Below the pieces are notes generated by a model. It worked only from the letters and a program-made list of their open reading frames with translations, was not told the DNA's origin and ran no database searches. This document shows, one piece after another, positions 1-64,000 of a stretch of DNA of 64,000 nucleotides. Made by a program: the position numbers and the translations under genes. The number at the start of each line of letters is the position of its first letter. Within the stretch, counting starts at the first letter, position 1. The stretch is from Fasciola hepatica (lineage: Eukaryota; Platyhelminthes; Trematoda; Plagiorchiida; Fasciolidae): positions 12,736,501 to 12,800,500 of the forward strand of contig CANUEZ040000179.1 in assembly GCA_948099385.1 (NCBI GenBank), written 5' to 3'.

Positions 1-263
1 TACCATATTTTTATTTTTCCAGTTTAGACTTATTTTATTTTGTTTATGCCGTCAACATAGGATCAATTTATTTGTATACGTTTGACAAACTGGCAAAGGT
101 GGTGTTAGCAGCACCAGGTAGGATGGTTTGGCGAGTGTTTGCGTGCTTTTCTGGAGTTTATACGGGTGTTCTATCGTCTGAACTCTATCTTTGTTAATGA
201 AATCTTGTATGGGGATGAAACATTTACGAAATCACATCTCAGCTCGGTAAAGTCAACGTGAGT

Positions 264-268
264 TCAAG
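264..268 (-). CDS. Gene A terminal exon: last codon and stop
   Basis: Acceptor TGGTTTTCTTCCTTGTAG ends at 269. The following bases complete the split codon as GCT (Ala) and then give TGA at 266-264, so the product would end ...DKGRA. The 3' untranslated region would run toward position 1 and beyond the window. A stop this close to the acceptor is unusual but matches the frame. Confidence 0.5.
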
Positions 269-3200
269 CTACAAGGAAGAAAACCATTCTTTCCAGGTTC
301 AGCGCAGTGCTTACGGAGATTACGGAATTCAATGGTCGATTAGCCCCCGTTCACTTACCTCGGCCTTTGTCTGTAAAGCAGGAATAAGATGTGAAAATAC
401 CCATGCAAATAATGTGAAACTTTCGAATCAAGGACTACGCCGTCCGTATACACTGAGAAATTCAATCATCATAGATTTGAGAGGTACAAATGCATACATA
501 CATAGACAGGAACACACGAGTCTCATCTCCGAGAAAAACCTTGTGTTCATTTCTTTTGATATCAAAAGTAGAACAACTATACCCTCAACAATAAATGGTT
601 GGAATATGAATTGTTGATCTGATTTTGACTACGTCCACAAAACTGAGCAGAGCCCCTAAAGAAAGCCACAGTATCTGGGATAGCTACTATGAGTGGCCCT
701 CAGGTGTAGATTGGATGGATAACTGTATTGGACCTCTCGAGACTAGACAGATGTGGCAAACAGCCAGAAGAATATAGATAACCATCTGACACCAAAGTTA
801 AGTCATGGTTATGGGGATTCGAAATATTGAGTTTCCGATTCACTAAGGTGTGAACTGAAAGATGTGATCATTACCGATCAAGCGAAGCCATTTCTGCAAT
901 AGATTTTTAAATCCTGGAAGATATAATCGCAGCCCAATGAAAAGTATGGTTTACGTTCAATTTTTAAGTAATAAAACAAGTTTTGCATTGATTTTATGCT
1001 GTTTGCTTACCCGCAGAGACGAGGTTTCTACCCAGTTCTAAAAAAAGAAAAACGTGTTTTTGGGGAGAGGTGGGATGATAAAAGAGATCGATAAACTTTC
1101 CCATAGTGATACACTATACGGTGGTCACTGTTTGTTTTAATTTGAACAAACTCATATTTTGTAATTTCATATTATTTCTGGGAAACCAAGTCGATCTGAA
1201 ACGAGAGCTTCCAGGCGCGTCTTCTTGGTAAAACAAAGTGAATGAAGAACACCACAGTAAGTTCCGTTAAGGGTGTTTTTCCATAAAGTTACAATGTTCT
1301 TCTTCTGAAAATATCTGTTCTCATTTTTTCTTCCTTTTGAATAATTTATTGATACTTCTGAATAATACTTGGAATTTAGCCACGTACTCTGCATCTTCTT
1401 GTCGATCTCCTCTGAAGTTGGAAAACAAATAAAAATATAAAAGTTTAAGTTTCACAAGATTCCAAATAAAGCAATTGATAAGTTGTGCATAAACAGTATA
1501 TTTTGGGAAATAAAATATTGGCTTGGTTAGTAAGGTACCAATTTTCGAGATCAAAACAGCATGACGAATAAGCTCTTTTCCCGTTACTTGTACTCATATC
1601 AATGCATAAAGTTAATATAACTCGCAAAACTGCAATGGGGAACGGCCATCCAGATCTGTTTGTGCACGTGCGTGTGTGCGTGTATGCGTGTGTATCGGAT
1701 CTCAGTGAAGAAAGTTCGAATGGTTGCAAACGTGTTCGGAAACAAGAAGTGGGTCATAGGAGTTCAAGTGCTAGCACAAATTGTTTCTGAGCCCAGAGCG
1801 GAAGACTGTACTCACGGCTTCGTCTGTGACTAACATGCGACTCTTGACAGGTCTTGATTGCTGATTCCGGACTTCGTCATAGTGCGAAAAGCATTTATCA
1901 CCTCTACTGGGTGGCATGATTCCACTAGTTTGGAACAACCGGCACTCATAACTGTCTTAATTGCTCCTGTGTTCAACTAAGCCGGGTGATGTTCAGAACA
2001 CGTTAGGATAAGCGGCTGGTCGTGTGGACAATATACCCAGTTCCAAAGGAACAGGTGATGTACGTAATCTGGCACATAATCCAGTCAGTATTCGATAAAC
2101 ATGGAAGCACACCTTCTACACTGTCTATAGCAACACTGGTTGGATTGCAGTTTTGGGGCGGAAATGCAAGAAGATCGTGATCCCCACGCACCAGCCGGTT
2201 GGCTTTTAATTCTCCATTCACTGAAGCTATCCAGCTACCACACGAAACACGAGCGTTTATCCGCCTGATTCTTCCCTTGGACCAGTTTGCATCCACATCC
2301 ATGGTTGATTTAAACTGCCCACATAGTACTCCATATAAGTGCGTGATAATTTTTATGGTCCATCTCCGGGACTCTTGGCAGTACACCACGCTTCCGAGTA
2401 GCATGATTGCAAGTGTACAACACGACACTCAGATAATCAAACCAATAGAATGAAGTCCCAGCCCGATGCGGAACCTGAGCAGAGTCTTCGAATGACGACC
2501 CAGGTAGGGAGATTAACCGGCTTCTGCAGCAACCAAAAATCGCTACCTGGCCAAACTCTGTAACAACTCAATACAACCACGAGTTAGACCCGTTGACAGG
2601 CATTCACCATAGGCAAGTGTTGAACTGTAGATGTCTCGCTACTCAAACCAAGGAGCGGAGTGCAAAGCTTAGTACAATTTTCTTTAGTATTGTCCACGTG
2701 GCAAAAAATATCAACGGCCTTGTGAAATAATATTAAACAAGTTAGGGTATGCTCATTATACAAACCACATACTCGTTTGCCATGCTCCTTGAAATGACTA
2801 GGCCTACTAGATAACATTGAAGTAGTAAGTTTATCATTCGCATATTTTTGGGACGTTTGTTGTGTTGTGTATGTCGTCAATAAAATCTGAGCATACTGAT
2901 TCGACTGGCACTGTTCGGTTGATATATCGATGAATTCCGTCCAAGGCATATTATTCTTCAGGCTATTGATGGATACCGTGACTGGCGACAGTCTTGGCTG
3001 GTTATCAATATAATATATACATAATATAGTAATATTATATATATATGTATATATATAGCCAGGGAAATCAACATCTCTTAGTGGCTCCTCTGGTAGAGGA
3101 CATGATTTGCCGTTGGATTAGTTCAAGATACTTGTATTACGCTGCAGAGCTATAGTGTCTGGCTTGTGCATAATTGCATTCAGTTCTAGGCTTGAACCTC

Positions 3201-6200
3201 AGTTTCTCTGTTGTGGCGGTTGTTAAATTTATACATTGTTTGTGATCTTTGACTGGCAAAATAGAACAGATGATCTAGAAAAAAGTTTGCTATTACTGAC
3301 CTATTAGTTCATGAATGTAGTAAATAATAAGTCAATAAATATTAGTGCAGACAGAAAGCAAACACCTTTTCAATCAGTTATGGTATCACAATCTGTAGGG
3401 TCAAAAACAGCACACTGTGAATTTAAGATCGAACACTATTAGCTTACGAATTGCGCAGACTATGAGAAAAAAGTGAAAGAAATTTTTGAGATTGCTGACC
3501 AAGACAGAATAAAAATAACTTTTGCACAAATATAACAATCCATAATAATCGGGTTGAAATTTCCCAAATTTCATTTCGTTTCACTGAGTGATGATGGACG
3601 ACGAATTACTAACTCGAAATACCGCATCCTGACTGCTGTAAATTGTGCACCTTTGCTTGAAGTTTTATCAGGTTTCGCAATTAGGTGATAAAGCAGATTG
3701 CTGTGAACAACAAATGTGCTGTCCGTAGAGTACAATGCTGTGGTTGTCTTATCTTCTTCTGGATTTCTGTAGACCCAATCCATTTATTGGTTCCGGAAAA
3801 AGACCCAAATCGACCCGTGACTAGAAATCCACCTTTTCCCGTATCACAAAAGGAAACCTGTCGGAAGATTCCCATTTAAATTTTCTTGCCTATGCAAACG
3901 ATCTGCAAGTGATTCTGCGTGCACCAATGTGAATTGTCTGGAGTATTTGCTTACTCTGACGCTAAAGTAAGGTTTCCTCAATTGACTTTTTGCACTGTGT
4001 CAGAGTGCTGCTTGATGCTTGGCAGTACTTTCTACTTTCGTGATATTGACCCCTGTGGAGTCTATGAAAAGTGGGATCTCACAGAAGTGACTATTTGTAA
4101 TCTTCCCAGGGTTGTGTCTCAACCGAGCCGCCTTCATTCTTTCTTGACTTTGCCGCCACTGTTCTGCTTCACCTTTGTGGGCACGTCTCATTTCTGCTCG
4201 GTGACTGGCATTCAGCTTGCAATGAATATCGATCTCCATTGCAAACTCCGAGCTTGGTCTCGTTTCACCATGCGTGCGATTTCCTGCTCGCGTTTGACGA
4301 ACTTTGGTCTGTGTACTCTCTGACGGTAGTTTGAGTTGTGTTGTTATTGACTGAGTTAAACCGTTTCCAAAGAAACGTAGTTTACCTGCTCGCATTATTT
4401 GACTTGGGTTTAAGCTCCGTATTCAGCCAGTCACTGAACCACTGGAAGACGGTTGTTACACAATGTTTTCGGTTAAGATAGCTTTCCCCACATGTAAGCT
4501 ACGATAAATAATGAAATAAGATCTCACGAAAAAAATCTGTTTGCTTTGAACTTGAAGAATTAGGCTGCCACTTGTTAGACCCCTCACACTATTAGAAGAA
4601 TGGCCTCTGACTATGCTTGCTGTCACAACTTCGGTGAGCGCTAAGCATGGGATGGTTAACCAGCGGCCCTGCGATGAGCCACTTTACAGGATAACATTGA
4701 ATTCCTCCAAAAAAGCCGGGTTGTGTAGGATGTCCAACCAGGGTATTCAGTGACCAGTCAATATAGTCGGCACGACGAAAAAAACCGAAACCCTGGTACG
4801 GAAACAAAGATCAATGTAGAAAACAATGTGAAAGTAACCTTTCTGAAAGGATGTATCATCGACAAGGAATCAGAGTGAGATCACAAAAAGACAGTGGTTG
4901 AGTGTAAAGAAACTAGGCCGGTTGAGAGTCTGCTAACGAATTTCTTTGGAATTTCTAGACGTGTGAAAAAGCTTTAGGTCATACTGACAGCTATACAGAT
5001 TGGAATCACACTCGTGTTTATTCTGAAACTATTGGGGTACAATCTCTTTCCCTTTGGGATTCAGCCAACCCAGACTTATTTGAGATAGAAGCAATTTTAT
5101 CGTTGATAAATAAATGTAAGAGTAGGAATAGACACCAGAAAACCATTCTTTGGAATGAATAAAGCAAACGGAGCACAATTCTCTGTGAAACTAAAATAGT
5201 GAAAGCACGCAGGAGGATCTTTATACTCGTCCTGAAAGTTTGTATTTGGCAGGCTCAACTTTGGACCGGAATTACTTACTAACTGCATCTAATGAACTTA
5301 CAGGTCTTGGGAACGATTTCCAGCTTTTCTGCAAATGACGATTAAAAATAAGTCGAAACAGCCAGTTAATTAGTCTGTCAGTAAATCAGTCACTCAACGA
5401 GGTTAGTGGGTCGGTTTGTCAGTCAGTCAATCGACAGTTCGAGTTCTACGTAGCAGTCCCATAAGGGATAAATGTCGATATACCACAAAATGTCTTTTGC
5501 AATCCCTTAACTATCTGTCGATCATCTATCAAATAAAAGGCTTGGCTTTTGTTAAATTTTAACGCTGAAGAACGCAATATTTCATTACCAATTGACATTG
5601 CCTAGAAAGGACACTGACAGGATAATCGCAAATTGGTGAAAGTGAAAAAAGAGCAGATATACACCACTTACTTAGCAACACGGTAGATACTTGTGCTAAA
5701 ATAGGACATGAAATACAGTTATTCTGTCAAACTAAAGTTTCATTTGGCGTGGGATTTACAAATGCACATACAACAGGAAATCGATTTTGCACACTCTTGT
5801 GGTATCACTTTACCAATTCCACTGTTATCTTCCTTCACAAATACGAATGACTAACTTTCCGCCAATATATTGATAAACGCACTCGGAGGTCAGTGTACTT
5901 TTCTCCTTAGATGGCCTCGAAAACACTAACTGTTTTGACCATGTGCTGGATGCTTTTCCTGTTTACGTGCTTACGAATAAACGGAGTACTGAGGTTCCTT
6001 GTACTATCACTAAACCTGAATAGAATCATTACCCAGACATGAAGGAAAATTTAACCGCTGGTTTCTTCGGCCCTTACACTACAGAACGACTTTGCAGTTA
6101 CTCAGACAAAATTCAGAAAACTGTGTTTGAATGTCAATAATAAACTTTTTTCCTTACACCTGTAAAAGGCAGAAAAAGCAGTTCTTCTGGGATAACGTTT

Positions 6201-9200
6201 CAACGAAATCATTCAAAAGGTAACTGAATTTGAGTTGTCAATGTGTGCCAATATTATATCAAACGTGCGCACGGATTTTAAACAAGAAACAAATGAACTG
6301 GTTTATTTAGAAAAAATACGCTCTATACGGCGCCTTATGCTATGAAATACACTCCTAGGCTAATGATAAAACCGGTAGCTGGTTACAAAACACAGTGAAC
6401 TTTATTGTTAATGACTGGAATGCACCGTCCAGGCAAGCTTCCAGTTCTGTTCGGGATGGTCTCAAGTTCTTCGCTGTACCATTCCTCGAGTATGGTGGAA
6501 GTCAACCCGTGCAAAGTGCCGAAAGCTCTCCTAGCGGCACAGACCAACCCCGTAAACAGAACTCAGATTATTTCCGTCGAGATCAAGTCTGGACATCCCG
6601 TAAACCAGTGCACTGTCTTGATGTTTCGGTACAGCAACTGCGTTTTGGTGAGACTGGCCGTATGAGGGACCATGTTATCACGTTGAAATATCGTTGCTCT
6701 TAGTCGATTTCTCGGAACCATCGGGAGTAAAAGTTTATCCAACGTTCTAATGTAGTAGTCAGCCGTCCGCTTTCATTCTGTGCACGCTAGCGGAAATTTT
6801 TGATTCGCGTAAATTGCATCTTGGACAATCAAAGAGTTACCAGAAAAAGCTCGAAAACCGAGACCCACATCGCTTTTCTTGAATTTGTGGAAGCAGACTA
6901 AATTAAACTCCTGGTAATAGCCAGATAGCACATTATTCCTTTCACCAGCTCAAATGTGTGTACTTGATGATCTTAATGACATCTGCCGTTTACGTACGTC
7001 GAAGCACCACACAAAAGTCTTTCCATGGCCCTGTCGGAACATTTTCATCACAATTCATCCATTCCCGATAAACGCATAGTGATTCGGATCCTTAACTAAG
7101 ATACAAATGACTATTGCTGGCTCGGAAATGTTCCGGATACTTTGGTCTACTGTCAGTACAAAAAATTCGGTATCACCTCAATTCGGTCGAAATCTTGCGA
7201 TACAGTAGAATTCCGGATTATACAACTGATACTACTCTCCATCGCCAAAAATACATAATAGACACTATTGTTTAGAGAGAGAGAGAGAGAGAAAGGAGTA
7301 ATATTAGTGGTACAAACTGGGATTCAACAGTACATCAGCTTTTCGATCGATTTGAGATGATCCCGAATACTTCAGACAGACTGTACACTTGTTTTCGAGT
7401 CTGAATATGCCAGTATTTTTCCTTGTTCTAGGTCAGACAGTCTTGTACTTGAAACTTCCCCTTTGTTTTGATAAATGAGTTGTTATTTCCAAACAAAAAG
7501 CATAACTTGAATGAACTTAGTTCACTTATCTCGTATGACGCAAAAAGTGTTGAATAACCTATCCTGCCTAAGGTAGGTGAACGTGTCTGATTTATTAGTG
7601 AGCTGAAACATCCACATGCCGCATCCGATCTCCTCATGTGTTCTCATTCGAAAGTTATCGCAGAAGAACAGTGTGGGTCTGGTAGAATTTCGTGCTTTTT
7701 AATTCAACTGCCAAAATGTGAATTTGAATTTCCTGTTAAACTCCACAGCCGTAACACGGGAAAACGCTTGCGAATAAAAACTACCCTAATAAAGGACTGA
7801 ACGAATTATTTATGAGGGCGTCGCAGACTGGTATGAATAACACTTGTTTCTTGAGCAGGAAGGGGGCTGCCGCCAATAAATTGACTGTCAAGTGGGAAAA
7901 CGTATACCGGACTTACTATGTTGACATTCTGTGATTGCGAAAATAAAGAAGTTGGTATATTGCACAAGGTAGATTTTCCTTATTCTTATGTTGCTTTCTT
8001 TGGCCTAAACAAAATCATAAACATCCCAAAACTTCTTCAAATTTATCTTCCAACTGCACTCATGGGTATATTCTCGTAGAGGAGGTTTGTGACAACTTTG
8101 TCGGTAGGTGGAATAGAAAATGCGATCCTTATCTGGCACCGTTATTCAGTTACTTTTAATGTCTGCTAGAAGTGAGGATTAGGTGCACACATTCGTGCTT
8201 TTATAGTTACCATGTGTCCAATGATTTTGATTCTACACAGGAACAATCGAATTTTATTCTTGGCAACTGAGAAAACTTATAATAGCTAACTTTCAGTGGA
8301 CAAAGAAGATCCAATTACTTACTCCGCACTCCATCCGACCCCTTAAACGGTCATCTCTTGCTATTATGCACCTACGGAACATCATATTTTCTAATATCCT
8401 CTCATTTTCCATAGAACCAAAACCGATTGTGCATGTAGAGATATGAGATCTCGATAGGTAATGTCTTCCCAGCTCTAAATCACACCGGGTATTACATTCT
8501 AACCCTGATCCCAGTCGCTAGCATAAAGCATACTGTGCTAATCACTGATAGGGCTTGGGACGAACAAAGGTGGATATCGGGGGTGCCGTTGTGTGGCATA
8601 CGACGTAATAATGACCAAGCCCTTTACTCGACGACACCGGAAGGTAGCAGCTGAAACCGGAGCACAGAAGTGCGAGGTTAATGGTTGAATAAACTGAAAC
8701 TGAATGACCATGCCATAGCCCACCTGGGAGAAGAAGAATGTGTTGATTATTGCTAATCAGCCTTGTACAACACAGAGCTCAGTAGCTAAGTCACTTGGTA
8801 TTTTGAGCAAGACTGTTTACAATGTTATGTCCAATCGAGTGTTTATCAAGTACTTCCTATACACTGGCGCTTCTCCGGAAAGGTGTCACCTGAGGGCTAA
8901 AGAAAATTCTCAAGCATCAAATGAGGTGACGTTGTCAAATTCCATTCACAGTTTCTAGATGAATTTGTTACGAATCAGTCTAAGCACGGCAAAGAAGAAG
9001 AAGAATGTGTCATTGCGGGCGAACAAATCAGCGAAACTCAGAAGTTGCTGGATCCATTTAGCGAAAGCTTGCGTGGAGCTTGGACATGGCATATGCAAAT
9101 TCGTAATGCGATTTGAAACAAACAGTAACCAATTGCTCTTCGTTACTTATCATGTGGTCCCTCATGTCTTCCTCTCCCAGCGATTTTCCTCCCTACTTAC

Positions 9201-12200
9201 AGGAGTACGTACTACTGACAAATGCGATGTGCCGCAGTTCCTGAAAGGTACCCAATATTTTTGAAAACCCAAGGGATTCATCTTAACGGGCAATTGACTA
9301 CATTGTGAATGAACTAGACTGAATACCAATTTTAGCTAGTGATTCCGTTTTAATTTGCCCTGTACGACTTTTTGGGCAAAGCTCTGGAACATGTGCCACC
9401 TTCCTCTATATATACTGTGCTTTTGGCGGGAGAAGTAGTAATTTGGCCGAAGAAAACCTCCAACCTTGGGGGGATTAGAACCAGCGCATGGACTTTACTC
9501 CAATCGTCCATCAACTGAGCTACATGATTACACCGGGACTTGGGATCATCTCACTACCAGATTGTGCTGATAAACCACCTCAGTTACTTTGATAGGTTAC
9601 CCCTGCTACAGTGGACATTTTGTTGGACGTTTTCAGCGGATTTTCCCGGAGAATCAATCAGTTTCAGCCAACTGAGAAAGCGGCCGCAGTACGATTACAA
9701 GCTGCAGTCAAGGGGATAATGACAAATGTTTACTGATTCTTGGTATGACCCAGAATTTCAGCTGGAAGACAGCGCTTGGGCAATACCCAAGAATAGTAAC
9801 GCCTTTAAAACTTGTAGTCCTTCAAAATTCGTCAAATTGTACAAGACTGCGATTCGCAATAGAAACAAGTATCGTTGGTCTGTCAAACATAAGTGAGGAA
9901 AAGGTGGATGTGTAAAAGAAATCATTTGCCAGTTGTATCAGAAACCTCAGACGCCGGAAACTATACCAGTGGTGGCGTCCAACCAAAAGTAGTCGACGGG
10001 GCGCGTTTTGACTTCAAAGCAATCAAATACCTCTCAAGGTGACTGCGACAAAAATGTTTTGCCAGGAATAAAGACGACGGATAATTCTGAATGTGTGTAA
10101 ATAAGGTACCCATTGCTAAGGAACTCACTCATCGCATCCATATTTTCTGAGGCTCCTGAAGAATAATTAAAACTGCAGATTAGCATTGCGATTGCAGATG
10201 ACTTGAGGGCAAAAATCGATATTTTGGCCAAGCGTAGTTTAAGTAGTCGTAGACAGAGTGACCACTTCAAGTTCGTCAGCGAAGCGCTGTATATTCAATG
10301 CTGTCTTGCATTTAATTTATCACGAATACTGCGTATTTAGTCGGTCTCAGCTAGGCCTAATATTTGTTATCAGGTATTGTGAATTTCTCGTATAATCGTT
10401 CGACTACTGTCGCATGACCTTGAAAAATCTACTCACCTACTGATTAGGTCTTTTCTACCAACCAAACCAAGCTGGCTACTCGTCCGAGGTCAGCGACAGA
10501 TAGGTTTTCTATCACGTAGTGAAGAAACTTCAAATCTCAAGTTCCGTACGTTACTTTCGTGGAATTTCAGTTTGGGAACTTAGTGCTAAAAGTTCGCTTT
10601 TTCTTACTCTGTTAATCATTAATGAGGGAATCGAATATTATTTAACAAAATTCTGAGCCTACTACTAATTATTTAGGTTAACCATGATCCCTCATGAAAC
10701 CGTTATCTTCGTTTCCTGTTTATCAGCAATATTTGGTCTAGGCACAGAGACGAACAAACAAAACTTGCCCTAGAGCAAGTTTTCCACAGGTTTATACTTT
10801 ATTGAACACTGCATATTTTTCTGAATCACACGCAAATCAAATTAGATAAGTGAATAATCCATCTACGTAGCTCTTTTTCTCAACTAGCGCATCCTTAACT
10901 TGATTGATACTTTTCCATTTCTTTACTTTCAGCTCCGATATCTAGTTAACATCGTTGCTGAAATGTTGGGACGGGGAACAATTTGTTGGTTTCCTTTTAT
11001 TAACCTCTTTGGCAGGGGACGTCACACGTCGTGTCGGTGTTACTTCTATCAATTGCATACTGATTACAAATGTTGCTAGTAGCATGAGTCAGTACGCGTT
11101 TATTTTGGTGCAGTGCTACTCAAGTGCGCAAAACAGAGTGAGCTCGTTGGTGCTTTAAATAGAAACAAAATATCGACGAAATATGAATTTAACCTTTGAC
11201 TCGGCCAGACAGGGTACCTAGAAGTGAAGGTGAAAATTCAAAAAAAATCATTGGTTCCTTTTGATGGTGTAAATGAACGACATTTTCATCTCCCTATAAG
11301 AGTGGAATTCAGTCAATAGCTTCTATAAGCTTGATAATCGGCAGAACTGACTTGATGATAGGCATAGCAGTACTGATATCGTGATGAATAAAATAAACAC
11401 TCAAATTACTTATGGGGCTTTTTACAGTGACATCTGAACTTGCATGTTTAGTACCTTATCATAATTTGAGGGTTTAATGGGTGTATCAAGTTTTTCAAGA
11501 GCGTTAACCAATATGGATAAGTGCTGCATACGACAAATGTTGATTCATGAGAAAATGTCTTTGGCTCATGGGTAGCTCCGGTAGCGTGTTAAGGGTAAAT
11601 GGAGCCAATCTTTGAACTCTGCTTTAACGGAAAAGTATTGTGATCAAAGTAGATGAAATAGGTACTTAAAGTTAGGTATGGAAAAAATGTAGCTCATCAT
11701 GAGCAGTCGTTATTTGTTCCTTTAGGAACCTTGCTGCATGCGTTCTGTATTGCAGGCATCCTCAAAACTTGGGTGGGAATGATATTCTCCATAGTAAAAT
11801 CTTCCCATAACCCTAACACAAGTGACTAACACTAATGATGGCTGGACTGTCGGATCATGCGAGGGAATCAACACAGAAAAAATGGGCTGCTGTCTATCAC
11901 AAATGTGGTTTGCTGAAGTCCTTCAAACAGCTTGGTGTTAAAACTTCCAAAATTTTACAGCGACTCGTCTGACAAGTCGTACGTGTGCAAAATTAGAACA
12001 ACATCGTTTTTCCAGAAGTTTGTCTGGCTAGACTATAAGCTTGGATCTAGTCTTCGAAGTTACAACACTTTCTAATTTCTCCACTAAGCGTAGACTTTAT
12101 CCCTTAATTCTTTGATTGTGTACAATTTTTTCTATTGGTAATAATTTTATTGACAAATACGGAGACAGGAATTTACTGCTAAAAATAGGTATTTCAAAAG

Positions 12201-13909
12201 TGGTAAATAGGAGCTGACAAAATACGAAGTGAGTGCCACGTCCACATTATTATCGGATCGAACTCTACCACCGTAGACAACTTCGTTGGTAGAGAGCAAT
12301 TCGCTGTCTTCCCGCTGGTTACCACACCTGACTTACTGGGACATCATTCGGTCCGCATACACTCGCACACCCCAATTCTCAGGATCTGGTTGCTGGTCAT
12401 CTTTGGTAGTGTAGCTGGGTCTTTGAGGCTGAAGGGTACACCTTCTCCACTGCTCTCATAAGCCAGCGCTGATGACGACAGTGAGAACTCTCGGCCTTGT
12501 GGGAACCAGAGATTGTTAGCTTATGGTTCCCCTGCCTTATGCAATGCCATATTAGCTTCGAGGTTCCACACATTTTACAAATTGGTTATCCAACCAAATT
12601 TTGTTTTCTAATTTGATAAGTAAATTATTATTCGTTTTTTGTGTTCGTGATGGCAATGAACTTACACATTCTTCGGCCTAAAATGGGAACGAGTTGGTTA
12701 GATTTCCCAAGCTTTCTTTATGAGTGACAAATGAACATTAACCAAAAACAAAACGTAAAAGGGGCTTCATTTTATCGATCGATTACCGGTTTTCTCAATG
12801 TAGCCAATCGAAAACTATGCTTTTACATGGAATATGAAATTTACCCACTAGCAGCTGCTAAAATGAGTCTAAAGGAGCACATTTGTTTTCCAGCACCGAC
12901 AGATCACGTGGGAAATAGATGTTTGAAAGAGGGCCATGAGAACTAAGATTTGTAAGAATTATCCAATTGCCGTGGCAATAAGTCGACTACTAGCGCTGCA
13001 ATGACAAATCCAATCCAGATGACAACCACAATGTGGCCGCATAGATCAACTTCTTATCGGATTCCATCACGCGTTGTTCAGTTTTCCAAGGCAGTTAATC
13101 CGTTTCAGTACTCGCTCCATTCTGATCTATGCAGGTTAAATAGTATATCATGGATCACTAAATATTCTGGGAAACAAAACATCAGTCAGGGGGAGCCTTG
13201 GATGTCTTCCTGCTATGAAAACCAGTGGATTCGGAAATATCTGCCGAACTTTGTCAGTGGTACTGATGCAAGTCCCGTATCATTTTGTGTCATGGAAACA
13301 GTGGCGATGATTCGCGGGATTTTACTGTTGTGTGAGCCACTTTATTACGAATACACGGTTTAATTCGGGATTAAATTGATGCAGAATGTTCGCCACAAAA
13401 AGTACTACCAGCAATTTTAGTGATCATGTCATCTACTGAAAGTGTGATCATATCTCGTTCCGTATTGTTCATACACCACACCTTTGTTGAGTCACTTTTG
13501 TGATTACATCGTTTCCCTAAAGCATATAAAAATATATTTAAGTGTTTGCAATAACTGAACGTATGTTACGGACGTGAGGAGTCAACTGCTGGAGTCAAAA
13601 GTACCTAACAATCCAATACGCAGTTGGTGGGGTTCACAAGGTGTGCATACGAACAGAGTGGTGGCCAGGTCGAGGTATTTTACGCTACTTTTCCACAATC
13701 TGATTACACAAAAAGCCCATCAGATTGTAACGCTTCGAGCGAGGTAAATGATTTAACCAGTGGAAAAACTTACAAGACTTTCGAAGAACTTTTCGGCATT
13801 CTGTTGGAGGTAAATGAAATATAGGTAACTTTTTTGTGCACAGGTGAAACACGTATATGGGCAAGTAAAGATGGGTAATAAAGAAACAAATCATTTCAGT
13901 ACTAATCAT
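264..13909 (-). CDS. Candidate micro-exon gene A (secreted peptide, function unknown)
   Basis: Minus-strand gene model of about 13 exons over 13.6 kb. Exons in transcript order: 13909-13774, 12677-12666, 12175-12161, 10155-10129, 7928-7917, 5695-5672, 5328-5302, 3459-3448, 1860-1816 (optional), 1411-1388, 1037-1011, 370-359, and a last exon starting at 268. All internal exons are multiples of three and are read in phase 1. Peptide by exon: ...CRKVLRKS / C-RRM / L-NSCL / R-ASENMDAM / K-CQH / T-QVSTVLL / K-LEIVPKT / F-CAI / Q-EIDKKMQ / K-LGRNLVSA / D-KGR / A-stop. No junction makes a stop. Without the 15-nt exon, the 12-nt and 27-nt exons would join as T|GA, a stop, which supports that exon. 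The chain resembles trematode MEG products (signal exon plus micro-exons). I recognise no domain, and the first exon is the weakest part. Confidence 0.6.
359..370 (-). CDS. 12-nt micro-exon, gene A
   Basis: Acceptor TTATTCCTGCTTTACAG and donor GTAAGTGA. Phase 1 reads KGR after a split codon D (G|AC). Confidence 0.75.
1011..1037 (-). CDS. 27-nt micro-exon, gene A
   Basis: Acceptor CGTTTTTCTTTTTTTAG is one of the best in the window and the donor is GTAAGC. Phase 1 reads LGRNLVSA. Confidence 0.8.
1388..1411 (-). CDS. 24-nt micro-exon, gene A
   Basis: Acceptor TTTGTTTTCCAACTTCAG and donor GTACGT. Phase 1 reads EIDKKMQ, a charged segment. Confidence 0.75.
1816..1860 (-). CDS. Possible 45-nt exon (gene A)
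   Basis: Donor GTGAGT is strong and the acceptor GAAGTCCGGAATCAG is weak in pyrimidines. The length is a multiple of three and phase 1 is open (IKTCQESHVSHRRS). Both inclusion and skipping keep the frame. Confidence 0.4.
2003..2428 (-). other. Unassigned 141-codon open frame
   Basis: An open minus-strand frame, slightly richer in G+C than its surroundings, lying inside a gene A intron. It is not explained by the micro-exon model. I recognise no domain. It could be a fragment of a repeat. Confidence 0.25.
3006..3056. repeat. Imperfect TA/ATAT simple repeat
   Basis: About 50 bases of almost pure A/T with TATATA runs, followed at once by a tRNA-like segment. Confidence 0.8.
3078..3135 (+). repeat. 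Degenerate tRNA-like (SINE-like) segment
   Basis: It contains an A-box-like string (GTGGCTCCTCTGGTAGAGG) and, about 25 bases later, a B-box-like AGTTCAAGATAC. This looks like the decayed head of a tRNA-derived SINE. No complete cloverleaf is evident, so it is not a functional tRNA. Confidence 0.4.
3448..3459 (-). CDS. 12-nt micro-exon, gene A
   Basis: Very strong acceptor (TTTCACTTTTTTCTCATAG) and donor GTAAGC. Phase 1 reads CAI. Confidence 0.8.
4000..4395 (-). other. Coding-like 131-codon open frame
   Basis: The frame starts at ATG 4395 and ends at a TGA near 4000. The middle is rich in Glu, Arg, Lys and Gln (for example CKLNASHRAEMRRAHKG then EAEQWRQSQERMK), which suggests a charged helix. 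Codon use looks less random than most open frames here. It lies in a gene A intron on the same strand. It could be a retrocopy, an unrelated exon or chance; no domain recognised. Confidence 0.3.
5272..5280 (-). CDS. Possible 9-nt micro-exon (gene A)
   Basis: Acceptor AAGTTCATTAG, nine bases, donor GTAAGTAATTCC. It reads AV in phase 1. It sits only 21 bases past the previous donor, shorter than a normal intron, so it may be an alternative to that exon rather than an addition. Confidence 0.25.
   Translation of the reverse strand, partial: SK
5302..5328 (-). CDS. 27-nt micro-exon, gene A
   Basis: Acceptor TTTTTAATCGTCATTTGCAG and donor GTAAGTTC. Phase 1 reads KLEIVPKT, counting its split first codon (A|AA). 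Confidence 0.8.
5672..5695 (-). CDS. 24-nt micro-exon, gene A
   Basis: Acceptor CATGTCCTATTTTAG and donor GTAAGTGG. Phase 1 reads QVSTVLL; phase 0 would end in TAA, so phase 1 is the natural frame. Confidence 0.75.
   Translation of the reverse strand, partial: HKYLPCC
5911..6040 (+). CDS. Possible signal-peptide exon on the plus strand
   Basis: A strong acceptor (TTTTCTCCTTAG) is followed immediately by an ATG whose frame begins MASKTLTVLTMCWMLFLF, a plausible signal peptide. The frame stays open for about 43 codons to TGA. No consensus donor in phase 1 was seen, so it does not fit the MEG pattern well. It lies antisense to a gene A intron. Confidence 0.25.
7274..7292. repeat. GA dinucleotide microsatellite
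   Basis: Nineteen bases of alternating A and G. Confidence 0.9.
7917..7928 (-). CDS. 12-nt micro-exon, gene A
   Basis: Acceptor TTTATTTTCGCAATCACAG and donor GTAAGTCC around 12 bases. Phase 1 gives CQH. Both sites are close to consensus. Confidence 0.75.
9455..9535 (-). repeat. tRNA-derived SINE fragment
   Basis: On the minus strand it reads GTAGCTCAGTTGATGGAC (A-box-like), then about 30 bases, then GGTTCTAATCCC (B-box-like). The spacing matches a tRNA but stems are degenerate. I call it a tRNA-derived SINE head rather than a gene. Confidence 0.55.
10031..10042 (-). CDS. Possible 12-nt micro-exon (gene A)
   Basis: Good acceptor CATTTTTGTCGCAG but weak donor GTATTTG, the same donor string as the 12161-12175 exon. 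It reads TLR in phase 1 and inserts without a stop. Confidence 0.35.
10129..10155 (-). CDS. 27-nt micro-exon, gene A
   Basis: Strong acceptor TTAATTATTCTTCAG and donor GTGAGTTCC. In phase 1 it reads ASENMDAM. A second in-frame acceptor nine bases further in (GAGCCTCAG) would give an 18-nt version, so alternative acceptor use is possible. Confidence 0.75.
   Translation of the reverse strand, partial: EPQKIWMR
11114..11137 (+). CDS. Possible isolated 24-nt micro-exon, plus strand
   Basis: Acceptor GTTTATTTTGGTGCAG and donor GTGAGC enclose 24 bases, open in phase 1 (LLKCAKQ). No neighbouring plus-strand exon was found, and it lies antisense to a gene A intron. Confidence 0.35.
12161..12175 (-). 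CDS. 15-nt micro-exon, gene A
   Basis: Acceptor CCTATTTTTAGCAG with the nested NAGCAG alternative (15 or 18 nt) and donor GTATTTG. It encodes NSCL in phase 1. It is needed to avoid a TGA junction stop between its neighbours, which raises confidence despite the modest donor. Confidence 0.5.
12666..12677 (-). CDS. 12-nt micro-exon, gene A
   Basis: Acceptor CGTTCCCATTTTAG and donor GTAAGTTC flank exactly 12 bases. In phase 1 it encodes RRM between split codons. Both splice sites are near consensus. Confidence 0.7.
13508..13516 (-). CDS. Possible 9-nt micro-exon (gene A)
   Basis: Acceptor ATATGCTTTAG, nine bases, then a weaker donor GTAATC. It reads KR in phase 1 and would insert W-KR without a stop. 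The donor is below consensus, so it is optional. Confidence 0.3.
13774..13909 (-). CDS. Gene A first exon, or a 27-nt micro-exon at 13800-13774
   Basis: The donor GTAAGT at the low-coordinate end is strong. Two readings share frame and donor. In one, an open frame from ATG 13909 (or ATG 13894) carries a hydrophobic start (MICFFITHLYLPIYVFHL) and acts as a signal-peptide exon ending in phase 1. In the other, a 27-nt micro-exon 13800-13774 follows the acceptor CATTTACCTCCAACAG and encodes CRKVLRKS. If the second is right, the true first exon of gene A was not found. Confidence 0.55.
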
Positions 13910-13999
13910 TACTGCCAGACCCGTGCGTGGCCATTCTTTGTCTCAGTAATAAGCCATTATTATCGGAATTGGCTTTTTTAGGGATCAAATAGAACTCAT

Positions 14000-14573
14000 T
14001 ACAAAACCACGAAATAGACTTCGTTTCGGTTAGTCGAGTTCTCTTTCTTCCAGTCAGTGCACCTTTCACAGTCTGTACATTTTTACTTAGAACCAACAGC
14101 ATCTTGCACGTCTAAATCACGTGTACGAATACTGGCTACTAATTTTAGGAGGCATTTGTATCTCGGTGTGCTTGCGCGTGAAGTTCGCCTCAGCTTCACG
14201 TACCAACAGTTTAAGCGGTCGTATTAACTAGACGCTGATTACATACTCCCTTGACTGTATTCTTGAGGATGCAGTATATTCACCCGGCAGCCAGAGCTTT
14301 TCGTATGCAGTACAGAAATGGAGTCCAGCATGCACTGTGTGCAGCATGCGAATTTGTCGAACGTAGAATGGCTTGAACGTCCTTGTTTGGCACTACTCGC
14401 AAAAAAGGCCAAAGATCTGTTAGATTTAAATCCACACGCACATTCAGCTGCTCGCCTAGTCCACATTACCCCGACGTATTCGTAGTCGACAACCAATCCA
14501 GGCAAAGGTCAATTTACTCATAGTGATCGCAGCTCAACCTCACAAACTAACGCAGCCACAAACGTGCCCTCAA

Positions 14574-14633
<60 letters not shown>

Positions 14634-15250
14634 GCACAAACATCCAATCGCGTTTCATCGAAAATCTTAAAATGGGTTGCAACATCTAAGATAATTCTGT
14701 GAGCATACGACTGGCTGGCAGGTTTAAAGCCAACAGCAGTCAAGTGCAGAGTCGATTTGGGCTTCTGATACACGTAACGTAGTTGGTCATGACTACTCAA
14801 ATAGATATGAAATTTATTCGTGTCTCTTTGCCGTCGGTTTCTTCATCTATACAGACGGTTCCATCGAAATGCAGTCTTTTCTTAGCTGACCTATTTTTCT
14901 GAAGGTAATAGATATTGCTCAGTAAATAATCTAATAACATTAGTTTCATTTAAGCCACACAGAATCTGATTTTCTACTCAATAAAATAAAAAATTACGTC
15001 CATTCTAAATTGCAAACTATTTTCTCTATTCCATCAGCATTTAGTAAAACTTTGGATAAGGCTGTCACTCTATTTAGCCATACGTGAAAAAAGTGATCAA
15101 CCACCGTCCATTGTTCACGTGACACTTTGATCTTCATGCGAATTACCGTCGGCGTTTGCATACTGACATTTGCTTGAAACGTTCGTCATGCTTGATTTGT
15201 AGGATAATCAATGAATTCGTCGGTTGGTCCGTGGGTCACGAAGGTATAGA
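14000..15250. other. Interval between genes B and A
   Basis: I saw no convincing exon here. It holds the CA microsatellite and a 24-nt exon-like segment that was rejected. It probably contains the gene A promoter and first exon if 13,909 is not the start. Confidence 0.4.
14575..14630. repeat. CA dinucleotide microsatellite
   Basis: A nearly perfect CA run of about 56 bases ending in CGCGCACA. Confidence 0.97.
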
Positions 15251-15305
15251 GCCTAGCTGGCGGATATTTGTTTTAGGCAATCCCCTGCATCACGATTATA
15301 GTCAG

Positions 15306-15403
15306 CTATTTTATAAAAAGGATTAAGTCCGAATCTAGAATTTTGCAAATTTTTCGGTTTGTATTCTTTCTCAAACCGGGAAAATACTTTTGTGTTCGAA
15401 TTT
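15306..15403 (-). CDS. Gene B terminal exon
   Basis: Acceptor TTTCGTTTCTTTTAG followed by 32 open codons in phase 1 ending in TAG at 15308-15306. The peptide is basic at first (IRTQKYFPGLRKNTNRK) and hydrophobic at the end (LILFIK). Confidence 0.6.
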
Positions 15404-16010
15404 CTAAAAGAAACGAAATTACGGCAGGTGTGTGCCTCTTCCGAATGAATTCGCAAAGTTTCGTGTCAGCAATCTTTCACAAGTTCGGGAAATATTCCCA
15501 CAAGGAGCATGAAGCTCATTTGGACGTAACATACACTTTTTTCTCTTGATAACCTGTCCTATCGAATGAACCACGAAGAATGCTTCCCAAGCTCGTCGGA
15601 TGTCACAGAAATAACAGAATTTGTGCAGACTCCAGTTGGAACCACCGCTCCGCTGAACGAAAAAAGCGGGCACGCATGTGAGATACAGCGTTTTTTCCTA
15701 GTAATTTCCCGTTTAGCGGCATTCGCAGTGGCATCAGTTTGTTTTTAGATAATTTCAACTATTTTCGAAGTTATGTACTAATGTTTTTCGATCACAACTT
15801 TAACGAGTTATGAGTAATGATAATAGTGTTATTCTTCAAAATTGCAACCAGGAATATTTACTACTTATGAATAACTCAGTTGTTTCACCAATATTCACAA
15901 AGTACGGTGCACAAAACTGAAGTCCGTACTCTCTCACAAATAAAATACGGTGCACTACTCAACGGAGAATAAAGTAAAATAGTAGTTTTTCTGAAAGGTA
16001 TTCAATTAGG

Positions 16011-16050
<40 letters not shown>

Positions 16051-19000
16051 AACCAAGCTGAGTCGTTTGGGTCCTGAGCCTAAAACTATTTATTCTGTGT
16101 GGAATTCACTTACGGTCCATATTATCTTCCAGATCATCTGGGTGGAAAAAGGAGAGATTAAAAAAATTTGTAATTTCCCGATTATTGTGGGATATCGTTG
16201 CACTTTATGCAGACTTGCATGATTCTAGCCCAGTATATTTTATCCAGGTTACGTAATCCCATTTTTTCCACTCCAGTATCAGTTATTCGTGTCGATCATG
16301 CACCTACTTACGAGTAGTATCTGACATGCCACTACAGTAGCAGTGTTCATATAGCTGTGTGAACTACGAAAATCAGCCATTGTTCTTTTCTGCGTTATGT
16401 GAGCTGGAAGAAATACGATATGACCGGTATTGCGTACCTTTTTTGACTCGGCTTCTATACTCAAGTGCTGGCCAGACAACGAGGTTTCCGACAATTTTCA
16501 ATAACGACGAAGGCGTTGCAGCTGTTTAAATAATCGCTTTGTTAGAAAAATCCAGGTTTTTATCAAGATGAGTAGTTATATCTTGATGGTGGTCGATGTG
16601 CGAATCGAAAGTTGGCTATTGTCTACGATCAAATATCAGACCACGACAGTTGTTGAAGAGTTCATCGAACAAAAAGACCCCAGTTATAGTGCAGTACAAA
16701 CATTTATAGTCGGGGATGAGATGTTCAGTTTCAGTCGAAGGGGCTAGAAATTTCGTTTCTTCATTAATCTTCGCAGCGATATCTCACCAAGGGTATAAAT
16801 TTCCGAAATAAAAAACCACCTCTTACCACTGAGGTACTTCAATAGCAGCAAGTTACCATCAGGGTAAATGTACCAATACAACGGGAATACACCGCGGTTC
16901 ATTACAGATCTTTCGTACTCGATTTGTGTTTGCTGCAGTTGCTATCCGGGCAATGCTGAATACTTCACACTCATTTAATACAAGGTAGTCAGCAAGAATT
17001 TTCTTACGTAAGTGTTTCTTACAAAGGAGTTGATATGGCTTCAGTTTTATTTAAGGCCGTCGGAAGGAAACGCCAGTCACACCATTGTGGTCATTTGTTG
17101 TAGATGTCTTGTGACGTTTCATAAACATGCAACATGCAAAAACATGAAATCCTATGTGAAGTAGACACAAGGGTTTGCGTATTTAGTGAGGAAATATACA
17201 TGGCTGTGCTTGCTTAGTCATTTATCTATTGGCTCACCGATTCGTTGCACTGTAAGATGAAATCGGACAAGACGGTCGTGGTCAATGAATGACGGAATTT
17301 TCAGTTTTATTTGGTTACAACGTTTAATTACTCTTATTTACCAGTAGACTAATTACATAAGCAAACTATTATAAACCCTCGACAGCTGTTTCAGCTTCTC
17401 AATTAAACATTTGATTCATGTCCCTACATAATCACAGGCAATAAGAATCGCTTCTTGATCGCATTCAGATCGCATACTTTTTCGAACATTCTGAGTCGAA
17501 CGCAAGGCAACAACATGCTTGGTCGTGCTTTGCTCCATGCTGATTTGGATTAGCAACTGCGTGAACAACCGAGTAAATAGATGCATATTTTTGGAGAATT
17601 TCTCAAAAGCTTCAGCTGATGTTTCCATCGGTGTTTCTGCGCTTTCCAACGCTCGTTTCATTTTCTTACGTGCAGAAGAAAAACGGCCGTGAAACTTATC
17701 ATGAGGCTGGAACGAAATTTGTCATTTAGTAGCCTATTTGCCATGGACATAGACCAGTGTTTTGATATTACTCATTCTCTTGTCTCAGTTATAAGAATGG
17801 CTGAAAAATTGCACAAATACCTTTTGCTGACTGCGATAGTGATTAAGTTGTTCCCATCTTCCTACCATCAGAGTAAGTGATATCAGTCAGTTGTTCACTA
17901 ACACCCAGATCGGTCTCACGTTGGGTTCAATGTGACCCAGTATGGGTGATCATTTCAGTTCACAAACATATGATTAGTCATTCCTCTCAAAAAACAGTTT
18001 TCCTCACGGTAAGATTATGTATGGTTCAAATAATTTCATACCCAGGTCCGAAATAAATAAATCCCGTGACTGCCTAATACACCGGCCACTTGATATCGAT
18101 ATATATGGTGCCTTCACAAGTACCCGTAAAAATACTTTATTATTTCTGTTTTAATTACTTATTTTTTTATAGTAATATTGGAGTGTATCAGCGGTGGAGT
18201 TGCCACCTGAGCTTCCTAAAGACATTCCTCTCGGCTACAGTTCTCAGGCGGACAGAGAATACTTTAAAGCAGGTTTCTGTACAACTAGGGTAACTACTGA
18301 TTCTTTACGAATTTGGCAAGACCAAAGAATTAACAGTGTTAAAGGTATTGAGTGAAATAAATAAGTGGTAAAATAATAACCTTACCTATCGAAATAACTT
18401 ACTTAAATTCCCATGATCCCGTATTCCAACTTTAAAACAAGAAATTCGTAGGAAACCATGTCACTAAACAGGGAGACTCACGCATAAATCATTTCTCGGT
18501 AAAGCATTTATATGGGCCTCTCATTTCGGTGAGTTGCTTGTCGGCGGAACAATCGTTATGCATTTTTGCGTGACCAAAGAGAGCGAGTTCCAACACAGAG
18601 GTAGCTTCCAGTTATCACCCTTTTACTTCAGCTGCTCAAATGCAGTTACATTTTAAGGGGCTCGTTATTCGTCTGATACAACGATTAAGGGAGACAAAAA
18701 TGGCATCATTGTTCAAAGGATTTTAGAAACTAAAAGGTTACCTCGGTTTTTCTTTTTTTTTTACATGTGTAACTATTTTACCAAGCAAGTCAGTTATACA
18801 CGTTCACGTTACTTTAATTTTACACAGATCATTCAGTACTCACGTTTCAGCCCTTCAAGGGTCGCATCTGAAAAAGCATTGGAAATCAAAAGTCACATTT
18901 AGGTTTTAAAAGTATTATTAACTCACTTTCGAGAATCCTCCAAATGAAGCGAATAGTAAGATCTCAAGAGATTTGGCAGGCAAGATCTTTTTTACGAGTT

Positions 19001-22000
19001 TCCGAACAAAGCTTTTGGTGAATATCACTTTCCTATGTGCAGATGACACGATGCAAATAAAGTTACCTAATTATTGTTTCACCACAATTCTGTTTAGCTC
19101 ATTATATTGCCAGCACTATTTCAGTAGAGATGTTGTTTTCCTGTCTGCCTATACCGGTTAATTAGCTCGACTTTCCAAGTCACTGGAGATAAGGTCCGTA
19201 GGTATTATAATCAAACAACAAAGGTGGAGGGCAGACAGATGCTTTCAGCAATTTCATGCAGAACATAAAATAATATTACTCATGTCATAATTGCTATTTT
19301 GAAACTAATTATTTTGAAGTACCTCTGGTAAACATATTCTTGAAAAATGGAGGACAGCACAGAGAACTGTCCAAAAAACGAAGACGCACAAACAAAAGAT
19401 AACCGAGAATTCTGTAACGGACGGACTGTTCAGTAACTATATTGTTGTTGAAAATCCACAAAAATCGTGCATTCCGGGGTGTGTGAACTAGGTGTATGCG
19501 CACAAGGCCTCCTTGACCTTCGAGTAAAAGTGACTCGGACCAGAAAGTCAGTCGTGCCGGGGCAGTCGGATCAAGTGGCGAACAGATTTGGGACTCAGCC
19601 GGCAGTTACAGAAGTCATAAATATTTCTGGTGGAAAAATTAGGATAATAACTTTTAAATGTTTTGACAAAATATCCCTAAGCCTTTTGTCTTTACCTCAA
19701 CCCACAGGCCTGTTGAACGGAAAGTGCTTGGAGCGGAACCGGCGGCGGAAGTAGAATCCGAACCCTAGACGGGAAGACCGAAATCCCACCTTGACGACAG
19801 TCTGACCACAGCCATATAAATCCCAAATGGTGAACATATCCTTAAATAAGTTGCGGATAGTTACTAATCAACATCCACAGACCAAAAACCGCGCAGGTAT
19901 CTGCCTTGTGAGGGTGTTGCTTTTTCCGGAACTCCCTGTTTGCAATGATTATTGTTCAGATAGCACACTTTTCATTATCAGTAGAGGTTGCACTTTGTTG
20001 AGGCAGTGCTATAAAAGACAATACATGGATAATTTCAGAGCCTATTTGCGATAGCTGTGCACCGCTTACAGGGTTTGTAGACTTATAAACTAGCTCACCA
20101 ATGAAAATTCACTCTCTTAGTTTAACATTGTTAAGAAATGTGGCGAATAAAGTTTAGGAGAACGGGAGAACGATTTGTAATCGCTAATGATTGTTTTCTG
20201 CTCACCTTGCTTTTGGTCTGTTGAAAAATATATTTTGATTACAGTTTAGCAACGGAATTTACTTTTAATGTCTTTTATCATTCGGATATCATTTTTTGCA
20301 GATAAAAAGGTTTTCCTCCGGAGACCAGGTAATTTTCATTTCGCAGGTGCAATGTGCACACAGTCAGTTGTTCAAAGCGAGTTTATTCAAATGAGGATTC
20401 CCAATTGAGTAAAGGGTGTCAAACAAGCGAGAAAAGTTAGAAGACATCCGTCATTATGAAACACAACCGCATGATAATTGTCCGATCATTCGATTACAAA
20501 ACCAATAAGAAATAGATCATATTACATTTACGTGATAGTACTCACTGTGAATGGCCCCAGAATACTAACTGTTAACACTTAGCGGTGGTTACCTAGTATT
20601 CCGTCCAAGGATTCAAGTCACAAACCGGACCCGTTGAATATACTTAGCAACTAGCGATTTCTAACAAGCATAGTGAAACAGTTACATTGCTTTTGTGCAC
20701 TTATTTTTGCGCTGAAATCCTGTGATGAATCATTCTAAGACCATTTCAAACTAGTGTTAACCTAAATTGGTGAAAGCTGACTCCACGAAGCACAATCTTA
20801 TTCTTTCCGAGAAAATCTTGTCTACGTCAAAATTTATTTCATCACGAATGGTTTCCCTGGCAATGGCTATTTGGTCAATATGAATTCATGTGCTCTAGTC
20901 TTCGTTCCGTCCGACAAACTCCGGGTTTCAGCATCCTTGTGTTACATTCGATGCGCAATTGACTACGACTGGTTGCACATCTTGGTGAAGATCAAAACTT
21001 ATAGAAGGTGGAGATAAATTTAGCATCACTGACATCCAGTTGAGTCCATCGGTCTCACGTCTGCACTCCAAATCCTTCTCCAAATGGAAATGGTCATTTT
21101 AAGCATACCCAAAACCCGTGCATATTAAAAGGATAATTCTGTTCAACGTTCCCTTTCTCAGTCACACATATTGTTCCCTCTGTTCGCGAAGTTCCACGAG
21201 GTGTGACCGGTCTTCTTTGTAAATTTTTTCCACACTAAATAATGCCCTTTTATCCCATTTGTAATCACTCTTACCATTCAAAATCCTCGTGACAAACTTT
21301 ATTCCCGTTTATATTTCCGTAAGAATTATTGTTTCTACTTGTTTGTCCGCCTATCTTTCTTCGTGATCTTGCTAGGCTTAATCTAAATTTTTATCCTGAT
21401 CACCTCATTTTTCATACCTTCGTTGACCTGCAATCACTGTCTGATATGTGCTAGAACAACACGTGACTGGACTGTCCAAATAGTTCATTTTACCATCGAT
21501 TACTGTGTCCTCTACCACGGGGCTAACGTTCGCCCCCTATAAGAGATAGAAGTTGACTGGGGGGCGCACAACATTCTGTGTTAATTTTGGTAAAATGGGC
21601 TTTCGGCAGTTCAAAATTGTGTAATGGAAAATCCATTTGCGTTTTTCACATCGAAAAGTCGGACGTAGCAAGCCGGAATCGGACTGGCGATCCCAACATC
21701 CAGGGCAGACGCTCCGTCGGCTGAACAATGGCCGCCCGGACAGTAGGATGTAAATAACTCAAGCGAATTATCAGCGATGCGGGAACCACTATTCCATACT
21801 TGCTTCAAAAACGGATTAGTGAACACTAGGAGTAATTATAGTAGTTCGCTGAAGGAGTTCGTGCGTTCTAATAACCTTAATTCGTCTGATCGGTTGAAAC
21901 AATGAAGATACACTCACTGATGTTGTCCAACACAGATCCAGCGCCTGTAAGTGGTGCGTTTTCAGCATAACAAGGAAAAAGTTTTAATAGATGAATAAAA

Positions 22001-22047
22001 AAGAAGAAACGTGGTACGATTGTCCAAACAATAAATCCTCGGAACAT
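15306..22047 (-). CDS. Candidate micro-exon gene B (secreted or membrane-anchored peptide)
   Basis: Complete minus-strand model. Exons in transcript order: 22047-21918, 20217-20206, 18962-18927, 18867-18844, 18429-18403, 17249-17238, 16320-16312, 16137-16114, 15403-15306. The first exon encodes a hydrophobic leader (core FIVWTIVPRFFFFIHLL) ending in phase 1. The micro-exons are 12, 36, 24, 27, 12, 9 and 24 nt, all open in phase 1: N-QKQ / D-LTIRFIWRILE / N-ATLEGLK / L-GIRDHGNL / M-QRI / D-TT / H-DLEDNMD. The last exon reads Q-IRTQKYFPGLRKN... for 31 residues to TAG. Every junction codon is a sense codon. Architecture matches schistosome MEGs; no sequence family recognised. Confidence 0.65.
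16012..16048. repeat. AT dinucleotide microsatellite
   Basis: About 37 bases of alternating A and T, in the intron before the gene B last exon. Confidence 0.95.
16114..16137 (-). CDS. 24-nt micro-exon, gene B
   Basis: Acceptor TCTCCTTTTTCCACCCAG and donor GTAAGTGA; both excellent. Phase 1 reads DLEDNMD, an acidic segment. Confidence 0.85.
16312..16320 (-). CDS. 9-nt micro-exon, gene B
   Basis: Acceptor GTAGTGGCATGTCAG and donor GTAAGT around nine bases (TT in phase 1). The same donor would also close a short frame beginning MNTATVVACQILL in phase 0, so an alternative first exon is possible. Confidence 0.5.
17238..17249 (-). CDS. 12-nt micro-exon, gene B
   Basis: Acceptor CCGATTTCATCTTACAG and donor GTGAGC. 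Phase 1 reads QRI. Confidence 0.75.
17416..17706 (-). CDS. Coding-like terminal exon or retrocopy inside a gene B intron
   Basis: Acceptor GACAAATTTCGTTCCAG leads into a 96-codon frame in phase 0 that ends in TGA at 17418-17416. The peptide looks helical (for example MKRALESAETPMETSAEAF, then KFSKNMHLFTRLFTQLL). In phase 1, the frame of gene B, it hits TGA after two codons, so it is either an alternative last exon of gene B or an unrelated gene piece. No family recognised. Confidence 0.35.
   Translation of the reverse strand, partial: PHDKFHGRFSSARKKMKRALESAETPMETSAEAFEKFSKNMHLFTRLFTQLLIQISMEQSTTKHVVALRSTQNVRKSMRSECDQEAILIACDYVGT
17789..17872 (+). CDS. Gene C first exon (signal peptide)
   Basis: The acceptor TTCTCTTGTCTCAG lies directly upstream, followed by an 8-base leader and ATG at 17797. 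Twenty-five codons, hydrophobic in the middle (YLLLTAIVIKLF), end in phase 1 at CAGA|GTAAGT. A splice acceptor this near an ATG suggests trans-splicing or a 5'UTR intron. Confidence 0.7.
17789..20328 (+). CDS. Candidate micro-exon gene C, 5' part (opposite strand to gene B)
   Basis: Plus-strand model that begins inside gene B. First exon 17789-17872 has acceptor CTCTTGTCTCAG eight bases before the ATG, a leader MAEKLHKYLLLTAIVIKLF and the donor GTAAGT in phase 1. Downstream candidates are 18505-18528 (24 nt) and 20302-20328 (27 nt), both open in phase 1, with T-FIWASHF / D-KKVFLRRP. A 24-nt exon at 25003-25026 could also belong. No terminal exon was identified, so the 3' end is unknown. Confidence 0.5.
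18403..18429 (-). CDS. 27-nt micro-exon, gene B
   Basis: Acceptor TTTCTTGTTTTAAAG (AAG rather than CAG) and donor GTAAGTTA. Phase 1 reads GIRDHGNL. Confidence 0.65.
   Translation of the reverse strand: MEYGIMGI
18505..18528 (+). CDS. Possible 24-nt micro-exon, gene C
   Basis: Donor GTGAGTTG is strong; the acceptor CATTTCTCGGTAAAG is moderate. Phase 1 reads FIWASHF. Confidence 0.4.
18844..18867 (-). CDS. 24-nt micro-exon, gene B
   Basis: Acceptor TTTCCAATGCTTTTTCAG and donor GTGAGTAC, both near perfect. Phase 1 reads ATLEGLK. Confidence 0.82.
18927..18962 (-). CDS. 36-nt micro-exon, gene B
   Basis: Strong donor GTGAGT; acceptor CCAAATCTCTTGAG is acceptable but ends GAG. Phase 1 is open for 11 residues (LTIRFIWRILE). 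Confidence 0.5.
20070..20081 (-). CDS. Possible 12-nt micro-exon (gene B)
   Basis: Donor GTAAGC is good; the acceptor GCTAGTTTATAAG is weak. It reads YKP in phase 1 and can be included or skipped without a stop. Confidence 0.3.
20206..20217 (-). CDS. 12-nt micro-exon, gene B
   Basis: Acceptor ATATATTTTTCAACAG and donor GTGAGCAG. Phase 1 reads QKQ. Confidence 0.75.
20302..20328 (+). CDS. 27-nt micro-exon, gene C
   Basis: Excellent acceptor ATCATTTTTTGCAG and donor CCAG|GTAATT. Phase 1 reads KKVFLRRP, basic. Confidence 0.7.
21918..22047 (-). CDS. Gene B first exon (signal peptide)
   Basis: ATG at 22047, then 43 codons and one base to the donor GTGAGT. The stretch FIVWTIVPRFFFFIHLLKLF is strongly hydrophobic and is followed by CYAENAPLTG, a plausible signal-peptidase region. 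The last 27 bases (21944-21918) could instead be a micro-exon after ACGCACCACTTACAG in the same frame; that acceptor is poor in pyrimidines, so I prefer the first-exon reading. Confidence 0.6.
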
Positions 22048-22432
22048 TCTCAACAAATCAAGATGGCGGAAGCTTGAATGATTACCTGATCGGAGGTACG
22101 ATCGAAAAATGTTGTAGGTAGGAAATTCGAGTGAAAAAGCAACTTGTTGGTCTAAGCTCTTAGGAGAGGGAAGACGGCATGTTGATGGAAAGACTGTAGC
22201 AAGAAAAGGATTTCTCATATGTTGGTGGTGATAAAGGACAATATACTTTGACGAAGCGACACATATGGAGCGAAAGCTGATATGGAACCTGTAGTCTGAA
22301 ATCAGAGTTGGATCAGTGATTGCAATTTGAAAGTGAAAAAGAATGTATCAATTATTCACATCATAAAAATAAGTTTGATCCCGAAAGTACTTCAGTATGA
22401 GAAGAATTTTGGTCTCGTGACCTTGAAAATAA

Positions 22433-22621
22433 ATGGCCCCTAATAAAAAGTTACCTGGCGTAGTAACAAGACCACATCGTGAATTGAAGAATATGAAGAC
22501 TGGTAGAAGACTCAAGTATGGACCAATTTGCGTTCGGAAAGAAGGGAAATTAACCAAGGTCTCAGGAAGATGGATAGCAGAATTGTTTCCGAATTCAGGG
22601 TTTAAAGAGGCACTTAGATAA
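22433..22621 (+). other. Coding-like 62-codon open frame
   Basis: Starts at a true ATG and is basic (MAPNKKLPGVVTRPHREL...). It is antisense to the gene D last exon. No splice context was found and no family is recognised, so it may be a shadow. Confidence 0.2.
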
Positions 22622-22692
22622 CAGTGTTCTCAGTTGATACTGGAAATGTTTCCGTTTAAAACTAAATCTAGAGCCTGAAGCATTCGTATTGT
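22595..22692 (-). CDS. Gene D terminal exon
   Basis: Acceptor GCGCTTTTGGCTGGTCAG, then 32 phase-1 codons to TGA at 22597-22595. The peptide is Ser/Asn-rich then basic (NTNASGSRFSFKRKHF). Confidence 0.5.
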
Positions 22693-25600
22693 CTGACCAG
22701 CCAAAAGCGCATTAGCGAAATAGGAATTCGGTATAGTTATGAACTAGTTAGTTTTAACCTGTGATTTGTTTTTTTCGGTCATTCTGGTCGTTATCAAGCA
22801 TGACCAATGATGTCTCACGTGGTTGACCACTTCAAATCTTATGATAGTGGTGGTAACTCTTAGCAACGGAAACGAGAGACGTAGTAATCTCCAACGAAAA
22901 CGAGATTGGAAAAAAATTGCACGCTGTCTTCTCACACCTTCGCCTGTGTACACTTGTATTATGTCTGCCATGACATCAAAGTACCAAAGCCAAACTCACA
23001 ATTAATACACGCGGGAGTACTTATGGCAGAAGCCTCTGAATAGCAAACGAAATAGAATAAATTGATCAGGCTCGAAGGAGCCCAGTGTTCTGCATTCAAA
23101 TCACTTTTAAAAACGATTATGATCAAGTCGTTTTTCTAGAAAAAGTTCGTTACGCATTATCAGCACGCAAATTAGTTGGGGAAAGTCCACGGAACTACCA
23201 TATTTTTAAACCTGATCGATGAGGAATTCTCTATGTGTCTAGTAAGAGGCTCATTTCCGAAAGTCACTAGAGAGCGCACCAAGTTGATGGTTCAACACTA
23301 GCCAGGACAAACCAGTGGGCAAAGTTTTTACAACCCTTGACCAATGAACACGAGGTTGATAGGGGAACTGTTACGGGAATGTTTTTAATAAACTAGAACT
23401 GCCGGGAGGTGCAACCAGCCACAAATCAGTCTGCGTGAGGATACGAACTTCAAATAATCAAGCAATCCTTGCATAAGTAATCAGCTTCTAATCTAACTGT
23501 ATCAAACTATTCCAAATCCAAATCTGTGCAATATTTACGCACTTAAAGATCTCAGTTTGAAATGAAGTAGTTCTGTTTTCGAAAATGTTCCACATAAAAG
23601 TGACCAAAATGAAAAATAACTAGTTGATGAATTGAGACTTCAGTTTACTTGGAATTGCATCTGTAATTTAAGAAAAACGTGAACTTATTACAGCATCCTT
23701 TTTTCAAGTTTGCAAATGCTTGGTTAAATACTTAATATCAAGCATCCCTGTGAAGTCCTCAGTTTGAACGTAACCGCACAGAATACAATATAATAACCTG
23801 TTATTAGAAAGTCTTAGACCACGTATAAAATGTGATTACTAAGATATATTACTTTGGTGGTTACCAATGTCGATAAAATAATAACTGTCAATCACTTCCA
23901 AAAACGTTCATATACACAAAGAACGAAACCAAGTTCTCACGGCCGCGTACACCGTAGATTCGTTGAATTTTGGTTCTTCTTGCTTAAAACTAAGTGCTTT
24001 TTCTGTATGTTTTACGAGACACTGGTGTAATCAGGTACGACGTCATAGGTCTAAATGTGAACTAGACGAGTGATGCAGTCAAAAAATCACATTTATGTGC
24101 GCTCATGTCTCTGCAAAATTCTCCAGTAACACTGACCCATACGAATTGTCATCGTGCGTTTATCTTTTGAACTAAACAGAATTAGAGCTGTGAAAATCAA
24201 CGCGTCCGGCGAGATTTTCTATAATGTAAGCATTGTAGATGATTTTAGGAAATACTCATGGAGTTTGCGAGTTTCAAAAGCAACAAACCTGCACAACTTT
24301 GAAATGACAGACAACCTTGAGTAGGGAAAAATACAATAAAACTTTTATTTAATTGATATCATTTCAATGGAGACAAAATCTCGAAAGTTCGAAGTAAGCC
24401 TAGGACTTTAGGTATGCCGATGACAATTTTTGGAGTGCAAGCAATTGACGCACCGGTGAAAAACTATCACTATTTCACTTGACTAGTATTATCACGAGAA
24501 TGAACAGATTTTCCGACGAAACCCTTTGTATTAGTTGCAAAGGTAATGTGAACTTGTTCAAAAATAGTGAGGACTCCCTTAAAAACTATGATTTTACCTC
24601 AGACGTGTCACTTTGTTAGCCATTTATACCACATGGTTTTATACATTCTCTATTGTAAGTGCACACACGCTAGTGTGGCTCCAAATTGTTCATTGTCAGT
24701 ACTAGTGTCAAGCTGGCTCCAAGCTAATAGAATAAATAGCGAACCCCACCCCCGAGTTTAAATCCCATTGAGGGCTGGGTGAATGCGAAGTGCCGATGAT
24801 TCCCAACAAGGATGGTTTCCAGTGGTGAGCTGACTTTAGTCAATACATGATCTTTTATATTCTGCACTGTAATCCTTGATCACAGTATATGAGACCGGAA
24901 AAAATTGTAGACGATCAGAATATGGAATGTCTTTGGTGTCAGTGGGACTAAAGCCGATTCATCTGTGGAACTTATGACTTAATACTGCCTGAGGTTTGCT
25001 AGGTGACCGAGGAAATCATAATACTTGTATGTTTATTGATTACACGCTTCTTACTTCCTTGCGCAATCGTGCTGCCTTTATTTTTTCAAAAATATTTATG
25101 ATGAAGACGTGCGGTTGAACATTTTTGTTGTGTCCTTTCTATTTGTGTATGAAAAAGCTGTGATCTCAGAAGGAGGAATGCAGCCAGTGATAGGGTATTA
25201 AAGGTAATTTTGATCGCAGTCGGAACTAGATAACTGTGAAACAAGTACAGCTTAACACTTGGTATTCAATGTTCATCACTCGACCACTGAATGGGCTGTC
25301 GTGAGATTATAAATAAGCAACAATAGTCCTGTGTATTCTAGTTCAAAAGTGCAAAGGGTTATTGTTTTAAATGCGCCACATTTAGCATCAATAAAGTACA
25401 TTTCATCGAACTTCTACGGGGCCCATTATTTGATGATAAACGAGATGAAAAAGACAAGATTGGACTCTGAGCCACAGAAGGCAAAGACTGACGAAGATGA
25501 CAGTTGGAAGGTTTGGTGGTTAGGATGAACTTCGAATCAAAAAGTCCTACTAACTGGCAGAATTCAGCAAGGCAACACAAGTATCCTTCTAAAGACCATG

Positions 25601-26585
25601 CAATCCTCTGGGACGGTAGAAGTACAGTACCTAAGGAATCGATAGATAATTACAAGACTGGCTAGAAAAGTGTGATTTCAATAAGTTTCACTCCTTTTCT
25701 GAATAATAATTGAATGAAGTTTGGAGCGTAACACAGAGCTTGGTTTCCACTTTTCTCATGAATACTTCACCCTCAGTTCGTGTTACCATGGAACCTAGAG
25801 AGCATTTTCTGAAAAAAATTCTCCCATGAGATTGGTCTCATTTGTCAACAAAAGAAATATGTTAATCCCTGTGGTAGGCTTTTGAAGCTAATTTTTATAA
25901 TACGGAATGCAGTGGCCTTTAGTGACCGACTTTATTCATGACAGTATTTAAAACCAAGGAGATGTAACTGAGACACTGTCTCGTCGTAAAGTGACTATCA
26001 GTCAGCAGTAAACTTAAAGGCTGTTCACGCCAGTATAAATCATTAGAATGAAGTAACCCCGTTTCAGTAAGGTTACCAATAATCCAATCACATCGGGCAT
26101 AAATTATTCCAACTGAATCTTCCAGTAGATACTCACGGACTGGATACCATTTGATTTGAATTGGTAATGAATACTGTGTCTGTTCACCGGTTCACTTTGC
26201 TCGAATCAATCATGTTTGAGAACATTACCTTATATGGTTTGTACTACAGGACAGCACGATTTAGTGCAAATTTAGACGCATTTTTCATGCACCGAAACTG
26301 AGTGTACAGCAAAGTTCGCTTTCCTACAAATATTTTGCACTTACTGTCTCCACAAGTAACCGGAAGTACTGAAATTGGCAAGAAAAGAATTTACTAGCTT
26401 CTCCAAGATATTATTGTCATCTTGTCTATCGTTATTGTTGCTGCGGTTATTGGTAGTACCAAGATGCCGTATACAATAAGTAGGAAGCGATAAAACGATT
26501 GAGCACTCACTGGCAGCACGTATTGAATGAGCTGAAATAAGCAGGGCTGTGAATACCAGCAACATGATACACTGGGTGTGATCCA
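22595..26585 (-). CDS. Candidate micro-exon gene D (secreted peptide)
   Basis: Minus-strand model, complete. Exons: 26585-26511, 26368-26345, 25794-25771 (optional), 23982-23941, 23660-23649, 23035-23000, 22692-22595. The leader is MLLVFTALLISAHSIRAA, an excellent signal peptide, closed by donor GTGAGT in phase 1. Internal exons of 24, 24, 42, 12 and 36 nt read I-LPVTCGD / S-MVTRTE / A-RRTKIQRIYGVRG / H-AIP / K-ASAISTPACIN, and the last exon gives Y-NTNASGSRFSFKRK... to TGA after 31 residues. All junction codons are sense codons. Two internal cysteines (in TCGD and PACIN) might pair. An alternative early last exon exists at 25661-25564. Confidence 0.65.
23000..23035 (-). CDS. 36-nt micro-exon, gene D
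   Basis: Acceptor CGTTTGCTATTCAG and donor GTGAGTTTGG, both strong. Phase 1 reads ASAISTPACIN. Confidence 0.78.
23649..23660 (-). CDS. 12-nt micro-exon, gene D
   Basis: Acceptor CGTTTTTCTTAAATTACAG is excellent; donor GTAAAC is fair. Phase 1 reads AIP. Confidence 0.6.
23941..23982 (-). CDS. 42-nt micro-exon, gene D
   Basis: Acceptor AGCACTTAGTTTTAAG and donor GTGAGAAC. Phase 1 is open for 13 residues (RRTKIQRIYGVRG), strongly basic. Confidence 0.55.
24700..24835 (+). repeat. SINE-like repeat, partial copy
   Basis: The stretch GCCGATGATTCCCAACAAGG matches, on the opposite strand, the copy at 47110-47300. A B-box-like GAGTTTAAATCCC precedes it. The 5' part is too diverged to align by eye. 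Confidence 0.6.
25003..25026 (+). CDS. Possible 24-nt micro-exon (gene C or other)
   Basis: Acceptor CTGCCTGAGGTTTGCTAG and donor GTATGT. Phase 1 reads DRGNHNT. It lies antisense to a gene D intron. Confidence 0.4.
25564..25661 (-). CDS. Alternative early terminal exon, gene D
   Basis: Acceptor ATCACACTTTTCTAG followed by 32 phase-1 codons to TGA (SLVIIYRFLRYC...). It would give a shorter isoform. Its coding length, 98 nt, equals those of the last exons of B and D; I see no sequence similarity, so this may be coincidence. Confidence 0.3.
25771..25794 (-). CDS. Possible 24-nt micro-exon, gene D
   Basis: Acceptor GAAAATGCTCTCTAG follows a pyrimidine run; donor GTGAAG is sub-consensus. Phase 1 reads SMVTRTE counting its split first codon (A|GT). 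Confidence 0.35.
26345..26368 (-). CDS. 24-nt micro-exon, gene D
   Basis: Acceptor TTTTCTTGCCAATTTCAG and donor GTAAGTGC. Phase 1 reads LPVTCGD. It lies 142 bases after the first exon, a short intron. Confidence 0.82.
26511..26585 (-). CDS. Gene D first exon (signal peptide)
   Basis: Acceptor CTCATTTTATTCAG, 20 bases of leader, ATG at 26565, 18 codons of typical signal peptide (MLLVFTALLISAHSIRAA), then one base and the donor GTGAGT. Confidence 0.75.
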
Positions 26586-27064
26586 CTGAATAAAATGAGA
26601 ATCGACTGAAGTGAGAAAAACGTATTTCTTATATGAAGAGTACAGTTTATCACGGACCATATGTGTTAGAATCGGCCAATCCGCCGCCAGTATGAAGGCT
26701 TTGCTTGACCTACCTTGTCGATCGATGCTCTCGACAGAACAAGATCACAGCTGTAGAGAAAGAACGTTTTAAGTTTTCTCTAATAAAAATCCATAACGCT
26801 TCTCAAGTAACGGTTACAACTGCATTCATCTTTGAGATAAATTACTGCACAATTCATTTATAACCTACGGAATTGTCTTGCAGAAGTCCTCTCTAGGCCT
26901 GTTCCCTTCTCATCTGCTTTGGTTCAAATCATTTAAACGAATATTTCCATCAAAGATGTGTTGTCAAAATTTCAGTCAGCAATATTATCTTCGTGCTGAG
27001 AATTTTGCTCCTAAATTCGTCCTAATATTGTGCTGGACGTAGTTTGAAGACGAAAAACTCTGTA

Positions 27065-27144
27065 TCAGTTGATTTTCATATAAGCTCCGTAATGTTCTTT
27101 ACCGAGTTGACGTTGGGTGACCTTGGTTACCGTGATAAATTTAT
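27065..27144 (-). CDS. Possible gene F terminal exon
   Basis: Acceptor GAGTTCTCAAGCTTCAG followed by 26 phase-1 codons including the stop TGA at 27067-27065. Confidence 0.4.
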
Positions 27145-28484
27145 CTGAAGCTTGAGAACTCATTTTTATTAAACCGTCGTATGCGAGTAGTTTTTAAAAA
27201 GTGGCACTTATAAATCAACACAAGCTTATCCGAGTACTGCTAACAGAACGCCTGCTCCTTTTGACGATCAGATCATCGCTGATCTTGGTGTTTAGATCGA
27301 ACAATTTCACCACCAGCCAGGGTGACATTGTTGGCGCACACTGTCATTGTCATGCTGACTGAGAACGAAATATTTGAGACTGAAAAGTCGAGCTCAGCAA
27401 CCCCTAACCGATACGTACTATCAACCCGAGCTACAAAGAAGATCAGTATGTAAAATCCATGGGAAACGTCAGTTCTACCAGGAATAGCTATTTTCCCGAA
27501 CTTTTTTGATCAGATTTGTGTCCATCGGGAAAAAAGAAAACCAACGAAAATTCACTTTTGAATAACTTGGCACTACACCGTGCTTAATTAGCAACTTCCC
27601 CTTTGTGTACAGTAGGCGGGCAAAAAATGTCCGTGGTGTATTAGGGATGCACGATCCTGAAGTCTCGGTCATATGGGCACTCTGATTTAAACTTCTTTCT
27701 GGTTTTCTCAATAATGGAGAAAATTGCATCAAAAAACCAGAACGATTCCTTGAATTAGTAGACAATAGTAGACTGGAGCCTTAGTACCGTATCAGCCGTG
27801 TTTTTACGTGAAATCTGTTTCCGAGAATCTTATTGTAAACGGCTAAAAGCTTTTTTCGCGTCAGTCATTCAAAAAAGTGCTGTCAGAACAACAGGCGGTA
27901 GGCAAAAAGGAACGCATGTGACTTGGATTAAAATTGTTTAGCATTTTGATAAGAAATAACGTTCACGTCTCAATTAATATTTCCGGAGAAAAAACCTCCC
28001 AACAATGTTTTCTCTGCCAAGACGCAAGAGGCAAGTTAGGCAGTCTCATCAGTCAACCGATCAAAAGCCAACAATGTACGCCCAAAGACGGTGGTCACTT
28101 GATCACTATGACCGATGCGGTATCCGTTGGATTTGAAAAACGATTTTATCCAGTCTGTCAGCTGAGACCGGCTACTTATCTGCTAAGTATTACCGTAGGT
28201 TACGCCTTGCATGAACAATGTTATCTTACAGCCATGTGAACGCGTCTATGAGTTTGTTGTTTGCCTTTGCACTTGCCAAACCGTGGACATTTTAAAGGTT
28301 GCTGTATCACATTTGCCCCAAAACAGCCCTGATTTGATTATAATACAGAATTTATTGTTTTTTTTTATTTTGTAAGAATAATTAACTGCAGGATCTCCTT
28401 CTTGGAATTGGGAGACAAATATAGTACACATAATGGAGTACAAGAAAACTAGGGATGTTAGAGCTGGGCCGGTAGACTCCATGG
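27065..28484 (-). CDS. Candidate short micro-exon gene F
   Basis: Minus-strand model with three exons: 28484-28428, 27430-27419 and 27144-27065. The acceptor TTTGTGTTTTAG lies two bases before ATG 28482. The leader MESTGPALTSLVFLYSIM is plausible but its donor (GTACTA) is weak. The 12-nt micro-exon has excellent sites and reads S-RVD. The last exon reads N-KFITVTKVTQRQLGKEH... to TGA in phase 1. The whole would encode a very small secreted peptide. If the weak donor is wrong the first exon could run on for about 40 codons. Confidence 0.4.
27419..27430 (-). CDS. 12-nt micro-exon, gene F
   Basis: Acceptor CTGATCTTCTTTGTAG and donor GTACGT around 12 bases. Phase 1 reads RVD. Confidence 0.7.
28428..28484 (-). 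CDS. Gene F first exon (possible signal peptide)
   Basis: Strong acceptor directly upstream of the ATG; hydrophobic core ALTSLVFLYSIM; weak donor GTACTA in phase 1. Confidence 0.4.
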
Positions 28485-29299
28485 CTAAAACACAAAGATG
28501 AGCATATGATGAAGGACAAAATAGTAAGATGTGCGTGCTGCATTTGCGTGCAAACTAATACCTCTTCTTGTTCTGTTCGTGGTTCATATTGTTACGTGCT
28601 TGTGGGTTGATTGAGCTACCTACGAAGTGATGAGACCAGCGGACTTATCGTCCAATGTTTCGGATTTTGAGATCAGCTGGTACTGTTTTATCTGATGTCC
28701 GGGTAACCATGTGGCTGATTACAAACGATGAGAGATTGAAATTTTGTGACACAGGGTCTCTCTGCCTACCAAGCTATGTATATTTGTATTGACATCTGGC
28801 AAATGTGACAAAGTTTTATTCTAAGTCAGTTTCTTCACTCAGCTTCACTCTGATTAAAAATGTATATAAGAAAAAAGAGAGATCAAAACATTTTCGGTAC
28901 TTTAGCCAGTACAGTAATTGTATAGCCAACACGCATAATGCTCATCACTTTCGTCAAGAAAGCTAATCCAGTCATTATCCGTTTCAGAACGTATGGACTC
29001 GCATAACGTAATCCAGTATCCAGCTGGCTACAAGGCACGGATTTTAGGGAGGTCTTTTGTTTCGCTAGTCAATTTGTCCCTATCGACTTTACACTTCTTG
29101 CAGTTGGTGCCGTTGGATCTTGTTTTTATGGGGAGTACAGTTTCCAAAATATTTTTTCGTGATCGAATAATTAACATTATTCCATACAAAGATAAACTCG
29201 AAGGCTAATGAAGTCGTTTGAAGAAACAATTTGGAAGTTTGAAGCCACATTAAACATTATTGACGAATATGGTGGTCATTTCACTCAGAAGCTGCTTAC

Positions 29300-29326
29300 T
29301 TTTGTGCCCTGCTTCGGTTTGCCACT
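29300..29326 (-). CDS. 27-nt micro-exon (gene upstream of F)
   Basis: Acceptor CCACTCGTGGCTTTAG and donor GTAAGC. Phase 1 reads WQTEAGHK. A possible last exon downstream starts at 28849 and gives K-stop. Its gene is otherwise unknown. Confidence 0.5.
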
Positions 29327-29941
29327 CTAAAGCCACGAGTGGAGGGCAAAATGAACAAAGAGCAAAAAGGTGAAGCTAAAGTCATGAGTGGAAACTATGA
29401 TGATGAAGAAATGGCTCGAATCAAAATACACCACTAACCATGGCATCCGGCTAAGTCACTTTATGTGTTCGACCGTCGCCCGGGCGGGACTCGTGGACAA
29501 CACACAGGGAAACTAGTACGACCTGAGTGAATAAGCCCACTGGTTAGATCTGTCAAATCTCGAGCGCTTTTTGATCTGATCACGCCATGAAACATTTCAA
29601 GCTCTGGCTTGGACAGCCACAGAAGCCGAGGACATCCTTCTGTGTAAATACGGAACATGTTTCATTATTACTAATGATATGGTGTTCCAACTGGATTTCA
29701 TCAATTCTACGAGGGTATCCGAGCTCAAGAACCAACACGTTTTTCGTGTCTTTTATTCGTAACCGCTATGTTTTTGATTCGTAAGCAAGAGCATGTAGGC
29801 AGCCGCAAAGGACGATTGACCAGGATAATTTTTGCATACATCTCGTAACGAGAAAGGTGTAAGGGAAGAAACCGAGGCAAGATTGAACGTGGCAGTGAGA
29901 TGCAGGTATCCTTATAGGGAAGGAGTTTGAAGCACTCACAC

Positions 29942-29950
29942 CTTCCATTT
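29942..29950 (-). CDS. Possible 9-nt micro-exon or start exon
   Basis: Superb acceptor CCGTTTCCTTCCCTAG followed by AAATGGAAG and two overlapping donors (GTGTGA, or GTGAGT two bases later). With the second donor the exon would be 11 nt and could only be a start exon (ATG GAA GGT). Confidence 0.35.
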
Positions 29951-30619
29951 CTAGGGAAGGAAACGGTGCTAACAGGCTACTTTCCTTGCATATAAATGTC
30001 TGAGGATTTCAATCAGTGTGGCCTACGAGGTGGTTGGAACTAGGTTGAGTAATTATTCACGCTCAAACGTATTTTCCTGGCAACGTTATCAAGGCTGTCA
30101 TGCACTGAAGTGCATGTCTAGTTTCAACCAATTAACTTCACATAATGGTAGAGAGGTTTGGGCTGCCCTTCTATATTGAAACATCAGTCACCACTTTATG
30201 TTTCAATGAGTGAGGTGCCTTGCTTATCATCCAATGACATTGGCAATCCAAGTGCACGAAGAGTGATAGAGAAGGAAAGGCTCGGAATTAAAAGGTGAGT
30301 AGTCCCTGGTTTGGTGAACAAAAGACGATTGCGTCTTTTATTCAATATTGGCAAGCATTGTCAGATGAATTCTTTACAACTGCTATTGAGTGTCATCCTA
30401 GGATTTTCAATGACATCGTAATACATCCGGTGATTGCACGAGAAGAGGCAGTGGCAAAAATTGTTAATTACCAAATAAATAGAACTTAATGACAAAGTTC
30501 AAGTGGGATGAAAGTGGTCACTTTTACTTATTCGGGTGGAGATGGGTTTAAAAGCTAGTGAAGAACTGACGATCATATGCTCTCTTCGTCGATGGTCTGG
30601 GTAGATTAGGAGGTCTCAC

Positions 30620-30670
30620 ACTTTGTTGCCGGAGGCATAGAGACGAGCCGTTCAGGCACATTGAGATCGT
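30620..30670 (-). CDS. Possible 51-nt exon
   Basis: Donor GTGAGA and acceptor AATAGCAGCCGGCTAG (weak). Phase 1 is open for 16 residues (DLNVPERLVSMPPATK). Joined to the 29300-29326 exon it would create TAG, so the two are not neighbours. Confidence 0.3.
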
Positions 30671-31050
30671 CTAGCCGGCTGCTATTATCCTGTGTTTGAC
30701 CCTTCCTGTCAGTTTTTCCTTAACAGCTCGAATCGGAAGAAAGACCTCGTTGGCAATAATTGCACGACCAACTTTTATCTAATGGAAAGTGATTGCTGGT
30801 CCACGGCTTTTCACCGGTCTTTTGTTCAATCAACTAGGATTAAGTTAATTTGTGCGGTCATACAGTCTTTTGGTTTAATCTACACCCCTCGTTTAACAGG
30901 TAGAGTTGAATTCGTAAACACGAGCGGAAGCAGAATCCAGGGGTGGTTCGTCTTCTAACTGTAAAACAGGGAACTGGTCTAAAAATGGTAGAAACAAGTA
31001 GTTCGGCGGCAAAACTTTTTGTTCTGACTGTTGTCTGAAACCCCTGTTTG

Positions 31051-31507
31051 TCACATCTGCATGCTTTCTCCTTTCGAAGGGATAAATACGTGGTCTACCG
31101 TGTTCTTCACTGTCTGACGGTCAGACTCAAAGCCCTTATTGTTTATGCTTTCGTTCATGAAACAATCACAGCCTCCATCCTCGATGAAAACTTGCATTGT
31201 CTTTTTGAAATCATCATCAATTATATTGGTAGATCCGCTTATGAAGCTCTGGATGAGCATTTTATTCTGGTTCATCGATGCGAACATTAGGTAATATGTA
31301 TATTGACTGGTCGATTTCATGGCCATCTGGGTGATGTAATAGCAGTATATCTGGGAAAGGCGGATGGCCAACGGATTCCATCCCCGGCAAGAAATTCTAT
31401 ATCTTCGTAAGCTAGCTTGTAAATCATCGTTTGCCTCTTTCATCCTAACAGCAACTGGTAACTGGCTGATCGATCTTCTGGTTATTTGAGAGCTCTTTGC
31501 CATCCAA
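31051..31507 (-). CDS. 150-codon conventional exon or intronless gene
   Basis: The longest convincing open frame in the window. A strong acceptor (GTTTCTCTACTTTAG) lies four bases before ATG 31503 and the frame runs to TGA at 31053-31051. Codon use looks coding. The product is soluble-looking, with no signal peptide (starts MAKSSQITRRSISQLPV), a Tyr-rich central part and an acidic C-terminal third (DDDFKKTMQVFIEDGG). No domain recognised. It may be a whole gene trans-spliced at the acceptor, or the last exon of a gene whose earlier exons lie above 31.5 kb; 32219-32088 is a possible one. Confidence 0.5.
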
Positions 31508-32087
31508 CTAAAGTAGAGAAACTCCAGAGGCAACCAAAAATCCAATTATAACTGAACAGGATATAATCGAGGAGAGTTGTGACAGAAAGTTGTTCAGTTG
31601 GCTGATTATCTGTGCGAACACATATTCTAAAATATTGAGTTCTGTCTTGCATTGGCTGAAAGAATAATCGGTAGACTCTTTGTTTCAAACTCTTGTTTAA
31701 GTCGATGCATGGGCACTCCTGCATACGGATAAATCAATGGGAAACAAAACCAATACATGAAGGAACCACATGAAAACGTTAATCGGGGTTTTCCTATCAA
31801 TGATCCTCAACTAATACGTTTTACTATCTCAAAAGCGATCCGGTAAAACCTCTAACAGCGTGAAAACAATGCAACCCCTCATAAGTACGATTTTGGGGAA
31901 GTCGGTAAAGCCCATCGAGGACATTCGACAAATAGATTTTTGCTTTTTTCAATGATACCGGTATATTATGTTAGATATGAATGTTTTCCGCGACTGAGAT
32001 GTTTTGAAAGAGGATGACGCTTATACTGAACTTTTCTTTGTACATCCTGGGTCTGCGGTCTGACAAACTGTTCTCCCAAGAACTTAC

Positions 32088-32219
32088 AATAAGGAATTTC
32101 ACCGGAGAATAAGTGCATTTATTATCTATTTTACAGCGCATAATGTAGAACTGTACATAGGAATTATCACCGTATCTCCTATGGTTAAAAAACATCATTT
32201 CACCAACGAAGAGGATCAT
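32088..32219 (-). CDS. Possible first exon, phase 0
   Basis: ATG 32219, 44 codons, then donor GTAAGTTC in phase 0. Begins MILFVGEMMFFNHRRYGD. Not MEG-like. It could feed the 31.5 kb exon only if another acceptor is used there. Confidence 0.25.
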
Positions 32220-32299
32220 TTTCAACACTACGAGTTGCTCGATTGCCCATGCCGTAGTGACTGAACGTCATTCCTGAGCCGACCTTCTTCGTAAATAAG

Positions 32300-34200
32300 C
32301 TCGGTTCAGGGGCACTCCAGGCGAATATGTTTTAAACTGTGAATCACGTTTCAGAGTGGCTTCCCATACTTGCCGACACCAAAAAAAAAACAAATTCCAA
32401 GTGCTTAAGAATTTCATAGGTATTTTTGTCAGGGTTAAAAATTTTCGAGGCTGAGAAAGCTAGTCTTAATGGAGGGGAATTCGGAGCCCAGTTTCGTTTT
32501 TATTCACAGAAGAGTTTCTTCGATTTAATATAATAAATCACAATAAATAGTTGGGCGAAATTTTGCGTGACCAGTTGCTTCAAACTTTCTCTGTTATAAG
32601 CAATCCACAAGATTACGCCAAAGGAAATTCTTCTATGTCCGTTAACAATTTGCCGTAGAAAGTACCAGATGGTGGCATGAGGGACAAGCTAATTGCAGCG
32701 TGGCTACGAAGTTATTCTATGAGTATCCTTCGTGCCTGAACATTTATTTACGTAAACGAAGATTACATGCTTCTAAAACCCACTTGGCAGGTATCCAGTT
32801 AGTAAAATTATAACCCCATATAGGTGCTGAGGTTATAATGAGCACCCTGACGTAACTATCCGGCCATCATAGAGGAATAGAACACTTTCGGAAAGTCCGA
32901 GACGCACAGGTCCGCTTGGCATCTGTTGGATACTGGGTATCACGTAATCAGAAACAGAGTGTTTCACGTCTTTCAAAAAAACTGATTTAGCTATTGTTGA
33001 ACCTTTTCTAGAATAAATACAACTAGTTGGCTGATCCATTAAATGTAGATCCCAAAGATTATTGCAGAATCTATAGAAAACTTGTTGGTTATGCCGGACT
33101 AGAGTCCAGTTATTTGAATGTTGAACGATATATTATCATCATCAGTATTATCGGTGAGTTGCTGGCTTGATTGAGAAGTGTACTGCTTTTTGAAAGGCAA
33201 ACAAAAACCACCTATAGACGTTTGAAAGACACTGAAGATATCCCGAGGAAGGAAGCGGTAAAGTGAACAGGGTAGGTGTGATTATTTTATCTATGATAGT
33301 GATCGGTTCTACGAAGGTAGTTCGTAAGATATATGAAGTCCGTAGAAGTCACAAATAGCTGCTGCGACGATCAGAAGAAGAATTGAAAATTCACAAGTTC
33401 AACCCGGTCAGAAAACCCAACCGTTAACGCAGACCACTCCTTATTGATCGATCTGATTGTTGGCCAAGGTGACCTTGAACAGCCTGAATCTGAAAGCGAT
33501 CCAACCCCCTCCCACCTTCTCCCCCTGAAACTCTCACACACAAGCAAGCACACCATAAGAAGAGAGACATTTAAATGCACATACGTGTACACAAGTTCGC
33601 AGACGCGACCAAGTTTATTCAAGTGTTCAGACAGTGCGATTAAACTGAATAACTCTGTATAAATCATTTGAGACGGTTCACGAAACAGCCTAGTTGCTTC
33701 GTTTCTTCTACACTAACAACCTTATGGTCAGTACATGTAGATGAACTTAACAGTATCATGATAGAGTCAAAAAGGTATTCACCTGGTTAAATACTGATCG
33801 ATAATAAGGAGTGTGCCGTGTCAATCCTTACTTACCGAATGCAACTGCATGTAGCTTGTAGCACGACAAAGGACAGATCAACCGATATGAGAAGCTGTAC
33901 AAATGGCACGATTCTACATAGGCATATTGCTATCGGAAGCTGATGTGGGCAGCGTAAAAGCACCCTTGGCCATTGGAAAGGTTTGGCTATGTTGCATAAG
34001 TTTTCCTCTTGTCTATCCACAATTGTTCAAAGAGGCAAAAATGTCTTGATGGACAATTAGATAAATAAACACTCACTTATCAGTTGAATATATTGTGCAG
34101 TATTTTGATGACACTTTCCAGCAGAGAAAGCCACCTGACTCATGATAAACGGGGTTAGACTTGGGGAAACAACTAGGCATATTTCCCTTTCAAAATTCAA
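32300..34200. other. Interval with little supported coding signal
   Basis: I see only weak exon-like patterns here, for example a 9-nt candidate at 33839-33847 (minus) with a strong donor GTAAGT but a mediocre acceptor. No repeat family was recognised. Confidence 0.3.
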
Positions 34201-34292
34201 GATCACTGTAGGACCTTCGTTATTGATCCATGTCTAAGGACGAATAGCGAGTCGCACACAAACCACTGAGTCAATGGCGATGTTAACATCAC

Positions 34293-34391
34293 CCCTTTTG
34301 GAAGCCACACCAAGGCTGGAATCAATCAATAACAACATCAAGTTGAGCATGACACGAAACCATTGTCCTCGTTGAGTTATGAACATTTTGC
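34293..34391 (-). CDS. Possible signal-peptide first exon
   Basis: Acceptor CTACCTATCCGATGTACAG, ATG 34386, leader core MLNLMLLLIDSSLG, and a phase-1 donor GTGATG of moderate strength. Downstream exons were not assigned with confidence. Confidence 0.35.
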
Positions 34392-35234
34392 CTGTACATC
34401 GGATAGGTAGCCGATGTTTGGTCAAGTAGACTCGTTCCCTACACTTGGTATATCGAGATTCTGCCTAAAGTGCTATCCAGCCTCATTGCTACTTTGTTTG
34501 TGAGGTTGCGCTTTCGTCTCACTTAGGCCTAATGCACAGAGGACGTTCGTCTTAGACGTCAATCTCAGTGTGCTAGCAGCGAGTTAGTGGATGTTCATCG
34601 GTAACGGTTTATAACAAGGATGAATTCTGTGCACATTGCTTCTTCCGTGATTTTTAACGGTGAATTGAGCACTGATACTTCGCAACAGATCATTTTGATA
34701 ACCAAGTATCCTCTGACTACTGAAATTACCTAATTTCGATGTATTACAGAGGTGAAACTGGGTCCAACAAATTCGGTGTCCCTTTTCAAGAAGGAATTTG
34801 GTGGGTCCAGGTACATCACGAAAATTTCAGTTGAATAAATCGTAACCGTTTTGCCCAACATAAACAGATTTTTGTTCTCCTTTATGGTTTCGATTAAATT
34901 AAGCTGCAATAAAAGGATGGTCAAATTTGTTTGATTTTTAAATTTTTTTGTTTTCATATTTTGTAAGAAAATGTAAGACTAGAGTTCTTAGATGAAAGCC
35001 GCATTAAGTCGAAATGGAATAAATGTTTCAAAAGTTTTGCAAGGGCTGAGAAAAGTGAAGTTTATGTGTAAAAAATAAAATACCAATAGACCAATATGCT
35101 TTTTTGTTGTTTTGTGGGATGTGGACCGAGTAGGGGGCCGGGGTTTTACTAAAAATGGTTTCACAAGATAAAGTACACTGACTTCTAAAAAAAGAATGTT
35201 GAACGAGCTCGTTTTGGTAGCCATATCCTTGTAG

Positions 35235-36135
35235 TCATTACAGTTATTTCTATAAATTTGAGGTGCATAAAGTATGAACAGTGTCTATGTGTCAAGATGT
35301 GAATGAGAATTTATCAAAATTAGGTGTTGCGCACTTAGGGAAGACAAGAGGAGAAATGTTGTTATCCTGTGGTTGGGAAAAGGACTGATGAAGCAATGAA
35401 GAATAGTTTCGAGGATGATCCATTTTCGGTTGCTACCGAGGGGTCAGGCTCTTGGTCACGCTGATTTTGAGGGACTGTTTTAGATCGCTGCCAGAGCACT
35501 TTGAGAGCTTTAACTAAATGCTTTTGAAAACAGCCATGGATTAAGTAATTTGATCAATAAAGCCTCTGTCGTTGCTAGGTGTTGTTTTCGAGTGACTTTC
35601 GGAGCGTTTGTGTTTTTTCTAGACTATTTCAAAAGTGTCGTCGTTCGCGTACGGTTCAGTGTCCTCAAGATGCACCACATTTGCACTGGCCATTGCTTTT
35701 CTGTTTTCCGTAGTCAGTCAAGTTAGCTCATGCTGATTGATCCCTTGTGATAGCTTCCGTGTAATTCTACCTGTATGAATTGAAGAACATGGGCAAACAA
35801 ACAAGTAGATTAGAATGGATGAGATGGGGACAGGTAACTGTTTTTTAGGTTCGTCGAGACTACTGATCGGCTGGTGAAGCGAGCATGTATTGTGGCTCTA
35901 GGAGGGTGCTAGCGACTACCTCGTCCAAGCGTTGAAACTGGAAATAGAGAACCCCCAAAACCCTTCTTCATTGCTTTTCCCGTCCTTTTCCCAACCACGG
36001 GACAACAACATTTCTCCTCCTATTATCCCTAACTACGCAACACCTAATTTTGATGACTGCCTAATCACATCTTGACACAATAGACATTGTCCGTAATTTA
36101 CGCACTTCAAATCTATAAAGGTAACTACACGGATA
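35235..36135. mobile_element. ~0.9 kb element with long terminal inverted repeats
   Basis: About 165 bases at 35235-35405 match, as a reverse complement, 35955-36135. Shared strings include AATTAGGTGTTGCG, GTGGTTGGGAAAAGGAC and GTGTCAAGATGTG. I estimate roughly 80% identity by eye. The interior shows no open frame of note, so this looks like a non-autonomous foldback or MITE-like DNA element. Target-site duplications are not clear. Confidence 0.75.
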
Positions 36136-36286
36136 GTATTACCAAAACAAGCTCATTCGCTACTCACCTTCTCTATATGTACGGCGAAACGGGATTATGG
36201 AGCGAAATTGTGAAGTTTTTTGAGTGCGAATAGCAACAGACGTGTACTGTCCCAAAAGTTTTTATTTTGGTAAACTTTATACTCAC

Positions 36287-36295
36287 TTGGCGTAG
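36287..36295 (-). CDS. Possible 9-nt micro-exon
   Basis: Acceptor TAACCTATGTATTAG and donor GTGAGT; phase 1 reads TP. Isolated. Confidence 0.4.
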
Positions 36296-36797
36296 CTAAT
36301 ACATAGGTTACCGACTATTTCCTCCGTCGAGATGAAAACACGACTAATCACAGTTAGATAGTTCCAGATGACACAAGCAATAACTGCTACGTTTTGCCAA
36401 CCAAGGAAAACACCTTCATTCTCTCAGGACAGGACCCTTCAAACCCACCTTCCTACCGGTCATCTGAACTGTTTGTGGTCCAGACTGCCTTAAGTCAATC
36501 CCAAGATGCAAAATCAGTTGTGTGCATATGAAACCTCCGGGTCTGTTTTGAGCAAATAATGTGCTCTTGTCAAATACCAACAAAAATCTAACACAAATAG
36601 TAGGCGAGGAAGTTTGGCTTGTAGAATCAAAACGTTTTTTCACAAAGTAAAAGAAAACAGCCTAAAATTATTACATCAGGATTTGGGTTTAGGCTATTCG
36701 TAGCCTCTGGCTCGCCATTTAAAGGACATTAACAAAAACAGCAACTACGTTCTATATGGAACTTGGAAAAAGACCAGCAATCGTTTGCTTATTCTAG

Positions 36798-36848
36798 GCT
36801 ATTCAACTATATGCGCACATCTGTTGGTATGAGTGGAAATTTGCAACG
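36798..36848 (+). CDS. Possible 51-nt exon, phase 0
   Basis: Acceptor CGTTTGCTTATTCTAG and donor GTGAGC. Open in phase 0 (AIQLYAHICWYEWKFAT); phase 1 hits TGA. It would belong to a plus-strand gene of a different phase. Confidence 0.4.
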
Positions 36849-37021
36849 GTGAGCGAGAGTTCAAACAATCCTATGGCATTATGGGTGAACAGTTGTGTTT
36901 TTGGAACTACTTTTGACTCACAGTAGACAGGTAAAAATATGATAAATTGTACGTCCGAAAAAAATCACACTCGATCGATAGATGAGTGCAAGTTGACGTA
37001 CATTTCTGAGCCCTGTTTTGT

Positions 37022-37053
37022 TCCGTTCCGTTTCGTTTCGTTTCGTTTCGTAT
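37022..37053. repeat. TTTCG pentanucleotide repeat
   Basis: Six tandem units of TTCCG/TTTCG. Confidence 0.85.
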
Positions 37054-37925
37054 CATTCATATTATGAACCAGAACTCTTCCGCTCGTCCGTTGTGTTGTA
37101 TCTGTTTGTTCTATTTTAGTCTACAACTTCTAATTGACTGCTTCCAACTACCTAAGTAGGTACTTTCGGACAAATTAATGCTTTCATCCAAAGTCCGATC
37201 GATTGTCAGTCCCCTCTCCCACTCTCACGTTATTCCCTTATACGTGTGGGCTGTGCAATCAGTGTGCATGATGTATAAAAGAGCTAAAATATCAATGATT
37301 TCCAGTAGAAAGGTGACAAGTTCTCTGGCGAGTTTAATGAGGTCCGTTCTGGATACATCCAACATAAAATTCTGATGACATACAAACTCTGTGAACAATG
37401 ATGATGTGAACTGTAAACCGATCTCGCGTTTAACTCGACCGCATTTCCAAGTGAAAGACTGTTCCGGCCCCGTTCCCCGTTAAGCAAGCGGTTACTGTCC
37501 GGACTTGAAGGATTGACCATAGTTTGCTTTCAGTTCTTTGTAGTTAGAGTATTTCTTATCCTGGTTCGGTAGTAGAGCTTTACTAATGATAATGCTAATA
37601 CCCATAATAAACAATTTTTCCAATTCTATTTAATCCACCAAAAGATAATCAATTTTGTACAACAGTTCAGGAAGGAGCAAATGGAAAGCTGAAAAGACAA
37701 GAAGTGATCTTTGGTGGCGGGCAACATACCCGGACTTTTTCTGTCCACAGTTCACGATGATAACTGTCTCACCATTGACGTAGTAATAACCCGAGAACAA
37801 CTTTGTGGTTCTCAGTGATGGCCCTTTGAGCACAGCCGATTCTATGTGCAAACTCCTGATGGACGCCCGGGTAGATTTAATTTAACTTTAATTAGGTAAT
37901 TTTATTCTTTTCTGGCAAATACCAG

Positions 37926-38000
37926 AATGTCTACTCCTAAGTTAGCTTTCTTTTACGACGCATCGGGTAGGGCCAAACAAGAGACGTCAATCTTTGAAAG
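37926..38000 (+). CDS. Possible first exon of a conventional gene
   Basis: Acceptor TTTTCTGGCAAATACCAG, one base, ATG 37927, 24 codons beginning MSTPKLAFFYDASGRAKQE, then donor GTAATA in phase 2. A phase-2 continuation after the acceptor at 38220 would read SPWKLSMESSCIK then stop. No signal peptide; family unknown. Confidence 0.4.
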
Positions 38001-38786
38001 GTAATAAAAGTTTACGATTACTGCACCATCTACTTTAATTCTTCAAAAAACAACTTCACGTCAAGGTGATATTAAGGTAAAGTTTGTTTGCTATTTCGCA
38101 ATAGACGGATACGTCACATTAGCTATATATCTGCTCACCTCTAGTTCATATTCTATTAGACAAAAAATGAGGCAACTGCCCCACACAATAACGGAACACA
38201 CTACCGAATCACCTTTCTAGATCACCATGGAAACTATCAATGGAATCATCCTGCATCAAGTGATTCCTACTGGTTGTCGTATTTATCCAATCACGTATTT
38301 AAAACTCATCCCAGAAATTCCTAAAATTGGTTGTGTTCATAATCCGTAGCTGCAGAATACGTAGTTGTTGCACTTCACTTATTTATTTGAATGTGAATGC
38401 AACCAGAGCGCTGCCGGCGAGTAAGCCGTGTGCAAGCGAGCAAAAGAGCTGAGCTAAATGTGCTTTTACGCGCAAACAGGTAAGGCCAACCGATACAGAG
38501 CGTGATCGATCGGTTGGTACTGCCCGAGCTGAAGTATGACTAATGATTAATACCTGTCCATGCGTGATAGGTATACTAACTGGTTGTCAGTGTAGTAAGC
38601 ATAATTCTAACCTGACTGAACTAAATTACCCAAAAAGGTATCCAGGTGTCGACTTCCATTATTAGGAAATCTCAAATTTCACCCACTTTGATGTGAAATG
38701 TTAATCTGGAGTGACTGTACTGCTTCGATTATTTTCATGACAGTCAGTGCTTTTATCATTATTCATCGTTTCATAAAATTCCTTAC

Positions 38787-38798
38787 TGTTTAAAGACA
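38787..38798 (-). CDS. Possible 12-nt micro-exon
   Basis: Acceptor GAGACTGTAAATAG and donor GTAAGG; phase 1 reads SLN. Confidence 0.35.
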
Positions 38799-39040
38799 CT
38801 ATTTACAGTCTCCGATTGAACCGATAGTCGTCAAACGAGAGAGTCGCAGCTACGGACGAGTGGAACCCAAATCTACTTCGTGTTCCCGACAACTACCAGA
38901 CACATTTGAAGCTACTATTTGCTTCTTTACTCCTAGTTCAAAAGTTCCACCGCTACACTCAAATGTGATTGAAACACGGTCATACATTCTAACAAACTCT
39001 TTAAGCAAAATCTACTAATGCTTCCTAAAAGTCTACTTAC

Positions 39041-39094
39041 GAAGACGATATACAAAATTTTGAAAAATCTTCTTTAAGGTTATCAGCAAGATCT
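39041..39094 (-). CDS. 54-nt exon with strong sites, conflicting frame
   Basis: Acceptor TTTCTGAAAAGCACAG and donor GTAAGTAG enclose 54 bases, open in phase 1 (ILLITLKKIFQNFVYRL). After the 27-nt or 21-nt gene K exons the junction codon is TAG; after the 12-nt exon it is AAG. So it is either the gene K last exon or is used only when the two exons before it are skipped. Confidence 0.5.
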
Positions 39095-40282
39095 CTGTGC
39101 TTTTCAGAAAGAAAAAAAGAAGAAAATAAGCTTCAATAACTTACAAACTGAGTGGTGAAAGTTTTTAGAGACTGAGGTGAAAAGTTCACCGCGGTCGATT
39201 CTGACAATCCGCATTGAGCATAAAATCATTTTGTTTCTTGTTACTGCGCTATGTTTTCGAATCTTCTTCGTGTACCCTTGAACCAAACACAGATGTTTCA
39301 CCCCTTTATGTACTCCTTCTAAGATGTTTATTATCAAGAGCTTTTTACCTGATCTCTCTAGTACAAAAGTTGATCGGCAATCGATTATTTCATACGCTCA
39401 AAAGAAAAGCCTGGACTAACTGTTGCTTTACTAGTCCGTATGAAAAAGGAGTCCATCAAAGAGCTGCATATTATAGTTTCTTTTAAACTGAGAGTATGTC
39501 TGATATTGCTCCGCCTTTCAGCGTCGAGACTGATTTAGATTGCCGAAGTTATTTGACCAATCCTTATTTTCTCCTTCATTGGTCAGCGATTTACTAGTTG
39601 ATAATGGAGGATTACCGCAGAGGAACTCGCCAATCGTGAAATGAAACCAGAAATTCAATTGGAAACAGCACTCTAAATTAAATGGCTCCTGATAAAATAT
39701 AGAGTTAAAAAGAAATAAAAGTTATTAGTTGATGGCTGTTCAACGTTTATTCGGAATGGTTCACCACGGTGATGGATGTCAGTTGTCCAACAGAATGACG
39801 AGAACCAATGACAAACACACACATACATATATGGTAACAAAACCGATAACTCAAGCTTTTTCATTGCTACAATGGATGTAAAAGCTTATGCGCCACAGTA
39901 TCCTTGGGTTTTCCGTAGTTCACCAATCCGGTTCTCAGGTTCAAAGTCGCTTGTTTTTGCCTTATCAGTAGTGTGATGGGGAATTGTAGTCCTCCAATAT
40001 TTTCAGATAGATTTACGTACTCCTAGGGAATAGAAAGTGCGCCCCATTGACAGATTAACTCCGCTTTCCTAATCACTGTCCAGTTTTAATTTTCCTTAAT
40101 TGAAACAACCATTTTCTCACAAACGGCCACCACATTAGCCACTTGACGACGAGAAAGCGCCAAAAAACAGTTACTTTACGGCTTTCGTTCCTAATAAACC
40201 AGAAATTAAACAGCCTCTTTCGTAAATGATGACTAATGTAGCGATCAGCATTGTCGTTTTATTGACGTACTGATCTGTATTT
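39093..40282 (-). CDS. Candidate micro-exon gene K, 3' part
   Basis: Exons on the minus strand: 40282-40271 (12 nt), 40141-40121 (21 nt), 39171-39145 (27 nt), then an acceptor at 39095. The peptide reads IQI / M-ANVVAV / F-SKNFHHSV and the next acceptor gives T|AG, a stop, so the last exon would carry only the end of the stop codon. The 5' end is missing, perhaps cut off by the R2-like insertion above 40.7 kb. Confidence 0.45.
39145..39171 (-). CDS. 27-nt micro-exon, gene K
   Basis: Acceptor GAACTTTTCACCTCAG and donor GTAAGTTA, both excellent. Phase 1 reads SKNFHHSV. Confidence 0.8.
40121..40141 (-). CDS. 21-nt micro-exon, gene K
   Basis: Acceptor GCTTTCTCGTCGTCAAG and donor GTGAGA. Phase 1 reads ANVVAV. 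Confidence 0.6.
40271..40282 (-). CDS. Possible 12-nt micro-exon, gene K
   Basis: Acceptor TTAACCTGTTCGGAG (weak) and donor GTACGT. Phase 1 reads IQI. Confidence 0.4.
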
Positions 40283-40699
40283 CTCCGAACAGGTTAAGAT
40301 TGACAGTTCGTCCTCATCTTCTGCGTGCCAGCTCTATCTAAATAGTAATGCTAACGAGATTGCTGATAGAATAACACCTTTTACTATCAAATCCAAGATT
40401 TTCAAGAATTGTGCAAACTAGATTATGACATCCGACAAGCCATACGACGATGAATCAAGGTTAAAACATTCAGGAAGTGTGTTGAGCTTTCGCAGATTAG
40501 GCTAATAATTCAGATCATACGGGTTCGTTGCACCTGTGTACCATTTATTTTTCATTCACGGGTTACAAAATGAGGGGAGAGAAAACAGAGATAGTCGGAA
40601 AAGTTAGCCTTTTGTTATGGAAACCGTCATCCTATATGTGGAAGGACTAGCGTACGCGTCCAACGCATCCTGCTCTCCGATCACGTACTTTCTGGCAGA

Positions 40700-43400
40700 T
40701 TTAATTACAATATGCAGTATGTGAAATCGATCTTATGTTCAGCTGAAGAACCTGGCCAGACTGAGACTTTTCTGATAGACAACGTAGAATTTGAGCAATT
40801 CAAGCATTGCAAATCGACACTTTTTCGCTAACTGCAAAACGACCAGAACCTAGATAACTCAGACTATAGCCAGACCGTTTGTACAAGAGACCAACGTTAG
40901 AGATTATGAAAGGGTGACGCCTGAACTTCACCGATGGTTTTCCCAGGGTTGACCACATCTCATTCTCGATCGCAGGTATCGAGTACTGTTCCAGTTCAAC
41001 TTTCTAACCATCATATAGATATCTGGAGCCCTCTTTGTGAGTGACCATATTCTGCTAGTAACACACTCCCTCCAGAGGAATGGAGGATTCAACCATTTCT
41101 TTACGTTCTTCTCATGAAAGATAGGATCCAAGTAGATACAATAATTTTTTGCATTGTTTGCCCCAAAAGTCGTATTTGAAAGCACATAATTGAAGGGCAT
41201 GATCAATCGACTCCACGGTGTCACTCTGCCCGCGGCACTTAAGTTCGTCATTGAGGAACGCACCTCCTCAAGCCAGTTGGCCTTAGGATGGGAGAAAACC
41301 ATCACCTAACCTTGCTGTCCGCAGTGAGAGCCTTGGTTTAGCCTCACTGCCCCCGAAAAACCAGGGGAAACTTGCGCTGTCCATCAAAAAACAGCGCATT
41401 TAACGACCATTACAAGAACCAAGCAAATCCTTCGTCCAGGTAGAAGCCGTTTCACGTTTAATGGCAGATATGGTAGGGCCCAATCTGACTGGAGGATTGG
41501 TTTGTCAAATCCGTTGATGAAAGATACTGGCAGAGGCGGCCAAAGTGCCTGGTCTAGAGACGGAAGTACCAGGTGTCCCACACACTCCTGTTGAGTCAGA
41601 AGTAATGAAATTGATAGGTTGCGAAGTCCCCACCCTCCTGCTGATCTGTTCGCGTAAAAGGTCAGCTCTAGGCTAAGTCAAGCATGTACCTCCTTGCAAA
41701 CCATGGTGTCCATACGTTTAAGTGTTCACCGATGAGCGACACCAAGAACCAGTGCACATTAGATCTATGGAAGTGTGAACCGAACCAAGATGTCCGAACT
41801 CTGGTACCTTTTTAGGGGATTCTGAGTAATGTACTATAACGGTGACTCAAGTTTGTCTGTTGAACGTGGTTGTACCAGTCCTTTCCAGTTGAATGTCAAG
41901 CCAAAAAACTTCAGCGTTTGACGAAAACCAAGAGGTCTCCAACTTCTCATCGATTCCGTAATTGTTAGGCTATAAGACCAAGCGTCTACCTTTAAAATGA
42001 TTAAGCAGCGTGATCCCGACTGACTTGTCATTACCGATGTTCACCTCAGCGTCCGCCAGAGCGTTTCCATAGTCAATCAGCATTCCTAGTGAAGAGGACC
42101 AGATTATCGGCTTGCACCAGATAAATGGCAAGCATCCTGCCAGCGATAAGATCAGTATCAGGACAGGAGATGGTAATCACCCAGTCCATACCAGCAATAC
42201 GTAGCACAGGAAATAACAGATCCCCTTCGCACACACCTTGGAAGCACGTAACTGATATTCCTTCTAGTATGAGTGCATGGCCTGCATGTGGATTAGATAC
42301 CCCACCTGTAACCGACAAAACAACCAAACTAGAGGCTCCAAATCATGATCGATCTGACCCTTCCCTGTCCTCACCCAAAATTGGTCTTCCACTAACGTTT
42401 TGTGCCACATCTGCACATTCGTTAAACCACACATCGGACATTGACCGTGAGCGATCGCTGACTGGCTCGTGCACTAACTTTGTCCTGTGACCTTTGGACC
42501 ACACTTTCCATAGACATTTCGTTGGCTTGACCACTTGGACCTCAAACAGTCCTGAATTGCATGTATTTGGCCGACTCTAATTATCGGAGCGGTTATCGTC
42601 CAGGTTTGTACAATTTCCGTGTTATCTTTACGACTGTTTTATAAGGAACCGTATTGAAACCCACAATTGATTGCCTGGCTTTTTTGGACTGTGTTACGCG
42701 TATTTCAACGACTACTAAAAATCAGTTATACTACCATTATTTCCGGAAAATAAGCTGTCTGTACCACTCTGAGGAGTGTATCATGGAAGATCAATTCAAA
42801 CATCTTCAAAATACTCGTGAACCCCGAGGTCACTGGCAAGCAGTTTCGATGGACCGACCAAAGGATCACATTCAGAGTATTTAGGGCCTCGGATTAGCCA
42901 TCCAGTTGGTGAAAGGTCATTCATCAGAGTGACACAGCAACAAAACTTGCCTCTCCAGCGACTCGTCAAGACCTTATGGGACGGCCGCAACAGAATAGAA
43001 GTTATGACAATAGATGACAAAGCACGAGGACCTGTTGAACTGCTCTGCTTTTGTACCAAAGTGATCCGGGCCTTGCTGACCTTTTGAGTGGAAGTCACCA
43101 GGACAAGCAGCGCATTGAGCAGTCGAGCTAAGTCCACCTGATTCATGTGCAGCATGTTCGCTGCTGTCAGTCGATCTGAGCTCGGAGCGGTCGGCTCGAT
43201 TTATTTAAGCGCCTCCAGGACCTTGCGCGCTAAGACTGAGTCCATTGTCAAGAGGGTGTTGATCAGATGGCTGCAGGATCGGGCAGGGGTCAGAATGACT
43301 CGGATGAACGCAGAGGCTTTTTCAATAGACCAGAAGTTTTGAAGGTTGAGTAGTATAGTTCATATAAGCAGCTTTTCGATCGCTAGATAAGATGACACCA
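40700..43400 (-). mobile_element. Decayed non-LTR retrotransposon, R2-like reverse transcriptase
   Basis: Minus-strand fragments in shifting frames match, in the right order, motifs I know from R2-clade reverse transcriptases. ARITLVQK...TGPRALSSIVITSILLR lies at about 43071-42990. GVCEGDLLFPVL is at about 42237-42202, where intact copies have a GV-QGDPLSP motif. ADNLVLF at about 42111-42091 stands for the AFADDLVLF box. LKFFGLTFNWKG is near 41900 and GGWGLRNLS near 41620. Frameshifts, internal stops and a changed catalytic box (ADN for ADD) mean it is dead. Confidence 0.65.
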
Positions 43401-44700
43401 GTGCGATCTTTTCTGCTTGTAGTGTAGAGTTTCTTAACTTAAGCATATTGAGCCCGAGGGAAGCTACTTTTCGAAGTTGGAGTCGGACATCCTTGGCAAA
43501 CCCGAGTCTTGTGCCAAAGGTTCGGAATGTTTAGAAACAGAAGTTCATCTAGGACCAAGTGTGCCCAGCTGACATCCAAGACACTGGCACTCCAATCAGT
43601 GACGATTAGCAGGAGGTCAGGCCAAAGCCTACCTTCCTATGGTTCTTTCGGAAAATCAGATATAACATTACTCACCGTCTAATAGACTCCAAGGTCTGGT
43701 GGGCAGACAGCGTGCCACCGCCTGTCCAGAATCACGGACGAGGTTGGAGTCATCGAGACAGAAAGCGCGTGATCAGCTCTGCAGAATCAAAGATGAGTGG
43801 AGCCAGTCAAGCAGATCAGTAAACCATTTCGTGACCAGTAGTAGCTTGAACCAACCGAAGTCGAATCAACCGTTCCGGGTGCAAACAGGCCAAAAGGCCA
43901 AAGAGCCATTAGTGTTTATCAAGTGCACCAATTATTTTTCAGGGAAGGATTTGGCTAAGATAGCCACACATCTTACGCAAACGATCAATTTTGTACCAAT
44001 GAACTGAGACGGTTCAAAGGCAAAAGAGTCTTATCACGAGAAGTAGCATGCGGTGGAAGAACAGTCAGTCCACACTGAACACGCGCCATCGACCAGCTGT
44101 GGAGTTTGCTAATGATCAGGAGTCACTGGAGCACCATCTTGGTTAGCCACGTCGAGCAGAGTAGTAGTAGCCCAAAGGAACCCAATTAAAAGACTTTCGA
44201 AGAAGCCAGATTAAAACGTGGAGAGATCTTTCCGCAGCACGCCACGATTAAAAGCAGTAAAATCAGTGGGACCAAAGCTTTACCATCTCGAGAACTCCAA
44301 GTTTCACTCCACAATGGTTGAATAATAACACTTACACTTTATTTGTTGACTTGAGCGACAAGACCGTGTTGACAACGTTGACCAAGACTGATTCGCGATT
44401 CAAACAAACGTCCACATTTGCAAGCGAAACCAAGTTCAGCTTAAACCACGCCAGAGTTTGAACCAGATGAACAACCACCACTTGCCTCGCGAGGAGCAGA
44501 AGACTCCACCGAGAGGTGGAGATACCACATAAATTGATTACATAATAGTCATCCGTGATCCTGAACGGGCGACTGGCTCTTCCTTGGTTACATTTAGCCC
44601 CAGCCGAAGCCGAAACTAGACCACTCCCAGCAGAACCACGAAGGGGCTTTCAATACTAATAACTACAAGTCAGATAATCATAGCTACTCCCATTCAATAC
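43400..44700. mobile_element. Possible 5' part of the R2-like element or another repeat
   Basis: Base composition stays richer in G+C than the flanks up to about 44.7 kb. No motif was recognised and reading frames are broken. Confidence 0.3.
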
Positions 44701-45753
44701 GTATCAGCGAAGACCACATCAGCTTTTAAAAGGATCTCTTCATTAAATGTTCATACTGAAAAAGTTTCTTATATATATTTATGTAAAATTCACCTGGTAG
44801 TTAACAAACCGGTCACATCATACACCTCAGTGATTGTCACGCTAGTTGTACCTTGGTGCTGTGAAGACATCGATCACGAAACTTGATTATTCTGTTTCCA
44901 TTACGATATCATCCATAGAAAGCATACAAACAATGAGTGATAGATACATCATACCACTGTGATTTGAGACGACACCTTCAGAACCATCTGATCACCTGTG
45001 AACTCCGCAAATCTGCAGGTCGAAATTGAGCTTTTTCTAAAAACCGATTGAATTGCTGAGCTGTTAGTCCATGAGTAACCAAACAATGCTAATAACTCAA
45101 AGCTTTATGCCATGTCCGACGGTTAAAAGTGCAAAGACCGTTTGCGCAACATTAGATATTTTCTTTCTACATCTCACTGCTGCAGTTCGGAAATGAGGTT
45201 GTTACATACTGCAGCCCTTCCACAGAGTGTAGAGCGAAAATACTGAAAGAATGGATTTTTTCAATATTCTTTTAAGCTGAATTGGAGAAAATAAATCCCA
45301 TTCTTGTAATCAACAAGTCCTGAGTTGGAAATTCGTCTGCATTTCCAGTAAAGCTTTGATGTATTTAGAAAGGCCTGGGTACAACTCAAGTTTGATCACT
45401 GGACGTCAAAGTCAATTCGCCTTTTCAACTTTCTTCTCAGAATATTTAGAAGTCGATTGACAAAAGAAAAGTTCTGTTTGGCTGATCCACTAGTACATTG
45501 ATTCTATACTCTATATTTCCCATTGTTGTATTTGAACCAAAGATTCTTGCTTGACCAAAACTTTTGCACAACCAAACAGGTATAAAACGATTTTCATCCT
45601 GTTCAAAACCTAATGATTTGGTTCTTGAAGCTCCACAGTGTCTTCTGTTCCTCTAATTTGTGCATTGATTAACCTTGGACGACTCCGAAAACTGACCTAA
45701 AAGGACGTCTTAGCCATACTGGGTCATCCGTTATATTTGACAAGACGCGTCTT

Positions 45754-46065
45754 ATGGACCCGTCAATTCCCTTCATCGATCGACCACGTTTTCCGTCACT
45801 CTTCTGCCCGTTCTTCACTCACCTTCTGGTCATCAGATTTTTCACAATGTCTGAAAAAATGGACATTTTAGCATACAAATGGGAAGGAGAAATAAGTCTC
45901 ACGATAAGGGTTCTTTGTTTACTCTTGTCGATCGAGAGCGTGATACATATCAAGCCATTAGTAGAACTGAAAAAGAAATATCACAGCAAGTTAAGCTTCT
46001 CTGAAGGCTTAAAAATTGCGCTCCTTGTTGGAGGATGGTTCTTTCTTGGGTCATTGAAAGGGTGA
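45754..46065 (+). CDS. 103-codon frame, possible small two-span membrane protein
   Basis: ATG 45754 to TGA 46065, with a second ATG at 45847 that may be the true start (MSEKMDILAYKWEGEI...). Two hydrophobic stretches (IRVLCLLLSIESVIHI and LKIALLVGGWFFLGSL) are separated by a basic loop (ELKKKYHSK). No splice context was identified. It overlaps a minus-strand exon candidate (45850-45819); both can hardly be coding. Confidence 0.35.
   Translation: MDPSIPFIDRPRFPSLFCPFFTHLLVIRFFTMSEKMDILAYKWEGEISLTIRVLCLLLSIESVIHIKPLVELKKKYHSKLSFSEGLKIALLVGGWFFLGSLKG
45819..45850 (-). CDS. Possible terminal exon of a minus-strand micro-exon gene
   Basis: Acceptor GTCCATTTTTTCAG, then phase-1 codons IVKNLMTRR and TGA. 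The stop overlaps a consensus donor GTGAGT that would define a 28-nt exon. Confidence 0.45.
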
Positions 46066-46239
46066 ACAAAATTTTGTACTCAACCTTTCTGTTCTCAGGA
46101 TTAGAGCTGACGTACCGTGATAAATATTCCGTAGCTAAGTGATAATACCTTCGGTATTGGACTGCGCAGTATCTCACTTAGATCAGGCTAATTCTATGAC
46201 CTAGCACGATTTATTTTCCCCAATCGATAAGGAGTTCGT

Positions 46240-46900
46240 GTCATTCTGCGTGACTGCGGCGGGCTATGTTCTCGGTTTTGCCAACAGTTTCAGTGTGTAC
46301 TTTGACATGTTCCGATTGAAGCAACGATGCCTTCTGCCAATCAACACTCCGCCGAAATGGAAAGTGAGCTGTAGACAGTGACACTGGGATCAGTAAGACT
46401 GTTTGCGAGATTGTGGACAGTGTAAACTGGCCGTACGACCAGACACTCATCCGAACGTGTCCGTGACCACCACCCAGCTTGGTTGAACACTGGAGCAATC
46501 AAAGTAATTACGAGCGCTGTATGTCCACATCCTGTTCGGTCTAAACACTCAGTGAATGTGACCAAAGCGTTCCGGCCAATTTACTAAGTTCGAAGTGGAC
46601 AATCAAGATTGGAGAGCTGCCGTGTTCTGGCCACTGAGGAAGCAGTATGCATTCGTCTCTACAATCCCCCGTTGTGCGCCCAAAAACAGTTCGAGCAAGC
46701 TCTAAGGCTTCCATGGCTCACCCCCTACCCACAGGTAAGCCACAGATCCGTTGATTTGACTAATGACACCGCAGAAACCCACTCACGGTCCAGAGACGGA
46801 TCTAGGTCACGCAAGAGAGATCTGATTCCCTCTCCCACATTTAATTTTAACTCATCGCCTCAACCTGATATCTCTTCTGTTCACTTAACATTGTTCATAT
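46240..46900. repeat. G+C-richer segment, probable repeat
   Basis: The composition differs from the surroundings and several short frames overlap, but I recognise no motif. It contains a plus-strand CACAG|GTAAGC donor-like site at about 46735. Confidence 0.3.
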
Positions 46901-47109
46901 AAAAAGTGGTGCAATGACATGATTACTACTCACTGAAACGAGCTTGTTTGCCACCTTGTGTTATCCTCCTGAAGAGTAACCCATTGGTAGTCTGTGGCAG
47001 ACGCGATTGACCTGCTGCGGGTATTCCATGGCGTCTTCGAGATTTCCATTTATTTGCAATTGAGTAGTAGGAGATTAGATTTGTGTATAATATGATTCAC
47101 CATGCAGCT

Positions 47110-47300
47110 TGAACGCTCAACTCACCATTGAAAAGCATGGAAGCACTGTACAGCTGTTTCATCCTTGTTGGGAATCATCAGCAGTGCACATCGACCGAGC
47201 CCACACGGGGACTCGAACCCGGAGTGAACGACTGTGAATCGAACACCTTAACCGCAAGGCTATCCGGGCTGGTTCTCAACGGTTTGCTGAACATCTACAT
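47110..47300 (-). repeat. tRNA-derived SINE copy 1
   Basis: Minus strand reads CCAGCCCGGATAGCCTTGCG then GTTAAGG (A box), and later GGGTTCGAGTCCCC (B box), followed by a unique tail containing TGATGATTCCCAACAAGG. The head resembles a serine/leucine-type tRNA. It shares the tail with 24.7 kb and the head with 48.8 kb. Confidence 0.8.
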
Positions 47301-47744
47301 TTCCATTTATATGGGCAAATAAGAGTTTGTCTTGTTTTATACAACGAGGCATATTTTCTTCTCTGGAGAACTGGAAGAAGGCAGCTGAAGGTTTTAGATA
47401 GCCGTGTTTTACAGCTTTAATCTCATTTGAATCCTTTGGGGTGTGCTTAAGCAGAGTCTAATAATAAAATCACAAAGAGATTATCCCCAAAGTTATTTAT
47501 TCGGCTGACGCAACTAAGGTCTCGAATAAGGACACATGGCTGGAAGTTTGGATTTACTATATGAGTAGTATAGTATTTTATCTAGGCAATAGGACAAAAA
47601 TTCCCCCAGAAGCACACAATCATATGTCCTCGTTTTGAGGGTTAACCGTGTCAGCCGACGAAACAGCTTTGAAACAGTCATTGTGAGTAGTTTTAAAAAT
47701 GGACTCCTCGTCCATACTTGCTCCGTACAATTCGAGTAAGATTA

Positions 47745-47981
47745 CAGCTGTAAATCTACTGTGGAGTGTTCAAGTATAAAGATGGTAGAGCGGAAAAGTA
47801 CCGGTGTTATGCTTCTGAAGGACTTTTGTCTTGTATTCCAAGTACAAAGCAATACCACTCATATCATAAATTTTCTTCTATTTTGGCAAAGTATCCATCA
47901 CGTTTTGGCAATTTTCAATTGGAGAAATACTCATCCCATCACAGTGCTCAAATCAGTAAATCAGTGAATTGTTTCCGGTAA
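47745..47981 (+). other. Coding-like segment with two overlapping open frames
   Basis: Two plus-strand frames stay open for over 65 codons. One reads CGVFKYKDGRAEKYRCYAS..., the other CKSTVECSSIKMVERKSTG.... A short acceptor-like TTACAG precedes. Which, if either, is coding cannot be decided here. Confidence 0.3.
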
Positions 47982-48734
47982 CATATACTAAACACACTAT
48001 GGAAGGAATGATGGAAATCCATCGTCCCCTAAGTAAATTGGTAGCTGAGTTGACAAAAGGCAAGAGGCAGTTCAGCGCGGGTGGCATCCATGCTTGATTT
48101 CGAATGTCTCACAGGTCAACCATATTTATCTCTTAGTCCCAAATTTGTCGTACCTTTCAATCCTATGTTACAAAACTGACTTGGTGGTTACCGTGGGAGA
48201 AATCTCCACTCAGTTTATCAAGATAAATGAGCTAATATTTTCATAGTTCAGACAAGCCGTGGGTGTTTGGTTTTCTAGCTTTTCATGCTTGCGAGCTACT
48301 TAGATCTCTCGGGACTTAGGTAATCAAGTAATCCGGTTACTCTTCACAGTCTTGGTCAGAAACCGGGATGACTCAGATTAACCCCTCTACTTCTTTTCAT
48401 CTCAAACAACTGACCATTAAAAACTGTTGATAGAACAAAATCTTCAAAATCATCTTCTTCACTGATTTCAAAAGCAAAGTAATAGAAGTGGGGAAAAGTA
48501 GAAACGAATACTTTTCAAAATTATATTGAAGACAAATGGATAAATATCTTAAGAATCTGTCTAACGAAAGGAATAAACGATCTAAGACACCTCGTTCGCC
48601 AAACACGGTCATGCGAGTGTACTCTAGCCTCAGCCCGAAGTTTACACAATATCCCCAACTAGGATATTCACTAAGAGCGTGTTCTTTTCGTTGAATTTTC
48701 TGACTGCTAACTGCTAACTGGTCTCCTATTATCA

Positions 48735-48915
48735 ACGAGAAGCGCACCATTGAAAACAGTAGAGAGACAATACAGCGGTTTTATCTGCCCAGTTCGAAAC
48801 CATCAGTGGTAAGAATACACTGGGTTGCCACCGGGACCCAAACGATGGAGAAGGGGTTTCCGCTGACTGATTGTAATTCAGACACCTAACCACTAGTCTA
48901 TCCGGGCTGGGTCAC
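48735..48915 (-). repeat. tRNA-derived SINE copy 2
   Basis: Minus strand reads CCAGCCCGGATAGACTAGTG then GTTAGG (A box); the B-box region is decayed. The start and tail (ACCATTGAAAACAG, ATCAGTGGT) align with copy 1. Confidence 0.75.
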
Positions 48916-49320
48916 AAAGGTTTGCATAAGATCGACAACACTTGAGAGGGAGCCCTCTCGCCATTGACTGTAGCGTAGTAGAAACCTGCCACTTGCAAAC
49001 GAATGGACCCATTTGGTGAAAGGATTCTGCGTCGAAAAAAACAGCTGCAAATTGCATCCGGGAATTTCAGTGGTAAGTCCAGTGTTGATGCTGCAAGGTG
49101 AATCAGGGTGATTCCTAAATCGAATCTCCTACCGATCAAACTACAGGCCTGCTCTAATCTCGTGAAAAATGACGATTGTATTCTCTTCTTGCCCTCGTAC
49201 ATGACAGGATAGGGGCAGAAGTATTTAACCGTATATGCATAATAACTAGCACGTAGTGGCTCAGCTGTTGGACAGAAATCCTCGTGGCCTACTTTTATGC
49301 GGCTAGTAGTAGTACTCAAA
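48912..49320 (-). repeat. Probable repeat extension beyond SINE copy 2
   Basis: A continuous 135-codon minus-strand frame abuts the SINE and has the look of repeat sequence (G+C-richer, no splice context). It may be part of a longer composite element. Confidence 0.3.
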
Positions 49321-50320
49321 ATTTAGACGAAGCCTTATTTTTGTCACTACCCGTCTGTCACGAATATGACGAAATAAGAAATCATGAACGACTGAATTAC
49401 GGCTTCACTGAACTAATCGCTGATTGTTATCGACATATTTAAGTGATAACTTCTTTCAATCTGAGGATCGAGTGGCTTCTGCAGTTACCGTTTCTATTGT
49501 GATGAGTTAGAATTGATTAAATAGATTATCTCTAAACCAGTAGGGCTTGAAGAATTTATCTTCTCAGTAGTAGTAGCCTGTAAGCCTATAATTTAGGTAA
49601 TCATAAGGTGGTAACCTCTTCACGTAGATAGGTCTAGTCAAACTCTTTTCAGCTGATCACTCTGGGTCAAAAAGAGGAAAATTGCAGAGGAATTTTCCCC
49701 GAGCCGCTTTTGATGTCCAGTAATATTACTGGAAGACTCACAATACTGTATGATAAGGGAACTTATATTGCATGTCAAACGGTTTCCAAGAAACGATGAT
49801 GAAAGAAGATAGCGCGAACGTGGAAGATGTCCTGTGTATAGATATGAAGTTGGCATACCTTTCGTATAGACAAGTTGTGTCGGCAAGACAAACAATCTCT
49901 ATACTGCCAATAAAAGTGCTATAAATGGCAAGAAACGGATAAACGATGGACATAGATTGGCTATCTTGACTAATGGTTGGTGGCGAGTAACGAAAACTCA
50001 TAAAACCAGTTGAGATGAATCACCGAACGAAGATGGGAATAAACGTAGTAGAAGAGCATGACGAGGCTGTTTTCCACCTTCATAGTTATGTCAACTTCCT
50101 TTCTTGAATTATGTGCCTCGGGGTTGTGACAACGGTTTAACAGATTACACAAGCTATAGCATGGTCAAAAATTTCAAACGTTAGTTATGGCGCTGTAAAA
50201 AATAAAAAGCGCATCAACGAGGCACTAATCACTGATTATATCTCTGAGCTTGTGAGTATGAAACAAGGTTACACACTCACTATACTGATCCACCAATTCA
50301 TCCGAAAATTTAACATCACA
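49320..50320. other. Interval without supported gene
   Basis: Only fragmentary open frames. A perfect acceptor/donor pair on the minus strand at 49742 encloses just four bases and was rejected. Confidence 0.3.
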
Positions 50321-50329
50321 AAAAATACC

Positions 50330-51310
50330 ATAAGCACCACCAGCATCAATCACTTCATCATAATCATCCAAATCATCATCGAGATCATGGTCGCTATCCT
50401 TTGAACAACATCATCCTCCGATTCATCATCACCAACATCCGCATCATGGTCACCATCATCATGAACGTCATTAACATCACCATGAACATTAACCTAATCA
50501 TCATTATCATGGTCATCATCATTATCCGATCCGTTGTCATCGTATTCATCATCATCACATCCATCCAAATCACAATAACTATGATCATCCTATGAACCAT
50601 CATGAAAATATTCATATCTCCCATCCTACTCATCAACCAACTTATCTTCATCATAATCACCGGCAAGCGCATCATCTTCATCATCACCAAGGTAATCACC
50701 ATCCGAATAATCACTATCAAAATCAACAACATTTGAAAAACCCTCCCAATCGCCGTTCAAATGGTCAACCGAAATGTCAACAACAATAAGATCATCATTA
50801 TCCAAACCATTAACCGAATCCGAAATATCATCAATATCATCATCATGTCCATCATGATCGCCATAAATCCCATTATCTTATCTTCGACATCCTGAACAGA
50901 ATCATCTGACAAATTATCCCTCACCACCTCTCCATCTCCAACATCATCATTATCATCATTGGGATCCTCTTCATGATCATCATTCTCCTCCATATTATCA
51001 TCGTAATGGTTATCATCATTAACGAAATTCCATTCACCATCATTTTCATCATGGCCACGATCCAAATCATCCTAAATATCATCATCATTCCGACAGTACA
51101 CAGCATTATCGTTAGACGCCTCATCACAGTCAGTATGATCATGAACTTCACCATCATCATCCGAATCATCATCATCATCATCATCATCATCACCGTCATC
51201 TAAAATATAATAATCATCATAGTCAGCCGAATTAGCACCATCCTCATCATCATCCTTATCGTCATTTACTTTGTCACCTGCATGATCATCATCAAAATCT
51301 CAGTATCGTC
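50330..51310. repeat. ~1 kb imperfect ATC/GAT trinucleotide array
   Basis: CATCATC/ATCATC units with many interruptions run for nearly 1 kb on the plus strand. Long Met-rich or Asp-rich frames on the minus strand are by-products of the repeat. It ends about 0.6 kb before gene E. Confidence 0.9.
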
Positions 51311-51653
51311 ATTTTCTCGGTCTTCATCTTCGTCATGTTAGTTATCCTGGCGGTTGACATCTGAATCAGTACCTTTTATTATGTTCCATTGTCAGCACGG
51401 CTTTTGATTTCATCCGGGATACCTTGTATTGAAATATGGAAAACGGCCTGGTAGGTTAGTTAGGGATCGAAAAGTTTCTAGGGAAAAACAAAAGAATCAA
51501 TAAAGCTGCACTTTCTATGGTTTACCCAGTCACCTCCGGATGTGAAATCTTGAAATTTTTGGCAGATAAGGAAGAATTTTAATAATTGTTGTGGGCATTA
51601 TTCTGCGTAATATGTGAATCTTATCTGGTCTATAAAAGTATTTCGATTTAGAA

Positions 51654-51800
51654 ATGCACTTTTCGTCGGATACTGAACACTCAACCAACGCCAAATCTCT
51701 CCAATATGATAGCTGTTATTATTGTCATTATCATTATTACTATTATTTATATGGTGATTATTATCATAACTTTGTTACTAACAAAGTAGTAAAAATCGAT
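51654..51800. repeat. Short TTATTA/ATT-rich simple repeat
   Basis: ATTATT-type triplets (about 51711-51770) between the trinucleotide array and gene E. Confidence 0.5.
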
Positions 51801-51939
51801 CGCAATGATCAGTGGAGTGAACTTTCGACGGACTATGCACGGAATACACCAACCAATAGACAAACAGGTCATCGATATTGATCTTATATAAAACAAAATG
51901 AATGAACACATACAAAAAGGTTTTTTAAACAATTTTCAG

Positions 51940-52008
51940 TAGACTTGACAATGTACGCTTTCGGGTTGTTCTGCGCTGTTTTACTGACCGCCTATTCAGC
52001 TGGTGCGG
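51940..52008 (+). CDS. Gene E first exon (signal peptide)
   Basis: Acceptor TTTAAACAATTTTCAG ends at 51939; 11 bases later comes ATG 51951. Nineteen codons of textbook signal peptide, one extra base, then donor GTAAGC. Confidence 0.85.
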
Positions 52009-55000
52009 GTAAGCAAAACTATTCATGCACTTATATTTTCCAAACTGTTATCGAAATTTCGTCATAAATATTTTGAGAAAGTATAATTTTTCTCTGAACC
52101 GATTTTTTCTTATCAATTATGACCCAGCACGATATCAATTAGACATGACGAACCATTTTTTGAGGTGAATCCTTGTGGACAAACCCCGATTAAAATCATT
52201 TGATGACGTACTCTAAATCCATAGAGAAGTGACAAGGAACTGCCGGCGCTCGAGCTCACCGGGTTTCCCCGCAGATGGCCATCAAGGCAATATGGTACGC
52301 TGACTCCTGATCAGAGCAAGACATATTCGCATGGTAATGTGAATATCACAAGTGAGGAAAAGGGTCCTATCTGCGGAACTCTTCTCTAAAAGGTGTATTT
52401 TAGTTGAAAGGGTTAGGTGAATTTGTAAAATCTTAGTGAGGCCATATTTTGACATTCTCCGGGATCAGAGGATTTTCCTACATTAACTGCCATCAGGTGC
52501 CTAATAAGGATAAGCCTAATGTCTTATTCCACGAGAACGATCATCCTGCGAATTGAGACTACGGTGAAACGCACAAATTATTTTTTACTGGTTTCAAGAA
52601 GTGAGTTGTTGACGGGTAGTGGAAACTCATTTTCAATAAATCGGCCGCATCTAAAAATGTCTTCCCTTGCTTGATCATTTTCTAATTGCAGTTTCAATTC
52701 GTAGAGGTAAGTGTGAGAGTTGAAATTGGCTATCCGCTCAGCTATTCGTGCCGTATTTGGGCACGGCTACATATGGAACTGTTTTCTAGACTTGTATTCC
52801 TCAGTAAAACCGGCAAAGCTTGAGTGTTTCTATAGGATGCCTTTTATTCGAGCTCACCCCTGGGTTAACATGCACTGGCTCCCTTGATTTAAAATATTTT
52901 GAATAAAGTTAAATTATGATTTGTCCTGGAGAAATTCAACAACAGTAGTGTCAATATTTCTGACCTGGAAAATGCCATCAACATGTGCCGTCCAAGAGAA
53001 AGTGAGCACTTTAAAAATCCCCCTATATAGTTCAACGACGTAGCAACTATTAGGAGGTGTTTTTCCCCCTTTCGAGATGTGAGCTTTTCAGGAAAGAAGT
53101 GATTCGTCAAGCAATGAACTCAGTCCAGCAGGAAATTAGTATCAGTCGATGTAATTGAAAGTCACTTGCACAATCTATAAATACTGTTTCTAGTTTAAGA
53201 ATACGGCTGCTATGGGTTGAACATGTGGACCCACGTAATCGAGGGTACTTCAGCTTCAGACCTAGTGCCAGAACATAAATAATGAAAGCACCTGTTCCCA
53301 TATGGATACTATGGTTGCGATATGTGTTAGACACATGTTAAGGTAGGTGAATTCTCTAAAATTATTGGCCAAGTTGGCAAGTCTACCACATTGGAGGAGT
53401 GTCTTTGATACTCTTCCAGCAATTTTAATCATGCAAGACGTGTAAGACCTCCTTGATGTAAAGGTTCACGAAACTCCCCTTCCGCATGGTCAGAAGCTTA
53501 AGGCAAATAGCCTGGTGTCTGAATGAAAGAGACACTTGCATTTAAACTTTTCTTCGTTCATAGAGGTACCTCTCATGTCTTCCCCAGATGCCATGGTTAG
53601 ATCTAACGCTCCAAGTTTTAAATTATTTTCTCAGAAACCCCCACGAATAATCGAAATTTTTAACTGAAGCTAAGAACTTATTCACTGACCTCTTATGAAT
53701 AAAGAATAGTACCTATGAACCATTTTATCAATGGGTTCATGACATATTACCCTTAGTATTGTTCTTCCGTTACGTAGATCGTTTAGCCTAGCGAGTCGGA
53801 TATCAACGGATTGCTTTTTTAAGTTAACATGACACTGACCCCTTTTGTTACTAGGCGCCTACTTGCATAACTAATAGTCCACGGAAAGATAACAGTTCCA
53901 AATTGCACAAATTACCAGACGGAAACTAGGTGAGATAGAGGTGGTTACATAGACCCTCTACTTCAGATAGGGAGGGATTTGGCAGCTATGCACTTTCGCT
54001 GCTGATTCAAACGAGTCGGTTCATACCCCAGCATGTCGATGTAGTACTGATCAATGATGTTACTGTTGTACAAAAGAAACGCTTTTTGTTTATCGTCACA
54101 TGGTATCACGTCCTACGTCGAGTTTTCTCCCTGTTTTCTTGCACAAATTATCTGAGCATATACAGTTTTTACATGACCCGTTTTTTTATTTTACCGACTG
54201 AACAGTTATTTTTCGTTTGTTTTGTTAGACACGGCTTGTAAGCTTAGAGTTTTCACGTAACCAACCAAGTGGGCTATAATATTTCTCCCACGACTGACAA
54301 AATAATCGATTTTTGAACCACAGAGTAATTATATGTACGAGGAACTATGAAAACGTTTTTGGTCAGCTTTCTAAAGAGGCATTCAGGGAAGGCGGGCTTT
54401 GCCGAAGAACATCGGGAGGGGTTTCTATTGACTTCATCCGCGAGTCAAAGTATATAGCAGTGGATTTTAAAAATGCTTTCGGAGTTCAACTTGCTCCGAT
54501 TGCACAGTGAAGCTCTTCACACACTTCAGTTCACATTCCTGATGGGAGGAAAATTCAATATTTAACCTGCGCAACTTGTTTGCCAGTATTCGGGAAATAA
54601 CGAAATTTTCCAGATACTGAGTCTGTTATGATTTATCTAGACTACACAAGACTGTGAATACTGCTTTATTATAAGATATTAGGGGTAAATGTTCTTTTAA
54701 TGAGTATTCGGTCCTCATAAAAATGGATTGAGTGAATGATTTATGTGGTGATTCTTTATATCCGTATAATTAGTTAGGGACTTGATTTGTAGTTAAACGG
54801 ATTATTCACGAAAAAGCCATTTTCATATCACCTTTGAAAACCATAGAGACGTTGAAGGGCTGTTTCGTCTGCATTATTTGGAATAATCAAATATACCCTA
54901 ATGAACCAAGTTATATAATAATCGAAACTCCCACTAGTTACATACATAAATCAATAAATCTCTGCGGACTATTACCAGCGGAGTGTGATTTCTTGTTGAA

Positions 55001-56268
55001 TTGAGACAGCAATGGATAAGCCGTCTATCTTAGAAGTCTGCCACTGTGTAGGGGTTGAGTAACTCCATTACGCATCCCATAATTAAAGGGCGCTATGTCA
55101 CATAATGTTGAAGTAAAACAAACCGTTCTGAATTAATCCAGATAACCCGATGTTTAGATAGGTAACTCAAAATCGTTTAGTCCGAGCTAAAGCCCTAATG
55201 GGGGCTCAGTGCATGAGTACTGCTGATGGATTTAAACAAGCTACGATTCCATTTATTGACCAATAGATGATAATCAGTCTCCTTACCAGTCATTCTGACT
55301 GATTTCAGGCTTGACTAACGGCACGATTATGCATTGTTCCAACATAAAAAGTTGGTCATTCGTCGAGGAAATCTATACATACACCATTTTGCCAGGTGTG
55401 AATGAGCACACCGACCACGGCAATGAATAAAGTTGTTATCATGAGCTTTACTAGTTATTTTGATTTGATCCTGAACACCTAAATATAATGAGCAATATAT
55501 GTAACATTGAATGATAAGCTGTTGTGAGAAAATGTCCATCGTTCGAATCTAGACTTGGTATGGACATGATGTGATCTACGATTTATGTTTTCTCTAATCT
55601 CAGTGGACGATGACTGCACAGATGATTTGGGTAAGGATGACTGGAAATAAGTAGAGATGGTTAGTGATCCGTTGAGGAAATCTATGCATACACCGTTTTG
55701 CCATGTGTGAATGAACACACCGACCACGGCAATGAATAAAGTTGTTATCATGAGCTTCACTAGTTATTTTGATGTGATCCTGAACACCTAAATATAATGA
55801 GCAATGTATGTAACATTGAATGATAAGCTGTTGTGAGAAAATGTCCATCGTTCGAATCTAAACTTGGTATGGACATGATGTGATCTACGATTTATGTTTT
55901 CTCTAATCTCAGTGGACGATGACTGCACAGATGATTTGGGTAAGGACGACATGGAAATAAAAATGAAAAAATAGAGATATGTATTTTTATTGTAATGGCT
56001 CCGTCTCATCTTACTGTATAAATGCTTGAACACAAATCGACCCCATGAAGATAGGTGCTATTCTTCAGGAAATCTTCCCAATGGGGACCAATGTGAACAT
56101 ACTGTCTACGTGGCTGAAACAACCGTGATAATTCAAGAAAAAATACAAGCCATTGAAGCTTTACAACAATTTCCTCAAACGAATTCGAGAAATTCGACTA
56201 CACTATACTCGAACATAAAAAAGTTTCCTCAAACAAGAAAAATCAATTATAGCAATGAAAGCTCATAG
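51940..56268 (+). CDS. Micro-exon gene E (complete; acidic secreted peptide)
   Basis: The clearest gene in the window. Exons: 51940-52008, 52692-52706 (15 nt), 54229-54237 (9 nt), 55604-55630 (27 nt), 55913-55939 (27 nt, identical copy) and 56069-56268. ATG 51951 opens a 19-residue signal peptide, MYAFGLFCAVLLTAYSAGA. The frame then passes through every exon in phase 1: V-SIRR / D-TA / L-DDDCTDDL / V-DDDCTDDL / G-NLPNGDQCEHTVYVAET... to TAG at 56266. The last exon contains an imperfect internal repeat (QQFPQTNSRNS, KKFPQTRKINYS) and an Asn/Ser-rich tail. The mature product would be about 90 residues, secreted, acidic at the N-terminus and basic at the C-terminus. Architecture is that of trematode MEGs; the sequence family is unknown to me. 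Confidence 0.8.
52692..52706 (+). CDS. 15-nt micro-exon, gene E
   Basis: Acceptor TGATCATTTTCTAATTGCAG and donor GTAAGTGT. Phase 1 reads SIRR, a dibasic site right after the signal peptide that might be a processing site. Confidence 0.82.
54229..54237 (+). CDS. 9-nt micro-exon, gene E
   Basis: Acceptor TTTTTCGTTTGTTTTGTTAG and donor GTAAGC around nine bases. Phase 1 reads TA after a split Asp codon. Confidence 0.75.
55604..55630 (+). CDS. 27-nt micro-exon, gene E (copy 1)
   Basis: Acceptor TTTTCTCTAATCTCAG and donor GTAAGG. Phase 1 reads DDDCTDDL. Confidence 0.87.
55913..55939 (+). CDS. 27-nt micro-exon, gene E (copy 2)
   Basis: Identical to copy 1 in exon and acceptor; donor GTAAGG. It adds a second DDDCTDDL unit and a second cysteine. 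Confidence 0.87.
56069..56268 (+). CDS. Gene E terminal exon
   Basis: Acceptor GGTGCTATTCTTCAG, then 66 phase-1 codons to TAG 56266-56268. Length 200 nt. It begins NLPNGDQCEHTVYVAET; one Cys. Confidence 0.78.
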
Positions 56269-56526
56269 CCATGAATCCCAAATGTTCGGCTTGAATAAGT
56301 TTAGCGGACTGATTTACGAAAAATTTGAAGGATCAATCTCCACAATTTGGAAACAACTGTGACGAGTTTTTCGGATAAACTCCCCGTAATTTTCAATGAT
56401 AAAGCTCCAAGATTATTGGAGCAAACGAATCCCGAACACCAAAGCAACGTGCTCGAAATTAGTAGTCCACCGGTACTCACATAATGGGCAAGCAAGGCAC
56501 AGTGTTAAGAAAATTACCGAAAGTCC

Positions 56527-56528
<2 letters not shown>

Positions 56529-56567
<39 letters not shown>
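56529..56567. repeat. TA dinucleotide microsatellite
   Basis: About 39 bases of alternating T and A, shortly after the gene E last exon. Confidence 0.95.
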
Positions 56568-56569
<2 letters not shown>

Positions 56570-56946
56570 CCGGGACACTGACGAAGTAAACATGCAAAGC
56601 GAAATTATCCTTGGGCCCCTACAACATAAAATAACGTGTGACGAATTCTTCTGCGTCGGGTTTCACTTGGACCAGTGTGTTTTGGGCTTTCCTGGTTCAC
56701 CTCTAAATTGATTTTCTACTGTGTTCAGTTGAGTAGAAGAAAAAGTAACACATTTCTTTCACCAGCCTTTGTCTTTAAACCAGTCTCCGTTTGAAGTGGT
56801 TATTTTTTCAAAAAGCCCCATACATTTGATGAGAACGAGATTATTCGTCAGAAGGAAATATTTTCAATCAGTTAAAAATTTGGGTTAAACTACCTGGACA
56901 CCACCTCCATATTTGGATTCTCTTTCTCTCTGTTCACGTTTTGCAG

Positions 56947-56973
56947 TACCAACGGAACTCGCGTTGAGCCGGA
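56947..56973 (+). CDS. 27-nt micro-exon, gene M or E
   Basis: Acceptor TGTTCACGTTTTGCAG after a long CT-rich tract, and donor GTAAGT. Phase 1 reads PTELALSR. One of the best exon signals in the window. Confidence 0.87.
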
Positions 56974-59900
56974 GTAAGTCCATTAGATTTTTTCACACGA
57001 TTGCGTAGGGTAGATTGTCCACGGCAATTCCTACTATTTTGAATATTCGTCAAAAAGCAACCTAATACGAATTTGCGGTTGTATGGAAACAAACAGCTGT
57101 GGCTAGCAATAGTCAAGAAGAATATGCTGGTTAGCTGGTGGAAGTTGTGAAGAATCCTACTGGAAACCATTTCTCTCATCTGAAATAGTTAAACAGTGCT
57201 GAATGAAATTCCTTACGAATCCTTCCTGTTCATCACTGTCGATCACTCAAAAAAGAGCTGTTCTTCACTTGGTGGATCGTCTGTTAGGTGGCTGATTGGT
57301 TGGCCTGTAATCAGACTAGAACAGTCCATCAAAATAATGGACGGATAGGGACACCAATAGGATTTCATCTATCTCATTCCTGTTGTCCTTGCCATAGAAC
57401 AGTTTGGAATACCTGGACGCAGACTATATCCCGCGTTCTTGAATATCTCGTACGGAAGCCATGAATTGGGTGTAGTAAACATCAAAATTTTTAGGAATCA
57501 CTAGTTCAGTGAAACAAGGATTGTTTGGAGCGAACTGCACCCGATAATTGTTCCTTTATTTTTCTTTCTACCTTTCAAAAGAGCTACCCGGTGAGTTTCG
57601 AACTTTTCCATAAAGACCATGATGATTGGCCGTGGTCACACGGAAAACACCGTGGGATTTATACCGTTTTGCTCCCTATTCGAATCCTCAAGCCGCTGCC
57701 GAGCCCCTCAGTCAGCAGCTTCTAAGGGGCTACAAATCCCCTTCTGAAATACTATAAAATTATTACAATATAAAAAGGGAGTATATTACATAACAGAAAG
57801 AAAGAGAAAAGGTTGCTTTGGACTTGAAATTTGTAGGACGAGCGAAGTAGCGCCAGATTTGAAACATATGATTCTCAGCATGATCGTATCGTTCCACATG
57901 CCTGTCCTATCAGCATTCGCTATGCTTCAACCAATACAAGGAGCTCATTGTGGGAGCCTAGTTTAATGCGGTACAGGCTCAAGCTAAGTGTAGGGCTTGC
58001 AGCCACATCGAAGCAACGTGACGATGCACTCTAGGATTTAGGGCCCCTTCGTGACCGTTAAAAATCACTATTAGTTTATTCAGTACTCTGTCCTTCTAGG
58101 GAAGTCAAGTTCTGGTGCCCAAGATATCTGATCAACTTTATCGTGTTCCCGACCTGTTCAGTGAGCTTGCAGTGGTTGGTATTGGTAAACGACATCCTCA
58201 GTGACAGCCCATATAAGGCAAGAATTTCAGAGTCTGAGTCGAAGCCCCGTTGTTTTGCCTATTCAGTCCCGCAAGCGTGAAGCGAAATAAGTGTTTTCAT
58301 ATTTCACGAAAAGCTACTACAATGAATTCCCTTATTTCATAAATAGGTCTTACTATATACACCTTGTAGATGTTTACCATGACGACACTTATCTCACCCG
58401 ACAGCTTTACCCCTACTAAGCCGTACTTTTGAGCGCGTTTTGTGTTTGAACGTTTTATTGCGCAACAACAGTGGCCAAACTCAATATAGAATTCACTCGT
58501 TTTATCATCATACTAGGTAACCAATGTGATGGTGAAAAGCTGCTCTGCACTCAAGCGGAAATGGCTTATTATCTTTACAGTCGAAACATAACATTGTCGA
58601 GTGCAGCCATCATAGTCTAACTAAAGTTACTTGTCATTATTTTATTTCCATTTATAACACTAGCTTTGTTTTTATCGATCGAACATTTTGCTCAAACTGG
58701 GATATGCGCAGTGACTGAAACTGACTGATGGCACAAATAAGCGAATTTATTTTGTTTCTACTAATCAGTAGTGAAGAAATTAACAAAATATCAACAATAA
58801 AAAATCTGTTTCTACATCACTCACTCAGACGAGTCAAACAACAAAAATTCACAGACTGAAGAGAAATAATTAATTTTTATAGCCGCTAAAAATTAACAAA
58901 GCGTATCCCATCGTCAATAGGACAACAGACCTGCAAAAAGTTGACAGCCTCGACTTCATCAATCGGCCGAACAACAAGAAAGATACGCACAAGAGCAAGT
59001 CCTCACGGGTACAACGGAAAGAAAGCCAAAATGCACACTCTAAAAACGATCTGATTTCTATGAAAAGTGGGCGCAAAATCAGATCAGCAAAACGACCGTA
59101 TAAGTCTTCTCATGTAGCGTTGTGCCTATCTCCCTAGCTTTCCCTTCTCGGTAATAGTAGTATATTTTATTTTCCGGTGAATGCCGTGATAAGAGTGGTA
59201 ATTGTTGACAGTTACAAGAAATACACCTCGATTCTGGGAAATGTAATGCAAAGAGCACAAGCTGGTTGAATTTTCGTTTGAAGATGGATCAGCCGGCAAG
59301 CACTCAAGGAACAAAGGACGCAAATCTGTTCAGTTGCTTGGTACAATATAAGCTGATCATAGACTAAATAGTAGTTATTATTCTTCACACAAACCGGACG
59401 GATACCTCTGAATTTGTCGAATCAGTATTGCTTAATTTGCATTAATATATTTTTCCAGCACAGTATCCTATTTTTATGAGATAAAAATCTTCAGAGGCTT
59501 TTTATTTGAGACGGCGAAGATCAAATGGTGCGAGTCGTTCTAACCCCATTGGTTCGAGATTTGATCTCCACCAAGGCCGGAGATTTCCACGGAAACGCAA
59601 TAGTCCACCTTATCCACGAATGTTCTATTCGGAATGCATGTGGTCCTTGGCACCAATTCTAGGGATCATAATTGACAGCGACCCTCGAAATTATATCCAT
59701 TCTCTTGTAAAATTGATAATATCCTCTTCCGGTGAACCCCTAGTCCAAGCACGAAATGAAAAAAAAAACAACTTTATGAACGACTTAAAAAGAATGCTTG
59801 ATGGCTAGTGAACGTGTAGACTAGTTATTTATCAAAACTAATAAATAGTACAAACGGGATCCAAAAGTGAAACGAGCCTGAAGACGCATCAATGGATCAT

Positions 59901-61426
59901 TATCGGATCTTGTACATTTTGAAAACACGTGAATGCAGTAAACACAGCGGTGCTTCATTGTTCCAGGAGTCCATTTCCTTATAAGAAATACCGTCAGCGA
60001 AGGCCTTCCGAGTTGGAATAAAAAAGAATATTACTTTTAAGTAGTCAGAGCATAGTGGAAAAAACTGGGCAACGGTGAATTGCTTCATCATAGCGAATGT
60101 TCCTTCTCGTGGGGAGAGGGCTTTAAAAAGGGTCGCTTAGGTTCCAAAGAAAAAGCTCATCCTACACAATCCAAAAATAAGACAACAATCAAGCTCGCAA
60201 GCTTATCTTTTCGAAATTTTGATTCAACAAATGAAATCTTTTGGAGTTACGCAAATGATTCCTATCTCGCTATTTCGTACTAGTATGTCTGTATCAATAG
60301 GGCCATTCTGGAAATTGAAAAAATGTGATTCGGTTCATTGGAGAAATTTTAGTTTATCGAATGATATATTAAAAGCGATAAAAAACATGTTATGCTACAA
60401 AACTTCCAGAATAAATTATAACGGTCTGCTTAATGTCACTATTTGTATCCATCCCCAGCTCCGTGCAACTGCCCAAACTCCGAAAGTGAGTCCTTCAAAA
60501 AATTGTAGTTATTTACAAGTGAAACACTTGTCCCAAGATGGAATAATCTTGGTTAAAAAAAGCTTGCTTCTGAATACGACTGGCTTCACGACGGAGTCGG
60601 CCATGTGTGTGTATTTGTTTGTGCGTGTGATAATCTGAGCAGTGAACTGACGTAGAATAAGTTTTATCTACATTGTAATCGCGCTTTCAGCGTGGCAGAA
60701 GTGTAAAACCCTGGGTTCGATCGATAGAAACAGATCGCGATTCTCAAGGCCACTTGTAATTAAATGAGCTCTCATATACTGTTTGGACAAGGTAAAAAAT
60801 CAATGCACCAAACTGCATGTTTCTTCTAAGCCGTCTTAGTAAAGAAAACGTCCCGAGTACAGTAGAAAGTAAATAACTCTTTCGAGTGGCCATCGTTCGA
60901 GTATCCGATGTCCGTATGCGACCTTTGCTCATCTGATGCAGTCGACCAATTAAATGCTTCCGTGTATTGATGACACAATCACTAATTGTCTGTTCCGCAC
61001 TAAACATCGCACGCCCGTACTCATGATTGCCGTACGCCTCGTGCTCACTGGGCGTCTGTCCGTATTATAGTTTTCCCATGGATTTATGCGTCACAGTATC
61101 CATCTTATCCGCCCCAACAGTGTTTTGAGTAAACGAGAAGATAGTGAAGCCATCCCCAAATAGAAGGTTTATTTTGAGGGAACTAGCTTGTTCATGGATA
61201 ACAAGGGAAGCTTCCGTGTTTTATTCATATTTCCAAGCAGAAATTGAACTTAGGGGAAAGATTTTGCTGGATAAAACAGCACATTTTTGTGAAATTTCCA
61301 GATAAACTGCTCTCTGTCTGTCGTTATTTGACCGGAACTTACATAGATGAGGAATTGTACTTCATTGTCCCTGGACTATGAGACTGTGTGCAAACTTTAT
61401 TACAGCTGGTTGCGGTTGTGATACTG
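56947..61426 (+). CDS. Candidate micro-exon gene M, partial (or gene E extension)
   Basis: Three plus-strand micro-exons, 56947-56973 (27 nt), 57582-57590 (9 nt) and 61406-61426 (21 nt), follow gene E in the same phase. They chain as PTELALSR / K-LP / A-GCGCDT. No first or last exon was found for them alone. They could be spliced to gene E upstream exons (junction G|TA = Val), with the 200-nt exon as an alternative ending. Confidence 0.5.
57582..57590 (+). CDS. 9-nt micro-exon, gene M or E
   Basis: A very pyrimidine-rich tract (TTTTTCTTTCTACCTTTC) leads to AAAAG; donor GTGAGT. Phase 1 reads LP. Confidence 0.55.
57840..58450. other. Interval, possible old repeat
   Basis: Slightly richer in G+C, no exon signal, no motif recognised. 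It may be a decayed transposable element. Confidence 0.25.
58821..58855 (-). CDS. Gene L terminal exon
   Basis: Acceptor AATTATTTCTCTTCAG, then CEFLLFDSSE and TGA. The TGA lies within a consensus GTGAGT, which would otherwise define a 31-nt exon. Confidence 0.55.
58821..60091 (-). CDS. Candidate micro-exon gene L (complete, three exons)
   Basis: Minus-strand exons 60091-59992, 59039-59007 (33 nt) and 58855-58821. The first encodes MMKQFTVAQFFPLC... then a hydrophobic DYLKVIFFFIP and ends in phase 1 at a modest donor GTATTTC. The 33-nt exon reads E-CAFWLSFRCT. The last reads L-CEFLLFDSSE then TGA. The product is about 55 residues, hydrophobic and with several cysteines. No junction stop. The first exon lacks a nearby acceptor, unlike genes C, D, E and F. 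Confidence 0.5.
59007..59039 (-). CDS. 33-nt micro-exon, gene L
   Basis: Acceptor CAGATCGTTTTTAG and donor GTGAGG. Phase 1 is open for 10 residues (CAFWLSFRCT). Confidence 0.62.
59992..60091 (-). CDS. Gene L first exon (possible signal peptide)
   Basis: Two ATGs (60091, 60088), 33 codons, hydrophobic core LKVIFFFIP, then phase-1 donor GTATTTC. Confidence 0.45.
60258..60638 (+). other. Unassigned ~125-codon open frame
   Basis: Open plus-strand frame ending in TGA at 60638. Composition is mixed, Ser/Lys/Ile-rich, with two segments that could be exposed loops. No splice context or family. Confidence 0.2.
61406..61426 (+). CDS. 21-nt micro-exon, gene M or other
   Basis: Acceptor TGTGCAAACTTTATTACAG and donor CTG|GTAAGC. 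Phase 1 reads GCGCDT, with two cysteines in six residues. Confidence 0.65.
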
Positions 61427-62130
61427 GTAAGCCATGGAAAGTACCTTATCTACATGTTGTTTTCAATTTGGTGGTCAATTGTGATTTGCAGCCTCGTCCG
61501 GCTCGTTAGCAAGCCGGATTCATTTGGACCTTATTTGGTTATCCACTTCAAGTCTCAGGGTTCGATGGCTGGTTAGCCCCAATAGTGCAGTGGGCCTACG
61601 CGTCTATGGGAACAATCTTTTCACTGCGCTCTAGCGCAAGGATGCAATAAAAAATTACACCGCATCAGAAATGCACTCACCGTTGCAAAAATATAACTGT
61701 CAAACAGTTAGTGCGTCGCAGTTCAACTCGCTATCTTATGTTCCATCCAAAGCGTATATCCATGAAGCTCAAAATGAAGCTTGAAAAGGCGTACCTAGCT
61801 GCGCTTTCGAAGCGATTAGCGGTTTAGCCTTCCTTGATAGCTCACAGTTGATGGCTTATTTCATACGAACAGCACAGGACACGACGTATTGTCCATCCAA
61901 TCTTCGCTGATTCATATACCCACCAAACCAACTCGAACACGAATGACACCGGTGGTTCGTCTGACTACTCTCTATTTAACAATCAGAAGTAGACATTATA
62001 CTAGATATTGCCAAGGTTTTTCAATTTTAAGTGAAGCTTCTTCATAACGCGATGGTTAATTTTATAAAGAAATAACAAATTTTACTATTTAAATTTGCTG
62101 GTGGTACCGGGACCTAATTCTGTCTTGAAT

Positions 62131-62324
62131 ATGTGTGCTTATCTTTTACTTTCCACGGTACCTGGAATGAGGATAGTGATCTATATAAACCCTGCCTTCT
62201 CATCTCGGGGTTATGTGGCGGAAATGATGAAGGAAAAATTAACCAATCAGAAAAGAATGAGACCAGAATCGCGGACACCAGGAATCAGTCAGCCATTTAG
62301 CGTCACTGTAGCAACTGGTTGCAT
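62131..62324 (+). CDS. Possible first exon of a plus-strand gene
   Basis: ATG 62131, leader MCAYLLLSTVPG, 64 codons in all, then donor GTGAGT in phase 2. The latter half is polar (YVAEMMKEKLTNQKRMRPES). Not MEG-like; no acceptor upstream. Confidence 0.35.
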
Positions 62325-62515
62325 GTGAGTTTTTCTGGGGAAAAAACCCATGACAAAACAACTAGTCTGAAGCAACTTTCAACCAAAACTCCCACACATA
62401 TGGTCAACTTGCCGTCGTACTAACGAGCATAAATGGTACAGAAAATATAGCTCTCATCAGTAGTCAACATATTACGTGACAGAAAATGTGAAATGGGTCC
62501 CTTGTAATTGGGAAC

Positions 62516-62562
62516 TTACGAAACAAGTGGAAATGTGAAGGTTTGTCTCGTGTTTCGTTTGT
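62516..62562 (-). CDS. Possible terminal exon of a further minus-strand micro-exon gene
   Basis: Acceptor GACTTCATTGTTTCAG, then phase-1 codons KRNTRQTFTFPLVS and TAA. The stop overlaps a GTAAGT donor that would define a 43-nt exon. Upstream exons are not identified; 61375-61343 has no place in it. Confidence 0.4.
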
Positions 62563-63047
62563 CTGAAACAATGAAGTCTAATTTTTTCATCAAAAAATTC
62601 ATGATAACCAACTCATTATACGATAAAAACAAAGAGCTGGGAAAAACCACAACCCTCGATACGACAAGTTTTCCAACTCAAAGGTCGACAGATGTCCAAA
62701 GAAAAATAAAAGTAGTCAATTCACCTTCAGTAAAATAAATCGGATAAATATTTATCAACAACGATACGTTGACAGTAACAATCAAACGATCAGCCTTTAC
62801 CTAGAAAAGTAAAAGCTATTTGGAGTGCGAAATGAATGGACAGCTATCCATTGAATCTGTCAGGCGATTTGCCAATACTCAAGTGTCCAAAGAATACAAA
62901 AGTAACTCGGGACACATCGGCAGAAAATGATGGAGATTTATCAGCGACCGATAGATAAGCAGACAGGCAGATAGACCGAGAGACAGATAAACCTACGTGA
63001 ACAATAAAGTCTGGCAAAACATACACCATGAAGAGAGAGAGAATGCC

Positions 63048-63118
63048 ATGGGCGGAATTGCACTTCAACTCCAACTTTTACTGTTCCTCAGCGGATGGGA
63101 TTTTCAAGCTCACAGACG
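63048..63118 (+). CDS. Possible signal-peptide first exon, plus strand
   Basis: ATG 63048 opens MGGIALQLQLLLFLSGWDF, a good signal peptide, ending at donor GTAAGT in phase 2. An upstream ATG at 63028 in another frame gives MKRERMPWAELHFNSNFY and ends in phase 1. The MEG phase rule favours the second, the signal peptide favours the first. Confidence 0.45.
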
Positions 63119-63119
63119 G

Positions 63120-64000
63120 TAAGTCAACCGAGGGATTCTTGTTCGTTCCTGTCTCTGTGAGTTTTTCTGTCATTATATATTAGATGGTTCTCACGTTTTT
63201 ACCCAATTCATATTTACTTTGAAGCGGTCAGAAGAAAGTTACTCGCCCTTAACTTTTGTAGTGTAACCGTCGTGCAACCGTTCATTCCAAAAGAACAGTG
63301 CACTGTATTCTGAAGATGAATTATCCTGGAGTATCTTTCATAAACTTGATAATATGGTGTTTGAACCATAGTGAGTAGATATTTCTTCAGATCGAGCTAA
63401 ATAGGTCAAAACATTACTGGTCTTGCAGTTCAATAGTTCCTTTGCGAATCTTAGGTTGCTTTTAGGTATTATTAATACCTTACATTCACTCATCCGAAGA
63501 CGGTGAAAAAGGAATGTCTCATAATGACATCATCCATTCTGCAAAGGTCAATCAAGTCGTCGATTACCTGACACCTAGTGTGATAAAACACTGGGTCTTT
63601 TCAAGTCAGATGTTCATAGTGGTCTACGGGGCCACATACACCTAGACAGTGAGTTATGTGGGGGTGTTCACCCCACCGTGAACTGACTCCGCGAGCTGGT
63701 GACGCGTCTATCATTGCCATGGGGACGAAGCCGGATAATCGCAGAATGCTATCCGAAGTTCGTGAGTAGTTGTGAGAACGTGATTTAGCTTTCACTTGGT
63801 AGAAAGTAGTCCAGTAATTCTGTCAGGAGAAAGTTCGCTTTCACTTTTGTAAGGATGAAAAGAATGATCCCTGAAGTACCGTACAATTTGTGTTCTGTCT
63901 TCGATATTTTGAGTTTGCAAGGCAGAAAGCTTGTTTCTTACTTTTTTCATGTAAAACCTTAGCCTGTGGAAGCGTATATTATGTCGAACGAACTGCAAGC
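63120..64000. other. Interval after the last exon candidate
   Basis: No supported exon. A G+C-richer stretch at about 63600-63780 may be a repeat. Confidence 0.3.

What the first reader, a model, noticed from the sequence alone, without database searches (positions are those of the whole stretch)
264..62562. A cluster of micro-exon genes: dozens of 9-54 nt phase-1 exons
Reading both strands for acceptor + short length divisible by three + consensus donor gives a dense set of hits, over 20 on the minus strand of 0-28 kb alone, nearly all open in phase 1. Chained in order they make at least five signal-peptide-led products (A, B, D, E, L) with different sequences but the same build. MEGs are known in Schistosoma and other parasitic flatworms (established). 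That several lie head to tail in one 64 kb window, plus one on the opposite strand, is what I observe. If right, this locus is a factory of small secreted, exon-shuffled peptides.
Basis: partly seen in the sequence, partly recalled or inferred. Interest (0 to 1): 0.95.

Follow-up and report, generated by a model that had tools for sequence, protein, structure and literature searches.

The report
Two fluke-type micro-exon genes
This stretch of DNA, probably from a parasitic fluke, holds two genes chopped into very short exons that seem to encode small secreted proteins; one of them looks as if it grew by repeating the same block of three tiny exons about six times.

Summary
The micro-exons are real; the number of genes claimed is not. 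With acceptor, 9-54 nt and GTRAG donor, minus 1-28000 has 15 hits divisible by three (other length classes 2 and 6), all 15 open in phase 1; none of 1,000 dinucleotide shuffles reached 15. Plus 51901-64000 has 11 (others 3 and 1; 10 of 11 open), again 0 of 1,000. The other three regions show no excess. Each block opens with one signal-peptide exon, 26585-26511 (-) and 51940-52008 (+). I therefore read two divergent genes, both running off the window, not five head-to-tail products. The visible parts meet published micro-exon-gene (MEG) criteria. A tRNA-plus-type-I-hammerhead repeat like schistosome Sm-alpha points to a trematode. New in the minus gene: its 18 micro-exons are 12, 24, 27 or (once) 36 nt long and follow the order 24-27-12 in 15 of 17 steps (3 of 200,000 permutations). 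I read this as about six copies of a three-exon, 21-residue module, with one exon unfound. In the plus gene a 309-bp tandem duplication carries an identical micro-exon twice. There are no transcript data; splicing is inferred.

The parts
26511..26585 (-). Signal-peptide exon of the minus gene (75 nt; ATG at 26565; hydrophobic core; ends in phase 1, donor gtgagtgc). An alternative acceptor giving a start at 26605 scores slightly higher (12.4 against 11.7).
26345..26368 (-). micro-exon 24 nt, phase 1
23000..23035 (-). micro-exon 36 nt, phase 1 (stands in a 24 slot)
21918..21944 (-). micro-exon 27 nt, phase 1
20206..20217 (-). micro-exon 12 nt, phase 1
18844..18867 (-). micro-exon 24 nt, phase 1
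18403..18429 (-). micro-exon 27 nt, phase 1 (weaker acceptor aag; length predicted by the module)
17238..17249 (-). micro-exon 12 nt, phase 1
16114..16137 (-). micro-exon 24 nt, phase 1
13774..13800 (-). micro-exon 27 nt, phase 1
12666..12677 (-). micro-exon 12 nt, phase 1
10129..10155 (-). micro-exon 27 nt, phase 1 (direct junction with the preceding exon would make TGA; a 24-slot exon is expected between them and was not found)
7917..7928 (-). micro-exon 12 nt, phase 1
5672..5695 (-). micro-exon 24 nt, phase 1
5302..5328 (-). micro-exon 27 nt, phase 1
3448..3459 (-). micro-exon 12 nt, phase 1
1388..1411 (-). micro-exon 24 nt, phase 1 (weaker donor gtacgt; length predicted by the module)
1011..1037 (-). 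micro-exon 27 nt, phase 1
359..370 (-). micro-exon 12 nt, phase 1; gene presumably continues beyond the window
51940..52008 (+). Signal-peptide exon of the plus gene (69 nt; ATG at 51951; ends in phase 1, donor gtaagcaa)
52692..52706 (+). micro-exon 15 nt, phase 1
55604..55630 (+). micro-exon 27 nt, phase 1, first copy in the 309-bp tandem duplication
55913..55939 (+). micro-exon 27 nt, second copy, identical to the first
55351..55960 (+). 309-bp tandem duplication, 95-96% identical, holding an intron-exon-intron cassette
56947..56973 (+). micro-exon 27 nt, phase 1
57582..57590 (+). possible micro-exon 9 nt (weak acceptor)
60459..60485 (+). micro-exon 27 nt, phase 1
61406..61426 (+). micro-exon 21 nt, phase 1
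63092..63118 (+). micro-exon 27 nt, phase 1
63610..63648 (+). micro-exon 39 nt, phase 1; gene presumably continues beyond the window
47143..47269 (-). tRNA-headed repeat (47198-47269) with type I hammerhead motif (47143-47187): taxonomic marker, not part of the genes

Best explanation
The window holds two divergent micro-exon genes (MEGs) of a parasitic flatworm, most likely a trematode. The minus gene runs leftwards from 26.6 kb, the plus gene rightwards from 51.9 kb, and both seem to run off the window. Shown from sequence: each has one signal-peptide exon ending after the first base of a codon, then a chain of 9-39 nt exons, all symmetric and open in that same phase, across intervals of 0.1-3.5 kb. 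Inferred: the transcripts are spliced into small secreted proteins; because every exon keeps the frame, exons can be skipped or repeated without shifting it, giving many isoforms from one gene. Inferred from exon lengths and order: the minus gene grew by repeated tandem duplication of a three-exon module (24+27+12 nt = 21 residues, about six units). The 309-bp duplication in the plus gene is the same kind of process caught at the level of a single exon.
For: 3n excess with 0 of 1,000 shuffles in minus 1-28000 and plus 51901-64000, none in the three other regions. Phase-1 openness: 18 of 18 minus and 9 of 9 plus micro-exons, against 13 and 14 of 18, and 7 and 4 of 9, in the other two phases (openness was part of how weak exons were picked). 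One signal-peptide exon of good quality at the head of each block. Lengths: 13 of 15 consensus hits fall in three length classes; 1 of 100,000 uniform draws does so. Order 24-27-12: 15 of 17 steps, 3 of 200,000 permutations; with the 16 strong exons alone 11 of 15 steps, 1,749 of 200,000 in either direction. Of five predictions of missing exons tried (three firm, two optional), two firm ones hold: the best candidate of any length from 6 to 60 nt has the predicted length. In the twelve gaps without a prediction no best candidate is 12, 24 or 27 nt (one gap had no candidate). Peptides of the 27-nt slot are more alike than residue-shuffled ones (p 0.008). MEG criteria met within the window (PMC7653826). 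No Pfam domain at E <= 0.05 in the three minus frames of 1-27998. tRNA + type I hammerhead repeat, a combination reported for schistosomes (PMC2770079, PMC4918200).
Against: No cDNA, no orthologue, no named species. One junction, 12666 to 10155, would read TGA, and the 24-nt exon predicted between them was not found; the two optional predictions (27 and 12 nt in 26344-23036) also failed, the 12 ranking fifth. The 24- and 12-nt slot peptides are not significantly alike (p 0.24 and 0.23), and no DNA similarity between modules was found. The splice matrix was trained on the hits themselves, and I had seen the two gap-filling exons before the gap test. The hammerhead scores below Rfam's gathering score. 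The 3' ends of both genes lie outside the window.
Confidence: 0.88

Rival explanations
1. One reading: five or more separate short MEGs, several head to tail on the minus strand.
For: MEGs do cluster in tandem in schistosomes (table passage in PMC4350168) and in Hymenolepis (PMC7653826). Other signal-peptide-like starts exist: 16350 (-) with one weak and one out-of-phase donor, and 17797 (+) and 63316 (+) with good sites.
Against: Only one start with strong acceptor, donor and phase in the minus array. The 24-27-12 order runs on through the array with one missing slot. Strand 1-28000 plus, where 17797 lies, has no micro-exon excess.
Confidence: 0.08
2. An aphid-type 'bicycle' effector gene (Hemiptera): many small exons that nearly all start at codon position 2, led by a signal peptide.
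For: Same phase and similar exon number: bicycle genes average about 17 exons and almost all internal exons start at codon position 2 (PMC9168663, passages).
Against: No Cys-Tyr-Cys motif within any of the 27 exon peptides (some bicycle homologues lack it too, and motifs across junctions were not tested). Window G+C 40.3%, higher than I recall for aphids and their kin (recalled, not tested). tRNA + hammerhead repeat of the schistosome kind in the same window.
Confidence: 0.03
3. Chance: short splice-like patterns picked from 64 kb by eye.
For: Such hits do occur by chance at about 4 per 28 kb and length class.
Against: 0 of 1,000 shuffles; no excess of non-3n lengths in minus 1-28000 or plus 51901-64000; all 15 and 10 of 11 hits open in one phase; only two of five regions.
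Confidence: 0.01

Closest known systems
Micro-exon genes (MEGs) of Schistosoma, Echinococcus and Hymenolepis
   Same: Signal-peptide exon followed by long runs of short symmetric exons (6-81 nt in PMC10526429, 6-36 nt in PMC5825161) separated by introns of 0.1-5 kb (PMC10526429 part 1; passages of PMC7653826, PMC4671649).
   Different: Here the minus-gene exons are 12, 24, 27 and once 36 nt, whereas 15 nt is commonest in S. mansoni (PMC10526429). No sequence relative was identified.
MEG-4 (antigen 10-3) of S. mansoni, 27-bp exons and 81-bp tandem repeats
   Same: Repeated small exons and a longer repeat (review PMC4015677, passages; the 1988 paper is known only by its title, not held).
   Different: Here the module is 24+27+12 = 63 nt and no DNA similarity between copies was found. 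That the 81-bp repeat is three 27-bp exons is my recollection.
MEG-26.2 and 26.4 of S. mansoni
   Different: There one further domain ('d2') is aligned; here about six modules.
Sm-alpha / Sj-alpha SINE-like elements (taxonomic marker)
   Same: tRNA-like part and type I hammerhead ribozyme in one repeat (PMC2770079, PMC8490949, PMC4918200 passages).
   Different: The window copy is read as tRNA-Val by ARAGORN, not Gln; its hammerhead scores 28.8 bits, below Rfam's cut-off of 34.
Aphid bicycle genes
   Same: Many small exons nearly all starting at codon position 2, signal peptide, putative effectors (PMC9168663 passages).
   Different: No CYC motif within the exons here; the hammerhead repeat points to a trematode.

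Membership tests
Micro-exon gene (PMC7653826 criteria) | Micro-exons: <70 nt and divisible by three | tested here: met
   Minus 18 of 19 exons, plus 10 of 10 (its 69-nt signal-peptide exon and the doubtful 9-nt exon counted) in the window
Micro-exon gene (PMC7653826 criteria) | At least seven exons, at least half micro, a run of at least four | tested here: met
   Runs of 18 and 10; models end at the window edge and are predictions
Micro-exon gene | Signal peptide, mostly or wholly in the 5' exon | tested here: met
   Hydrophobic core 3.09 and 2.79 (Kyte-Doolittle, 9 residues), phase-1 donor; no trained signal-peptide predictor was available
Micro-exon gene | Long introns, about 0.1-5 kb | tested here: met
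   142-3309 nt (minus, 19 exons) and 282-3485 nt (plus, nine exons used)
Micro-exon gene | Longer 3' flanking exon | not testable with these tools
   Both 3' ends seem to lie beyond the window
Micro-exon gene | Transcribed, alternatively spliced, product secreted | not testable with these tools
   No transcript or protein data on hand
Micro-exon gene | Sequence membership in a named MEG family (1-32) | not tested
   Chained product not made; no MEG sequences compared
Micro-exon gene | Host is a parasitic flatworm | tested here: inconclusive
   tRNA + hammerhead repeat points to trematodes; no species name; one ORF and one relic gave no homologue
Bicycle genes (aphids) | Internal exons start at codon position 2 | tested here: met
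   27 of 27 listed micro-exons open in that phase
Bicycle genes (aphids) | Cys-Tyr-Cys motifs | tested here: not met
   None within any exon peptide; motifs split across junctions not tested; some bicycle homologues lack it (PMC9168663)

The most novel reading that the evidence does not exclude
Long MEGs can be built as tandem arrays of a fixed multi-exon module. Here a 24-27-12 module (21 residues) was multiplied about six times, and exon length and order outlive intron similarity and most peptide similarity, so the exon-length string is a usable record of how a fast-evolving secreted gene was assembled. Because every exon and every module keeps the frame, variants could arise by skipping single exons or whole modules.
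Probability: 0.6. Interest if true: 0.6.

Novelty: new member of a known kind. Interest (0 to 1): 0.45.

Why it matters
MEGs are hard for gene finders and their functions are poorly understood; PMC7653826 says that orthogroups cannot at present be set with confidence. A 26-kb gene whose exon-length order still shows a duplicated module would give a way to trace MEG descent without sequence similarity, much as gene structure did for aphid bicycle genes (PMC9168663). The recent 309-bp exon-cassette duplication in the neighbouring gene shows a likely mechanism. The exon lengths also differ from the 15-nt exons commonest in S. mansoni (PMC10526429).

Tried and rejected
Rejected: five genes; DNA-level tandem paralogy within the minus array (within 1-28000 only a CA/TG repeat matched); homology of the two signal-peptide exons at DNA level (local score 18 against shuffled mean 14.6, p 0.15); a similar length module in the plus gene (lengths 15, 27, 27, 27, (9), 27, 21, 27, 39; gap candidates of mixed lengths; its four different 27-nt exons are not alike, p 0.25). 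A 24-nt exon between 12666 and 10155 was sought; only weak ones turned up and none passed the matrix. The best candidate of any length there is 21 nt at 11372-11352 with a weak donor. Pfam scans of three-frame pieces (E <= 0.05) gave nothing but DUF4313 at 15 bits, below its cut-off of 27. Scanned: minus 1-9999, 9003-18000, 18001-27998, 28001-37998, 39001-48000, 54003-64000; plus 18001-27998, 28001-37998, 39001-48000, 44003-54000, 54003-64000. Not scanned: plus 1-18000; both strands of 37999-39000; minus 48001-54002. Protein searches for one ORF (4003-4422 minus) and one relic RT-like ORF (42799-43200 minus) gave no hit at E <= 0.01. A tRNA-like stretch seen by eye at 9420-9560 (-) did not align well with the hammerhead repeat. 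The search of the window's own genome did not complete.

Papers: PMC10526429 part 1 of 5 and passages; PMC5825161 section 19 and passages; passages only of PMC7653826, PMC4350168, PMC4671649, PMC4015677, PMC3961193, PMC10399815, PMC9168663, PMC2770079, PMC8490949, PMC4918200, PMC4398949, PMC3723592. Others were seen only as search listings. DeMarco 2010 and Davis 1988 are not held. I do not claim that the module pattern is unpublished: searched 'micro-exon', 'exon duplication' and 'trematode' (at least two of three; 15 of 48 papers listed) and no title or abstract start listed there describes it.
Full report
Observation. On the minus strand of 1-28000 there are 15 hits of 3n length, 2 of 3n+1 and 6 of 3n+2. 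In 1,000 dinucleotide-preserving shuffles the 3n class has mean 4.2 and maximum 12, so 0 of 1,000 reach 15. All 15 are open in phase 1; one of them lies inside the signal-peptide exon. Shuffling within 1-kb blocks (200 shuffles) gives the same picture, and a stricter pyrimidine rule gives 11 against 0 and 2. Plus 51901-64000 has 11 against 3 and 1, 10 of the 11 open, also 0 of 1,000. Plus 1-28000 (2, 2, 3), minus 28001-64000 (6, 4, 6) and plus 28001-51900 (5, 1, 1) show no 3n excess over shuffles.

Gene models. A splice-site matrix was made from 24 hits chosen by eye (17 minus, 7 plus). At a combined score of at least 14, minus 1-28000 has 22 hits of 3n length, all open in phase 1, and 6 and 5 of the other lengths. 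Leaving out three nested alternatives, these are the signal-peptide exon 26585-26511 and 18 micro-exons. The matrix was trained on most of these, so the score ranks rather than tests them; one search is the independent test. At the same score the plus block has 12 hits of 3n length (11 open) against 1 and 4; they give the signal-peptide exon 51940-52008 and up to nine micro-exons, one of them (57582-57590) doubtful. Both signal-peptide exons have an acceptor-like site before the ATG (20 and 11 nt; a second one lies 40 nt before the minus ATG), so an upstream non-coding exon or spliced-leader trans-splicing is likely (inference).

Number of genes. A relaxed scan for ATG + hydrophobic core + donor + upstream acceptor gave 7 rows on each strand, some of them from simple repeats. 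Only 26565 (-) and 51951 (+) combine strong sites and a phase-1 end with a block of micro-exon excess downstream. Two further candidates have good sites: 17797-17872 (+), on a strand that shows no excess in 1-28000, and 63316-63370 (+), inside the plus block and too near the window's end to judge. Two divergent genes, about 25 kb apart at their starts, are the simplest account.

The exon-length module. Thirteen of the 15 consensus hits fall in three length classes (12, 24, 27); 1 of 100,000 uniform draws is as concentrated. In order, the 18 micro-exons read 24, 36, 27, 12, 24, 27, 12, 24, 27, 12, 27, 12, 24, 27, 12, 24, 27, 12. Fifteen of 17 neighbour steps follow 24-27-12-24 (36 counted as 24); 3 of 200,000 permutations do as well. 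For the 16 exons with strong sites alone, 11 of 15 steps do, with 1,749 of 200,000 permutations as extreme in either direction. Other scores on those 16 gave p 0.001 (27 followed by 12; units needed), 0.057 (no two 12s adjacent), and 0.005 after trying all slot orders. The module says where exons are missing. Five predictions were tried. In the gaps 18843-17250 and 3447-1038 the best candidate of any length from 6 to 60 nt is exactly the predicted 27 and 24 nt. In 12665-10156 no 24-nt candidate passed. For the first gap, 26344-23036, a 27 and a 12 can be asked for on one parse: no 27 passed and the 12 ranks fifth of 20 lengths. In the twelve gaps with no prediction the best lengths are 45, 17, 43, 8, 10, 14, 58, 40, 11, 46, 33 and none: never 12, 24 or 27. 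I had noticed the two filling exons before running. Slot peptides: the 27-nt slot is more alike than shuffled (p 0.008); the 24 and 12 slots are not (p 0.24, 0.23). No DNA similarity between modules was found. So the module rests on length and order, with weak peptide support.

A weak point. Spliced directly, 12677-12666 and 10155-10129 would meet in a TGA. The module predicts an exon between them; the best candidate of any length there is 21 nt at 11372-11352 with a weak donor, which by its end bases would give TTA and AGA at its two junctions. This is unproven.

Fresh duplication. In the plus gene a 309-bp tandem duplication, 95-96% identical, carries acceptor, 27-nt exon and donor twice; the exon is identical in both copies. 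Being symmetric, both copies can be used without shifting the frame. Philippsen et al. (PMC4350168, passage) mention a transposon-associated exon duplication in MEG-3, so exon duplication in MEGs is known.

Which organism. No genome was available and two protein searches gave nothing. Rfam finds a tRNA-like stretch at 47198-47269 (-) and, 10 nt downstream, a type I hammerhead at 47143-47187 (28.8 bits, below the gathering score of 34). Partial relatives lie at 24752-24814 (+; the tRNA end and the first half of the hammerhead), 48869-48937 (-; the tRNA's first half) and 49039-49132 (+; the hammerhead's second half and the tail). Schistosome Sm-alpha and Sj-alpha repeats are SINE-like and carry hammerheads, and Sm-alpha-like elements were found through tRNA-Gln matches (PMC2770079, passages). 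A study of metazoan hammerhead repeats reports a full tRNA only in the schistosome ones (PMC4918200, passage). This points to a trematode and weighs against the aphid rival, whose bicycle genes share phase and exon number with this locus (PMC9168663, passages).

What it works like and what it is. The published MEG criteria are met in the part visible. Named-family membership was not tested. Function is inferred from the class: MEG products are described as secreted or membrane-anchored and alternatively spliced (PMC4350168, PMC5825161 passages), and some have amphipathic helices thought to act on host cell membranes (PMC5825161, PMC4671649 passages). I did not test any such property here.

Noticed in passing
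window 47143-47269 (-), with partial relatives 24752-24814 (+), 48869-48937 (-) and 49039-49132 (+): tRNA-derived SINE-like repeat with a type I hammerhead ribozyme motif, resembling schistosome Sm-alpha elements.
   Followed up: partly
window about 6359-6810 (-): Looks by eye like a decayed Tc1/mariner-type transposase; no Pfam hit.
   Followed up: partly
window 42796-43200 (-): ORF that looks by eye like a decayed reverse transcriptase; no Pfam hit, no homologue at E <= 0.01. G+C is highest here (0.469 at 42001-44000).
   Followed up: partly
window 50300-51250: Long degenerate CAT/ATG trinucleotide-rich tract with strong strand skew (GC skew -0.284 in 50001-52000).
   Followed up: no
window 35201-36158: Imperfect inverted repeat (arms about 76-80% alike, 494 nt apart).
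   Followed up: no
window 17789-17872 (+) and 63316-63370 (+): Two signal-peptide-like exons with good acceptor and donor and a phase-1 end. The first lies on a strand without micro-exon excess; the second is near the window's end.
   Followed up: partly
window 12666-10155 (-): Junction that would read TGA; an exon is expected in this 2.5-kb interval.
   Followed up: partly
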